Part shown: positions 1-41,736 of the stretch, in pieces | Numbering within the stretch: the stretch's first letter is position 1 | How the letters are laid out: every line of letters begins with the position of its first letter | IMG/VR virus record: IMGVR_UViG_3300025133_000246 | Location: 1 to 41,736 of that record | DNA length: 41,736 nucleotides | Direction: 5' to 3' (one strand) | Origin: a virus | Notes under the pieces: generated by a model | Databases searched by the model: none | Told to the model about the DNA's origin: nothing | What the model saw: only the letters and a program-made list of their open reading frames with translations | Translations under genes and position numbers: made by a program

Positions 1-325
1 GATCGCGCTTGTAGAAGTCAGCGTAGCCGGCGCGGCCACTCACGGACTCGTAGTGAAGCCTGATCCACTCCATGATCTGCTGCGAAGCAGACGGAGCAAT
101 CGGGTCGTACAGGGTGACCGACATTTCTGAGAACTTGGTCTTACCTGCAAGGTAGCGTGTGGCGTTGATGAACCCGATTTCGATCGACTCGGTCTCAAAA
201 GAGGGCCGAGCCGCGGTCTTCATCAAGAATGCGTCGACACCCTCGATCTGGAGGACCCACCGAAACTTGCGCTTCGGCTCATACTTGTTCGGGAGCATGT
301 CAGTGACGGAGAGGGTCTCGGCCAT
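1..325 (-). CDS. gp19: Tail tube protein, gp19-like (3' part outside window)
   Basis: This is the first 108 residues of a T4 gp19-type tail tube protein, which forms the inner tube of the contractile tail and is surrounded by the sheath encoded upstream. The visible N-terminus has the family features: a basic stretch leading into FRWVLQIEGVDAFLMK, then ARPSFETESIEIGF, a (Y)LAGKTKF segment and a VTLYDPIAPSASQQ segment before the reading frame leaves the window. The ATG is preceded by AAGGAGA at good spacing, and an ATACTTA promoter-like element lies 26 nt upstream, so the gene probably has its own late transcript. The family match is from recalled motif structure. The order sheath then tube matches T4 genes 18 and 19. 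Confidence 0.85.
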   Translation of the reverse strand, partial: MAETLSVTDMLPNKYEPKRKFRWVLQIEGVDAFLMKTAARPSFETESIEIGFINATRYLAGKTKFSEMSVTLYDPIAPSASQQIMEWIRLHYESVSGRAGYADFYKRD

Positions 326-350
326 GGTTCAAGTCTCCTTTGGACGTTGG

Positions 351-358
351 TAAGTATC
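351..358 (-). promoter_or_regulatory. Putative late promoter, ATACTTA, for tail tube gene
   Basis: On the minus strand this reads GATACTTA and lies 26 nt upstream of the tail tube ATG, in the gap after the last small MKLTR gene. It matches the window-wide consensus ATASKTA and keeps five of the eight bases of the T4 late promoter TATAAATA (ATA..TA). The assignment is inferred from recurrence at the same distance from several late genes. Confidence 0.5.
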
Positions 359-376
359 TAGTTGCTGGAGTTCTGT

Positions 377-655
377 TCAGGCTGGTTCGCCCATGACGCT
401 TTGACCTTGACCAGCACCCTGCTTATCAAGGATGTCAAGAGTAGCATCAAGGAAATCGGGCCAGTCATCATCCATGAGACCAGCTTCACCCATTGCAGTG
501 TAGACAAGATCTTCGACCTCAGCGTCCATCATGCTGTTGAGTGAGTTACCGTGCTCTGCTGAAATCTGGGCTGCAAGCTCTTCGGGTGAACCTGACGAGA
601 TGCTCGTGATTTCTGCGAGAATCATCTTTCGCAACGCTGAGCGTGTGAGCTTCAT
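377..655 (-). CDS. Small protein with putative capsid-targeting N-terminus (MKLTR family, copy 3)
   Basis: A 92-residue acidic protein of unknown function. It begins MKLTRSALRKMILAE, a basic amphipathic leader with a potential gp21-type protease site, L-A-E, ending at residue 15. The rest is acidic and helical in character (DAEVEDLV, DDDWPDFLDATLDIL). The start overlaps the stop of the previous small gene (ATGA), which suggests translational coupling. It is the last of three tandem small genes sharing the leader, between the second tail sheath gene and the tail tube gene. By analogy with T4 internal proteins it may be packaged in the head and processed there. That role is inference; no enzymatic motif is visible. 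Confidence 0.75.
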   Translation of the reverse strand: MKLTRSALRKMILAEITSISSGSPEELAAQISAEHGNSLNSMMDAEVEDLVYTAMGEAGLMDDDWPDFLDATLDILDKQGAGQGQSVMGEPA

Positions 656-945
656 TCGTATTCACCAGCAGCACCCGAAAGTGCGAGACGGCGAGCTGGA
701 GCATCTCGCTCTTCATCGTAGACATCCATGCCTTCACGGTCATCAGCAAAATCCTGGAGTGATCCTTCGACCTCTCCCATGACAAGCGAGCGCATGTCTC
801 TAACTTCGTAGCCCTTTGAGCTCAATACAGCGAAAAGAGAATCAAGCGCTCGATTCAAATCTTCAACGGCAGACTGCTGTGAACTCTCTAGAAGACGCAT
901 CTCCTGGAGAATAGCACGTCGCAGACTATTTCGTGTAAGCTTCAT
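652..945 (-). CDS. Small protein with putative capsid-targeting N-terminus (MKLTR family, copy 2)
   Basis: A 97-residue protein of unknown function. Its leader MKLTRNSLRRAILQE ends in a potential L-Q-E protease site at residue 15. The middle holds the module SLFAVLSSKGYEVRDMRSLV, which aligns with copies in the neighbouring small gene and in the small gene at 27876-28127, so these proteins are paralogues beyond the leader. Residues 81-95 (DAPARRLALSGAAGE) are encoded by a 46-nt sequence also present in frame inside the upstream tail sheath gene, apparently inserted at the C-terminus of this protein. The stop overlaps the next gene's ATG. Confidence 0.75.
   Translation of the reverse strand: MKLTRNSLRRAILQEMRLLESSQQSAVEDLNRALDSLFAVLSSKGYEVRDMRSLVMGEVEGSLQDFADDREGMDVYDEERDAPARRLALSGAAGEYE
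660..705. repeat. 46-nt in-frame repeat, copy A
   Basis: This stretch is identical to 5838-5883 at 45 of 46 positions. Both copies are read in the same frame and give DAPARRLALSGA(A/S)GE. The sequence has partial inverted symmetry: an inner GCAC/GTGC arm around CCGAAA and an outer CCAGC/GCTGG arm. Here it forms the last codons of a small MKLTR-family gene. Confidence 0.9.
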
Positions 946-952
946 GAGAATC

Positions 953-1231
953 TCAGTAGATGCTATCGAAAACGTGACCTACACCTTCCATGATGATGGA
1001 ACGCACAATGTCATGATCTTCGATTCCAGCGGCGTACATGTCGTCAGCAAGTTCACGAAGAGCATTCTGTACTCCGTGATGCATCAACTCGTCACGAGCG
1101 AGCAAGCCAGCGTCGCCTTCGTCAGCTGCAGCCTCTTCCCATGATGCTGACGGAACACCAGGAGGACCTTCATTGAGTGACTTCATCTCTCTCAAGATCA
1201 GAGAGCGAAGGGATTCACGTGTAAGCTTCAT
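953..1231 (-). CDS. Small protein with putative capsid-targeting N-terminus (MKLTR family, copy 1)
   Basis: A 92-residue protein of unknown function. Its start codon overlaps the stop of the sheath gene (TAATG), so it is probably translated by coupling. It begins MKLTRESLRSLILRE, with a potential L-R-E protease site at residue 15. The C-terminal half contains GIEDHDIVRSIIMEGVGHVF, which aligns with the G-x(4)-D-(I/M)-R-x-(L/I)-(I/V) module of the next small gene and of the gene at 27876-28127. Read together, the three tandem genes look like duplicated internal-head or structural accessory proteins. The position next to tail genes does not itself support a head role. Confidence 0.75.
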   Translation of the reverse strand: MKLTRESLRSLILREMKSLNEGPPGVPSASWEEAAADEGDAGLLARDELMHHGVQNALRELADDMYAAGIEDHDIVRSIIMEGVGHVFDSIY

Positions 1232-4224
1232 TAGACAACCGCACCTGCGTTGGTGATGACGAAGTCCAGGGACACGAACTCGATGGTGCGGGTCGGCTGG
1301 AGGAAGATCTTTCCACGAATCGTGTTGTTTTCCACATCGGCCTGAGTGGTCGTTGTGGTATCAATCTTGACTCGGAAGCGCTCAACGCCCTGGAGCTCTT
1401 GGATGCGCTGGAGGCGTGGGCGAACCAGTGCTTCAAAGCGTGCCAGTGTGCTGTCTCGGTTAGGCTCAAAGATGACCCGCCTGGAGAGCATCTTAACCTG
1501 ACGACGAATCTCGATTAGGAGACGACGTACGTTGACACGGTCAAGTGCACTCTGCGTTGCGAGAAGCGTCTTCTGACCCCAAACGACCGGACCCTTAGTT
1601 CCAGGGAACGTTGCGATTGGGTTGATCTTGGCGTCGTAGAGGACATCCAAGTTCTTTCGTCCCAGCGAAACAACAGTCTCGAGAGTAGAGTCCAGTGCTC
1701 CTCGGTTGAAGCCTGCAGGTGCGAACCACGGGTGAGCAACCTTGTCATTCAGAGACATGGCACCCAGGACAACAACCGAAGGCGGAACCTGGACATTTGT
1801 CAGCGTGAACGGGTCAGTGACGACAGCATCTGGGAAGTATGCCGCAGCGAAGCTGGTGTCCAGGTTACGGCTTGTGAAAGCCGCCGCGGTGTTCGTTACG
1901 CTAATGTCCTGGATAGCTGACGAGGTAACCACACTGTCAACAGTGTCTCGCTCATCGATGTCCATGATGTACAGAGCGTCGAATCGAGTCTCAACGACAT
2001 CGATCGCCTTGTCCGAAACCACGCTGTGACGAATACCTGGGACTGCAAGAAGCTTGATGTCAACCTCTGAAGTCTCACCCATGATGTCGAGAGCCTTCTT
2101 GAAGGCCATGACAGTAGGACCGTCATCCTGTCCCTGGTTCGCGTCATCCATCTCCTGGATGATTGCTGCATTAACCAGATCTGTCTTGTTCGGGTCAAAG
2201 ATATTGACTCCGTCGAATCCGCCCTGGATGATGAAGGAGAACTTAGCGTAGGTCTTGACAGTTAGGTCGCCGAAGTCATCGTTAACGCTAAGCGCACGAG
2301 TCTTGTTTGCAGCGTTAGCTGAGATGTTGCCCTGTCGGACGTACGAGGCGGATGCCCACTCCTTTGCATCGGCGAGTCCGTTGGAGCCAGTACGAACCTG
2401 CACATTCTCGAGAGAGAATGAGTTGTTGTTGAACCGGTCGCTATCAAGAACCGTTCCGCCAACGTCAGCTGTTCCAGCGTTATCACCAACCCACGGCGAC
2501 TGCCAAGTGGTGTGGAACTTCGGCTGGTACTTCGTGTAAGATGCAATCGTTGGATCGGGAACCAGCGAAGAGTTAGGTTCAGTGATGCTGGTCTTCCGCT
2601 CGAACTGCACTCCCCAGTAGAAGTTGCTGTTCTCTGTGAGCTTGGGATCCACACCCGTTGCAATGCTCTCTCGGAAAGGAACCGGAGGCTCAACCAGACG
2701 AGTGAACGCAAGGTTTGCACCTGCGTTGAACTGGTCAGTCACACCTGCAATGGTCGTCATGATAGACGAGCCAGAAGTTGCCAAGTGGTGAGGGCCGCGG
2801 AATCCGACGGGAAGCGCGGTTGAATCAACCTCAGCATCTTCAACTGACTGATTCATCTCAACTCGAACGAGTGCAGAGAGGTTCGGGAAGCTTCCCTCAA
2901 GAACTAGACGCTGACCGTCCGAATTCTTGTCGAAGTCCCAGTACCAATACTGGTCGCCAATGATCTTAGCAACGTAACGCTCAGAGCTTGGGTTGAGGCT
3001 AAGCTTGAGGAAGGACTCGAGAATGACTGGATCATCATCGTTATCGTTGAAGTCTCTGACTAGCAGGTCGAAGGTTCCGTAAAGATCCGTCTCAGAAGTA
3101 GACTTAGCCACGTTCCGAATGGAGATCTTGAATCTCGTGTTAGCAAAAGCGCCGTCGGACAAGGCGTGAACCTTGAACAGATTGACTGGGCTTCCACCGA
3201 ACTTCTGCGAAGTAACGTAAGGCGAGAACGGCGTGATGTACCGATCTTCGAAGCTCTCAAAGTTGGGAATCGTGGTTGAACCCACGTTGCGTGCCAACGA
3301 TGATGTCAGAAGGAAGGCAATCGGGTGGCGACCGCCATCGATTCCAGCACTTGATGTAATGATGCCCGAGCCAGTCGGTGCAGCAATCACAGGGTGAACG
3401 TCGTACTGCGAGTAGAGGTAGTGCCCCGCTGACTCAATGAGCTCTGGATCTGTGTTGAGGATGTTTCCGAAGTAGTTCGGTGCATCCACATCAAAGGAGC
3501 AAGTGAGCAGGTTGGGATACTGGTTCGTGTTGATGTGACCATTCAGAAGGATGACAAAGTCCTGCTGAGCCGAGGTCAAATCTACTGCTCCCGTCATTGC
3601 ACCCTGAGGACCCACAGCAGTGGCTGCTACAGTGTTCGAGGGCTGAGCCGACGGTGTGTTGTTTCCGGAGAGCATTGGAACGACACCCGACGGTGCCATG
3701 ATGACTGCTCGAAGGATGGGCTGTGCAATGTTCTCACCCGAGTTCTGGATGCCAGAAGTCGAGAAGATATCTGATCCTGCAGACTCAGACATGAAGCAGC
3801 CGAGGAAGTGAGTACGACCTGGGATGCCGTTGTTCACTGCCTTGCTGTTTCGTGCAAGAATACCCGAGTCCTGCACCTGCTGGGCGCCGACGACGAAGCC
3901 GGAACGAGTTACCTTTCCAGTGTTATTACCCGATGAAGTACGCTTGGTGCCATCACCAGCACCGAGCACTCGCATGTAGGTGACAGACTGGGCGTTACTC
4001 AGCCATTCGATAACAGCAAGTGGACCAAACTTCTCACCATCAGACTCACCAAACTTGGACACGAAGTCCTGTGTTGTGCCGAGTGTGACAGGAACGAAAG
4101 CGGGCCCCTGATTTGCGGTTCCGATAATTCCTGCAGGAACACCCGTGGGGGCAACATTCGCGGGACCGCTTAGGTCGATCTCACGAGCGCTTACACCAGG
4201 GCTGCGAAAAGTCAGTTCAGACAT
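1231..4224 (-). CDS. gp18: Tail sheath protein, gp18-like, paralogue B
   Basis: A 997-residue contractile tail sheath protein. The N-terminus (FRSPGVSAREIDLSG, then GVPAGIIGTANQGPAFVPV) and the C-terminal third (a WFAPAGFNRGALD segment, SALDRVNVRRLLIEIRR, PTRTIEFVSLDFVITN) are the conserved sheath core. The middle of roughly 500 residues is a variable insertion region. It is longer than T4 gp18 (659 residues). The gene directly upstream (4261-7326) is a clear paralogue with the same ends. GGAG lies just before the ATG and an ATAGGTA promoter-like element 27 nt upstream. Three small MKLTR genes follow and probably share its transcript. Confidence 0.92.
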   Translation of the reverse strand: MSELTFRSPGVSAREIDLSGPANVAPTGVPAGIIGTANQGPAFVPVTLGTTQDFVSKFGESDGEKFGPLAVIEWLSNAQSVTYMRVLGAGDGTKRTSSGNNTGKVTRSGFVVGAQQVQDSGILARNSKAVNNGIPGRTHFLGCFMSESAGSDIFSTSGIQNSGENIAQPILRAVIMAPSGVVPMLSGNNTPSAQPSNTVAATAVGPQGAMTGAVDLTSAQQDFVILLNGHINTNQYPNLLTCSFDVDAPNYFGNILNTDPELIESAGHYLYSQYDVHPVIAAPTGSGIITSSAGIDGGRHPIAFLLTSSLARNVGSTTIPNFESFEDRYITPFSPYVTSQKFGGSPVNLFKVHALSDGAFANTRFKISIRNVAKSTSETDLYGTFDLLVRDFNDNDDDPVILESFLKLSLNPSSERYVAKIIGDQYWYWDFDKNSDGQRLVLEGSFPNLSALVRVEMNQSVEDAEVDSTALPVGFRGPHHLATSGSSIMTTIAGVTDQFNAGANLAFTRLVEPPVPFRESIATGVDPKLTENSNFYWGVQFERKTSITEPNSSLVPDPTIASYTKYQPKFHTTWQSPWVGDNAGTADVGGTVLDSDRFNNNSFSLENVQVRTGSNGLADAKEWASASYVRQGNISANAANKTRALSVNDDFGDLTVKTYAKFSFIIQGGFDGVNIFDPNKTDLVNAAIIQEMDDANQGQDDGPTVMAFKKALDIMGETSEVDIKLLAVPGIRHSVVSDKAIDVVETRFDALYIMDIDERDTVDSVVTSSAIQDISVTNTAAAFTSRNLDTSFAAAYFPDAVVTDPFTLTNVQVPPSVVVLGAMSLNDKVAHPWFAPAGFNRGALDSTLETVVSLGRKNLDVLYDAKINPIATFPGTKGPVVWGQKTLLATQSALDRVNVRRLLIEIRRQVKMLSRRVIFEPNRDSTLARFEALVRPRLQRIQELQGVERFRVKIDTTTTTQADVENNTIRGKIFLQPTRTIEFVSLDFVITNAGAVV

Positions 4225-4250
4225 TGCTCACTGTCTCCATAGGTCGTGTG

Positions 4251-4258
4251 TACCTATC
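4251..4258 (-). promoter_or_regulatory. Putative late promoter, ATAGGTA, for sheath B
   Basis: Reads GATAGGTA on the minus strand, 27 nt upstream of the sheath B start, in the 36-nt gap between the two sheath genes. It fits the ATASKTA consensus of the other late-gene gaps. It would allow the second sheath to be expressed independently of the first. Confidence 0.5.
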
Positions 4259-4260
4259 CG

Positions 4261-7200
4261 TCACTCGAAGCTCACGCCGGAGTTCGTGATGATGAAGTCA
4301 ACTGCGACGAATTCCACCGTCCTGGTCGGAACAACGACAATGCGTCCGTTCAGACGGTTCGCCTCGATGTCTTCATCGGTATTGTTGGTTGAATCAACGA
4401 CCACCTTGAACGATTCCACACCCGCCTGCGTCTGGACAAGTGCCAAAAGAGGTGTGATTTGGGAAACGAACTTCTGTCGTGTAGCTGCTGTGTTCTGTTC
4501 GAAGACGAATCGCTGTGCGATGTCTCCAACGAGACGCTTAATCTCAAGCATGAGACGTCGGACGTTGACTCTGTCGAGTGCAGAACGTGCCTGCTGCAGA
4601 GTCTTCTGCCCGAAGATAACGAAGCCTTCTCGTGGGAAAGTAGCAATAGGGTTGATTCGTGTGTCGTAGAGGACGTCGCGATCGTTAGCAGTCAGTCGAA
4701 CATCAACATTGGCGACAAAGTCAAGGCTACCACGGTTGAAGCCAGCGGGTGCGAACCAAGGGTAGCTGCTCTTGTCATTGAATGCCAATGCGGCGATAGC
4801 AGCGATAGATGCCGGAACCGTTACTCGACGAGTGTTGACCGGGTCGTCAATCTGAACATCGGGGAAGAATGCCGCTGCGTAGCTGTTGTCTACTGCACGA
4901 CTGTCGAAGGCCTCAGACGTCTTTCGAACATCAGGCTTAGCAACACTGTTGTCAAAGAGGCGAGTGTTGTCTTCGTCGTACTCTGCAATATCCATCAAGT
5001 AGATGGCCTTCGAGTACTCACGAGTCTTAGTCGCAGCGTAATCGGTGACAAAGGAGTCACGAATACCAGGGATGGCGAGAATGTTCGTGTTGACCACAAA
5101 CGGATCCGTCATCAAGCGTGCAGCAGTTCGGTATGCGAACACTGTCTGGTTCGTCTTTCCAGTTCCGTTGACGTTAGTCGCAAGGCCAGGCGAGACGAAG
5201 GACGATGCAGCAGCACCACCAGTATCTGAGGAAGCTGCAAGGTCATTCATCCTGGCCGCATCACGGTCAAGCATGTTGACGCCGTCGAAGCCACCGTACA
5301 TGAATGTGCTGAACTTTGCGTATTCTGAGAACCTGTTGAAGTCGACGGACGACGTCTGGTTGACAAGAGTTGCATAAGTGATTCGGGACGAAAGCGTACC
5401 GTCTGTCACTGTGTAGTCAACAGGATCCACTACTGCGTTTCGGATGTATGCCATCTCCAGGATGTGGTCCTTGACACCGCCCGTGAGAGCAGTGACCGCA
5501 TCGTTGGAGAAAGCTACGCGAGCGAGAGTGAACTTGTTGTTACCGAAGGCATCAGCACCAGATCCAGTAACCAGAACATCCATCTTCTCGATGCCGAGGA
5601 ACTTACCGTAGGCTTCGACCAGCTTGTTCTTTGCAGAACCGATGTTCGGGTTGTAGATTGAGTTAGAAGTAGTTCCCGTAAGCGGAAGCCTTTCGAACTT
5701 GACACCCCAGTGGAAACGACCATCAACGATCTCGCCGACACCAGGATTTCCACTAAAGCCACCAGCAGTTGCAACCTGTCCCTTAGTGATCTTGAATCGC
5801 ATAGGAAGGGGTGGAACCACAGAGCCCGTCAGGACCGATTCACCAGAAGCACCCGAAAGTGCGAGACGGCGAGCTGGAGCATCACCTTCGCTAGCTAGAA
5901 CGGTGGCAGTGTCAGTAAGTGTGTCCGAAGTCTTCAAGACGGGGACGCCACGGAATCCGAATGGAAGTGCCTTAGCAGGGACGAGACCCTTCTCAACAGC
6001 AGGATTCATGACGATTCTTAGACGCTGTGACTTGTTCGGGTAGAGACCCTGAACAATCAGGCGACGTTCATCATCATCTGTTGCATCGAAGTTGAAGTAG
6101 ACCTTCTTGTCACCCACTGCCTTCGCAATGTAGTTCTCAGCCCGCGGGTTGAGAGACACCTGCGGGAAGGACTCGAGAACCTCAGGATTTGTGTCCTGGT
6201 CATCGTAAGTTCGGACGTTGACGGTGAAAGTACCGTACTCGTCAGCAGGGTTAGTCGAACCGCGAAGATCTCGGATAGAAACCTTGATCTTGGTGTTCGA
6301 GTATGCGCCGTCATCGAGGGCTTCGAAGTGGAAGAGGTCGTACTCAGTTCCACCGAAAGGCTGGGAGATGATTGCGGGTGTCCGAGGCGTTGTGTATCGA
6401 GTGTCAAATCGACCGTAAGCGTTTCGGAAGAGCTGTGCAGTATCGCCTGATGTGTCGGAGGTGAGTCCCGAACCAGAGACAACGGCAACGGTGCTTGCTT
6501 CTGTTGCGACAGTAGCCAACTCATCTTCGACTGCGAAGTCGGCGAAGAGGTAGTGCTCTTCGTTGATGAACTTCTCAGGATCCGTGTTGAGAATCTTTCC
6601 GATGTAATCTTCAAGATTCGGATCAAGTGAAGCTGTTAGAATACGAAGACCAACGTTACCGTCTGCGGTAGAGTATGCAGAAGTCGACGAAGAGATAACC
6701 AGCTTGAAGCGTCCGGCGGACGTAACTGTAGCAAGGTCATCTGCTGTGTCAGCATACGCCTCGCCAGTTCCGTTCAGGACCATGATGCGAGTCCCCGAAG
6801 GAACCAAGATCATTGCACGGACGAGATTGACGAAGCTGTCAACAGAGGTACCGTACGAGTCGTTGTCTGTGAAAGCAGTTGGGAATCCCACTGCCTCCGA
6901 TGCCGAGACAAAGTGGCGTGCTACAAGGAACTGCACTGCTCCCTGGTGTCGACCAGAAGCAACGTCAGCAGTTGTAGCAGTTCCTTCAATCTTGAAGCCA
7001 GCATTCGTCACAGTTCCCTGTGCGCGTGTCGTTTCAATCTCGGTGGTAGACTCATTCGAGCCTGCTCCGAGAACACGCATGTAGGTCACCGCCGTGCGAT
7101 GCTTCAAAAATTCTCGGACAGCATAGGGCCCGAACTTCTTCGGATCAAGTGTACCAAACTTGGACTGGAAATCTGGGAAGGAACCGACAGTCACAGGGAC

Positions 7201-7326
7201 AAAAGCAGGGCCCTTCTGGGACGTGCCGGCAATGCCCGCTGGAACTCCGACGGGGGACTGCTGACGTGAAGTCAGGTCAATCTCCTGTTCGAAGAACCCA
7301 GGGGATCGAAAAGTCTGCTCTGCCAT
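4261..7326 (-). CDS. gp18: Tail sheath protein, gp18-like, paralogue A
   Basis: A 1021-residue tail sheath protein. The N-terminus reads FRSPGFFEQEIDLT followed by GVPAGIAGTSQKGPAFVPV. The C-terminus carries SALDRVNVRRLMLEIKR and PTRTVEFVAVDFIITN, matching the downstream paralogue almost segment by segment. Between these lies a long variable domain where the two differ strongly. Residues 482-496 (DAPARRLALSGASGE) come from a 46-nt sequence shared with the small gene at 652-945 and absent from the paralogue at the equivalent place. SD AAGGAGA precedes the ATG, and an ATACGTA element lies 44 nt upstream. Either both proteins build one mixed sheath or one has another role; the sequence does not decide. 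Confidence 0.92.
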   Translation of the reverse strand: MAEQTFRSPGFFEQEIDLTSRQQSPVGVPAGIAGTSQKGPAFVPVTVGSFPDFQSKFGTLDPKKFGPYAVREFLKHRTAVTYMRVLGAGSNESTTEIETTRAQGTVTNAGFKIEGTATTADVASGRHQGAVQFLVARHFVSASEAVGFPTAFTDNDSYGTSVDSFVNLVRAMILVPSGTRIMVLNGTGEAYADTADDLATVTSAGRFKLVISSSTSAYSTADGNVGLRILTASLDPNLEDYIGKILNTDPEKFINEEHYLFADFAVEDELATVATEASTVAVVSGSGLTSDTSGDTAQLFRNAYGRFDTRYTTPRTPAIISQPFGGTEYDLFHFEALDDGAYSNTKIKVSIRDLRGSTNPADEYGTFTVNVRTYDDQDTNPEVLESFPQVSLNPRAENYIAKAVGDKKVYFNFDATDDDERRLIVQGLYPNKSQRLRIVMNPAVEKGLVPAKALPFGFRGVPVLKTSDTLTDTATVLASEGDAPARRLALSGASGESVLTGSVVPPLPMRFKITKGQVATAGGFSGNPGVGEIVDGRFHWGVKFERLPLTGTTSNSIYNPNIGSAKNKLVEAYGKFLGIEKMDVLVTGSGADAFGNNKFTLARVAFSNDAVTALTGGVKDHILEMAYIRNAVVDPVDYTVTDGTLSSRITYATLVNQTSSVDFNRFSEYAKFSTFMYGGFDGVNMLDRDAARMNDLAASSDTGGAAASSFVSPGLATNVNGTGKTNQTVFAYRTAARLMTDPFVVNTNILAIPGIRDSFVTDYAATKTREYSKAIYLMDIAEYDEDNTRLFDNSVAKPDVRKTSEAFDSRAVDNSYAAAFFPDVQIDDPVNTRRVTVPASIAAIAALAFNDKSSYPWFAPAGFNRGSLDFVANVDVRLTANDRDVLYDTRINPIATFPREGFVIFGQKTLQQARSALDRVNVRRLMLEIKRLVGDIAQRFVFEQNTAATRQKFVSQITPLLALVQTQAGVESFKVVVDSTNNTDEDIEANRLNGRIVVVPTRTVEFVAVDFIITNSGVSFE
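5838..5883. repeat. 46-nt in-frame repeat, copy B
   Basis: Second copy of the sequence at 660-705, with one mismatch (A for C at the tenth base of the plus strand). It encodes residues 482-496 of sheath A, inside a variable loop between conserved flanks (an ALPxGFRG segment before, a VxPPxPxR segment after). Sheath B lacks the sequence there. Confidence 0.9.
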
Positions 7327-7369
7327 GGAGTTCGCTCTCCTTAACGCGGGTCAGGTCTGACGCTAGACA

Positions 7370-7377
7370 TACGTATC
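7370..7377 (-). promoter_or_regulatory. Putative late promoter, ATACGTA, for sheath A
   Basis: Reads GATACGTA on the minus strand, 44 nt upstream of the sheath A ATG in a 68-nt gap. It matches the ATASKTA consensus. Confidence 0.5.
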
Positions 7378-7394
7378 GTCCGGACCCTCAAGTT

Positions 7395-8597
7395 TCAGTC
7401 TGACAGGACGTTGTCCAGGTCGGTGAGACGAGCAACTGTCTCCCCTGCACGCTGATTCCTGGTGAGGACTCTAGCATACTTTCGTTCATCCTTTCCAGTG
7501 AAAGGATCTTCAACGACCTGGAGAACTTTGTCGGGGGAATGGTTTCGACTTAGAATGGGTGTACCAGCCTTGTCGAGCTCAGTAACGTCAGACAAAATGA
7601 ATGAGTCAGGATTACCTGAGCCGTTACCTGACGGACGGGGGCCTTGAACAGCGCCGGGCGAAGACTGAATGCCGAATGAGATCTGAGGCGATGAATGATA
7701 TCGCCTGAGTGGGCTTCTCTGTCCAGGGTGCTTAGTGCCTACAATGTAGCCGGTCGTCTGAATTTCGAAGGAATACTTGATGAGACGCTCATTGTCTGCA
7801 TAATCCTTGAAGTTGTCACCCGCATTGAAGTTGTCACCAACAAATGCAACGAACCAGTAACCCTTCGGGGAGTCAATTCTGAACTGGTTGTGCTGCGCGT
7901 CGTATGCCGTCATCATTGTTTCAAGAAGCGTATTCATCTGCTGGACGTGCTGTGTCCAGAAGGTCACTTCGTACGTTGCCCTAAAGAACTCAGGGAACGG
8001 AATCGTGATGATCTCTACAATGTTGTCCTTGAGATCGGATGACAGCATGTTGCCTGCGACCTTGGACGATTCGTTGCGACCAATGGCACGTCGAGTTCCC
8101 AGGGTGTCAAGGACGTTCTTTTCTGGGCGGGCAACCTGTGCTAGATGCTCGGCGGATGTGACGTCATCTTGGTTCTTGAGATTGATTGCATTCTTGATGC
8201 GCTGATAATCTCGATCTTTAGGAGAGAGGCGCTTCTTGATGACGAGCTCTCCCGTATCCTGGCCGATACCGCGCCCCAAGCCGCTTAGCGTCTCTGACTG
8301 ATCAATGCCTGTTCGGTAGAGAGAGATGAGCGGCAGAATAAGTGTGCCGTTCTTGTCGCGAATGGGATCCTTGCGCTTCACCATCGCGAAGCGCTCACCT
8401 CCGGCAAAGACAACCGGCACACTCTTGACTTCACCGCCCTGCTCGAGGACGAACCCAATCCCTTTGTTGAACTTGTCAAAGAGGGCGCGATCAACGTCCT
8501 CAATTCCGCAAGAGGGAATTGAGAAATCGTCAGGGATGTCATTCCCTGCTAGTCCGTCTGGTAGACGATCTGTGACGTCATGGACATTCTCAGCCAT
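7395..8597 (-). CDS. Tail completion / sheath-stabilising protein, gp15-like
   Basis: A 400-residue structural protein placed between a gp14-like neck gene and the tail sheath, the position expected for T4 gp15, which caps the head-proximal end of the tail. It has a VKSVPVVFAGGERFAMV segment followed by RDKNGTLILPLISL, and later EVTFWTQHVQQMNTLLETMM and SFEIQTTGYIV. Similar blocks occur in gp15-like proteins of marine T4-like phages as I recall them. It is longer than T4 gp15 (272 residues), with an extra polar C-terminus. The start is only 3 nt downstream of the stop of the preceding gene. Assignment rests on gene order plus weak motif similarity. Confidence 0.6.
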   Translation of the reverse strand: MAENVHDVTDRLPDGLAGNDIPDDFSIPSCGIEDVDRALFDKFNKGIGFVLEQGGEVKSVPVVFAGGERFAMVKRKDPIRDKNGTLILPLISLYRTGIDQSETLSGLGRGIGQDTGELVIKKRLSPKDRDYQRIKNAINLKNQDDVTSAEHLAQVARPEKNVLDTLGTRRAIGRNESSKVAGNMLSSDLKDNIVEIITIPFPEFFRATYEVTFWTQHVQQMNTLLETMMTAYDAQHNQFRIDSPKGYWFVAFVGDNFNAGDNFKDYADNERLIKYSFEIQTTGYIVGTKHPGQRSPLRRYHSSPQISFGIQSSPGAVQGPRPSGNGSGNPDSFILSDVTELDKAGTPILSRNHSPDKVLQVVEDPFTGKDERKYARVLTRNQRAGETVARLTDLDNVLSD

Positions 8598-8600
8598 TCA

Positions 8601-9272
8601 TCAGTCCTGGTCGTCGTAGAAGCTAGAGTTGGCAGAGCCTGTCAGCGTACCCAGAGATGAGACCTCGCTTGGACCTGTGAGAGGAGCATCAAGGACGCCT
8701 CTTCGCTGTAGATCACGGACATCGCCCGTGGGTCCCTCTGCATTCTGATCAAAGCCGCGCTGCTGGTGGAACGGATCCTGAATTGCATCGCTGTCAGAGT
8801 AGTTTTCATCCGTCGGACCCTTGAGCTTTGAGATGAAGAGGCTGCGACGAGCTTCCTTGCCCGTGAGCTTCATCCCGCCCGTGAATTCGATCTGGCCATA
8901 GATGTTGTGAGTCGTTCGAGCTGATGTGACCTCAAAGAACTGCGGACCATAACTGAAGAAGTCACCTTCAGCAAGCCGGATGTCCTTGTTGATCATGTCA
9001 CGATGCGGAATGAACGCAGTTACTGACGTGAACTCTTCTGTTCCGAACTGGTTTGTTCGAACGTCTTCTGGTTCCCACTCAACGAGAGCATCGATACGAA
9101 TGGGCTTTTCGAAGATCTTGTTTACAGCTTCCTGGTAGACGTCATGAACTTTCGTCTTGATCTCAGAAATCGGGTACAGCACGATAGTCTGGCCAACAAC
9201 ATCCTTGACCAGCTCTTTGTTGAGATCGTTAATGAAGTCAATCTCGCGAGGCGTAATAAACAGTCGTGCCAT
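8601..9272 (-). CDS. Neck protein, gp14-like
   Basis: A 223-residue protein lying directly after the gp13-like gene and before the gp15-like gene, the order of T4 genes 13, 14 and 15. The core contains TAFIPHRDMINKDIRLAEGDFFSYGPQFFEVTSA, recalling the segment of gp14-family neck proteins where a 'low-level' loop precedes a phenylalanine-rich strand. The last 70 residues are polar and probably disordered. SD GAGG lies before the ATG. The neck role (joining the completed head to the tail) follows from family and position, and similarity to T4 gp14 is weak by eye. Confidence 0.55.
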   Translation of the reverse strand: MARLFITPREIDFINDLNKELVKDVVGQTIVLYPISEIKTKVHDVYQEAVNKIFEKPIRIDALVEWEPEDVRTNQFGTEEFTSVTAFIPHRDMINKDIRLAEGDFFSYGPQFFEVTSARTTHNIYGQIEFTGGMKLTGKEARRSLFISKLKGPTDENYSDSDAIQDPFHQQRGFDQNAEGPTGDVRDLQRRGVLDAPLTGPSEVSSLGTLTGSANSSFYDDQD

Positions 9273-9280
9273 TTTCTACC

Positions 9281-10450
9281 TCATCCTGTGATGATAGCCA
9301 TGCCATTGGGCATCGGAACCATTCTTAGCTGTCTTTGAATTGCTTCGGCACGATCAGCTTCCACTTCAACAAGCTTATCATACGTGAGGCTGTCAAGCAT
9401 CTCTCGAAGCTCAAGACGAAGACGGTCGATGTCTTCGCGACCCTGTGAGATGAGACTGTCACCGTTGAGTGTAAGCTCGTTCCCTGGAATAGGAACTGAC
9501 GCGAATTTTGATCGAATGTTACCCAGAAGCTCTTTGCTAATTGCCAGTGTGTACTGACGAATCCACTGTCGAGCAATACTATTGATCTTGCCGAACTGGA
9601 GATTGCCGAACGGCACATTCGAGATATTGGACACACCGTAGATAGACTGATCTGGAATCGAAGAGCTGAGTGGATTCGCTGCGAACTGGACTCTGATCCA
9701 AAGCTTTGTTCTTGTCTGAGATGACGGTGTTGGGAAGATGCGAATCTTGCGTCCCATGATCTGGTACTTGTAGTTCGACCGACGGACTCGCTGAGAGAGA
9801 TCAAGCTGGCCGGCGCGAAGAATATCTTCGAAGACCGGGAGGACGTAGAAAATCGTCTCGGGTGTGAAGCTCTCGAATGAGAACTCATTATTCATGTAGT
9901 TGACAGCCGATGACGTATCGAAGAATCGGTATGCAGCAGATGGTGAAAAGTGGAAGACTTCGCGGATGCGCATCTTGCTCTGCGGGCTGTTCTCCGGGTG
10001 ATCAAACAGTGCCACACCATTTGAACTGGTCAGCTCAGAGTAGAGATCGTAATCCTGACGACCCGGAACCAGAGTAATTGAGCCTGAGAATGAGTTGTAG
10101 CTTCCTCCAATTCCCGCTTCAACCGCGTAGGGCTCAGCAAATCGGATGAGGTACTCGAGGTTCTCACGTGGGTAGAGCTGCTCAGATCCTGAGATACTTC
10201 CTGTTGACTGTCCCAACCAATTGTTGAGCTGCGACTTGACTTGGTACTCGTTCATCAAGCGAGAGTACTCAAGAGTTGCTTCTTCGAGGCCCGCCCAGAT
10301 CTGTTTTCTAGTTAACTCGACACTTAGGATGTCGTCGCCAAGACGGCGCTTGACGAACGTGACGACTCCGTCTGCTTCTGTTTGGAAGTCAGTGTCAGTG
10401 TCAAAGAATCCGAAGGGAGTCGGACTTGTTGTGTTCACAAAGGACGGCAT
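9281..10450 (-). CDS. Neck protein, gp13-like
   Basis: A 389-residue protein with the start region FGFFDTDTDF, then VVTFVKRRLGDDILSVELTRKQIWAGLEEATLEYSRLMNEY, the arrangement seen in gp13-like neck proteins of marine T4-like phages. Further blocks are LVPGRQDYDLY, KYQIMGRKIRIFPTP and a C-terminal helical part (REDIDRLRLELREMLDSL). The neck complex seals the portal after packaging and receives the tail. AGGAG precedes the ATG, and an ATAGTTA promoter-like element lies 33 nt upstream, so gp13, gp14 and gp15 likely form one transcript. It ends 9 nt before the gp14-like ATG. Confidence 0.7.
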   Translation of the reverse strand: MPSFVNTTSPTPFGFFDTDTDFQTEADGVVTFVKRRLGDDILSVELTRKQIWAGLEEATLEYSRLMNEYQVKSQLNNWLGQSTGSISGSEQLYPRENLEYLIRFAEPYAVEAGIGGSYNSFSGSITLVPGRQDYDLYSELTSSNGVALFDHPENSPQSKMRIREVFHFSPSAAYRFFDTSSAVNYMNNEFSFESFTPETIFYVLPVFEDILRAGQLDLSQRVRRSNYKYQIMGRKIRIFPTPSSQTRTKLWIRVQFAANPLSSSIPDQSIYGVSNISNVPFGNLQFGKINSIARQWIRQYTLAISKELLGNIRSKFASVPIPGNELTLNGDSLISQGREDIDRLRLELREMLDSLTYDKLVEVEADRAEAIQRQLRMVPMPNGMAIITG

Positions 10451-10482
10451 GCCCTCTAACTCCTGTCAGATCGGCCTGCGTC

Positions 10483-10490
10483 TAACTATC
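10483..10490 (-). promoter_or_regulatory. Putative late promoter, ATAGTTA, for neck operon
   Basis: Reads GATAGTTA on the minus strand, 33 nt upstream of the gp13-like start in a 159-nt gap. It fits ATASKTA. The same gap also carries an RNA pseudoknot-like arrangement at 10567-10602. Confidence 0.5.
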
Positions 10491-10566
10491 TGCGGACATC
10501 CGTTCCAGACTCGCCGAAGCAAAACCAGCTTAGGGGCGAAGATACTCTCTAGATGCTGCTGGGGAC

Positions 10567-10602
10567 TCTTAGAATGGTCTAGAAGTGCTCTAAGAACTAG
10601 AC
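10567..10602 (-). other. Possible H-type RNA pseudoknot after the 10610-10891 gene
   Basis: On the minus strand two inverted repeats interleave. GTCTAG (10602-10597) pairs with CTAGAC (10582-10577), and TCTTAGA (10595-10589) pairs with TCTAAGA (10573-10567). Loops are 1, 6 and 3 nt, which is sterically possible for an H-type pseudoknot. A small TGGGT/ACCCA hairpin over the stop codon lies just upstream (10604-10617). The element sits in the 3' untranslated part of the small-gene transcript. Its function is unknown. Confidence 0.35.
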
Positions 10603-10609
10603 TTGGGTA

Positions 10610-10891
10610 TCAACCCAGGGGAGTTGTATCTTGCTCTGGAATGATAGCCCGTGTATCCCACCATTCAACAGAATTATCGACCAGGACCAGCCAGCCCGCT
10701 CTTGTATTTGGCTCTCCGCCAGTGGGCATCGTGAAATCTAAGAGCTTTCCCTTGTGTTCGATTTTCATTGAGAGTGGACCAGATCCTCGATCAAAGATGA
10801 TCTCGGGTTCAATGAGAATCCCCAACTGATCACTCTTGCGATAGTGCGCCTTTCGATGCCTGACGAGATCACCCTCTTTCATTGATCTCAT
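10610..10891 (-). CDS. Small barrel-like protein, paralogue 2
   Basis: A 93-residue protein of unknown function. The N-terminus MKEGDLVRHRK...QLGILIEP and the later GWLVLVDNSVEWWD strand pattern resemble small SH3/KOW-like beta barrels. The upstream neighbour has the same layout (VGDIV...EVGLIVE...VVLLNGHLTRWSP), so the two look like diverged duplicates. The coding region overlaps the end of the upstream gene by 20-odd nt. Two in-frame ATGs exist at 10891 and 10882; the second gives a better match to the neighbour's N-terminus, and neither has a strong ribosome site. Confidence 0.6.
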   Translation of the reverse strand: MRSMKEGDLVRHRKAHYRKSDQLGILIEPEIIFDRGSGPLSMKIEHKGKLLDFTMPTGGEPNTRAGWLVLVDNSVEWWDTRAIIPEQDTTPLG

Positions 10892-11120
10892 CTGTCTGGC
10901 GTCGAATAAGTGCTAGATTTCCCGGGCTCCATCGAGTAAGATGCCCATTCAAAAGAACGACAAATATGGGCACTGACACCGGGACAGCGAAACCACAATC
11001 GTTGAGAACTTCGTCGATGTCGTCATGCTCTTCAAATACATCAGCAGACTCTTCTACAATCAAGCCTACTTCGTCGGTAGTCTCCCAAGGAAACCCAACG
11101 ATATCACCTACACGGAACAC
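10869..11120 (-). CDS. Small barrel-like protein, paralogue 1 (GTG start)
   Basis: An 83-residue acidic protein of unknown function. The start codon is GTG, supported by GAGGTG five nt upstream. The sequence VGDIVGFPWETTDEVGLIVEE and PIFVVLLNGHLTRWSPGNLALI suggests a small all-beta barrel. The following gene repeats this layout and overlaps it. The pair sits between the putative decoration protein and the neck operon. A regulatory or assembly role is possible but there is no direct evidence. Confidence 0.6.
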   Translation of the reverse strand: MFRVGDIVGFPWETTDEVGLIVEESADVFEEHDDIDEVLNDCGFAVPVSVPIFVVLLNGHLTRWSPGNLALIRRQTDEINERG

Positions 11121-11191
11121 TACTGCACCTCACGCCTCATTCTTCTACAGAAGAGACGCAAGGTACAAAAGAGAGCTACCCGATGGTTAAA

Positions 11192-11620
11192 TCAGGAAGA
11201 CGGCGTCGAGAGTACAACCGAACCTGAGTTGCCCATGATCAGGTAGTTTAGACCATCACTCTGCATCATAACAGACGAACCGACGACATTCTGCAGATCT
11301 GCTCTGGCGCCGTGGGTGTTGCCGTCGGTTAGTGTCAAGGTGTCCTGTGTGACCTGCGAGCTTGACATCTGGTGGTTGTGAGCACTTAGGGAACGAATTG
11401 TGAAGAACGCACCAGCTACATCAGCAGGATCTGGTAGAACCAGGCTAGCGTTTGCTGTACCGCTAATGGTGTAAACACCACCGCGAGTGAGTGTCTGTGA
11501 GCCAGTTAGCGCTGTGACGATGCTCTTCTGACCCTTGTGTAGAGTAAAAGCACCCTTCACAACAAAGCCAGAGCCTGGTGAGGTTACTGCACCACGAGAA
11601 TCTACTGTAGTCTTAGCCAT
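11192..11620 (-). CDS. Putative head decoration or fibre-like structural protein
   Basis: A 142-residue protein rich in Ser, Thr, Gly and Val, with a strand-rich pattern (ALTGSQTLTRGGVYTISG, NASLVLPDPADVAGAFFTIRS, SDGLNYLIMGNSGSVVL). This resembles the repetitive beta folds used in phage decoration proteins and fibre tips. It follows the major capsid gene after a strong terminator and has its own GGAGG ribosome site. It may be an accessory capsid surface protein expressed in its own transcript. No family is recognised with certainty. Confidence 0.55.
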   Translation of the reverse strand: MAKTTVDSRGAVTSPGSGFVVKGAFTLHKGQKSIVTALTGSQTLTRGGVYTISGTANASLVLPDPADVAGAFFTIRSLSAHNHQMSSSQVTQDTLTLTDGNTHGARADLQNVVGSSVMMQSDGLNYLIMGNSGSVVLSTPSS

Positions 11621-11647
11621 GAGTTAAGCCCTCCTTCAAGGCGTAGG

Positions 11648-11655
11648 TAAGTAGG
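11648..11655 (-). promoter_or_regulatory. Possible weak late promoter (CTACTTA)
   Basis: Reads CCTACTTA on the minus strand, 28 nt upstream of the putative decoration gene. It differs from ATASKTA at the first base but is in the right place, directly downstream of the capsid-gene terminator, where a new promoter would be needed. Confidence 0.3.
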
Positions 11656-11700
11656 ACTTCAACAAACTTTAGTTTTCAAGTGTTTGAAACTAGTATCAGA

Positions 11701-11735
11701 GAAACAGAAAAGGGGAGCTCCGAAGAGCTCCCCTT
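11701..11735 (-). terminator. Rho-independent terminator after major capsid gene
   Basis: On the minus strand a perfect 11-bp stem (AAGGGGAGCTC with GAGCTCCCCTT) closes a TTCG tetraloop and runs into TTTTCTGTTTC. It begins about 20 nt after the major capsid stop codon. It is the clearest intrinsic terminator in the window and separates the head operon from the decoration/neck genes. Confidence 0.9.
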
Positions 11736-11755
11736 CATTCTTCACCCGAGAGGGC

Positions 11756-13663
11756 TTAGATGATGTTCAGGTCCAGGACCGTCACCGTACCGTAGAAGTC
11801 GGCGCGAACCATCTTCTTACCGTACCGAGTCATCACACCCTTACGAGGAGTGAAGTCCTCAGGAGCGAAGATCGTCGGGGTCACGATGAGAGGAACGTAC
11901 GGAGCGTAGACGTATCCAGTCTCCAGGTAGCTGCCTCCCTTGTAACCAACGAGGATTCGGTTTCTCGGGAAGTACGGATCCTTGTACACCGTGAAGCGGT
12001 TGGACAGAGTACCAACGGCCTCAGCACCAATGCTGAACGGCGCGCCAACCTGGCCCATTCCGTCGATCGACAGGGAAGGCTTGTAGAGGACCGATGCCTC
12101 CAGGATGGTGCAGACATCAGGCGAGGTGACGATGAAGTTCGCCGCGCCGCGAAGCGTCTTACGGTGGATCTGGTTGGCAACATCGATGATTGTCTCGATG
12201 AGAGTCTCGTACCACTCACGAACCGTACCAGTGAACTGCGGGCCAGTAGCCAGCGTGCTCGACAGGGTCTGCTCCGCACCAGTCTCCTTGTTGACGAACT
12301 TGCCAGGAGCACGGCTCCAGTAGAAGTTCGCGCCCTGTGCCTCGTGAATGAGGTCGCCGAGGATCTCTCGGTCAATCTCAAGGGCAACCTGCTCAGAGAG
12401 AATCTGAGTGAGCTCCACCTCAGCGTCGAGGCTGTGGTAAGCGTTCAGGTCCTGAGCGAGCTCAGGAGACCAGCGAGCACGCAGCTTACGGGTCTGTGCC
12501 GTCACGGCAATCGACTCAATCTTGATGTCGATTTCAGGGATTGCAGGAGACGGCTGAGTCGCGAAGTCGGACTCGAAGGTCGGGATGGTGAGTGCCGAAG
12601 CGTCACCATTGACATCGAGACCTGCAGCGACGACGTAGGAAGCCGAGAGGTTGGTGGTTCCAGCCGAAACGTGAGCACCAGAAACAACGGCCATCAGGAC
12701 GGAGTTAGCGGTGGTACGTGTAACGTGTGGGTTCGAAGTGAACACGCCGCCCGAGTAGGTACCGAGCTGGTTGAGACGACGAACGTTGACGATGTTGCTT
12801 CCACCCTGGACGGAACCAGGAAGAGCAGCCAGACCGGAGGCAGCGAGACCCGCGCTGAAGAGCGAGAAGTCCTTGACCATGGTCAGGTCGACGTTAGCAT
12901 CGAATGCGTTCAGGTCGATCATCATGAACGAGAAGCGACCGGTGGAGTCCAGAGTATTGTTCTCAGCATCAACCTCAATGAGGTTGGTGATCTGAGGGTC
13001 GAACATCATGTGACGTCCATCAGTACCCGTCGCGAAGGCCAGCGAACCGGCTGCGAGAGTAGCGCCACCTGCCCAAGCACCAGAAGCCACGATGAGACCG
13101 GCCGTTAGAACGGACGTGCTGTGGATCTTGGTGTAGGAAGTACCAACGAGGTCGTACTGACCGCCGGCGGCCAGCGAACCAGAGCGAATGCCCTTGCCAA
13201 CCGGGCTGTTGTAGATGGACTGACCAACGTCGTAGGTCTCGGCACCAGCTGCACCAGCGGCGCCAGTCTGGAGGTTAGCGTCACCACCGACGCGAGTACC
13301 GTAAGTGTAGTCCAGGTAGAAGAGCAGGCCAGAAGGCAGGCTCATCGGCTGAATCGACACCAGCTCGTTGGCAACAAGGCCACCGAAGACTCGACGAACG
13401 ATTGGGAATGCAATGTTGCTGAAACCGCGGATGTCGCCGCTGCTGGAGCCTGCTCCGCCGCCAGTGCTAAGAGACGAAGTCTCTCGCAGAAGCTGCATTG
13501 CCTGGTTCTCGAGCATGCGTGCCATGTTCTCGCGCTTGGTCTTCTCGAGACCACGCAGGAGACCAGTACGGCTCCACTTCTCAACGAGAGCGTTGGACTC
13601 GCGAGCGAGGTGACGCTCGCGAATGCCCTCAGTGAGCTGTCCAAGGGTGAAGTTCTTACCCAT
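11756..13663 (-). CDS. gp23: Major capsid protein, gp23-like
   Basis: A 635-residue major head protein, starting at MGKNF, where GAGGAG lies 10 nt upstream (an upstream in-frame GTG overlaps that site and is less likely). The first 60 residues are a charged helical prohead segment ending MLENQAMQLLRE, followed by a Ser/Gly-rich stretch. L-R-E at residue 61 is a good site for cleavage by the gp21-type protease, about where T4 gp23 is cut (residue 65). Then AFPIVRRVFGGLVANELVSIQPMSLPSG matches the gp23 fold entry (VRRAIP...GVQPMNSPTG in T4). A short CACAG/CTGTG hairpin (13679-13691) abuts the ribosome site. The terminator follows the stop. Confidence 0.93.
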   Translation of the reverse strand: MGKNFTLGQLTEGIRERHLARESNALVEKWSRTGLLRGLEKTKRENMARMLENQAMQLLRETSSLSTGGGAGSSSGDIRGFSNIAFPIVRRVFGGLVANELVSIQPMSLPSGLLFYLDYTYGTRVGGDANLQTGAAGAAGAETYDVGQSIYNSPVGKGIRSGSLAAGGQYDLVGTSYTKIHSTSVLTAGLIVASGAWAGGATLAAGSLAFATGTDGRHMMFDPQITNLIEVDAENNTLDSTGRFSFMMIDLNAFDANVDLTMVKDFSLFSAGLAASGLAALPGSVQGGSNIVNVRRLNQLGTYSGGVFTSNPHVTRTTANSVLMAVVSGAHVSAGTTNLSASYVVAAGLDVNGDASALTIPTFESDFATQPSPAIPEIDIKIESIAVTAQTRKLRARWSPELAQDLNAYHSLDAEVELTQILSEQVALEIDREILGDLIHEAQGANFYWSRAPGKFVNKETGAEQTLSSTLATGPQFTGTVREWYETLIETIIDVANQIHRKTLRGAANFIVTSPDVCTILEASVLYKPSLSIDGMGQVGAPFSIGAEAVGTLSNRFTVYKDPYFPRNRILVGYKGGSYLETGYVYAPYVPLIVTPTIFAPEDFTPRKGVMTRYGKKMVRADFYGTVTVLDLNII

Positions 13664-13723
13664 GATGTTTTTTCTCCTCACAGAATCTGTGAAATTTTGA
13701 GTTCTCTTCGCGAGACCCGTTGG

Positions 13724-15454
13724 TTAGTCGTTGGAAGGAATACCAGCGAGCTGTGCCCACCTGTCTGTTGTGGAGCCACCGCGAGCAGAGCTCGAAGCAG
13801 AGCCGCGACGACGGGATGAACCACCAGCGGATCGATGTGCAGTCTCAGTCAGGGATCCAGACTTCTTGCTCCGCTTCCCACCGAGGGAATCAGTGAAGCC
13901 CTTGTACAGCAACTTGACCTCACGTAGAGTCTTGGCATTGTCCAGGGACTCGACGATGGACTTGATCTGTCCCTCAGAGAGTGCCTTGGAGTGTACCAGC
14001 CTATTCACGTAGAGGAGCTTGGCATTGAACAAGTTCTGTTCGTTGAGTTGCTTGCTGAGCTTGTCGACTGCTTCCTGCAGCTCAGCTACCTGCTTGCGAA
14101 GAGCTCGATTCTGTCGGCTCTCATTCTTCAGCTTGTTGAGGACTCTAGCCTCAACCTTAACGGTGCCTACAGCGTCGTGCTTGTTGAGGTCAGAATCGCT
14201 GGAATCAACGAATGCCTCACGCTCCTTGGCTGCACCACCGAAATCGTCTAGGACCTTGGGATCATCTGCGGCGCCCTCAGCGACCCGACGCATACGCGCC
14301 AGCTCCCTCTTGAGCATTCCCTCATCAATCTCAACGACCTCGTCATCAGCGAGACCAGAGACGTCCATGTCTGCCATGTCTTCCTCTCCTCCCTCGTCAC
14401 CGAGGTCAAGTTCAGTGTCCATTCCTTCCTCACCCTCGCCATCAAGGTCGTCTGAAACAACCTCAATGTCTAGAGCAGAAAGGTCGAAATCATCTTCGGG
14501 GAGACCTGTGAGCTTGAGCATCAGGTCCTCTTCATTTAGACCCATGTCGTCTGCTTCCAGCTCCATCTCGCCTTCTTCATCATCAACGTCGACGTCGAGC
14601 TCCTCTTCTTCACCACCGAAGTCGAGGTCCTCGCCACCTTCATCATCAACCATCTCGAGGTCGCCCTCACCCTCACCGGGGAGAACTTCGACATCGAGGT
14701 CGGCCAAATCTAGTTCAACATCATCAGGAAGCGCGAGCTTCAGCATGACGTCCATTTCTGTGAGCCGCTTGCGTGTGGCCATCTCCATGATCTCCTTACG
14801 AAGTGACTTGATCTCGGAGTCGAGGCCGTTGGACCTCGTTCCCACAATACCTATCACTCCCTCTTCGAGGATTCCCATCTCAAAGAGCATCTTGTCGCAC
14901 AGGCGTCCAAGAAGACCAAGGCTGCGGGTCTCGCGGCCAATGTCTGACTCGATGAGGTGAGCCCCAAAACCAAGGCTGTGACGGATACGTCGCATACGTG
15001 ACTGAGCTTCATTGACGGAAGAAGGCTTCTTTGCCTCTCTCAACGTCATGAGCGCACGTGCTGATTCCATGTTAAGAAGTAGCTCGTCGCTTCCTTCTGC
15101 CTCGAGACCGGGAGGAGTTCCGGGTCCAACGCCACCAGCGAGATCGTCATTGAGGACATCGTCGGTAGTTAGTGAATCGAGGTCGAGGGTGACCTTGCCT
15201 GCTTCATCAGGGAGAGAAACGCCTGCAGGATCACCTGCAACGTCACCATCGAGGCCTCCTTCGAGGTCTCCCATTGCGCCGAGCAGAATATCGTCCTCAG
15301 CACCTACGGGATCCTCAGAGAGAATCTGGCGCTCGATGAGTGCACGAATGCGAGGCGAGATGGCCTCGACGACTGCCCGAGTAGCATTGTCCTCAGCAGC
15401 CTTGCGGAGCTGCTGAGCCTCGAGAATTGCTTCTTGGTAAAGGCTCGTTGACAT
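13724..15454 (-). CDS. gp22: Prohead scaffold (core) protein, gp22-like
   Basis: A 576-residue, very acidic protein between the protease and capsid genes, the place of T4 gene 22. The start MSTSLYQEAILEAQQL resembles the T4 core and internal-protein leaders and has a potential I-L-E protease site at residue 12. Residues 233-292 and 309-364 are an internal duplication (MLKL...LPDD...LDL..LDVEV, then a Glu/Asp/Gly run). Residues around 420-510 are probably coiled coil. The C-terminus ends DRWAQLAGIPSND, echoing the end of the 17030-17530 protein. It is about twice the length of T4 gp22 (269 residues). An ATACGTA element lies 28 nt upstream. Confidence 0.85.
   Translation of the reverse strand: MSTSLYQEAILEAQQLRKAAEDNATRAVVEAISPRIRALIERQILSEDPVGAEDDILLGAMGDLEGGLDGDVAGDPAGVSLPDEAGKVTLDLDSLTTDDVLNDDLAGGVGPGTPPGLEAEGSDELLLNMESARALMTLREAKKPSSVNEAQSRMRRIRHSLGFGAHLIESDIGRETRSLGLLGRLCDKMLFEMGILEEGVIGIVGTRSNGLDSEIKSLRKEIMEMATRKRLTEMDVMLKLALPDDVELDLADLDVEVLPGEGEGDLEMVDDEGGEDLDFGGEEEELDVDVDDEEGEMELEADDMGLNEEDLMLKLTGLPEDDFDLSALDIEVVSDDLDGEGEEGMDTELDLGDEGGEEDMADMDVSGLADDEVVEIDEGMLKRELARMRRVAEGAADDPKVLDDFGGAAKEREAFVDSSDSDLNKHDAVGTVKVEARVLNKLKNESRQNRALRKQVAELQEAVDKLSKQLNEQNLFNAKLLYVNRLVHSKALSEGQIKSIVESLDNAKTLREVKLLYKGFTDSLGGKRSKKSGSLTETAHRSAGGSSRRRGSASSSARGGSTTDRWAQLAGIPSND
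14363..14758 (-). repeat. Internal duplication within scaffold gene
   Basis: Two copies of a roughly 55-60-residue acidic unit lie at residues 233-292 and 309-364 of the scaffold protein. Both open with (D/E)xMLKL, continue with LP(D/E)DD and a LDLxxLD(V/I)EV motif, and end in Glu/Asp/Gly-rich sequence. The similarity is at protein level; DNA identity looks lower. Confidence 0.6.
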
Positions 15455-15481
15455 GTTACTTGGTTCCTACTCCACGTGGGT

Positions 15482-15489
15482 TACGTATG
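15482..15489 (-). promoter_or_regulatory. Putative late promoter, ATACGTA, for scaffold and capsid
   Basis: Reads CATACGTA on the minus strand, 28 nt upstream of the scaffold ATG in the gap after the 15507-16163 gene. It matches ATASKTA and would serve scaffold plus major capsid, whose transcript would end at 11701-11735. Confidence 0.5.
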
Positions 15490-15506
15490 CGTCTCAACAA
15501 CAAAGG

Positions 15507-16163
15507 TTACCAGCCGAATTCAGTCTCTGTGACTTCTTCTTCGTCCGAATCCTCTCCAGACAGGAAAGACTGTTCATAGTCTCTCGTCAGGGACAAGTGC
15601 GTGTTTTGGGCCTTCTCTAAAGAACGCTCAGCAGATGTGGGCACATCCTCAAGCCGGTAGGCTGGAGGTGTTACATCTGATACCATCGGGGGCGGTGCAC
15701 CAAACCAGCCTGCTTTCGAACCGATCTTTGTTGTTCGGTCTGCGCCAGTGTTGAACTGGGATACGGGCTTATGCTCGTTTCCGCCCGAGCCTGCTGCCGT
15801 TCTATAGATGCCCGTCATGGGCGACGTAGTCTGCGCTTCGCCAAGGCCCCGCTGAGATGTGTGCGCGAGACTTCCTCTGTCAGCATGATTGCCAGAGTTG
15901 CGATGAGACCTGTGGCCCGTCTTCTTCAGGAAGACATCTTCTGATGCTTCGTCTGCCCAGAGATCTTCTGTCTCAACGGCGTCGTCGAGTTCGGTTGGTT
16001 CTTCCGTATACGGAAACTCGCCGGATGCAGAATACTCGCCGCCGACGCCAGTCGGCGTCGAAGCTCGGCCGTAACCCATGCCAACTCGAGCATCTTTAGA
16101 GGCTGCGCCTCCGGTGAACTCGAGCAAGGCCCTACGTCGGTAAAACTCAACCAAACGGCTCAA
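15507..16163 (-). CDS. Putative prohead core/internal protein (TTG start)
   Basis: A 218-residue protein of unknown function. It starts at TTG, decided by a perfect AGGAGG five nt upstream. The leader MSRLVEFYRRRALLEF is basic and carries an L-L-E site at residue 15, matching the (I/L)-x-E processing rule of T4 gp21 substrates. The remainder is polar, Gly/Ser/Thr-rich and ends in an acidic tail (EDSDEEEVTETEFGW), with little predicted fold. The position between protease and scaffold suggests a core component or internal head protein. This is inference from leader and location. Confidence 0.65.
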   Translation of the reverse strand: MSRLVEFYRRRALLEFTGGAASKDARVGMGYGRASTPTGVGGEYSASGEFPYTEEPTELDDAVETEDLWADEASEDVFLKKTGHRSHRNSGNHADRGSLAHTSQRGLGEAQTTSPMTGIYRTAAGSGGNEHKPVSQFNTGADRTTKIGSKAGWFGAPPPMVSDVTPPAYRLEDVPTSAERSLEKAQNTHLSLTRDYEQSFLSGEDSDEEEVTETEFGW

Positions 16164-16175
16164 GAGAACCTCCTA

Positions 16176-16649
16176 TCAGGAGCTGCTCTTACCGAACAGG
16201 TAGTCGCCGATGGTCTGCTTGGCAACAACCTTTGATGTCGAAGAAGGCGAAACGAGTCCACCCTCACCAGAGCCATACTCTGTGCCAGGATCTGCTGGCC
16301 ACTCGGCGGGCGGCTCGGGGATGTCTGTTGCAAGCATGCTGCCCGGCCCAGGAGAGCCGGGAGCAGGAGCATAAGGACTGCCTGGTAGTCCGCCGCCGCC
16401 TGTCTTGACATCTTCAAGATTCGGTGCATCGCTAAAGTCACGATCAAACGTACCGAATGTGTGTCCGCTGTCGTTGACACCGTTGGTGATGAGCAGGTCA
16501 TTTCCCTGATCATGAACAACAGAATCTGTCAACTCACCCGCATGAATGGGCGACGCCGGAAACAAAGCCTGCATTGTGGCAGTATCCGAGGAGCCGTTAG
16601 CTCGCTCAGTCGAGACTGCTTCTACAGTGATCTGCTTATGAGTGGGCAT
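16176..16649 (-). CDS. Hypothetical protein in head-assembly cluster
   Basis: A 157-residue protein without a recognised family. It is low in complexity, with a Gly/Pro-rich middle (residues about 84-115) and an acidic character, ending KQTIGDYLFGKSSS. GAGGTAACA precedes the ATG. It lies between the small basic core-like gene and the TTG-start gene. Its N-terminus (MPTHKQITVEAV) only loosely resembles the leaders of its neighbours. It is probably disordered and may be a core or internal protein. Confidence 0.65.
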   Translation of the reverse strand: MPTHKQITVEAVSTERANGSSDTATMQALFPASPIHAGELTDSVVHDQGNDLLITNGVNDSGHTFGTFDRDFSDAPNLEDVKTGGGGLPGSPYAPAPGSPGPGSMLATDIPEPPAEWPADPGTEYGSGEGGLVSPSSTSKVVAKQTIGDYLFGKSSS

Positions 16650-16688
16650 TGTTACCTCAGATAGGGGTTAGCAGACAGAAGGGTGCTC

Positions 16689-16967
16689 TTAGGAGCGAAG
16701 CGAACGAATGCGCTTCTTGGAAGCCTTAGCAGCTTCCTGCACCTTGCGAAGCTTCGAGCGAAGAACTGCCTCCTTGACCTTGAGAGCGGCCGCGTGGTCG
16801 ATCTCCTTCTCAAGAGTGTCGGCGTACTCATCAGCATCGACTTCCTTGGTCTTTGCTGCGACAGCGACGAGTTCCTTCTCATGCTTCTTCTTGTCTGCAT
16901 CCAACTTGGATGCTTCTTCAAGAATGATCTGCTTGAGGAGTGCGGGGGTGAGCTTTCGGTTAGCCAT
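16689..16967 (-). CDS. Small basic coiled-coil core protein, gp67-like position
   Basis: A 92-residue Lys/Glu/Ala-rich helical protein. The start is set at MANRKLT because GGAG lies nine nt upstream; an earlier in-frame ATG at 16976 directly abuts that site. The leader NRKLTPALLKQIILEEASK matches the window's MKLTRxxLRxxIxxE leaders, shifted by three residues, with I-L-E and L-E-E sites at residues 17-18. The rest looks like a continuous charged helix ending KKRIRSLRS. Size, charge and place by the protease recall T4 gp67, a small prohead core protein, but the assignment is positional. Confidence 0.65.
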   Translation of the reverse strand: MANRKLTPALLKQIILEEASKLDADKKKHEKELVAVAAKTKEVDADEYADTLEKEIDHAAALKVKEAVLRSKLRKVQEAAKASKKRIRSLRS

Positions 16968-17001
16968 TGTCGTCATCTCCGGACGGTAGTCGTGACAGTA
17001 G

Positions 17002-17009
17002 TATGTATG
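17002..17009 (-). promoter_or_regulatory. Putative late promoter, ATACATA, for core genes
   Basis: Reads CATACATA on the minus strand, 35 nt upstream of the start at 16967 in the gap after the 17030-17530 gene. It differs from ATASKTA only at the K position. It could provide extra transcription of the small core genes relative to terminase and portal. Confidence 0.4.
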
Positions 17010-17029
17010 CGGTTGACTGGGCTTCTGCC

Positions 17030-17530
17030 TTACTGACCTGGCAGATGATTCTTCTTAGATGCAAAGGCCAGGTGAGCCCACTTCTCTGACGAGCCTGGAG
17101 CAATCTGATCAAATACACGAGAAGGATCACCGTTCATGGTCGGACCAGATGTTGGCGAAGCCTGTCCTCCGGGTCCTGCGAGGGCATTACTTCCCAGAGC
17201 TGAGTCTTGTGCACCCAGATTCTGAAGAGACCCACGTGCTGTGTCAGAAAGAATCTCTTGCAAGATTGGATCTGACGTGATCTGATTGACGGCTGTTTCT
17301 ACGTTTCTGTCAAAATTGGGATTCGGAATCTGTCGGGGTGTATCAAGAGCTGCGGAACGGGGACGATGGAGCAGTGCTTCATTTGTGCCCAAGCTCGGAC
17401 CTCGCATTGCAACACGAGATTCTACAGACTCAGTCAAAGCTGCAGGTGAACTTGCAATCCCTTCTGCAAGAATTTCAATCAAGCATTCCTTGACGAGGCC
17501 TTTCAGAGTACCTCGTGTCATCTTCGCCAT
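17030..17530 (-). CDS. Putative prohead core/internal protein next to protease
   Basis: A 166-residue protein of unknown function. It begins MAKMTRGTLKGLVKECLIEILAE, the MKLTR-type leader with potential protease sites L-I-E (residue 19) and L-A-E (residue 23). The body is polar and rich in Asn, Pro, Ser and Gly. The end reads SEKWAHLAFASKKNHLPGQ and shares the (K/R)WA(H/Q)LA motif with the end of the scaffold protein. It begins where the protease gene stops. Leader, tail motif and position suggest a scaffold-associated substrate of the adjacent protease. Confidence 0.7.
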   Translation of the reverse strand: MAKMTRGTLKGLVKECLIEILAEGIASSPAALTESVESRVAMRGPSLGTNEALLHRPRSAALDTPRQIPNPNFDRNVETAVNQITSDPILQEILSDTARGSLQNLGAQDSALGSNALAGPGGQASPTSGPTMNGDPSRVFDQIAPGSSEKWAHLAFASKKNHLPGQ

Positions 17531-18144
17531 TAGTTCCAGCCCAAAATGTCGTTGAAGAGTCGATCTACTCGGTCACTCTTTCGGAATTGCTGCTTAAGAG
17601 CCTTAGCCTCTCGAGGTGTAATCTCTCTCCCTTCACGCATCATGAATGCGCCAGGAGTTGAAGGCTCACTAACAAAGTCCCAGCAAATGAGCTGGAAATC
17701 TTCCTGGACGACCTGGCGGTCACCATCCCGACGGGTTGAGCCCACACCTCGGGAAGAAATGCCAAGTGTTACACCGGACTCGACAAGGCTCTGGAGAATC
17801 TTCCCTGCGGGTGTGTTGAGAAGCTCGACGTCACCGTAGACATCATTGCCTTCCATCCACGCCTTGACGATGAGATGTGAGGTATTCTTGAGCTCTACGA
17901 CTGAGCTCTCAGGGTGATCACACTCTCCCAGGGCTCTACGCTCGCGAATGAACTTCTGGTAGTTCCGAACTTCGCGCTCAAGAATTGCCTTGGGATAGAC
18001 ACGTCCATTCTGATTGAGAGTGTCTGCCTTCTGCAGAATCCCACGAAGAATGATCTTTCCATCATGAGACTCTCGAGACTCCCGAATCATCTCAGTGTTG
18101 ATATCGAAGGGTGTCCACGAGTGGAGTAGGTGCTGTGCACTCAT
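17530..18144 (-). CDS. gp21: Prohead core protease, gp21-like
   Basis: A 204-residue prohead protease (T4 gp21 / herpesvirus-assemblin-like serine protease clan). The catalytic His is in GECDHP (His77) and the nucleophile in the GISSRG motif (Ser130 or Ser131); NGRVYPKAILEREV and DFVSEPSTPGAFM are further family blocks. In T4 this enzyme is activated in the prohead, cleaves scaffold, internal proteins and gp23 after (I/L)-x-E, then digests itself, making room for DNA. Here the genes directly downstream carry such sites near their N-termini. Start and stop overlap the neighbours, so translation is probably coupled. Confidence 0.92.
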   Translation of the reverse strand: MSAQHLLHSWTPFDINTEMIRESRESHDGKIILRGILQKADTLNQNGRVYPKAILEREVRNYQKFIRERRALGECDHPESSVVELKNTSHLIVKAWMEGNDVYGDVELLNTPAGKILQSLVESGVTLGISSRGVGSTRRDGDRQVVQEDFQLICWDFVSEPSTPGAFMMREGREITPREAKALKQQFRKSDRVDRLFNDILGWN

Positions 18145-18992
18145 CGGTCGGTCTCCTTGAGCTCAGCGCGAAGCTGCGAGATTGTCATGAAGCGAGTAAT
18201 TGTTTCATCATTGAGAGATTCGACGGCGAGGCTTTCAATGTCTCGCCTCACGCGGTCTGCCTTCTCATTCAGCACCTGATTCCCAGCATCACCCAGATAG
18301 CTTTCAAGCTCTTCAAGAACTCCTTCCCGGATAGCCTTCAGGTACCCAACCAGAGAGTTCTTATCAGCTGGTGTACTCATCAGAGTGTATGACCGAACAA
18401 TTTCCTTCTGCTCGGGATTGAGACCCTCGTTATATCGGTCGTTCAGCTTCTCAGACATGATACGAACTACAAGGCCGTCCGAATCTGTCTTGCCCAGTTC
18501 AGCAAGATCTGGCTCAACCTTTTCCTGGAGAAGCCAGCCGTTGACCTTCATCTCGAACTCAGCAAGACGAGCAATATCAGCTGAGTCTCCGCCGCGCCAG
18601 TCATTCAGAAGAGTCTGAATTGTGGCGAGCATCTTGTACTCGGGAATTCGCTGGTGATAGAACTTTGAATCTGCTAGTTCGTGGTTAATGCTACGAATGA
18701 GCATTGACTTTTCACGATCAAGTGCAGCAGCGTTGGACACACGAGCGACCTGCCGTGCCTCTGAGATGATTGTTTTGGCAACAGTCACAGAGCTTGCCTG
18801 TGTCTTCACAAGAGCATTGAAGAGCCGGAACTCTCGATAGAGCTCAGTTCCTGGCTTGAAGTGCCGCTTGATGATTGCTGATCCGCGTCGCACCGCATTT
18901 CGATCATCATCAACAACTCCCCGGGAAATGTACCGGAGAAGCTGCTCATAGACGATTCCGACGTTGCGCTTCTTATTGTGGGCCTTAGCCAT
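18141..18992 (-). CDS. Conserved hypothetical protein between portal and protease
   Basis: A 283-residue mostly helical protein, beginning KKRNVGIVYEQLLRYISRGVV, then IIKRHFKPGTELYREFRLFNALVKT. I recall similar proteins at the same place in marine T4-like phages. No catalytic motif is seen. T4 has the small genes 67 and 68 in this interval, but this protein is longer and not obviously related. It overlaps both neighbours by a few bases (portal stop at 18985, protease start at 18144), so the three genes are probably translated together. A structural or assembly role is likely but unproven. Confidence 0.75.
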   Translation of the reverse strand: MAKAHNKKRNVGIVYEQLLRYISRGVVDDDRNAVRRGSAIIKRHFKPGTELYREFRLFNALVKTQASSVTVAKTIISEARQVARVSNAAALDREKSMLIRSINHELADSKFYHQRIPEYKMLATIQTLLNDWRGGDSADIARLAEFEMKVNGWLLQEKVEPDLAELGKTDSDGLVVRIMSEKLNDRYNEGLNPEQKEIVRSYTLMSTPADKNSLVGYLKAIREGVLEELESYLGDAGNQVLNEKADRVRRDIESLAVESLNDETITRFMTISQLRAELKETDR

Positions 18993-21060
18993 CAGTGCTT
19001 TCTCCCAGGAGGGTTACGCCCTCGATCTCAAGATCGATGATCCCTTCCGGTGCTTCCGCTTCGGAGATCAGGGTTGGAGTCCTTGTCTTACCTATCTTCG
19101 AGCCCAGCGAACTTAACGTCGACCGAAGTCTCGTTGTCATATGAGCCTGCGACTTGATTCCCTGCTCGAGGAAGTGTTCCAGAGGATCAAGCTCAGCTGC
19201 TTCTTTGAAGGGGTCTCCCGTGAGACGTCCCTTATCGAAGGGATCATTGATAGAGTCGCCTGGGCGATCGTGGCTTGCCATTCTCTTCAGATCAGGCATT
19301 GCAAGAGCCTCTGATCCGTTGTGGCGCTGGCGTCGGCGATTCCGAAGAGTCTTGTCAATCAGACTCTGTGCCTTAACTGGAGCATCGTCATCATTGAGAG
19401 ATAGCTTGAAGCGTTCATCGTCATCATCGTCATCTGCCTCTTCGAGACTTGAAAGAAGTCCTCCAGCTCGACGGGACTGGCCAGCATCAAGGTCCTTGGG
19501 CTCTTCGTCGTCTCCGCCATCAGCACTGTCTTCACCATCCAGGCCCGGGAGATCATCTTCCTCACCTTCTTCGCCGAGGTCGAGGTCGGGCAATCCGAGA
19601 CCTCCTCCACCGCCACCTCCGCCGAAGCCACCACCTCCGCCGCCCCCGCCGAGTTCTCCATCAGGAACACCGAGCTGCTCGAGCTCCATATCGATTTGCT
19701 TATCTTCGGCGCGGCCTCGCTCGATTCGATCGATCTCATCATCTGTCAAGCCCATGATATTCTTGCGAATCCAATACTTGTCGACAATTCCTTCGGGTGC
19801 CGCCGCAGCAATGTCAAATCGCATACGATGAAGCTCAAGCTTCTGCTGCTGAGCGATTGTAGACGGGTTCGAGAGCTTCAGCTCAAAGTCGAGAAGGTCT
19901 TCGCCCTCAAAACCGTGACAAAAGAGGTGAATGATGGCAAGCTTGTTGAGCTCTGAGAGAATCGTTCGCTGGATACGAGCAATCGTACGAGAGAATCGAA
20001 TGTCTTCCTGGGAGAGTGTTGCCTTGGACCCGAGGGATTCATCATAACCCAGGTAAGCCTTCGGGACCTTGAGTGCCGAGAATAGCTTCTTCTGAATGTA
20101 CTCGACGTCCTCAATGGCTGTGACGTTGGTACCACCCGCAAGAGTCTCAATCTTGGTTCCTGTCTCGAGGCCACGAATGGGAATGAAGTAGTCTTCGTCA
20201 ACGCTTAGCGGGTTGTACCGAAGATCGACTCGCCCTGAGCCTTGGTCGATGACCTGATTGCTTCGAAGGATTCCGCGAGCCTGCTCCATGTAGTTCGGAA
20301 CATCCTCGGGCGGGACGTTACCAACATCGATGTAGAAAACGCGACGCTCAGGAGACCGGACGACGCGGTAGACCAGCATCGCATCTTCAATGAGAATAAG
20401 CTGGCGCCAGATACGACGTGCAGACTCAAGAACTGACGAGCCGTAAGGCATGAATGCGTCGTTACCCATTAGACGCATGTGGGTTACCTGCCAGTTCTCA
20501 AGAATCTGGTTTCCCTGTGTAACCCATCGGAATCGGACAGCGAGAGGATCCTGGGGATCAAATCCTTCTTCACGCTCGATCTCATTCACAGCGATCGGGA
20601 AAACGTTCTGGACGCCGTACTGTGTTGAGACGTCGTTGAACAGGAAGAGATCACCGTACTTGACCAGGTCACGCACCCAAGGAGTCAGATTGAACTCCAC
20701 GTTAAGGGTGTCGTAGAAGAGGTCGTGCAGAATCTGCTTGATCTGCCTGTTCTCGGAGTACACGTGAAGTGCCCGACCCTTGTCATCTGCACTCGAAGTC
20801 TCTTCAGCGTAGATGTCAAGAGCAGACGCAATCTCAGGCGTGTACTCCATCTCGCTGTAGTCGGAGTACCTTGCCATTCTGTCGTACGTGCCATACGCAG
20901 ACATAGCAGAGCTGTAGACGTGACTGAGGGTCTTCTTGAAAACCTCATGTGCCGTCGAGACATCATTCTGCTTAAAGGCCTTGACCCGTCGCTTAATGAC
21001 GGGCCCACTCCTAAAGAGATGCGTTAGCCGCTGAAACAGATTGTCGGACTTTCGCGCCAT
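18985..21060 (-). CDS. gp20: Portal protein, gp20-like, with glycine-rich acidic extension
   Basis: A 691-residue portal protein, the dodecameric vertex ring through which DNA enters and leaves the head. The first 460 residues correspond to T4 gp20 (524 residues): SDYSEMEYTPEIASALDIYAEE, FLFNDVSTQYGV, VYRVVRSPERRVFYIDVGNVPP, VEYIQKKLFSALKVPKAYLGYDE and DIRFSRTIARIQRTI. After residue about 470 there is an unusual extension: two octaglycine runs, then a long Asp/Glu-rich stretch, an RRxRR patch and a polar C-terminal tail. It follows the terminase gene by 11 nt. The ribosome site is weak, suggesting coupling to terminase. Confidence 0.93.
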   Translation of the reverse strand: MARKSDNLFQRLTHLFRSGPVIKRRVKAFKQNDVSTAHEVFKKTLSHVYSSAMSAYGTYDRMARYSDYSEMEYTPEIASALDIYAEETSSADDKGRALHVYSENRQIKQILHDLFYDTLNVEFNLTPWVRDLVKYGDLFLFNDVSTQYGVQNVFPIAVNEIEREEGFDPQDPLAVRFRWVTQGNQILENWQVTHMRLMGNDAFMPYGSSVLESARRIWRQLILIEDAMLVYRVVRSPERRVFYIDVGNVPPEDVPNYMEQARGILRSNQVIDQGSGRVDLRYNPLSVDEDYFIPIRGLETGTKIETLAGGTNVTAIEDVEYIQKKLFSALKVPKAYLGYDESLGSKATLSQEDIRFSRTIARIQRTILSELNKLAIIHLFCHGFEGEDLLDFELKLSNPSTIAQQQKLELHRMRFDIAAAAPEGIVDKYWIRKNIMGLTDDEIDRIERGRAEDKQIDMELEQLGVPDGELGGGGGGGGFGGGGGGGGLGLPDLDLGEEGEEDDLPGLDGEDSADGGDDEEPKDLDAGQSRRAGGLLSSLEEADDDDDDERFKLSLNDDDAPVKAQSLIDKTLRNRRRQRHNGSEALAMPDLKRMASHDRPGDSINDPFDKGRLTGDPFKEAAELDPLEHFLEQGIKSQAHMTTRLRSTLSSLGSKIGKTRTPTLISEAEAPEGIIDLEIEGVTLLGESTDG

Positions 21061-21071
21061 TCTTTACTCAG

Positions 21072-22682
21072 TCAAAAGAGCCAGCTGAGATCTCTGGAAG
21101 CGTTTCTGACTCGACGGGTCTTGTCATCAACGGGTGCCAGAGTATCTGTGCCAGGCTTAATGGGAAGGAAGGGATCCCAGTGTTGCTTACCAGCGCCTCG
21201 AACGTCAGGGGCCTGATACTCCTTGCGAGTCAGACCCATCCCAGCGAGCATTGCGCTGTTCAATTCGTTCGAGTACTTGCCGTAGTCACCGTTACCCTCG
21301 TAGAACCAATTTCCGATTGCGAACGAAATGACCAGGTCATCATTAGCACCGCGCTGGGCTTGCGCCTTGCCATTTTCCCAGACGAACTGCTTGAGCTCAT
21401 CGTGGAATCGACTGGAATAGATGCGAAGACCCTTGTTTCGAATGACCTCTTCCATCTTGGCGAGGATTAGATTTCGAGTCTTCGCTGTCGTGGGGAATCC
21501 TGCCTTGGACAGATCCTGGGGCGGGATGTAGTCACCAATGTATGCCGTCTTGCGAGCATCATGGTAGTAGAGCTTCGGGTAACCCGCGTCTTTAAGCTTG
21601 CCACAGACATGGTAGCCGTAGCTATTGTTCTCCGGAACCGCAAGAGCATTCATGTACCGTCGACCCGTCTCGTAGATCAGATCAGCAAATCGGTCAGGAG
21701 GCAGCTTTCCCTTGTACTCAGCAACTACCTCGCCGGCTGTTGTGTCGATGACATGGAAGGTGCTAAAGTCTTTTCCATCGCCTCGAGCAACGTCTGCTGA
21801 GATAACGTAGTTGTGAGAAGCCAGTGGTTCCTTCCACGCCCATCCATTACGATCAGGAGCGAACTTGGACCGCGGTGGCTGGACCATTGCACCAATCCAG
21901 GCGATGTCATCGCCGTCGAGCATAGTATCGCCTGACGCTAGGAAGTCACACAGGTACTCCTGTGCAATCTTCCGCTTGGCGAAGTTCTTGGTCTCATTTT
22001 CGAACCAAGCCTGATCTCTTTCTGGGTGCACATCCCATGGTAGACGGATGTCGTTGAACTCGTTAAGTCCCGCCTCAGCATCAGTGTAAAGTTTGTGGTA
22101 TTGGCCACCCACACCCTTCGGAGTTGACAGAATAATGGCTCGGCCACCTGTGCTCAACGTCGGGTAAAGTCCTGTCCACAAGTCGTCGAAGTTCTTAATG
22201 AAAGCGGCTTCATCGATGATGAGGAGCGAAATTGCTTCTGAGCGGCCCGCATCGTCTGACGTTGGAATTGCCTTGATGCTTGAGCCGTTGCTAAACGTCA
22301 CCTCCTGCTTGTTCATCCCGATGATCTTCGGAAGAATAAGCCAGCGTGGAAGATTGTTCAGGACAACCTTGACCTTCTTGATGATGTTCTGTGCAACTGT
22401 CTGCTTCGTAGCAATGATAAGAAGGTTTTGATCCTTCTGAAAAAGAGCAAGCCAGGTGCAGTAAGCGGCGACGAGAGTTGAGATTCCAAGCTGTCGTGCT
22501 TTTAGAATAACATTGAGACGATGCTCAATGAAGTCCTGGACGCAGTCATCCTGGAAGGGAAACGTCTTAAACGGGATAAGACCCTTCGTTGGATGCTGAA
22601 TCTTGCAGTAGCTGTTGAAGAAGTAGTCGGGATTCTTCCCGCACTTCACAATCTCCTGCACTTGAGCGCGATTAACTGCCAT
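21072..22682 (-). CDS. terL: Terminase large subunit, gp17-like
   Basis: A 536-residue packaging motor with ATPase and nuclease domains. The ATPase entry is KARQLGIST (residues 61-69), a deviant Walker A with Lys at the front rather than the GKT of T4 gp17. Walker B is LLIIDE (152-157), followed by a coupling motif region around LSTPKG (184-189). The C-terminal RNase-H-like nuclease has acidic residues at D296 (ISADVARGD), E350 (AVPENN) and D447/D448 (ANDDLV). It translocates DNA into the prohead through the portal encoded just downstream and cuts the concatemer. The ATG overlaps the end of the preceding gene. Confidence 0.95.
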   Translation of the reverse strand: MAVNRAQVQEIVKCGKNPDYFFNSYCKIQHPTKGLIPFKTFPFQDDCVQDFIEHRLNVILKARQLGISTLVAAYCTWLALFQKDQNLLIIATKQTVAQNIIKKVKVVLNNLPRWLILPKIIGMNKQEVTFSNGSSIKAIPTSDDAGRSEAISLLIIDEAAFIKNFDDLWTGLYPTLSTGGRAIILSTPKGVGGQYHKLYTDAEAGLNEFNDIRLPWDVHPERDQAWFENETKNFAKRKIAQEYLCDFLASGDTMLDGDDIAWIGAMVQPPRSKFAPDRNGWAWKEPLASHNYVISADVARGDGKDFSTFHVIDTTAGEVVAEYKGKLPPDRFADLIYETGRRYMNALAVPENNSYGYHVCGKLKDAGYPKLYYHDARKTAYIGDYIPPQDLSKAGFPTTAKTRNLILAKMEEVIRNKGLRIYSSRFHDELKQFVWENGKAQAQRGANDDLVISFAIGNWFYEGNGDYGKYSNELNSAMLAGMGLTRKEYQAPDVRGAGKQHWDPFLPIKPGTDTLAPVDDKTRRVRNASRDLSWLF

Positions 22683-23068
22683 CAGCCGAGATCCACGAAC
22701 GTAATGTGGCGGTAGTACGCAGTACGCTTGGGAGAGATGTGAGGCTGCAAACTGACCATCTCAACAGAAGGAACAGTGTTCTTGACCTTCGTCTTAAGAG
22801 CATGGCCAATCTCAGCCTTGAACTCCTTCTTGATCTCGGCTAGATACTTCCCAGTGACCTGCACAGCCTCGTTCTCGAGAGCGGGCATCTGCTGGCTCAT
22901 AGCATGGTCAGATGCGAATGTCACCAACGTAACGTACGAAACCTTCAAGGCTTCGCCTCCAATGATTTCGCACTTAAGCGACATCGTGGGCGCCTTTGCG
23001 GTTGATGAACGTCCCCAGGTCGAGTTAGCGATGTTTCCCAGAACTCGAACTTCTTCAAGTGTCAGCAT
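22682..23068 (-). CDS. Conserved hypothetical protein upstream of terminase
   Basis: A 128-residue protein with blocks APTMSLKCEIIGGEALKVSYVTLVTFAS and PHISPKRTAYYRHITFVDLG, joined by a helical acidic segment. I recall like proteins in marine T4-like phages but not their function. Its place just before terL would suit a terminase small subunit, yet no helix-turn-helix or gp16-like pattern is evident, so I do not make that call. AAGGAG precedes the ATG, and an ATACTTA element lies 25 nt upstream, making this the first gene of the packaging and head operon. Confidence 0.7.
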   Translation of the reverse strand: MLTLEEVRVLGNIANSTWGRSSTAKAPTMSLKCEIIGGEALKVSYVTLVTFASDHAMSQQMPALENEAVQVTGKYLAEIKKEFKAEIGHALKTKVKNTVPSVEMVSLQPHISPKRTAYYRHITFVDLG

Positions 23069-23092
23069 TGTTGCTCCTTAAGCGGCAGTACG

Positions 23093-23100
23093 TAAGTATC
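23093..23100 (-). promoter_or_regulatory. Putative late promoter, ATACTTA, for packaging/head operon
   Basis: Reads GATACTTA on the minus strand, 25 nt upstream of the 22682-23068 gene, in the gap that separates the replication/recombination cassette from the late head genes. It matches ATASKTA exactly. Confidence 0.55.
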
Positions 23101-23103
23101 CCC

Positions 23104-23421
23104 TCACTCGATCGGAAGTCTGATCGGTGAAGACTGTCGCCTCGCAATCTCGTGGTCGACGTCATCTTGCGAAGGGCGCCAACCCTCCATCCACGTGCTT
23201 CGCCGAGACTCTGCCCATCGAGATGCACACCAAGAGCAACACTGAAACTCTCTGTACAGACGGGAATCATCTGCATCTCGCATGATGATTCTGCAAACAG
23301 GACAATCCAGCGGAACGTGGGACTGTTCTCCTGTCGGAACAATCACATCGAATCCAGCCGGATGCTGTCGGTATTTACGCGACCTGCTAATCGGTCGCCA
23401 GATTTCTGAGGGAGAGGTCAG
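23104..23421 (-). CDS. Zinc-ribbon protein with probable CTG start
   Basis: A 105-residue protein of unknown function, read from CTG at 23421. No ATG, GTG or TTG lies near the true N-terminus, but AGGAG sits six nt before this CTG and the first 25 codons read as convincing protein (TSPSEIWRPISRSRKYRQHPAGFD). The shorter GTG start at 23346 has no good ribosome site. A four-cysteine cluster (CPVCRIIM, then CCSWCASRWAES) suggests a zinc ribbon, followed by EGWRPS. I recall related small proteins in marine T4-like phages. A 9-bp hairpin spans the ribosome site and start. It follows the gp47/gp46 fusion by about 37 nt. Confidence 0.65.
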   Translation of the reverse strand: MTSPSEIWRPISRSRKYRQHPAGFDVIVPTGEQSHVPLDCPVCRIIMRDADDSRLYREFQCCSWCASRWAESRRSTWMEGWRPSQDDVDHEIARRQSSPIRLPIE

Positions 23422-23440
23422 CTTTCACTCCTGACCTCTC
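23412..23440 (-). promoter_or_regulatory. Hairpin holding the ribosome site of the zinc-ribbon gene
   Basis: A perfect 9-bp inverted repeat (GAGAGGTCA/TGACCTCTC) with an 11-nt loop. On the minus strand the loop contains GGAG and the CTG start lies at the loop-stem border, so the hairpin displays the ribosome site while partly pairing the start codon. It is 18 nt after the gp47/gp46 stop and lacks a T-run, so it is unlikely to be an intrinsic terminator. Confidence 0.55.
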
Positions 23441-23458
23441 GATCCTATGTCAGGCAGC

Positions 23459-26400
23459 TCACTCGTAAACGATCTTGGCGTCCTTGCCGTTCCATGTGAT
23501 GTCAATCACATTGTCCACTACGTCCTTCACACCGTCAACGTGTGTGATGATTAGAATGTGACGGAACCACTTCTTCAAAGACACCAACATTCGGTTCACT
23601 GCTTCGACGTTGAGATCATCAAGACTCCCAAATCCTTCGTCGATGATGAGCATGTCAGTCTTGGGAAGAGAAGAGATATTGATCAGCGCCACGCGAATGG
23701 CCAGTGAAGCAACAAGCTTCTCCATTCCCGATGCCATCTCAATAATTCGCTTCGAATCGCCGTAGTCAATGTAAACGTCCATTGCATTGGAGTTTGAGTC
23801 AGCCTCGAGCTCCACCGTAAAAGACGTCACTTCTTGGAGGATCTTTGCGATCTCAGCGTTGATGACAGGAAGCTGTGACTTGATGATCTGGAGCGGGATG
23901 CCTCTTTTTGAAACTGCCTGAGTGAGATGCTCATAGACTCGCCAAGTTCGACGTAGCTCCTTATACTTGTCACGCTCTTCGACAAGGTTGTCCATGTCGC
24001 CGTCCAGACGACCAATCCTGGAAGCTACTGAGATTCGATTGGCGTCGACCTTCGAAACTTCGTCCTGCAGCTCGGAAATCTCGGACTTGAGTCTGCAGAG
24101 CTCTGCGTCAACTTCGTCATCAACCACTCGAGACTTCAAATCAACGAGATTTGCCTCGCCTCTCTCAATCTGATGTGTGAGAGTCAAGATCTCTGTGCGA
24201 GCTACTGTAGTCTCCATCTGCTTGGAAGAGATTTCAAGACGAAGCTTAGATCCCTTCTGGATGAGAGTATCAAACTTGTGAATCCTCTCTTCCAACTCTT
24301 CCTTCTTGTACTTGTCGAGTGAGCTCTGTGTGACTGCTACTTGAGAAATCAGCTCGGTGACGTTCTGCTTCTGATCAGCAATTTGCTCCTTGTCTCGATG
24401 AGAGTTCTTGATGAACTTGCATGTTGAGAACTGGTCACCACACGGGACAGTCTCAAGAATCTTAGCTGACCTCTCCTGGCGTTCGAGCTTTGCTGCCTCT
24501 CTCTCGTGACTATGCTTGAGAGTGCGAAGGCTGTCTTCGAACTCTAGAATGTCTCTGAGTTGCCCCTTTAGTGCATCGATATCAATACTCATACGAAGAT
24601 TGTCGATTCTCTCAATCTTCGTTTGCAATGATTTGTCAGCAGCTTCACATTCTCGGAGCGTTGCCTCTGCTTGCTCTAGTTGACGCTGACTGGTTGTCAA
24701 CTGTCGCACGGCTCGATGGACATCGGCGGGTGTAACTGCGTCTGCATTGTCAAAGCCAGAAAGACGTAGACGATGAGATTGCAGAAGCCCTCGCTTCTCG
24801 GCGAGGACCTTCGAGAGCGCCTTCCCCTTCACCAGGAGTGCCTTCCTCTCAATCTTCATCTCAGCAACAGTTGCATCCCAGTCTCGATCTGGTGCGTTGC
24901 GCACTTGAGACTTGATGTCCGAAGACTCTTCCTTGATCAAGCCCGACATCTTCTCAAAAACGTCAAGTCCCATAAACTTCGTCAAGGTTGACTTTCGAGC
25001 AGTAGCTCGGTCCTTGATGAAGGTGTTCATCTCTCCCTGAGCTGCAAGTGACGTAAGAAGGAAGTCATCAGCAGTACCGACGCGATCGCGAATGATCTTC
25101 TCAGTCTGTCGACGCTGTTCACCACTCAAATCGCCAGCCTGCTTTCCATCAGAACCCATCATCGGCTTTCCTTCGCTGTCAAGCTTCCAGAAATTGAGAT
25201 GGGTGATCGCCGACTCCTTGCCGTTGCGGTCCTTCTTCCTGACTGACTGTCGGTCAACCTGGAGGTGTTCACCATTCGAAGTGAAGTCAATCGTCGCGCG
25301 ACAGTAATCCTTCCGGTCGTTAATGACGTGAATGTTCTTGACTGCGCCTCGGTCAGTAGTATTAAACAGGCCGTAAACCAACGTGCCGATGACTGATGAC
25401 TTTCCGCGACGATTCCGCCCGAAGATTCCCGTGATGCCTCCGAGCTTGCTGAAGTCAATCACATTGTCCTTTCCATACGCGAACGTGTGAGTGAATCCCA
25501 TCTTCTTGACAGACCACTTCATGCTTCGCTTGGTAGGACCATCCCTTGCAATCGTCTTGACGTATCGGCTGACCAACTCCTCAATGAGCTCCCAATCTTC
25601 GTCTTCGAGCTTAACGCCAGCAAGGTACTCCTGAAGGAGGCGCATGTGTGTCTCCGGATCGAGGAGATCAGACTTCTGGAGGTTCTCATCCAAGACTGTG
25701 ATCTGATTCGTGTCCGGCATGTACTTGTCTTGAAAGACAACTTCAGCAGCCTCCTGGACAATCTTCAGCTCATTCTTGATCTGGGTGATCTCAGCGTGCG
25801 GAATTGGTTCACGTGTACGAACGCGATACCTTGCTCCCTTCGGGCAAAGTCTTGCCTCTTCCATTGTCAGTGGAACAGAGCCTGCCCAGTCGACTGTAAT
25901 GAAGGGCATAGTGTGAGGAACTTCATGGAACTCGACGTCAAAGTCATCCTTTCCTCGAATGTCCCACAGAAGGAATCCCTTACCTGGACCTTCACCGTAG
26001 TTCTGCTGAATAGTCGAACCACAGTACGCAATCTTCTTGTCATCACGAAGGAACTGTACTTTGTGAATGTCTCCCAGAAGAGTGTACTCGAAGTCGTCGA
26101 AGAACTTAGTGTCTACATCTCCTTCTAGCTTCCAGTCAGAATCAGTCGTTGATCCCCAGACTGCACCATGAAAGAGGGCAATGTTGATATCGCCAGGAAC
26201 AGGCTTGACCCTGGGCCAAGACTTCTCGTCGAAACAGGAGAAGTTGCACCAGTTGAATCCGTCGTGCCCCGTTGGGAAAACACCGCTGTCCTTGTACAGA
26301 AACAGATTCGGGTGATTCATTGCGGAGATGATCGGTGAGATCGCATCCTGGCGATCTAAATTGAGCATGATCCCGTCGTGATTGCCCAGTGTTACGTGCG

Positions 26401-26626
26401 TGGGCCAGCGATCTGCAAAGATCCTGAAGAACCACGTGAGGCAATCAATAAGTTCAGGCGAGATGCCCTGTGTCTTGGTGTGGAAAATGTCTCCCACCAT
26501 GACGACCATGTCAGGCTTAAGCTCTTCAAGCTGCTCGACTAGTGCTGTAAACGATGCGCGATACTCATCGTGCCGGGACATTCCACGCCAGTGGATGTCG
26601 GCAATGTGCGCAATGCGAACTCCCAT
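23459..26626 (-). CDS. Fused recombination nuclease-ATPase (gp47-gp46 / SbcD-SbcC)
   Basis: A 1055-residue fusion starting at MGVRIAHIADIH (GGAG just upstream; an ORF start 57 nt earlier has no support). Residues 1 to about 360 are an Mre11/SbcD/gp47 phosphoesterase: D10-x-H12, GD45-46, GNHD 81-84, FHG 152-154 and GDIH 185-188. Residues about 370-1055 are a Rad50/SbcC/gp46 ATPase: Walker A GIFGRNRRGKSS at 400-411, long coiled coils, a hook with C727-x6-C734, the signature SGMEK and Walker B LIIDE near 993-997. T4 makes these as two proteins that resect DNA ends for recombination-dependent replication. Here one chain would guarantee 1:1 assembly. The hook spacing differs from the usual CxxC. 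Confidence 0.92.
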   Translation of the reverse strand: MGVRIAHIADIHWRGMSRHDEYRASFTALVEQLEELKPDMVVMVGDIFHTKTQGISPELIDCLTWFFRIFADRWPTHVTLGNHDGIMLNLDRQDAISPIISAMNHPNLFLYKDSGVFPTGHDGFNWCNFSCFDEKSWPRVKPVPGDINIALFHGAVWGSTTDSDWKLEGDVDTKFFDDFEYTLLGDIHKVQFLRDDKKIAYCGSTIQQNYGEGPGKGFLLWDIRGKDDFDVEFHEVPHTMPFITVDWAGSVPLTMEEARLCPKGARYRVRTREPIPHAEITQIKNELKIVQEAAEVVFQDKYMPDTNQITVLDENLQKSDLLDPETHMRLLQEYLAGVKLEDEDWELIEELVSRYVKTIARDGPTKRSMKWSVKKMGFTHTFAYGKDNVIDFSKLGGITGIFGRNRRGKSSVIGTLVYGLFNTTDRGAVKNIHVINDRKDYCRATIDFTSNGEHLQVDRQSVRKKDRNGKESAITHLNFWKLDSEGKPMMGSDGKQAGDLSGEQRRQTEKIIRDRVGTADDFLLTSLAAQGEMNTFIKDRATARKSTLTKFMGLDVFEKMSGLIKEESSDIKSQVRNAPDRDWDATVAEMKIERKALLVKGKALSKVLAEKRGLLQSHRLRLSGFDNADAVTPADVHRAVRQLTTSQRQLEQAEATLRECEAADKSLQTKIERIDNLRMSIDIDALKGQLRDILEFEDSLRTLKHSHEREAAKLERQERSAKILETVPCGDQFSTCKFIKNSHRDKEQIADQKQNVTELISQVAVTQSSLDKYKKEELEERIHKFDTLIQKGSKLRLEISSKQMETTVARTEILTLTHQIERGEANLVDLKSRVVDDEVDAELCRLKSEISELQDEVSKVDANRISVASRIGRLDGDMDNLVEERDKYKELRRTWRVYEHLTQAVSKRGIPLQIIKSQLPVINAEIAKILQEVTSFTVELEADSNSNAMDVYIDYGDSKRIIEMASGMEKLVASLAIRVALINISSLPKTDMLIIDEGFGSLDDLNVEAVNRMLVSLKKWFRHILIITHVDGVKDVVDNVIDITWNGKDAKIVYE

Positions 26627-26706
26627 TAGGTCTCCAAGCCATCTTCGAAGATAACACAGTATTCCCAACCACGCTCTTCGCAATAATTGCGTGCAATCTT
26701 GGGCAT
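26626..26706 (-). CDS. Possible 26-residue micro-ORF before the gp47-gp46 gene
   Basis: An ATG at 26706 opens a 26-codon frame (MPKIARNYCEERGWEYCVIF, then EDGLET) whose TAA overlaps the ATG of the fusion gene (TAATG). The peptide is rich in aromatic and charged residues, like real protein, and the overlap suggests a coupled leader peptide. The ribosome site is weak (AAAGAG). No function can be proposed beyond coupling. Confidence 0.35.
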   Translation of the reverse strand: MPKIARNYCEERGWEYCVIFEDGLET

Positions 26707-26846
26707 CTAATCTCTTTCTACTCTCTGATCATCTTAACGACCCAGAGATCAAGTGTATTAACGCGGAAGACCGATGCGGTCAAAGGTGGTCTAATCAACT
26801 GCAACTTTCTCTCGTCGCGGGATTAGTCCAATCACCATGTGTTTAA
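26629..26846 (-). other. 218-nt interval between primase and recombination gene
   Basis: Besides the possible 26-codon ORF, this interval shows a 15-codon frame with ATG at about 26834 (MVIGLIPRREKVAVD then TAG), and an ATAGTTA promoter-like match at 26844-26851 overlapping the primase stop. It is too far (about 138 nt) from the micro-ORF to be a typical member of the late-promoter set. Nothing else is supported here. Confidence 0.3.
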
Positions 26847-27836
26847 CTATGTTGACCCGCTAGACGGAGACCAAGCATTGATAGTCATTCTGAGTCCTTC
26901 CATGCTTGTCCAGGGTCGAGCAGCTTTGTGAGCAGCCAAGAACGATTTTCGGTCCATCTCGCCTACGTCAGCAAACGATCCCAAATTCATAATCCGAACA
27001 GGGACGTCGTATGATGCAAGAAGCTTAGCAATCTTGACTGACTTGCGAGTGGCGTCTGCATCAAGCGCCATAACTACAGGAGTTCGATTAGAGACAAGCT
27101 TCCAAAAGAGCAGATGATCTTCGGTGAGCGAAGAACCCTGAAGACATGTGGCATTGCCGACGCACTTGACTAGATCGAGTGGACCCTCTACTAGAGTGAT
27201 CTCTTTGCCCCAATCAACATTGAGCTCGTTGAAGACGATGCCAATCCTGTCCACTTTGGGAATCAGGTAATTCGGCCATCCGCGCTTGTCAAATGTTCGT
27301 GCGGCGTACGTGTTCAAATACCCATCTTCGTCGAAGGATGGGACAATAACCCGATTATCAAAGCGAGGCTCTGAGGACATGCCGATCTTGAAGCGCCAGA
27401 GCTCAGATTCTCCAATCCCTCGGCGCTTGAGATAATTGACTGCTCTCTTAATCCGAGGATCCCGTGAGCCCAAATGCTGCGCGATAATCAGGTAGTCCTC
27501 GGGAACATGTACCTGTTGCTCTTCTGGCTCGTATCCACCCTCATCGCCCAGAAATCGAGCACTCTTGGGTGCAAATTTGTTGACGTACTCTGCGACTTCT
27601 GTGGGAGTGCAAATTCGTCTAAGGATTGGCACGAGTGTGTTGTGAGACTTGAGTCCACACACCCAGCAATGCGACTGGTCCTTGTCAATGTGAATCGAAA
27701 GCTTTCGCTTGCCCTTCTTTTGACTCCCGCACTTGGAGTTCGGACAGCGAACAGAGATGTTCACACCGTCACTGGCGAGTGAAACTCCTCCAAACACCCG
27801 TCGGAGAAATGCAAGCTTGTCTTGGCGGCTTCCCAT
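26847..27836 (-). CDS. DNA primase, DnaG/gp61-type
   Basis: A 329-residue primase that would make RNA primers for lagging-strand synthesis. The N-terminal zinc ribbon has Cys31, Cys36, Cys57 and Cys60 (CPNSKC...HCWVCG). A central segment (VNYLKRRGIGESELWRFKIG) is the linker seen in DnaG-type catalytic cores. The Toprim fold carries Glu217 (LVEGPLDLVK) and the Asp259/Asp261 pair (ALDADA). It is close in size to T4 gp61 (342 residues). No helicase domain is fused. No clear Shine-Dalgarno lies before the ATG; a small ACCCT/AGGGT hairpin (27857-27870) precedes it. Confidence 0.88.
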   Translation of the reverse strand: MGSRQDKLAFLRRVFGGVSLASDGVNISVRCPNSKCGSQKKGKRKLSIHIDKDQSHCWVCGLKSHNTLVPILRRICTPTEVAEYVNKFAPKSARFLGDEGGYEPEEQQVHVPEDYLIIAQHLGSRDPRIKRAVNYLKRRGIGESELWRFKIGMSSEPRFDNRVIVPSFDEDGYLNTYAARTFDKRGWPNYLIPKVDRIGIVFNELNVDWGKEITLVEGPLDLVKCVGNATCLQGSSLTEDHLLFWKLVSNRTPVVMALDADATRKSVKIAKLLASYDVPVRIMNLGSFADVGEMDRKSFLAAHKAARPWTSMEGLRMTINAWSPSSGST

Positions 27837-27875
27837 TCGGGAAAAGTCTACTGCACACCCTCATCAGGGTACAAG

Positions 27876-28127
27876 TTACAGTGATTCGATATCATATCGA
27901 AGCGTCTCATCATCTTTTGATGATTTGACTTGCGTGATAAGCATTCTGATGTCACTGAGATCAAATCCTTTTTGCGACATGATCTTTTCGATCGACTCTA
28001 GATCCGAGACAGCAGCATTCATGTTCTCAAGAAAAGATGAATAACGGTCACTGGCAGTTGCAGCTGACGGGAATTCGACAATCTCTTCTTTGATGATCTG
28101 TCTCAGGAGTCGGCTGGTCAGTTTCAT
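27876..28127 (-). CDS. Small protein with putative capsid-targeting N-terminus (MKLTS family, copy 4)
   Basis: An 83-residue protein whose leader MKLTSRLLRQIIKEE matches the leaders of the three small genes at 377-1231, with an I-K-E site at residue 14. The segment MSQKGFDLSDIRMLITQV aligns with the SSKGYEVRDMRSLV module of the gene at 652-945, so this is a distant paralogue about 27 kb away, sitting among replication genes. AGAGGG precedes the ATG. If the leader directs proteins into the head, this one would be a packaged protein encoded outside the head cluster. Unknown function otherwise. Confidence 0.75.
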   Translation of the reverse strand: MKLTSRLLRQIIKEEIVEFPSAATASDRYSSFLENMNAAVSDLESIEKIMSQKGFDLSDIRMLITQVKSSKDDETLRYDIESL

Positions 28128-28141
28128 TAAGCCCTCTTAGA

Positions 28142-28738
28142 CTAAGTAGACGACAGACCAATTCTTGATTGCGCTGGATGTAAAATTTTGCCGGCTGCGG
28201 CGATGACGTACGCGTCTGCCATATCAAAGCATCCTGGCTGCTTAATTGAGAGCCCCTTTCTCGGTCCGCTCTTCAAAACCTTCATTGGCCAGTCGTATGT
28301 GATCATCTGATCAACCTTCTCAAAGACTTTCTCTTTTGTAGTCTTCGTTTTGTCCTTGCGATCGTACTTGATCCCGACAGCCTTTCGTGCTTCGTTCACA
28401 TTTAGCAAAATGGGCTTGATGCCTGTCTCTTCAAAAGCAATCTGGCAAGTAACTCCATTGAATCGTGCCAGTGTCGCAATTGTCTGCGCCGATGAGAGAC
28501 CACGAGTAAACCGACGCAGATCCTGCTCTACAAACACTGCACAGATATTGTGATCATGTGTGAGGTTCTGGAGCAGCTCCCGGACCTTGCCAGCCTTACT
28601 GTATGGGTCTTTAGAACTCGCCAGGGGTAGATACCCAAGTGAGAAGTCTTCGCTCTCCAAAGCCAACAGAGACCACCCGGTAATCGAGGTAGAAACGTCT
28701 AGCCCCAATATGACGGGCTCGTCTTCTCGATAGAGCAT
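28142..28738 (-). CDS. RuvC-like Holliday junction resolvase
   Basis: A 198-residue RNase-H-fold nuclease with the RuvC acidic set: Asp14 in ILGLDVSTSITGW, Glu71 in VFVEQ, and Asp172/Asp175 in FDMADAYVIA, plus a conserved Lys/Arg-rich stretch before the last motif (KYDRKDKTKTTKEKV). It would resolve branched DNA before packaging, the job done in T4 by the unrelated endonuclease VII (gp49). AGAGGA lies before the ATG. It opens the nucleic-acid cassette and has a sigma70-like promoter candidate in its upstream gap. Confidence 0.85.
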   Translation of the reverse strand: MLYREDEPVILGLDVSTSITGWSLLALESEDFSLGYLPLASSKDPYSKAGKVRELLQNLTHDHNICAVFVEQDLRRFTRGLSSAQTIATLARFNGVTCQIAFEETGIKPILLNVNEARKAVGIKYDRKDKTKTTKEKVFEKVDQMITYDWPMKVLKSGPRKGLSIKQPGCFDMADAYVIAAAGKILHPAQSRIGLSST

Positions 28739-28763
28739 CGTTATCCTCTTGCTGCTTGATCCC

Positions 28764-28792
28764 AGTATACAGCAAAATCAGCCATGACGTAA
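28764..28792 (-). promoter_or_regulatory. Possible sigma70-type promoter before resolvase operon
   Basis: On the minus strand TATACT (28769-28764) lies 17 nt after TTACGT (28792-28787). The -10 matches the bacterial consensus at five of six bases and the -35 weakly. It sits in the 95-nt gap between the tail module and the resolvase gene, so it could drive early expression of the resolvase, primase and recombination genes by host polymerase. Confidence 0.35.
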
Positions 28793-28833
28793 TCAGTCTG
28801 CTGTTGGCCGGCCATATCTCTGCGGGTATATTA

Positions 28834-31188
28834 TCAGAAGTCGATTTTGGGCCGGAAAAGGAACTTGTCTCCGGTGCGCTTAGCGACTGGCTGCGCTAGA
28901 TTCGTCCGCATGACGATGTTGAGATTATCATCGTGGAACGCCAAGCCAGTGATGTAAACGAATGACGCATCGGAGTCATTGGCGTTTAGAGTTGCCGAGA
29001 CGGGCTGGAAGCTTGGATTCGACGACGAATTGACGTTACCTGCTGGGCACGGAACATTGATTCGCATGACGTGAATTTGTGATTCACCCTGAAAGTCCAA
29101 AGAGTGATAGTCTTTTCCGAAGAGCGGCAGATTTGGAGACTTGACAAGGACGATGCCTTCATTGTAGAAGACGTTGCCCACTGACGCCCATTCGGCATGC
29201 GGAGTGTCAGAGTCAGCTCGATAGAGGCTTCCGTTTCCGTTGTCCTTCAGCGTGATATCAACCTTCGCATCGGAGCCAGTAAGATCCTGATCTCGGATGT
29301 ACAATGTCCCTGGAAGAATTCGTCGACCATAGAGGATGTTAGACACATCGAAGAACACAACCTGATTTGACGTATTATCTCTGGTCCTTTGGAAGATTGC
29401 AAGGACGTCTGCGGGTGCAGCGTCTAGTGCTTCGGGATTTGGGCCTTCAACCTCAGCATCGAACGCGCCTGAGGTTGCGTCCCGCAAAGAAGACGTCGAG
29501 ATCAGGTTTCGGAGAGTGATGAGGCGATTGTTGTAAGCTCCGAAATCCGACACGAACTTCTCGGTCGCCGTGCCCGAACTGGGAAGATCTCGGAGTGTTC
29601 CTGATGCTAGCAGGTCGAAGTTCGGGACAAAAAGACCGTTGTCGCAAGGGAGAATCGTTAGATTTCTCTTCTTGATTGAGCCAGTTGCCATCAAGTAGTC
29701 ATTAGCCGACAATGAAGCTTCGAGAGTTCCTGCTACAGTAGAGGCTGTCAGCTGAAAGAGTCTCGGGTACTCGCCCTTGACAAACTCACGAGTGTAGTTC
29801 TCAAGATTGACCAGATGTCCGCCCACGCCCATCGAGTAGTCCACATTGAAGGAGTCGTACGTCTCTCCTGTTCGTGTGTAAAAGGGCGAGACAGGGATCG
29901 TCCTTGACCGAGACTCGCGAACGAAGAATGGCGGCACATAAAAGAGGAGATCAGACAGATCTTCGGGTCCTCTCATTGATGATGTGAGCATCTCGTTTGT
30001 TGCCCGATACTCCTTAAAGACCTTGAGATCGTGCACTTCAGCATTAAGTGGGTGAGAGAACCCGAAGAGAGTCGGGTCAGTTGTTCCAGCTGAGAGCTGT
30101 GTCACGCCCTCAGTGGTAGCTGCTGTGGCATTAAAGAGTTGCGCAAGTCCAGCTGATGGACCGTCGAAGAAGTTACCAACAACGATCCCATCTGATCCTG
30201 CAGTAGAACTGATGGAAGCAGATGGGACGTTAAAGCGTCCTTTGGTCGTTCCGTCAATGACGAAGGAGCCAGTGCCGCTATTGGTGGTCGTTGTGCCCCA
30301 TCGAATTGAGACATGATGCCAGCGATTTTGCAGAAGTGAGTTGTCAGATGACACAAAAGTGAGGTCATCTGGGAATGCCCTTGCATTGTTCGCAGTTGCC
30401 AGATTAATATCTGACGGTGCTGTGTCTGCTGAATGAGACAGCTGAAGGAGCAGACGGAAGCCTCGGGGCTTACCAGTTACATGAACGTTGCTTCCAGTGA
30501 CCAGAGAGACACAATACGTCGATGAGAGGTGTAGAATTGTTCCTGCATGGAACTCGTCAGCTTCGTCAATTGAAGTGTAGCGCGGATTGATGTAGAAATC
30601 AATCGTGAATGAGCCCGACGGATTGTAAGGGCGAGTTCTGGCTCCCAGCGGGTCGTTTGACGCCGAGTTTGGGTAGATCAGAGCAGAGCTATTAGGAACT
30701 GATGATGCAGTAAAGAAGTTGAGGCAGTGATAATTCGTGAAGGCAAACTGCGCCTCCGGGTACCGCGGTCGATAGAATGGCATCTGCGCATTCAAGATTG
30801 CTGACTTCTTCAGTGTCTCTCGAGCAAAGTCTGTCGGGGGTGTGAAGCGAGCAACTGTAAGCTGCTTTGCATTGAGCGCCGACTCAGCAGCGTCATTCAC
30901 TCCGTCGAGGTACAGCTGCGCCGTAACACTAACATCTCCGCCGCCCGACGCAATCGATGAAGACAGAGCCTCAGATAGCTGACTTGTCAATGTTTCAATG
31001 TCGCCCTCAGAAAATGAGGACGTCAGGAACGTGCCAAGCTCTTCGACTTCTTTGACACTCGTAGACGTCCGAGCCTTCAAATAGACTGATCCGGTCGTTC
31101 CAAGCGATGACGAGATAAAAGTTCGTCGCGGGTTTGTAACCAGCGTGAACTTCTCGAAAAGATCTTCTGTGAGTCTGACTAGGGACAC
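28834..31188 (-). CDS. Tail/adhesin structural protein with LamG-like domain (GTG start)
   Basis: A 784-residue virion protein starting at GTG. Residues about 195-325 have a concanavalin/LamG-like pattern: GSFTIDFYINPR, GTILHLSSTYCVSLV, GFRLLLQLS, then NRWHHVSIRWGTT and GSFVIDGTTKGRF, the arrangement used by many phage proteins that bind surface glycans. The final 65 residues (SSNPSF...ITGLAFHDDNLN...QPVAKRTGDKFLFRPKIDF) are shared with the end of the next gene upstream. This suggests a baseplate or fibre component for host contact. The 33-nt spacing to the upstream gene suggests one operon. Confidence 0.7.
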   Translation of the reverse strand: MSLVRLTEDLFEKFTLVTNPRRTFISSSLGTTGSVYLKARTSTSVKEVEELGTFLTSSFSEGDIETLTSQLSEALSSSIASGGGDVSVTAQLYLDGVNDAAESALNAKQLTVARFTPPTDFARETLKKSAILNAQMPFYRPRYPEAQFAFTNYHCLNFFTASSVPNSSALIYPNSASNDPLGARTRPYNPSGSFTIDFYINPRYTSIDEADEFHAGTILHLSSTYCVSLVTGSNVHVTGKPRGFRLLLQLSHSADTAPSDINLATANNARAFPDDLTFVSSDNSLLQNRWHHVSIRWGTTTTNSGTGSFVIDGTTKGRFNVPSASISSTAGSDGIVVGNFFDGPSAGLAQLFNATAATTEGVTQLSAGTTDPTLFGFSHPLNAEVHDLKVFKEYRATNEMLTSSMRGPEDLSDLLFYVPPFFVRESRSRTIPVSPFYTRTGETYDSFNVDYSMGVGGHLVNLENYTREFVKGEYPRLFQLTASTVAGTLEASLSANDYLMATGSIKKRNLTILPCDNGLFVPNFDLLASGTLRDLPSSGTATEKFVSDFGAYNNRLITLRNLISTSSLRDATSGAFDAEVEGPNPEALDAAPADVLAIFQRTRDNTSNQVVFFDVSNILYGRRILPGTLYIRDQDLTGSDAKVDITLKDNGNGSLYRADSDTPHAEWASVGNVFYNEGIVLVKSPNLPLFGKDYHSLDFQGESQIHVMRINVPCPAGNVNSSSNPSFQPVSATLNANDSDASFVYITGLAFHDDNLNIVMRTNLAQPVAKRTGDKFLFRPKIDF

Positions 31189-31221
31189 TTTACCCGCCTT
31201 GACTACCCGCTGGCGCTGGGC

Positions 31222-32475
31222 TTAGTAATCCAATCTAATTCTAAATGTCATGTCCTTTTCAGGGTTCTTTTCAACAGGACGGCTCAGCTTAGCAACAGCC
31301 AGAAGGTTATTGTTCGCGTCATACAGACCAATGGTCGTAAGGAACGTGAAGCTAAGCTGGTTGTTTTCCTGCCCCTCATCGATAACGATGATGCGACTGT
31401 CAGAGTCGACGTACGACGGGTTCGACGAGTAGTTAAACTCGTCAGCCGAGGCCCGGCAGTAAATGAGCGTGCTGTTGATGTTGGTGTTGTTCTGGAACAC
31501 GATGCCTGACAAAGTTCCCGAACTGAATCTGCATGATGCCAAGTGATCTACAATGTCATCGATTGACGCTGAGACCATCAAGTCAGGGATGAACGTCGCG
31601 CTAGGGTTGCCCGACTTATCATCGCCGATAACCATCTTACCTGCAGCGACATCACCTGCGGGAGCAGAAGCATTTAGTGCGTCAATGGCACCTGAGACGT
31701 GCTGAGTACCCGACATGATGGTTGCCATGTTGAAAACGGCAATCCCCTGGTCGTAGAAGAGCACGCCTGCATACTCTGACGTGTTAGCTGAGTTGACAAT
31801 GTTTCCGACGTCGCCACCGAATGCCACCAGCTGATTTGCAGCTGAGCCAACGTCCGTGAAGATCGTGGAGCCCGAAACCGACGTTCTGTTGATGTTCGGC
31901 TCCTGAATAGTTGGGCAAGCGCCTCCAGCAGGTGTAAAGGCACCAATCGTGCATGATGCCGACTGGTAGAACTTCATGGCGAAAGTTTCGCGCTTGATGG
32001 CATCTCGAGCAAACAGACGCTTAAAGCAAACGAACATTGCTTCATCGACACGATCGGCTGAGTCTGTAGCACCGTGAGGTGTGAAGAACGAATCCGTCGC
32101 ACTACCCAGAAGCTGCTGAGCGAACTGTCGGTAAATGTCAGTCTTCTCCCTCATCTGAATTGACGACGAAGGGAACAGGATCTTTCCGGATGAGTCATCA
32201 CCCGTCTTAGCGTCCTGTACGGTGCTACCTGAGTACCACAACCCGACAGTAAGATCAAAGACTGGGTTTGCTGTTTGTAGTGTGAAGTCCTGATCGTAGA
32301 TCGTCTGGAACATCGAAGATGTTACACCTGGACCAATACCGCCCGTCACAAAGACCTCGAACCTCTTTCGAGTCGTTGATCCCGAGATGTCGTTCTGGAT
32401 AACATCCACCAGCTGGTTCAATACTGAACGGCTGGTCTTGATGTCCTGAGCGCTAAGCTCCTTGAAAGTTGCCAT
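31222..32475 (-). CDS. Tail/baseplate structural protein with shared C-terminal domain
   Basis: A 417-residue structural protein. It starts MATFKELSAQDIKTSRSVLNQLVDVIQNDISGS and ends with TTIGLYDANNNLLAVAKLSR, then PVEKNPEKDMTFRIRLDY. I recall this C-terminal signature in tail or baseplate proteins of marine T4-like phages. The last 65-85 residues align with the end of the LamG-like protein, so both may dock through the same domain. No enzymatic motif is visible. It is tightly spaced with both neighbours. Baseplate or fibre-attachment role is inferred from family recall and module position. Confidence 0.7.
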   Translation of the reverse strand: MATFKELSAQDIKTSRSVLNQLVDVIQNDISGSTTRKRFEVFVTGGIGPGVTSSMFQTIYDQDFTLQTANPVFDLTVGLWYSGSTVQDAKTGDDSSGKILFPSSSIQMREKTDIYRQFAQQLLGSATDSFFTPHGATDSADRVDEAMFVCFKRLFARDAIKRETFAMKFYQSASCTIGAFTPAGGACPTIQEPNINRTSVSGSTIFTDVGSAANQLVAFGGDVGNIVNSANTSEYAGVLFYDQGIAVFNMATIMSGTQHVSGAIDALNASAPAGDVAAGKMVIGDDKSGNPSATFIPDLMVSASIDDIVDHLASCRFSSGTLSGIVFQNNTNINSTLIYCRASADEFNYSSNPSYVDSDSRIIVIDEGQENNQLSFTFLTTIGLYDANNNLLAVAKLSRPVEKNPEKDMTFRIRLDY

Positions 32476-32487
32476 CTAGTCGTCCTC

Positions 32488-33210
32488 TCAGCTTGCGCTG
32501 GTCTTGCTGATCTGGACTTCAAAGTCCTTCGATGCACCAGACTGCAATCCAATGATGGAAAGAAAGGCCCTAATCGTCGTCTTGTCAGTGACGAGGCCTC
32601 GAATTGTAAAGAGTCTGTCAGGAATAGACTTGACTTCCACGTCTAGCGTGAGCTGAGAGCCTCCGACTGCTGTAGTCGTAGAATCTCTGGTCACGAGGTA
32701 GGAAGCAATGTTGTCCTGATCAATGTTGTCTGGTGAGATACCAGAAAGCTGCACGAGGTCGTTGGGAAGACGAACCAGGAACGCCTGATCTCTCAGCTCA
32801 ACATCAATTGAGTCTTCGGCAGTGATTGTCTGGGAGAGAATCACTCGACGTGACTTACCTGTTCCCGAGCGACCCATTGACAGTAGAGCCCCCGTCGAAT
32901 CTAGACCCTCACCCGTGAGAGTGAGTGACGGAAGACGCACGAGCGAAGGATTGGAGAGCGCAATCAATCGATACTTCTGTGCGAAATTCTGATTTGTCAG
33001 CGCTTCAAACACGGGAGTGTTCTTCTCGATCTTCTCCTTACCTACCGTGCGCCCAAACTTTCGAATGAGAGTGTAGTCTACTTCGTCATCTGACAAAGCA
33101 AACTTCACGATTGAAAAAGAACCGTCATTCTTAGACAAGAACTCTCGGCCGACATCGGTAAGCACCGAGTCAAGAAGAATGTTATTTGTTGAATGATCGA
33201 GGAAACCGAT
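32488..33210 (-). CDS. Tail structural protein whose start codon is displaced by homing endonuclease
   Basis: A 240-residue protein read from the conserved N-terminus (I)GFLDHSTNNILLDSVLTDVG, followed by GSFSIVKFALSDDEVDY and FGRTVGKEKIEKNTPVFEAL. In homologues I recall from marine T4-like phages this begins with Met-Gly-Phe-Leu-Asp; here the Met position is ATC at 33210. No ATG, GTG or TTG exists close by in frame. GGGTGGT six to seven nt upstream of the ATC could act as a ribosome site. Otherwise an in-frame ATG at 33300, inside the endonuclease gene, would add 30 foreign residues, or a GTG at VLTD would truncate it. Confidence 0.7.
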   Translation of the reverse strand: MGFLDHSTNNILLDSVLTDVGREFLSKNDGSFSIVKFALSDDEVDYTLIRKFGRTVGKEKIEKNTPVFEALTNQNFAQKYRLIALSNPSLVRLPSLTLTGEGLDSTGALLSMGRSGTGKSRRVILSQTITAEDSIDVELRDQAFLVRLPNDLVQLSGISPDNIDQDNIASYLVTRDSTTTAVGGSQLTLDVEVKSIPDRLFTIRGLVTDKTTIRAFLSIIGLQSGASKDFEVQISKTSAS

Positions 33211-33227
33211 GACACACCACCCGACGC

Positions 33228-33860
33228 TTACGCGTACTGCCAGGAAAAATTGTAGTAGTACGGACGCTCGCCACTTAGAACCCGACGGATTCCAGCACAT
33301 CGTCCTTCGATTGCTTCTGCTGCGCGCACGATCGATACATATTCAGCTACGAAGTTTCCATCGCGTGTGAACTGCTTGACCTTTCGACACACACCAGCAC
33401 GGTCTCGTCCTGACTCGGAGATTCGCTTGCGAATCTCAATTGAGTGGGTTCGCCCAAACATCGGATTATTTCTACCCATGCGAGCAGCAGACATTGCTGC
33501 TCGCTCTTCGGTCGACCAGTCGAGCTTGCCCCATGCCTTCCCAAAGTTGTGATTCTCGGGGCCGAAGCGAGCTCCGTTACCGTCTCCGCCTGGTGTGGCG
33601 TTGTAGCCGCGGCCGTGATACGTGTCGAGCTTCTGGATCCAGAAGATCTCACGCTCATTGAGCATGTCCAGCGAGTCACATGCTTCGAGAACCTCGCGAG
33701 TGAATGCGTCTGTGCCGTGCTTCTTGATTGCACGTGCTAGCGGAACGTCAGACGATAAGCTGGTAGCTACATGACCACGCCAGCGAACATCAAGCAGCTT
33801 CGTGGTCTTTCCCACGTAGCGCTTTCCGCTATTGCTGTTAGTGATCAGGTAGACAACCAT
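33228..33860 (-). CDS. GIY-YIG homing endonuclease, free-standing (Seg-like)
   Basis: A 210-residue homing endonuclease. The GIY-YIG nuclease domain spans about residues 2-90: VYLITN, RYVGKT with Tyr15, the Arg in RWRGH and the Glu in LNEREIFWIQ. Then come a NUMOD3-like segment (NNPMFGRTHSIEIRKRISES, about 131-150) and a NUMOD1/IENR1-like DNA-binding end (VKQFTRDGNFVAEYVSIVRAAEAIEG...). This is the layout of T4 Seg enzymes. GTGAGG precedes the ATG, and TATAGTTA lies 23 nt upstream. The gene lies in the promoter-to-start interval of a tail gene and seems to have taken over its promoter and ribosome site. Confidence 0.92.
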   Translation of the reverse strand: MVVYLITNSNSGKRYVGKTTKLLDVRWRGHVATSLSSDVPLARAIKKHGTDAFTREVLEACDSLDMLNEREIFWIQKLDTYHGRGYNATPGGDGNGARFGPENHNFGKAWGKLDWSTEERAAMSAARMGRNNPMFGRTHSIEIRKRISESGRDRAGVCRKVKQFTRDGNFVAEYVSIVRAAEAIEGRCAGIRRVLSGERPYYYNFSWQYA

Positions 33861-33882
33861 GAACTTACCTCACGTCGGCTAG

Positions 33883-33890
33883 TAACTATA
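33883..33890 (-). promoter_or_regulatory. Putative late promoter, TATAGTTA
   Basis: Reads TATAGTTA on the minus strand, six of eight bases identical to T4 TATAAATA and a match to ATASKTA. It lies 23 nt upstream of the endonuclease start and flanked by GTCGG/CCGAC arms; a perfect CCGACT/AGTCGG hairpin (33894-33908) adjoins it. It probably belonged to the downstream tail gene. Confidence 0.55.
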
Positions 33891-33922
33891 TGCCCGACTG
33901 CAAGTCGGATAAAGGAGATGAC

Positions 33923-35698
33923 TCAGGAACGTAAGTCCTTGAGCTTGATTGTCAAAACTTCTGCTTCTTGAATGTCTGTGTTGATAACCTGCATCTTGTA
34001 GACATCGCGTGGGTCGCTTAGTGGCAGAAGTGAAAGATCGTTCCCGTCGGCGTCTTTTACGTCAAGGTACTCAGGATCAAAGTAGATAGACATTCGATCA
34101 AATCCAGACGTCTTCATGGTGTCGACGAAGACATTTTCCTGGAGGTAGAGATTGGGAAGCGCCTTAGGTGCTCCCGCACGAGAGACCATCTCTAGATTCA
34201 AATTGTTGCCAAAGCGGTCGAAAGTCACTCTATACTGAATTGAGTAATTTGAACTTAGCCCGTGAGCATCAATGCAGCACAGCGCGTAGATGTGGGACGA
34301 GTCTTTGTCGAAGTTCAAATCCACAAACTTGGTCTGTGGATTGTTGATCATCTTAGTGATGAATCGCTTTGGAACTCTCTCACTGCGCGGGAGCCTTTCG
34401 AGGGAATCGTCAAAATCATACTCGCCCAGCAGCTCAAATGGCAAATCAGTGGTCTTTCGTCGAAAGATCTGGAATCGCTTGATGTCTCGCTGTGGGTTGA
34501 CTGGAAACGACCAGAGAAGACGAAGCTGATTGTTCGCAAAGTCCCAGTCTGGCCTGAAGTCTGCGGGAGGCGGCGGGGGCGTGTTCTCAGTGCATTGCAC
34601 CAAAATCTCGGTGCTACCTCTCGAAGCAATAAGACCTGTTCCCAGAACAGACTCACCAGTCGTTGTCACCATTGGAAGACGAACCGCTACAACAGCCTTA
34701 ACTGTGTAGCCATAAATGCTTCCGTACTTTACGCGAGTGTCAAGAGCAATCGACGTTGTGGGGCCAACAACGATAACTGGATCATGCGGGATAGTGATTT
34801 TGCCAACGTACTCGTTCTTTTCAACGATATAGCCGACGCCCTGGATAACTCTTGAATCAACTCCTGACGCCGTCTCATCTACAGACTCGATCTTAATGGG
34901 CGTGAACCCAGAGTCGTAATCAAGTGAAGACATTGAAGTTGCGTCAAGGCCAGCGCGGGCTGCCTCTTGTAGTGCAGTGGCATCAGCAACTAAATCAGCA
35001 AATTCGTCTGCGTAGAGGTTCAACCTGTCGTCGATAACAGAGTTGACAAGAGTTCCAATGACCTTGTTGCTGACCTGTGTATGGAGAACAACTTCGCGCA
35101 ACTTCTGAAGGGTTGTCCTCTCAGTCAGGTGCGTCAAGTCAAAATCAGCAAACTCAACTCCGCACGCTGACAGTGAATTGATCGCATCAATGAGAACATT
35201 TCCGTCAACACGATTCGACGTCAGATCATTGAGTGTTTTTGCTGCCTCTGTCAAACTGCCGCTCGTGATACCCCTCAGCCCTAGAGAGCCAGATACCATC
35301 TTGAAGAGTGTGCCGTCGAGGCCAGTATCCTGGAAGTTGATTGCGGCGAAATCAAAGTTTGAAAATGCAAGCTCAGACTGAATTTTGCGGACATTAGTTG
35401 TCGTGAGAAGCTTGTCTGGATCACCCAGCGGGGTGGCATTTCGAGGTGAGAATGCACCCACCAGCGAGGTGCAATCTTGAATCGTGACAGGAGACCAGGT
35501 CAACTTCACGAAACGGGGAGTGCTCCCCTTGAGATTGACAAGCTCAGTAGCTGACGCTACGCCTCCAGAGTTGCCGCCCTCGTCATTGATGCTCTCATCG
35601 ACAGCAAAGAAGTTGTACTGGAACTCTGCAGTGTAGCTACTGACCTCGGGAATGTCAACTACATTGAGAGTTCGTGAAGGGTAAGAGATGGAGGACAT
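33923..35698 (-). CDS. Large structural protein with FN3-like region
   Basis: A 591-residue virion protein of unknown role. Residues about 375-480 look like a fibronectin-III-type domain: a proline run (ENTPPPPPADFRPDW), then NQLRLLWSFPVNPQRDIKRFQIFRR and a later SSHIYALCCIDAHGLSSNYS strand. The N-terminal half is mixed alpha/beta with a helical part (residues about 150-250). It overlaps the upstream gene by one base (TGATG), so the two are translationally coupled. Tail or baseplate localisation is inferred from neighbours. I do not recognise a T4 counterpart. Confidence 0.7.
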   Translation of the reverse strand: MSSISYPSRTLNVVDIPEVSSYTAEFQYNFFAVDESINDEGGNSGGVASATELVNLKGSTPRFVKLTWSPVTIQDCTSLVGAFSPRNATPLGDPDKLLTTTNVRKIQSELAFSNFDFAAINFQDTGLDGTLFKMVSGSLGLRGITSGSLTEAAKTLNDLTSNRVDGNVLIDAINSLSACGVEFADFDLTHLTERTTLQKLREVVLHTQVSNKVIGTLVNSVIDDRLNLYADEFADLVADATALQEAARAGLDATSMSSLDYDSGFTPIKIESVDETASGVDSRVIQGVGYIVEKNEYVGKITIPHDPVIVVGPTTSIALDTRVKYGSIYGYTVKAVVAVRLPMVTTTGESVLGTGLIASRGSTEILVQCTENTPPPPPADFRPDWDFANNQLRLLWSFPVNPQRDIKRFQIFRRKTTDLPFELLGEYDFDDSLERLPRSERVPKRFITKMINNPQTKFVDLNFDKDSSHIYALCCIDAHGLSSNYSIQYRVTFDRFGNNLNLEMVSRAGAPKALPNLYLQENVFVDTMKTSGFDRMSIYFDPEYLDVKDADGNDLSLLPLSDPRDVYKMQVINTDIQEAEVLTIKLKDLRS

Positions 35699-38600
35699 CA
35701 GAGATCAACTCCCAAAGAAATGACCGAGAAGAATTCAGAAAACTCTGTCTCTCGACCAGCAAGCTTCAAAACAGAGTTGCCATTCGAATCTTCGGTCTCA
35801 ACTGTGCAGTTCTTAAACGCAGCGCTTCGTAGCAACCGCTTACCTGCTCGAGTTGATGAAGTTTCATCAACATCAATTACGAATTCATCTGGATCGACGG
35901 GCAGCATGAATGTTCTCTCGAACATCTTCGTCTGCATTGCCCTTACGCTGAGTGCGGACTTGTTAAAGAAGACCGTCGAGATAAGCCGCTTAAACCGAGC
36001 AACGAGTTCGGAATCCAGATCGTTGTCCTCTTCAGTGGAGTCAACATCGTCGACCTCTTCACTATCAGCTCCAGCCAGAGCGTCCATCGCGCATGTACCA
36101 GATGATGAAGAGGTGCTCGCTGTGGTGCTCGCTGATGCCTTTGCAGCTGCTGCAATTTGACTTGACGAGTTCTGAATTGAGTAAACCATTGCATCTTTCG
36201 CAGAGAGGCCGTCCTGCAGCCCCTTGACATAGAGTGCAACATTCGAATTACTCGCAGTAGAACTAACACAGGGTACGTCGGTGCTCTCCAGAAATGTCTC
36301 GAAGAACTCTAGAGCAGCGTCGGTATACGTCACATCAAGCAAGCCTTCATCAACAAGGAATGTATACTCCGCGAAGTTCATACCCGAGAGAATCTTGACG
36401 TAGAGCCTAAGAAGCTCGTGAACAATGTGATTGCGAACGAGATTTTCAATCTCTTGACCTGTGAGCCCTTCGTACTCAGACTGCTGGGACATCGTAGAGG
36501 CAATATCCAGCGAGCCCAAACCTGCCTCGGGATTAACCTCTCGAAGGCCATAGCCCGACGACAGCACAGAATCTAGAGTAACTCCTTCTCCGATTGCTGC
36601 TCGATTCATGGCGAATCGAGACATATCGAAAACAAACGCCATGGGCTTGAAAACCAAGTCCTCAAACTCAGGATCAAGACGATAAACCTTGACTGTCACA
36701 AGATCCGCTGATGTGGATGCAATACTTGTATCTTCACCCACGGTGAATGTCGGATGCTGCAATGACGTCAGCAGGCCGGCAGGCATTCCTACTGACAGAA
36801 TCTTTAGATTGTCTCCTGCTGGCGATACAAATTGTGCCTCGAGAAGGAGTGCTTTAACAGCATTAATTTCACTGTCAGTCAGAACAGTTTCATCGGGTAG
36901 TAGAGAGTCGTCTGATGACAGCAGAAGATCTTCGCTAGCCTTCCAGCCCAACGTAACTTGCATATTTGACAACCCTTCAACGAGAGCGTCACCATCAGCA
37001 TTCTCCAGCAGGGCTGTGAGCTTCTTGCCCGTCGTTGAAGAAGATGACGAACCAAAGAAAGAAGATGTCGTAGCCGCCTGTGCGCTCAGCGTTGACGAAA
37101 TTGCTCGAAGCATGTCGACCTGATCTCTGATCAAAGCTTCCTCAGCTTCAAAAACTTCAGCCAGAGCTTGCAACTTAGCAGAATATGACTCTGACGAACT
37201 TAGTGATGATCGTGATGTCCCAGTTTTCGTACTCAAATAGCTCGACTCTGAGATTCGCTCGGCCAGTGATAGCATCTTGCTTCTTACTGTGCTGCACTTT
37301 GACTTGTTGACAGAAATCTTAACCTGGCCGCCATCAGATGCGGATGAGAACTTGACATCGACGAATGCACTATAGAATGAAACGACTGTCTCAAAGAGAA
37401 GCAGAAGCAGAGTATCATCTGACAATCTGTTCATTCTTGTGAGCCCGGTTGACGTCTTTGTCTGATCGTCATCATAGCGATGTGAGTTGCCTGCGGCAAC
37501 AATTCGGGTTGCTGACTCTAACTGCTCGTCAGCATAATCTGCCATCTTAGAGAAGATGAAATTGTCATTTGATGATCCCGCGTCCAGGATGTCTGTGATT
37601 GAACCGTCAGCAAGAGTAACCGTTCTCGATGCCTCTGAGCTGCTTCGCCTCAAAGTCTGCCTTGAGTGACCCAAAGCTCTGGCTGTTGTCAATGATTCTG
37701 CAAAGAGAGTTTCAACGCGCTGCTCGATGGAAGAGGGTGTTCCTCGAACAACCATTGACGCTACAGCGCTGCCTAGACTGCTCTTAGTTGACTTAATTGC
37801 TGACACTGCTGAGATGGCCTTAGATGGATTGGTGCTCCGGCTTCCTCTTGATCGTGTAGAGGTCGCATCTGCTTCGGCTGCGGCTTCAGCTGCAGCTTCT
37901 CCGAAATCATCGAGTCCAGGTAGTCCTCCCGGACCGCCTCGGCGCCCGCCACCAGAACCGCCTCCACTGGTCCCGCCTCCCGACGGATCAGACGTTGAAG
38001 ATGACACGTAGCCGCCGGCACGAATAGCGACGAGATAATTGAAGAGCTGCCGCTTAAGAGTCGGATCTGTTTGTGCAGCAACTAGAAGGGCAGCACCCAG
38101 CGCCTGCTCCTCGGTGATTGACGCACCCTTTACGAGCGTTTCAATTGAGTCCGCAACAAAGGACATAATGTCTTTGAAGACTGAGATGTAGTAAAGGGTT
38201 CGATGCTCATCGTCAAAGTTCATCAACTTTGCGATTGCCGATGAACCGTTCTCTACAGTAGACTTGACGCTTGATGCGTAGTCATCAAGCGCGTTAGTCT
38301 TGAACTTATCAGAGCCTCGAAGGATTCTGTCGACCAGGAAGATTGTCCCGGGAACAAACGTCTTTTCCTCATCTGGATCAATGATGACACGACTTTCAAG
38401 CGGCAAAATAACATTGCCGTCGGCGTCGAGGAATCGACTAATGCTAGCAAGGGATCCTTCGCTGGGGATTCCGTCAGTAATCTTTTCGCCCGGGTTCCCG
38501 ATGATCCTTGTCATCAAGTTGCCTGATTCAACTGTGTAGGCATCATCAAGAGATGTACCCGTCATAAGCTTGACGCCAGCCGACATGCGGAGCTCTCTCG

Positions 38601-39588
38601 AAAGAGCAACGATAAGAATCTTGATTCGATCCTCGTCGTCGGCTGGTAGGCTGTCAAGAAAACTTGAGAAGTCGGCGTCGGTTGTGGGGTCAAAAAGATT
38701 GTTTGTAAGTGCCCCAGTGCCGAGCTGGTGAGTTAGCAAATTGCTAGTCTGTGATCTGACTGATGAAGGGGTGAATGTGAAGTCATCGTCTGACGAGAGG
38801 GTCGTCAGAATTGTGATCGGGCTTGTGTCATCCTTACGATCAGAGTCGTAACTTCCCAAGAGCTGTGGTGAGAACGCGGTAAGTGAGGCCTCCAAATCCG
38901 CGAGAATCTGTCCCACAAATTTTGTGTTCGAAAATGCCTCGACGTTAGACTTCTCGAACCCAAGCTGACAGCCCAAAATTCCAGCGGGGGTACTGAACTG
39001 TCCGACGGGCGGGAGTTCAACACCTCGAGATGACCGAAGAAGCTTAACAGCTGCCTGCAGCGAATCAGAATTGTGCTTCAAATCCAGCGACCGCTTCATG
39101 TCATTGACAGTTAGCATGATCTTCGACAAGAATTCAAGCTGTGACTGGACGCTTGCAACTTCTTCGTCGTACTCAGCTTGCAGATTTTCAAGACTCTCGT
39201 CAAAAACTGCAATCTCAGATAGTGTTGCCTGCAGAGCCTGGACGTCTTCTGTCCAGAGGTTTCGCGCAGTGACAAGAAGATCAAAAAGCTGGCCCGCTGT
39301 TGTTCCTTCGTCAGTCTCAGACTTTACTGGAAGAAAGCTGAAGAGGGAAAGGAGTTCGGGTCGAAGACTGCTTAGTGCTCGCTCAGACAAAAGTGCATCG
39401 ATGCCCTCAGGAGAGTCAATGGTTAGCTTTTCTGCGGCTGATCCCAAAAATCCCAATACTGACACTGACCCTGGGGACTTGCCAGTAGCAATAGACAATG
39501 CAGTTCGAGACTTAGTGCTCGTCGAGCCCACTCCCGAGACCGCATTGGTGATGATTTGATTCTTTGACTTTGAGACGCTACGTGCCAT
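35698..39588 (-). CDS. Very large helical structural protein, unknown
   Basis: A 1296-residue protein, the longest in the window, with no family I recognise. It is Ser/Ala/Leu-rich and mainly helical. A probable coiled coil lies at about 110-170 (SLENLQAEYDEEVASVQSQLEFLSKI in part). A low-complexity linker near residues 535-590 (GGGTSGGGSGGGRRGG, then Ala/Glu repeats) splits it into two halves. A Ser/Asp/Glu-rich patch lies near 1180-1215. The C-terminus is beta-rich (MLPVDPDEFVIDVDE). The context between two FN3-like proteins suggests a tail or baseplate component. A tape-measure role is not excluded, but nothing specific supports it. Confidence 0.65.
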   Translation of the reverse strand: MARSVSKSKNQIITNAVSGVGSTSTKSRTALSIATGKSPGSVSVLGFLGSAAEKLTIDSPEGIDALLSERALSSLRPELLSLFSFLPVKSETDEGTTAGQLFDLLVTARNLWTEDVQALQATLSEIAVFDESLENLQAEYDEEVASVQSQLEFLSKIMLTVNDMKRSLDLKHNSDSLQAAVKLLRSSRGVELPPVGQFSTPAGILGCQLGFEKSNVEAFSNTKFVGQILADLEASLTAFSPQLLGSYDSDRKDDTSPITILTTLSSDDDFTFTPSSVRSQTSNLLTHQLGTGALTNNLFDPTTDADFSSFLDSLPADDEDRIKILIVALSRELRMSAGVKLMTGTSLDDAYTVESGNLMTRIIGNPGEKITDGIPSEGSLASISRFLDADGNVILPLESRVIIDPDEEKTFVPGTIFLVDRILRGSDKFKTNALDDYASSVKSTVENGSSAIAKLMNFDDEHRTLYYISVFKDIMSFVADSIETLVKGASITEEQALGAALLVAAQTDPTLKRQLFNYLVAIRAGGYVSSSTSDPSGGGTSGGGSGGGRRGGPGGLPGLDDFGEAAAEAAAEADATSTRSRGSRSTNPSKAISAVSAIKSTKSSLGSAVASMVVRGTPSSIEQRVETLFAESLTTARALGHSRQTLRRSSSEASRTVTLADGSITDILDAGSSNDNFIFSKMADYADEQLESATRIVAAGNSHRYDDDQTKTSTGLTRMNRLSDDTLLLLLFETVVSFYSAFVDVKFSSASDGGQVKISVNKSKCSTVRSKMLSLAERISESSYLSTKTGTSRSSLSSSESYSAKLQALAEVFEAEEALIRDQVDMLRAISSTLSAQAATTSSFFGSSSSSTTGKKLTALLENADGDALVEGLSNMQVTLGWKASEDLLLSSDDSLLPDETVLTDSEINAVKALLLEAQFVSPAGDNLKILSVGMPAGLLTSLQHPTFTVGEDTSIASTSADLVTVKVYRLDPEFEDLVFKPMAFVFDMSRFAMNRAAIGEGVTLDSVLSSGYGLREVNPEAGLGSLDIASTMSQQSEYEGLTGQEIENLVRNHIVHELLRLYVKILSGMNFAEYTFLVDEGLLDVTYTDAALEFFETFLESTDVPCVSSTASNSNVALYVKGLQDGLSAKDAMVYSIQNSSSQIAAAAKASASTTASTSSSSGTCAMDALAGADSEEVDDVDSTEEDNDLDSELVARFKRLISTVFFNKSALSVRAMQTKMFERTFMLPVDPDEFVIDVDETSSTRAGKRLLRSAAFKNCTVETEDSNGNSVLKLAGRETEFSEFFSVISLGVDL

Positions 39589-39590
39589 CT

Positions 39591-41736
39591 TTACTTCTTC
39601 ACCGCGACTTCGCTTAGTGACTCAATCCGACCAGCAGTAACTGGAGACCCTTGCGTGTAGTCATTGTAGATGGGGACAACCTGATAGGTAACCTGCCCGA
39701 CACACTTACTCATCTTCTTGTCTACATGCTTAAACGAGCCATTTGACGAGATGTTGTGAGATCTGCCGATAATCGTCTTCATTCCGAGCTTAGTAGCAAC
39801 GATTACGAAGTGATCAATCTTATTCATGCTACCCTTGACCTTCCAGCGAACAACATTGTGCCCACGAGAGTTTGCTCTAACGCTAGCAGACACGATTGAA
39901 GGCAGCCGACTATCAGTTGAAATGTCAATAAATCGCTGAACACCTGCGAAGCCTGCCGCAAACTCTTCGCTTACGTCTGTGCCTGCTACGACATTTGTTG
40001 CAGCTAATGCACCACTCTTGAGTGTAGCGGGACGGAGATAGCGACTTGGCTTAAACGAGTACTCTCTACCTGATGTCGGATCAATCTTAGTTCGTGTAGC
40101 ACTATCGAGCAAAGTATCGGGAGTTCGAAGCAGCGCGCTGACAACATAGCGATACTTGCGTCCGCTTTTCAATGTTGAGACGTTATTTGTCGAGCGCAGA
40201 CTCTTGTCAGAGAATTCTGGATCTGTGATGACACCAAAGCTTTCGACGTCACCCGTCTTGAGATCAACACGCTCTACATGAAAGGCAAGAAGATCTGATA
40301 GATTTTCGCGATCAGCTTGAATGTCTGTCTCAAAGTACTTTGCCAGACCACCTGCTTCAAGAACATCATTGAGCGCTGTCACTCCAGTCTTGGGCACCGT
40401 GCCCAAGAGAGAGAATGAAACATTGATATCGCCTGATGAGTCGATGTCAACTTCGGGCGATCCCAAAGTCATCTCAACTGCATTGCCATTGAGCACTTGG
40501 TACGTGACAGTAGCCAGACCAGTTGTCATAAGCTCTCGGCCTTCACGAGTGAAGACCTTGGCTCGATACTCATAAACGTGATCGTCTTTGACGTTGATGT
40601 CTTCAAAGATGAGAGGGCCAGTCCCTTCTGTTGGCAGACGAACAGGCTCATCAATGCTGAGCGGCGTGAAAATCTGCTCGTGCAGAGTAAGATCACGACG
40701 CACGACCATGACAGGGCCGGGTGTTTCGAGACCTGCCACTCGAATGTCAATTCTTCCTGTCTTGATAAAAGCTGATACCGAGCTGAACTTGACGTCGAGC
40801 TCAGCACAGTGCTTGGGTCCCATTAAGAAAGACGTCGATGCAAGATTGTTGTTGACACCAGGAAAAACAAGCTCTGCAAACTCAGTGGAACGAGATCCCA
40901 TCATGACCCAACGAGCCTGCATGGTTGCTGCATAGTTGTTGTAGTTTGCCATACTGAAGTTCTGCGTGAGAATCTCAGACATGCCACCAGCTGTCATTTC
41001 TCCGAGCTGCACCCAGACAGCTTCGTTAGAGGGGAACGTGGGCCCGTTGTTGCCCTTTACCCAGATCTCGTAAATGTCCGTTGCACCCAGGACGTCCACA
41101 CCATATGTGTCAGAGATTCCACTAAACACTTGATCGCCGACAAGATCCTCGCTTGCAAGCGGACCAAAGAGATCTTCTCGATCATTGTAAATGTTCGAGT
41201 CAACGCTTCCCAAATCATCTGGGTCTACGCCGGTGATTGCTGACCCAAGATTGAGGCCATTGCCCGCACCAGGTAGCTCATCTGCTGTCCCAGGGAAGAG
41301 AAAATCGCCGACCTTCTCAACGCAGTCGACTTGACAGCCTGCTGATGCTACTGTGTTGCCACTCGCGTTCTTAGCCCCGATCATGAGACTAAACCGACTT
41401 CCCAATCCGCTGAACTCGCCCGATGTGAGTTGAAACGTCTCTACAACTGTCGCTGATCGTGATGTGCGCTGTGATGTGACGGGGACTTTTTCGTTTGTAT
41501 CGATCTCGCTAGCAGATGAAATGTCTAGAATCTCGCCCAGCAGTGTGCGCTTCAGTAGATCTAGCTCTGTACCAGACGATCGCATGCGACTCTTCGGAAG
41601 GAGGCCCTTTAGCGAATCTTCAGTGGACGCATAAGTGGATTCAAAGCGACCTGCTTGGGCGGGAGAGATGCCCTTTCTGAGGATGAGGTTTCTTGCAGTG
41701 GACTTAGCAGATCTCGTACCTGGTGGATTATCAGCC
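39591..41736 (-). CDS. Structural protein with FN3-like domains (5' part outside window)
   Basis: The frame is open to the right edge, so the protein has at least 714 residues and its start lies outside the window; the internal ATG at 41585 is probably not the start, because the 50 codons before it read as ordinary protein (RNLILRKGISPAQAGRFEST is part). There is an early Gly/Ser-rich strand region, an IYEIWVKGNNGPTFPSNEAVWVQLG-type domain (about residues 215-245), and later FN3-like strands (VYEYRAKVFTREGREL, KYRYVVSALLRTP, VVRWKVKGSMNKIDHFVIVA). It is likely a baseplate or fibre-related virion protein. The stop is 2 nt before the next gene's ATG. Confidence 0.7.
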   Translation of the reverse strand, partial: ADNPPGTRSAKSTARNLILRKGISPAQAGRFESTYASTEDSLKGLLPKSRMRSSGTELDLLKRTLLGEILDISSASEIDTNEKVPVTSQRTSRSATVVETFQLTSGEFSGLGSRFSLMIGAKNASGNTVASAGCQVDCVEKVGDFLFPGTADELPGAGNGLNLGSAITGVDPDDLGSVDSNIYNDREDLFGPLASEDLVGDQVFSGISDTYGVDVLGATDIYEIWVKGNNGPTFPSNEAVWVQLGEMTAGGMSEILTQNFSMANYNNYAATMQARWVMMGSRSTEFAELVFPGVNNNLASTSFLMGPKHCAELDVKFSSVSAFIKTGRIDIRVAGLETPGPVMVVRRDLTLHEQIFTPLSIDEPVRLPTEGTGPLIFEDINVKDDHVYEYRAKVFTREGRELMTTGLATVTYQVLNGNAVEMTLGSPEVDIDSSGDINVSFSLLGTVPKTGVTALNDVLEAGGLAKYFETDIQADRENLSDLLAFHVERVDLKTGDVESFGVITDPEFSDKSLRSTNNVSTLKSGRKYRYVVSALLRTPDTLLDSATRTKIDPTSGREYSFKPSRYLRPATLKSGALAATNVVAGTDVSEEFAAGFAGVQRFIDISTDSRLPSIVSASVRANSRGHNVVRWKVKGSMNKIDHFVIVATKLGMKTIIGRSHNISSNGSFKHVDKKMSKCVGQVTYQVVPIYNDYTQGSPVTAGRIESLSEVAVKK

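Follow-up and report, generated by a model that had tools for sequence, protein, structure and literature searches.

A recurring N-terminal leader as a probable capsid-targeting propeptide in uncultivated T4-type phages

A leader of some 16 residues, with the consensus MKITKxQLKxIIKEE, recurs at the N-termini of otherwise unrelated proteins in a group of uncultivated T4-type phages which is mostly known from ocean DNA. From its sequence and genomic context, the leader is probably an N-terminal capsid-targeting propeptide of this large group, that is to say a short tag which would bring a protein into the prohead and then be removed by the prohead protease. The window considered here, meaning the whole stretch of DNA that was analysed, is a 41.7-kb IMG/VR fragment of a T4-type phage with genes for terminase, portal, gp21-type protease, Gp23 capsid, two tail sheaths and tail tube; its genes are read on the minus strand, as are all the window genes given below by coordinates. 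A sequence-only reading of the window had already proposed that the leader is a capsid-targeting signal, with cleavage after residues 14–15. That proposal is partly supported: the leader is real and modular, is nearly restricted to phage-like contigs, is strongly associated with the S77 protease, occurs on two conserved head-module proteins and has beyond it an excess of LxE before a small residue; the proposed position of the cut is not supported.

The leader-bearing proteins of the window

All six of the leader open reading frames named in the sequence-only reading are present, on the minus strand, and score 11–36 bits on a leader profile, far beyond chance. The training set for this 16-column profile, which ignores M1, was 200 leaders found on contigs other than the window. 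Given that the best non-leader gene of the window scores −15.9 on it, and that the maximum among 1527 shuffled N-termini is −2.8, the leader is a real feature of these proteins.

Three of the genes form a trio between a tail sheath and the tail tube. The tail-sheath gene (1231–4224; PHROG tail sheath, E 1e-59) is upstream of the trio and overlaps it, the sheath stop being shared with the start of the first leader gene (TAATG), while the start of the tail tube gene lies downstream (2–325; PHROG 4542 tail tube, E 1e-11). The first protein of the trio (953–1231; N-terminus MKLTRESLRSLILREMKSLNE↓G, where the arrow marks the position after the Glu of a candidate site; profile score 11.0) has a leader of approximately residues 1–21 (1231–1169) and a predicted cut at LNE21↓G. 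The second (652–945; MKLTRNSLRRAILQEMRLLE↓S; score 12.0) has a leader of approximately residues 1–20 (945–886) and a predicted cut at LLE20↓S. The third (377–655; MKLTRSALRKMILAEITS; score 14.4), the gene for which overlaps that of the second via ATGA, has LAE15 and lacks, near the leader end, any LxE with a small residue after it. The fourth leader protein (27876–28127; score 35.9) is encoded among replication genes, its neighbours being genes for a RuvC-like resolvase and a DNA primase.

The remaining two proteins belong to the head module. One of them adjoins the protease (17030–17530; MAKMTRGTLKGLVKECLIEILAE↓G; score 12.6) and has LAE23↓G within its leader-type N-terminus. The other (16689–16976; KLTPALLKQIILEEA; score 19.4) corresponds to an open reading frame previously drawn as 16689–16967, for which there is an additional in-frame ATG at 16976; numbered from the ATG at 16967, it contains LEE18↓A. 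The conserved Glu of the leader is residue 15 in the 377, 652 and 953 proteins (named here, as below, by their first coordinate) and residue 14 in 27876. Beyond the leader, only one pair among the six has related bodies, namely 652 and 27876 (z 6.8).

Spread and modularity of the leader

In IMG/VR, at least 120 stretches match a degenerate DNA pattern of the leader, compared with 1 for its scrambled-codon version, and the leader is absent from 27 of 27 random viral contigs of at least 40 kb. Bacterial and archaeal genomes totalling 257 Gb yielded 11 leader stretches, all of them in MAG contigs. The richest such contig, of 306 kb, has 22 leaders together with its own S77 protease and probably belongs, therefore, to a phage that was placed in a bacterial bin. 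Taken overall, the leader is essentially restricted to phage-like contigs. A protease suspected beside the leaders of MAG contig L294 proved to be absent there.

Across 188 nonredundant leader proteins, conservation is high at residues 1–16 and reaches background by residue 23; similarly, all that an alignment of 109 leader proteins retains is MKITKxQLKxIIKEE and a single Glu close to residue 22. The leader genes of five relatives number 26, 10, 25, 8 and 22 and are often in tandem arrays (in G017, 18 neighbouring pairs against 3.4 expected), and the bodies that follow the common 16–22 residues are unrelated. Pfam matches to the bodies each occur in a single member, and include pentapeptide repeats, an AAA_33 P-loop kinase (encoded adjoining a protease), FliG_C and several DUFs. 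Conservation between phages is lacking for most leader proteins. Moreover, internal in-frame copies of the leader number about 12 in six genomes, as opposed to 1 in shuffled sequence, and some directly follow ISE↓S, IKE↓S or LFE↓G. These copies suggest tandem fusions, a few of which could be assembly errors, and indicate that selection acts on the leader as a module.

It is in this context that the leader might be regarded as the mere conserved remnant of a rapidly duplicating paralogous family, devoid of any targeting role, as the tandem arrays and the related bodies of 652 and 27876 would allow. Such an origin is very improbable, however, since it accounts neither for the unrelated known domains among the bodies nor for the excess of internal in-frame copies.

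Some individual bodies have further features. In an alignment from five relatives (A2), one leader protein matches ribosome modulation factor (PF04957, E 1e-4), and YxxGY-type motifs can be seen by eye in a few other bodies. A protein with a weak leader (L318:2026–2955) matches Zeta toxin/AAA_33. In L083:2900–3967, the leader is joined to a body whose motifs (DLE, GHNIISFD and HTAVDD) resemble those of DEDDh exonucleases, for which Pfam gave no support and PDB sequences no match; an AlphaFold model made without an alignment had a pLDDT of 37 and was discarded.

A protease-like site at the end of the leader

The pattern by which leaders were selected constrains residues 1–14 only, and the test for a protease site covers residues beyond these. 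At residues 17–32, [ILVM]xE[AGSNT] occurs 97 times against 33.2 expected from shuffling the same residues, with a z of 12, although paralogs inflate such z-scores. For the stricter [IL][ILVM][KRSTNA]E[AGSNT] the figures are 25 and 1.4. There is no excess when Asp, Lys or Gln replaces Glu, residues 41–56 show a deficit of [ILVM]xE[AGSNT], and in the bodies protease sites are not enriched or are slightly depleted. The Glu of the first site is mostly at residues 18–22, with a minor group at 27 that has a longer linker. A strict LxE↓small site at residues 17–40 is found in ~37% of leader proteins and is lacking in ~63%. Part of the signal may be no more than the ending of a helix, in that L is enriched at −3 from the Glu as well as at −2, and the association with a small P1′ residue, significant in five genomes, was not replicated in an independent set and is not relied on here.

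The same motif is found in the capsid proteins of the group, which have L(L/V)(K/R)E↓(A/T/S/Q) at their putative processing junction. In the Gp23 major capsid protein of the window (11756–13681; Pfam E 1e-77) this junction would be QLLRE67↓TSS (~13492–13481), with the motif conserved in relatives, and it appears to correspond to the T4 gp23 cleavage. The excess of sites and the occurrence of the same motif at the capsid junction mean that the leader ends in an apparent prohead-protease site. As the earlier reading had noted, (I/L)xE triplets do exist at positions 14/15, but later LxE triplets followed by a small residue are present in 652, 953, 17030 and 16689, the independent statistical signal is at residues 18–27, and residue 15 is usually Glu. 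The cut is thus probably at residues 18–27 rather than after 14–15, and E14/15 as the sole cleavage site is not favoured.

Association with the S77 protease and the head module

The gp21-like protease that had been recognised in the window is indeed a Peptidase_S77 (17530–18144; Pfam E 4e-28; PHROG 207, E 2e-51). Across contigs, all of at least 40 kb, Peptidase_S77 is present in 35 of 48 with the leader and in 3 of 27 random controls that were not matched for habitat (Fisher p 2e-7). In other words, the leader is not equally common where a gp21-type protease is missing, a possibility which the sequence-only reading had itself raised. Among leader contigs of at least 100 kb the protease is found in 18 of 20, for which the control amounts to only four contigs and the comparison is not significant alone. 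The 13 leader contigs without S77 are also without Gp23, HK97-type capsid and tail sheath, such that they look like fragments missing their structural modules and not like counter-examples.

Relatives have conserved members of both the 17030 and the 16689 family in the same place, adjoining the protease. The 17030 homologs at this position have profile scores of 14–31, and every aligned member of the family has KECL(V/I)EILxEG, containing LxE↓G. The 16689 homologs of sister phages begin MKLTSRLLRRIIEEEVAKF, which is nearly the leader of the scattered gene 27876 (MKLTSRLLRQIIKEEIVEF). Leader genes lie within ~3 kb of the protease in 9 of 19 head modules, in one of which the sole leader genes are the 17030 and 16689 homologs. 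Agreement in strand between leader and protease genes was set aside as evidence, since most of the coding in these genomes is on a single strand.

Conservation of the two families within the head module would also be expected if leader proteins were parts of the prohead core or scaffold, docked by the helix and then mostly degraded or released, making them assembly factors and not cargo; the gp21 substrates of T4 do include gp67, gp68 and gp22 (PMC9026906). Nevertheless, this role is unlikely for the leader proteins as a class, most of which are unconserved between phages, have wholly different bodies and are present at 8–26 per genome, with real domains (P-loop kinase, pentapeptide repeats) and without enrichment of protease sites. 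The two families do adjoin the protease gene in the manner of T4 gp67 and gp68, albeit after it rather than before it, and no Pfam or PHROG core-protein match was obtained for them, so that what they have in common with gp67 and gp68 is their genomic neighbourhood alone.

Alternatively, the leader could be a helix that docks or localises its proteins at a different machine (that of replication, the host membrane or the ribosome), the LxE enrichment then reflecting the end of the helix. The leader does have the character of a basic amphipathic helix, with hydrophobic residues enriched at both −2 and −3 from the Glu, and some leader genes are far from head genes, one of them among replication genes. 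Against this stand the association with the S77 protease, the lack of the leader in random contigs, its presence on conserved head-module proteins and the enrichment of Glu alone, not of Asp, Lys or Gln, in a motif that matches the capsid junction; we consider a role of this kind quite unlikely.

The capsid-targeting propeptide remains the best explanation, even though the position of 27876 among replication genes, the ten leaderless records described below, the share of leader proteins with no strict site, the signs of a mere helix end in the site signal and a sequence that is not recognisable as the T4 CTS all count against it.

Comparison with known systems

In T4, the capsid-targeting sequence (CTS) has 10–19 residues, the gp21 site is L/I-X-E, and the internal proteins have only this leader in common (PMC9026906, PMC12373910). 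The best reading is that the leader described here is an analogue of the T4 CTS with a sequence of its own. Like the CTS of IPI–IPIII and Alt, which is cut by gp21, it is a short N-terminal sequence on unrelated bodies with (I/L)xE at its end, it is co-encoded with a gp21-family (S77) protease, and it is carried by small accessory proteins of which there are several per genome. It is, however, longer (~16–22 residues as opposed to 10–19), shares by eye only MK- and IxE with the MKTYQEFIAEA type, and occurs on up to ~26 genes per genome where T4 has a handful. Also unlike the CTS, it appears in tandem arrays, in internal copies and on two conserved head-module proteins, and its packaging is proposed by analogy. 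On the leader profile, T4 gp21, gp22, gp67 and gp68 are all far below threshold, with gp67, gp68 and gp22 at −35 to −25.

The head proteins of the giant phages phiKZ and SPN3US provide a second comparison, in that many head and ejection proteins have removable N-terminal propeptides, cut after Glu by gp175/gp245, a diverged relative of gp21 (PMC5694885, PMC9026906). These propeptides differ from the leader in being mostly of more than 100 residues, in having no single shared short leader and in their S/A-x-E motif.

A tblastn search of cultured phages with a 22-residue leader consensus and a 55-residue head-module N-terminus gave no match, possibly due to low-complexity filtering, and phage records were therefore searched by pattern. 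Ten records of T4-type isolates or single cells, namely P-SSM2, S-SKS1, T4, KVP40, HTVC008M, RM378, immuto, Mel-JY01, Vibrio phage D485 and the single-cell virus AG-345-L05, gave no leader match. A T4-type phage, then, need not carry the leader, and within this sample the leader-bearing group has no cultivated member. Leader genes do occur in one uncultured phage record, of 484 kb. A literature search that covered few subscription journals found no paper with the leader string or the idea.

Proposed mechanism and its implications

Leader proteins would be made, presumably late, and in the window partly from genes that overlap the tail-sheath gene. The T4 late-promoter motif TATAAATA was not found upstream of the leaders and is hardly found upstream of other genes either. 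The basic amphipathic helix of the leader (L8, I11, I12 and L16) would then dock on the core or scaffold of the prohead, which would likewise be the site of the two conserved head-module proteins that bear leaders. A candidate docking partner is the scaffold-like protein in the gp22 position (13724–15454), assigned from this position and from its N-terminus, MSTSLYQEAILEAQ, which resembles MLKEQLIAEAQ of T4 gp22; it has neither a Pfam nor a PHROG match. The S77 protease would cut after (I/L/V/M)xE, mostly at residues 18–27 and possibly at E14/15 too, after which the freed, unrelated bodies may be retained in the head and pass together with the DNA into the next host, in the manner of T4 Ip1–3. 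In this regard, bodies that are slightly depleted in sites and contain recognisable domains argue for cargo, not for a shredded core.

More tentatively, these phages could possess a standardised form of delivery, with at least 20 cargos per genome, one removable tag, recruitment of new cargo by acquisition of the tag, and some cargos that are tandem fusions with internal tags, released by the head protease. If the leader is indeed a targeting propeptide, then hundreds of proteins now listed as 'hypothetical' in uncultivated phages can be predicted, from a string of 16 residues, to be virion cargo, many of them perhaps anti-defence or take-over factors for the first minute of infection, like T4 Ip1–3. 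The T4 internal-protein strategy would, likewise, be in use on a far larger scale outside enteric phages, and the leader would offer both a searchable signature of injected proteins and a compact tag for loading phage heads. What large environmental phages inject with their DNA thereby becomes a directly testable question.

Other features of the structural genes

In some relatives there are tandem Gp23 capsid genes, two in each (L137; G050:176509–180120). Many relatives also have, between protease and scaffold, a gene for a small basic protein that resembles ribosomal protein bS21 (head modules L130–L149; compare PMC9723584), the equivalent of which in Mel-JY01 is annotated RpsU. In the window, the tail-sheath genes at 1231–4224 and 4261–7326 are tandem and diverged, with ~1000 residues each. 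A 46-nt repeat of 98% identity links positions 660–705, at the 3′ end of leader gene 652–945 (DAPARRLALSGAAGE), with 5838–5883, in the middle of the sheath gene 4261–7326 (DAPARRLALSGASGE). The best patches between the two sheath paralogs are just ~77–80% identical, and the repeat arose either by recent copying of a patch or through chimeric assembly.

Follow-up and report, generated by a model that had tools for sequence, protein, structure and literature searches.

The DNA that we analyzed (the window) is a whole virus record of 41,736 bases. The record is classed as linear, and such records are often fragments. On its minus strand lies a tandem pair of genes for tail sheath proteins of about 1000 amino acids (1231-7326). 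Sheath A (4261-7326; 1021 amino acids) and sheath B (1231-4224; 997 amino acids) both match the tail sheath family phrog_23 (E = 1.2e-59 and 1.1e-59, respectively), and the two paralogs are 38% identical. Many related contigs carry the same pair. Between sheath B and the tail tube gene is an accessory spot of 908 nt with three small genes of the MKLTR type, also on the minus strand: gene 1 (953-1231; 92 amino acids), which overlaps the stop codon of sheath B; gene 2 (652-945; 97 amino acids); and gene 3 (377-655; 92 amino acids), whose start codon overlaps the stop codon of gene 2 (ATGA). In L208, L231, and L205, which are close relatives, the gap between sheath B and the tube is 360-410 nt; most relatives have about 30-100 nt there and no gene.

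Searches of Pfam and PHROGs gave no family for genes 1-3. Using phmmer, we found homologs of gene 3 among the small genes that follow sheath B in related phages (L006, E = 1.5e-10; L231, E = 6e-6; L063, E = 5e-4). (The homolog in L231, at 3360-3657, is apparently split by a frameshift in that contig.) Scans of IMG/VR with gene 2, with gene 2 and its paralog together, and with gene 3 returned no relatives.

Two places in this region share a nearly identical sequence. A repeat finder aligned positions 660-705, in gene 2, with positions 5838-5883, in sheath A, as a direct repeat that matches at 45 of 46 bases. Both copies are on the same strand and in frame with their ORFs (the 97-aa ORF at 652-945 and the 1021-aa ORF at 4261-7326), as an earlier note on this DNA had claimed, and on the minus strand both encode DAPARRLALSGA(A/S)GE. 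In sheath A, the segment comprises codons 482-496 (DAPARRLALSGASGE). In gene 2, it encodes the C-terminus (DAPARRLALSGAAGE) and ends 4 nt before the start codon of gene 3. The repeat is far beyond chance: its longest exact run, 36 nt, is also the longest exact repeat in the 41,736-base window, and in 30 order-2 Markov simulations the longest exact repeat averaged 15.7 nt, with a maximum of 21 nt. The earlier note also described the flanks as non-matching, and indeed the 30-, 60-, and 150-nt flanks of the two copies are no more similar than shuffled sequences. We consider the shared reading frame to be weak evidence, and unremarkable, because the 46-mer is open in two of its three forward frames.

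To place the sheath copy in context, we gathered and aligned 80 relatives of sheath A from IMG/VR, and we used a separate alignment of 37 sequences to assess conservation. The closest homolog, L003 (79% identity), has ARRLALS where the repeat lies; the aligned sequence is G-TTTARRLALSSSSVN, of equal length, and the wider loop region reads GSFGTTTARRLALSSSSVN in L003 versus ASEGDAPARRLALSGASGES in sheath A. L004 and L005 (73% identity) have AGLGGSLARRMSIFNSAGES and AGLGGSLARRMSIYNSAGES, which align as G-GSLARRMS-SAGES, again with the length unchanged. A more distant homolog, L063 (69% identity), has GEGDVLSRRLAFAAEDAAGG. The codon alignment with these relatives contains no inserted block in sheath A, and the 37-sequence alignment shows at least 90% conservation of Arg487, which is within the repeat. 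An AlphaFold2 model built from that alignment has a mean pLDDT of 80.8. In this model, residues 471-500 form a lower-confidence stretch (block means of 58-65) with well-predicted regions on either side; most of the stretch is loop, and a short helix begins at residue 494. Because the relatives are equal in length and related in sequence, and because Arg487 is conserved, the 46-nt segment is evidently a native, variable, vertically inherited loop of sheath A that contains a conserved arginine. The location in a variable loop had been proposed before. The same note pointed out that sheath B lacks the peptide, which is true, but this is uninformative because the two sheaths share only 38% identity and the loop is variable.

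Because the segment is native to sheath A, we take that gene as the donor and the C-terminal end of gene 2 as the recipient. The alignments strongly support this direction. A copy made in the opposite direction, with gene 2 as the donor, or a third source for both copies, would be in keeping with the segment's identity to the relatives, which is somewhat below the average for sheath A (4th-30th percentile of 15-codon windows). But the RR(L/M)(A/S) core and the equal length are already present in the relatives, and the neighboring codons of the loop are variable too, as expected of a variable loop. We therefore consider a reverse copy or a third source to be very unlikely.

The two copies also separated recently. 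Between sheath A and its ortholog in L003, 69% of 439 comparable four-fold degenerate sites differ; the repeat has 13 four-fold codons, and at none of them do the two copies differ in the third position. Given this contrast, the copy postdates the split from L003, and on the evidence of these sites the event is recent, as had been suspected from the high identity alone. The single base that differs between the copies is at a first codon position and exchanges Ala for Ser. L004 and L005 have Ala at this site and L003 has Ser, so the direction of the change is not polarised.

The recipient, gene 2, is a lineage-specific orphan accessory gene. Only its residues 1-23, which contain a tag that is common among the relatives, match other phages of the group; the body is an orphan, and the tail is apparently derived from the sheath. 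A search for gene 2 in phages with tblastn gave nothing informative. Within the window, gene 2 has a paralog of 83 amino acids (27876-28127, minus strand; 32% identity over 74 amino acids, E = 7e-07 in a single comparison), which has no C-terminal extension. Gene 1 has one distant tag-sharing counterpart in IMG/VR, in L239, without the peptide. AlphaFold2, run on the single sequence of gene 2 and hence only indicative (mean pLDDT of 64.8), predicts two helices and then a disordered tail (residues 77-97) that holds the copied peptide. A comparison of relatives with and without the segment, which the earlier note proposed, could be made on one side: relatives of sheath A carry a homologous segment of the same length, but gene 2 itself is missing from the relatives, and we found no relative that has gene 2 without the copy. 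The peptide is thus an old part of one family, sheath A, and not of the other (the earlier note had considered that it might be old in both).

A caveat is that the recipient junction is known from one metagenomic contig, so sheath reads might have been joined into gene 2 during assembly. Such an artefact would need two false junctions. Also, the copies differ by one base while both ORFs remain open, the sheath flanks are conserved in relatives on both sides of the segment, and the flank with gene 3 fits the gene neighborhood, as gene 3 has homologs in the relatives. We judge misassembly to be quite unlikely.

The earlier note proposed a micro-element that inserts in frame, comparable to the Rickettsia palindromic elements. 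Such an element would have inserted separately into both genes. The occurrence in two unrelated genes in the same frame, the near identity, and some inverted symmetry would fit such an element, and Rickettsia palindromic elements are likewise short pieces of DNA that lie in frame within unrelated genes. However, those elements measure about 150 bp, occur in large numbers, and are insertions (PMC10969869). They are palindromic and occur as families of many copies, and none of this is true of the 46-nt segment. The sheath copy is native and not an insertion (homologs of equal length have a recognizable ARRLA or RLA motif), and there are just two copies in 41.7 kb. The partial inverted symmetry is present, but RNA folding of the segment is no better than for dinucleotide shuffles (z = -0.18 to -0.59, or about -0.4), so there is no significant palindrome. 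On the same grounds we ruled out a hairpin function for the segment, and a search of Rfam gave no match.

Searching for further copies, as had been suggested, did not help the micro-element either. No exact 32-mer of the repeat was found in IMG/VR and no exact 25-mer in GTDB genomes; the peptide had no match by tblastn in a phage collection. Among all the related loci that we examined, the best near match to the 46-mer is 30 of 46 bases. Records very close to the window's own genome may be missing from these searches. Overall, an inserting micro-element is extremely unlikely, and the repeat gives no grounds for proposing a new class of mobile elements.

Instead, we think that the correct explanation is probably a single copying event, recent and short, in which sheath A served as the template and gene 2 received the copy at its 3' end. 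As a templated copy requires, a native donor is present on the same molecule, namely the vertically inherited segment of sheath A. About 46 nt of sheath A, from the variable loop around the conserved R-L-A core, would have been copied, with its orientation kept, into the 3' end of gene 2, which lies 5.2 kb downstream of the donor segment. The copy would have lengthened the disordered C-terminal tail of gene 2 so that it reaches the start codon of gene 3. The most likely mechanism would be two microhomology-primed template switches during replication or recombination; alternatively, the phage's own enzymes may have carried out a short-patch ectopic recombination. Once made, the copy may have persisted because it was in frame and harmless. 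It may also have been aided by a Shine-Dalgarno-like motif, GGTGA (662-666, minus strand), which is within the acquired copy and precedes the gene 3 ATG by 6 nt. This motif may serve gene 3, in which case the copy gave that gene a ribosome-binding site, or it may be a coincidence.

Two known processes resemble this event. In the FoSTeS/MMBIR model of template switching, which was described for rearrangements in human and E. coli (PMC2621351), a short stretch from a distant part of the same molecule enters a junction whose flanks lack long homology. This is similar to what we propose, and the flanks here also lack extended similarity. Short-patch ectopic gene conversion is also one-directional, spans tens of nucleotides, and leaves high identity with sharp ends, but the donor and the recipient here are not paralogs. 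A recent short gene conversion across 5 kb had been offered as an alternative to the micro-element. The recent transfer, from sheath A to gene 2, stands; "gene conversion" fits only loosely, because the two genes are not homologous.

We also considered whether the transfer was selected: a loop peptide from the sheath might allow a small protein to mimic or bind the sheath, the tube, or their assembly partners. Gene 2 is between sheath B and the tube, and the copy is in frame and includes the conserved arginine of the sheath. But the source stretch in the sheath is variable and modeled with lower confidence, a copy would stay in frame by chance about once in two or three times, and the related phages that we surveyed contain no second example. 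This makes a selected transfer unlikely. With a templated copy as the more plausible reading, the locus would be a clean, recent, and polarised case of a small phage gene that gained a new C-terminal tail encoded by 46 nt of copied DNA, the source being an essential structural gene. Such cases bear on how orphan phage genes obtain their sequence and on how phages patch small genes together.

The survey covered repeats of at least 28 nt in 2.6 Mb of related loci, and it revealed no further case of an isolated copy shared by unrelated genes. The repeats that it did find are duplications of capsid and sheath genes, patches between paralogs, repeats within genes, and repeats of the N-terminal tags of small genes. 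One of the patches, 44 of 44 identical bases between adjacent paralogous genes in L051 (2641-2684 and 3124-3167), is likely a classical short gene conversion.

The tag itself, MK(I/L)T(K/R)xxLRxxIxEE, is common to small accessory genes across this group of phages. Genes with it are found in the window (377-655, 652-945, 953-1231, and 27876-28127), in L205 (at 1640 and 4068), and in L172, L186, L082, and L072. A literature search for the exact tag string found no paper. In the relatives, neighboring tag genes have 5' ends that are nearly identical over 44-60 nt, sometimes including the ribosome-binding site, while their bodies differ; in L208, for example, 2199-2258 and 2587-2646 match at 60 of 60 bases. 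Like the sheath-derived segment, these are short, nearly identical stretches across small genes with different bodies. Unlike it, they are always at the 5' end, are confined to one class of genes, and have no structural gene as their source. A broader idea is that recurrent copying of coding patches of 40-60 nt assembles the small, tag-bearing accessory genes of the virion or tail in this group. We regard this as speculative and rather doubtful. If true, it would amount to domain shuffling at a micro scale, with tags and a ribosome-binding site supplied at 5' ends and, in gene 2, a 3' end that received a sheath loop together with a ribosome-binding-like motif.

Elsewhere in the window, the ORF at 33228-33860 encodes what we take, by eye, to be a GIY-YIG-type endonuclease. 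The next ORF (32488-33300) starts within it, so that the two overlap.

What the first reader, a model, noticed from the sequence alone, without database searches (positions are those of the whole stretch)
33208..33890. Homing endonuclease gene sits exactly at the start codon of a tail gene
The tail gene at 32488 has a well-conserved N-terminus (GFLDHSTNN...) but ATC where Met is expected, and no near in-frame start. Directly upstream is a GIY-YIG endonuclease with its own ATG, a GTGAGG ribosome site and a TATAGTTA late promoter. The simplest reading is that the endonuclease ORF was inserted at the ATG, capturing promoter and ribosome site and leaving the tail gene to initiate at ATC (with GGGTGGT upstream), at an ATG inside the endonuclease gene (33300), or by coupling. 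The insert is too short for a group I intron plus ORF.
Basis: partly seen in the sequence, partly recalled or inferred. Interest (0 to 1): 0.7.

Follow-up and report, generated by a model that had tools for sequence, protein, structure and literature searches.

The report
Homing endonuclease leaves ATC start codon
In this phage and at least eleven relatives, a virion gene appears to begin at ATC or ATA instead of ATG, in nearly all of them right behind a self-spreading DNA-cutting gene or its leftovers, suggesting that a mobile gene can spread an unusual translation start signal between viruses.

Summary
A GIY-YIG/NUMOD3 homing endonuclease gene (33228-33860, minus strand) occupies the promoter, ribosome site and ATG of a conserved late gene (32488-33210, called "tail"; function unproven). 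That gene has ATC where nearly all relatives have ATG, GTG or TTG.

Scans of viral contigs found 11 further distinct orthologues with ATC (10) or ATA (1) at this codon, against 149 distinct NTG orthologues. Ten of these 12 loci carry a full endonuclease gene or C-terminal remnant directly upstream; 6 of 148 NTG loci do. All 11 found without a search for it carry GTGT exactly at -7 to -4, within (G)AGGTGTNNNAT(C/A)GG; none of 148 NTG loci does. Five loci have no in-frame NTG codon after the last stop, and two retain only 71-96 nt between genes, so splicing and the internal ATG at 33300 cannot be the general answer. The conserved N-terminus is under protein-level constraint, and each record tested holds one copy.

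Best reading: the endonuclease captured the native start; its 3' end supplies a Shine-Dalgarno plus an AUC start that moves with the element and outlives it. AUC initiation is inferred from comparison, not shown.

The parts
33883..33890 (-). TATAGTTA, late-promoter-like element now driving the endonuclease gene
   Evidence: Sequence; TATANTTA lies within 70 nt upstream of the start in 69/148 NTG orthologues vs 1 in the control
33868..33873 (-). GTGAGG, native ribosome site captured by the endonuclease gene
   Evidence: gaggtaagttcATG here vs gaggtaaccacATG in L001, where the ATG is the tail gene's
33228..33860 (-). GIY-YIG + NUMOD3 homing endonuclease, 210 aa
   Evidence: Pfam and PHROG matches; related to endonucleases at the same site in L083, L085, L089, L065, L069
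33208..33222 (-). Right junction GGGTGGTGTGTC-ATC: Shine-Dalgarno-like GGTGGTG, invariant GTGT (33217-33214), ATC start codon (33210-33208)
   Evidence: GTGT at -7..-4 in 11/11 non-NTG and 0/148 NTG loci; predicted anti-SD pairing -7.2 kcal/mol
32488..33210 (-). Conserved late virion-region gene ('tail gene'), 240 codons from ATC to the last sense codon, plus stop
   Evidence: Orthologues in more than 160 viral contigs, ATG/GTG/TTG at this codon in 149 distinct ones
33923..35698 (-). Upstream syntenic gene (591 aa), also directly upstream in most relatives
33298..33300 (-). In-frame ATG inside the endonuclease gene (alternative start, not conserved)

Best explanation
A GIY-YIG homing endonuclease gene is inserted between the start codon and codon 2 of a late virion gene. 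It took over the native promoter, ribosome site and ATG. The 3' end of the insert, (G)GNGGTGTNNC-ATC, provides the displaced gene with a new Shine-Dalgarno element and an AUC start codon. This initiation cassette travels with the element, and it stays behind when the endonuclease decays to a short C-terminal remnant or disappears, because the virion gene then depends on it. Shown: position, recurrence, ATC/ATA instead of NTG, association with endonuclease or remnant, invariant junction motif, protein-level constraint from codon 2 on. Inferred: that AUC is used as the start codon, that the cassette moves by homing, and that dependence explains its retention.
For: 160 distinct orthologues: 137 ATG, 10 GTG, 2 TTG, 10 ATC, 1 ATA; one more ATC in a 340-kb contig. 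Scans for other non-NTG codons at this position gave no orthologue. Endonuclease or C-terminal remnant in 9/11 non-NTG vs 6/148 NTG loci, Fisher p=2e-9, not corrected for kinship. Non-NTG starts are scattered over the tree: 8 changes, at least 5 forced by well-supported branches; window (ATC) is sister to L001 (ATG), L084 (ATC) to L148 (ATG). The window endonuclease is closest to those of L085 and L089 (40-44% identical), whose tail proteins lie in another part of the tree. Junctions CGGGTGGTGTGTCATCGG (window) and CGGGAGGTGTATCATCGG (L085) match at 16 of 18 bases. No in-frame NTG after the last stop in L062, L083, L084, L088, L090. Codons 2-19 vary mostly synonymously in non-NTG loci while codons before -3 are unconserved. 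One gene copy in each of the 11 records tested.
Against: No expression or mass-spectrometry data. IF3 disfavours weak third-base pairs (PMC10158994), and AUC with anticodon CAU is a mismatch, so AUC starts should be weak. The ATA locus L083 has almost no Shine-Dalgarno pairing (-0.9 kcal/mol). L082 and L084 show no endonuclease trace. The phylogenetically independent test of the endonuclease association has only 5 pairs and is not significant. The endonuclease tree is poorly resolved.
Confidence: 0.78

Rival explanations
1. Translation starts at an upstream in-frame NTG codon (ATG 33300 in this window), giving an N-terminally extended protein.
For: The frame is open upstream to 33300 in the window; L082 and L089 also have an in-frame ATG within 21 nt, and L219 and L305 have TTG at -12.
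Against: Five of 11 non-NTG loci have no in-frame NTG after the last stop. Candidate starts are at different places, mostly lack ribosome sites, and the extensions are not conserved.
Confidence: 0.1
2. The ATC start works mainly by termination-reinitiation: ribosomes finishing the endonuclease, or its short remnant ORF, restart at the nearby AUC.
For: Endonuclease or remnant ORFs end 2-20 nt before, or about 12 nt after, the ATC. Several remnants keep a start codon and an in-frame C-terminus (L062, L066, L088, L305). T4 free-standing endonucleases show similar overlaps with neighbours (PMC2988022).
Against: In L086 the remnant has no start codon (TAG directly before it), and L084 has only a 31-aa TTG ORF, yet both keep AUC with a good Shine-Dalgarno and a TATANTTA element directly upstream.
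Confidence: 0.3
3. The intervening segment is removed or jumped at RNA level (group I/II intron, or translational bypass as in T4 gene 60), joining an upstream AUG to GGN codon 2.
For: L090 keeps an old start copy, ATGGGATTTCTAGATC, upstream of the remnant, a layout that a bypass could use.
Against: No Rfam match in the window or in nine other loci. L084 and L086 have only 96 and 71 nt between the upstream gene's stop and the ATC. No folding signal near the junction beyond a 4-bp hairpin of -0.9 kcal/mol without covariation.
Confidence: 0.05
4. ATC is maintained because ATG at this place would restore the endonuclease's own target; the start codon is an immunity mutation. This would explain why ATC is kept, and is compatible with the best explanation.
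For: The endonucleases repeatedly hit the start of a highly conserved reading, and the non-NTG codons are only ATC or ATA although one mutation would give ATG.
Against: L065, L069 and L122 carry full endonucleases of the same group at the same place with ATG. The cut site is unknown. ATC persists without an endonuclease in L082 and L084.
Confidence: 0.2

Closest known systems
Free-standing GIY-YIG homing endonucleases of T-even phages (Seg family; a SegE profile is a sub-threshold Pfam neighbour)
   Same: GIY-YIG domain, no intron, sits beside or overlaps conserved phage genes, late-promoter control (PMC2988022)
   Different: Here the endonuclease takes the start codon of the neighbour, and the insert end supplies an AUC/AUA start
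mobE in nrdA of phage Aeh1 and mobA in T4 gene 60
   Same: Endonuclease insertion alters the coding architecture of a critical gene, which continues to work (PMC2988022)
   Different: Those split the protein in two; here the whole protein is kept and only its initiation codon is displaced
Rare AUU/AUC starts such as bacterial infC
   Same: AUH start codon (established knowledge; PMC9845219 cites AUU in infC)
   Different: infC is an autoregulated host gene; here the non-AUG start is tied to a mobile element and scattered among phages

Membership tests
GIY-YIG homing endonuclease | GIY-YIG catalytic domain above the curated cut-off | tested here: met
   PF01541 37.7 bits vs cut-off 22.6
GIY-YIG homing endonuclease | NUMOD DNA-binding motif | tested here: met
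   PF07460 NUMOD3 41.3 bits vs 20.4
GIY-YIG homing endonuclease | Site-specific cleavage of the empty allele and homing | not testable with these tools
   Only sporadic distribution at one site and incongruent relatives are visible
Intron-encoded endonuclease (group I or II) | Intron core around the ORF | tested here: not met
   No Rfam match, E up to 1, at 32400-34200; none at gathering threshold in nine other loci
T4 gene 60-type translational bypass | Matched take-off and landing codons flanking the gap in frame | tested here: not met
   Only L090 has a duplicated start; L084 and L086 have no upstream ATG-GGN copy in the short gap
Non-AUG (AUH) start codon gene | No NTG start available, conserved reading begins right after AUH, Shine-Dalgarno at normal distance | tested here: met
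   Met by comparison: no NTG in 5 of 11 loci; Shine-Dalgarno in 10 of 11. In the window itself one distant in-frame ATG remains (33300)
Non-AUG (AUH) start codon gene | Mapped protein N-terminus | not testable with these tools
   No proteomic data

The most novel reading that the evidence does not exclude
GTGTNNNAT(C/A) is a specialised, mobile translation-initiation signal. The invariant GTGT does something beyond Shine-Dalgarno pairing (it survives in L083, where pairing is lost) that lets ribosomes of diverse hosts start efficiently at AUC/AUA, and homing endonucleases spread it as a unit that makes the host gene dependent on the insert.
Probability: 0.2. Interest if true: 0.85.

Novelty: new variant of a known kind. 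Interest (0 to 1): 0.64.

Why it matters
Homing endonucleases were known to split genes and to overlap neighbours. A recurrent insert that takes the start codon of a virion gene and hands back an AUC start would show a mobile element spreading a non-canonical initiation signal, and leaving it as a lasting scar. It gives a natural series (full endonuclease, truncated remnant, no remnant) for asking how a weak start codon is made good enough for a structural protein. In a practical sense, gene callers that accept only NTG starts will misplace or truncate these genes.

Tried and rejected
Near-identical DNA in cultured phages: none. The closest cultured relatives, Flavobacterium phage immuto and a Microcystis phage, match only the first ~40% of the protein and give no function. 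Genome collection: two hits, both with ATG. Phage tRNAs that might serve AUC initiation: none in the window; one odd tRNA in one of 11 records. A start at GUG (-7) followed by a +1 shift: considered because GTG is invariant there, rejected because in L084, L085 and L090 the only purine-rich block abuts the GTG without spacing. A conserved RNA hairpin over the junction: no covariation, and single folds no better than shuffles. A second intact gene copy in the same record: none. Structure of the virion protein: confident only for the C-terminal beta-rich part, and the top fold matches have low TM-scores. Literature: no held paper found on an AUC start linked to a homing endonuclease.

Full report
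Observation. The endonuclease has the GIY-YIG and NUMOD3 domains and PHROG homing-endonuclease matches. The window is from a myophage: tail sheath, portal, head protease, major head protein and terminase are recognisable. The gene in question has no known family. In a cultured Flavobacterium phage a tail fiber and a tail spike are annotated three and four genes downstream of its homologue, so a virion role is plausible but unproven.

Start codon survey. The reading GFLDHSTNN is the N-terminus in relatives, and the codon before it is the start. In 160 distinct orthologues it is ATG 137, GTG 10, TTG 2, ATC 10 including this window, and ATA 1. A scan of the viral collection for ATH at this position returned 11 stretches from 9 distinct loci, all true orthologues. 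Scans for the other codons with middle T and third base A, C or T, and for any codon without middle T, returned none or one unrelated match. CTG was not scanned. A junction-based scan added L219, and a further one added an ATC locus in a 340-kb contig, L305. With the window the total is 12 distinct loci, of which three are held in two loci or contigs each (L062/L092, L083/L091, L084/L087). Recurrence in independent assemblies argues against a sequencing error.

Link with the endonuclease. Full endonuclease genes lie directly upstream in the window, L083, L085 and L089. C-terminal remnants with the GYxWRY-like end lie directly upstream in L062, L086, L088, L090, L219 and L305. L082 and L084 show none. 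Among NTG loci only L021, L064, L065, L066, L069 and L122 were found with an endonuclease or remnant at this place. The raw association is strong (9/11 vs 6/148), but the tree-aware test has only five independent pairs, of which about three to four agree and none disagrees.

Insertion point. L001, the closest relative, lacks the endonuclease. Its promoter and ribosome-site block (catatagttaa ... gaggtaaccac) leads into ATG-GGT. In the window the same block (catatagttac ... gaggtaagttc) leads into the endonuclease ATG. L090 keeps a copy of the old start, ATGGGATTTCTAGATC, at the native distance from its promoter, followed by a short remnant and then ATC-GGT.

Junction. All 11 non-NTG loci in the survey have GTGT at -7 to -4, while 0 of 148 NTG loci do. 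Ten of these were found without reference to GTGT; L219 came from a scan that required AGGTGT, and L305 (not in this count) from one that required GTGT. The wider block is AGGTGTNNNATCGG in nine of the 11, TGGTGTGTCATCGG in the window and ACGTGTAAAATAGG in L083. It gives a Shine-Dalgarno at normal spacing; predicted pairing is slightly stronger than in NTG loci (median -7.1 vs -6.45, p=0.049). The endonuclease frame through this block differs between L085 and L089, and in the window, L062 and L083 the endonuclease stops before it, so the block is not conserved as protein. The endonucleases are far diverged (about one change per site or more on most end branches), so its conservation implies a constraint. 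The Shine-Dalgarno explains most of it, but not the T at -4, nor GTGT in L083. This part is unexplained.

Is ATC the start? In L062, L083, L084, L088 and L090 there is no ATG, GTG or TTG in frame between the last stop and codon 2. In L086 the only candidate is a GTG without a ribosome site. L084 and L086 have only 96 and 71 nt between the preceding gene and ATC, with a TATANTTA element there, leaving no room for an intron. Codons 2-19 change mainly synonymously across the non-NTG loci, each of the 11 records tested has only one copy, and the frames are full length. By elimination AUC (AUA in L083) is the most likely start. This is inference: IF3 disfavours weak third-base pairs (PMC10158994), so expression may be low or may be helped by the Shine-Dalgarno or by coupling to the upstream ORF.

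Spread. On the protein tree the non-NTG loci need 8 changes, at least 5 on well-supported branches. The window's nearest endonucleases are those of L085 and L089, although its virion protein groups with L001 and L002. Horizontal movement of the endonuclease with its junction explains a shared junction motif in distant hosts; co-conversion of flanks is established for T4 endonucleases (PMC2988022). Persistence of ATC after loss of the endonuclease suggests that the junction became the gene's own initiation region.

Verdict. The endonuclease is an ordinary member of its family. The displacement of a start codon, with repeated hand-back of an AUC start inside a fixed motif, is a new variant as far as the held literature shows. 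It needs one simple reporter experiment.

Noticed in passing
window 1231-4224 and 4261-7326 (minus): Two tandem genes of about 1000 aa that both match tail sheath profiles (phrog_23).
   Followed up: no
L223 2501-3200: A related GIY-YIG endonuclease (34% identical) sits at the start of a different gene; its ATG overlaps the stop of the previous gene and its stop overlaps the start of the next reading frame.
   Followed up: partly
L302 1501-1576 (contig of the ATA-start locus L091): A tRNA for which ARAGORN reports a four-base anticodon (ttca).
   Followed up: no
L062 3880-3988, L066, L088, L305: Endonuclease remnants are short ORFs that keep a start codon and the C-terminal end in frame; in L062 and L066 about 12 N-terminal codons are fused to the C-terminal part with the catalytic part missing.
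   Followed up: partly
junctions of nine ATC loci: GGTG and CATC around a 3-base loop form a weak inverted repeat over the ATC start; no covariation, -0.9 kcal/mol.
   Followed up: partly
L245, after the endonuclease stop: A more distant endonuclease is followed by GGTGTATA-ATG, GTGT again at -7 to -4 of the next gene; may be chance.
   Followed up: no
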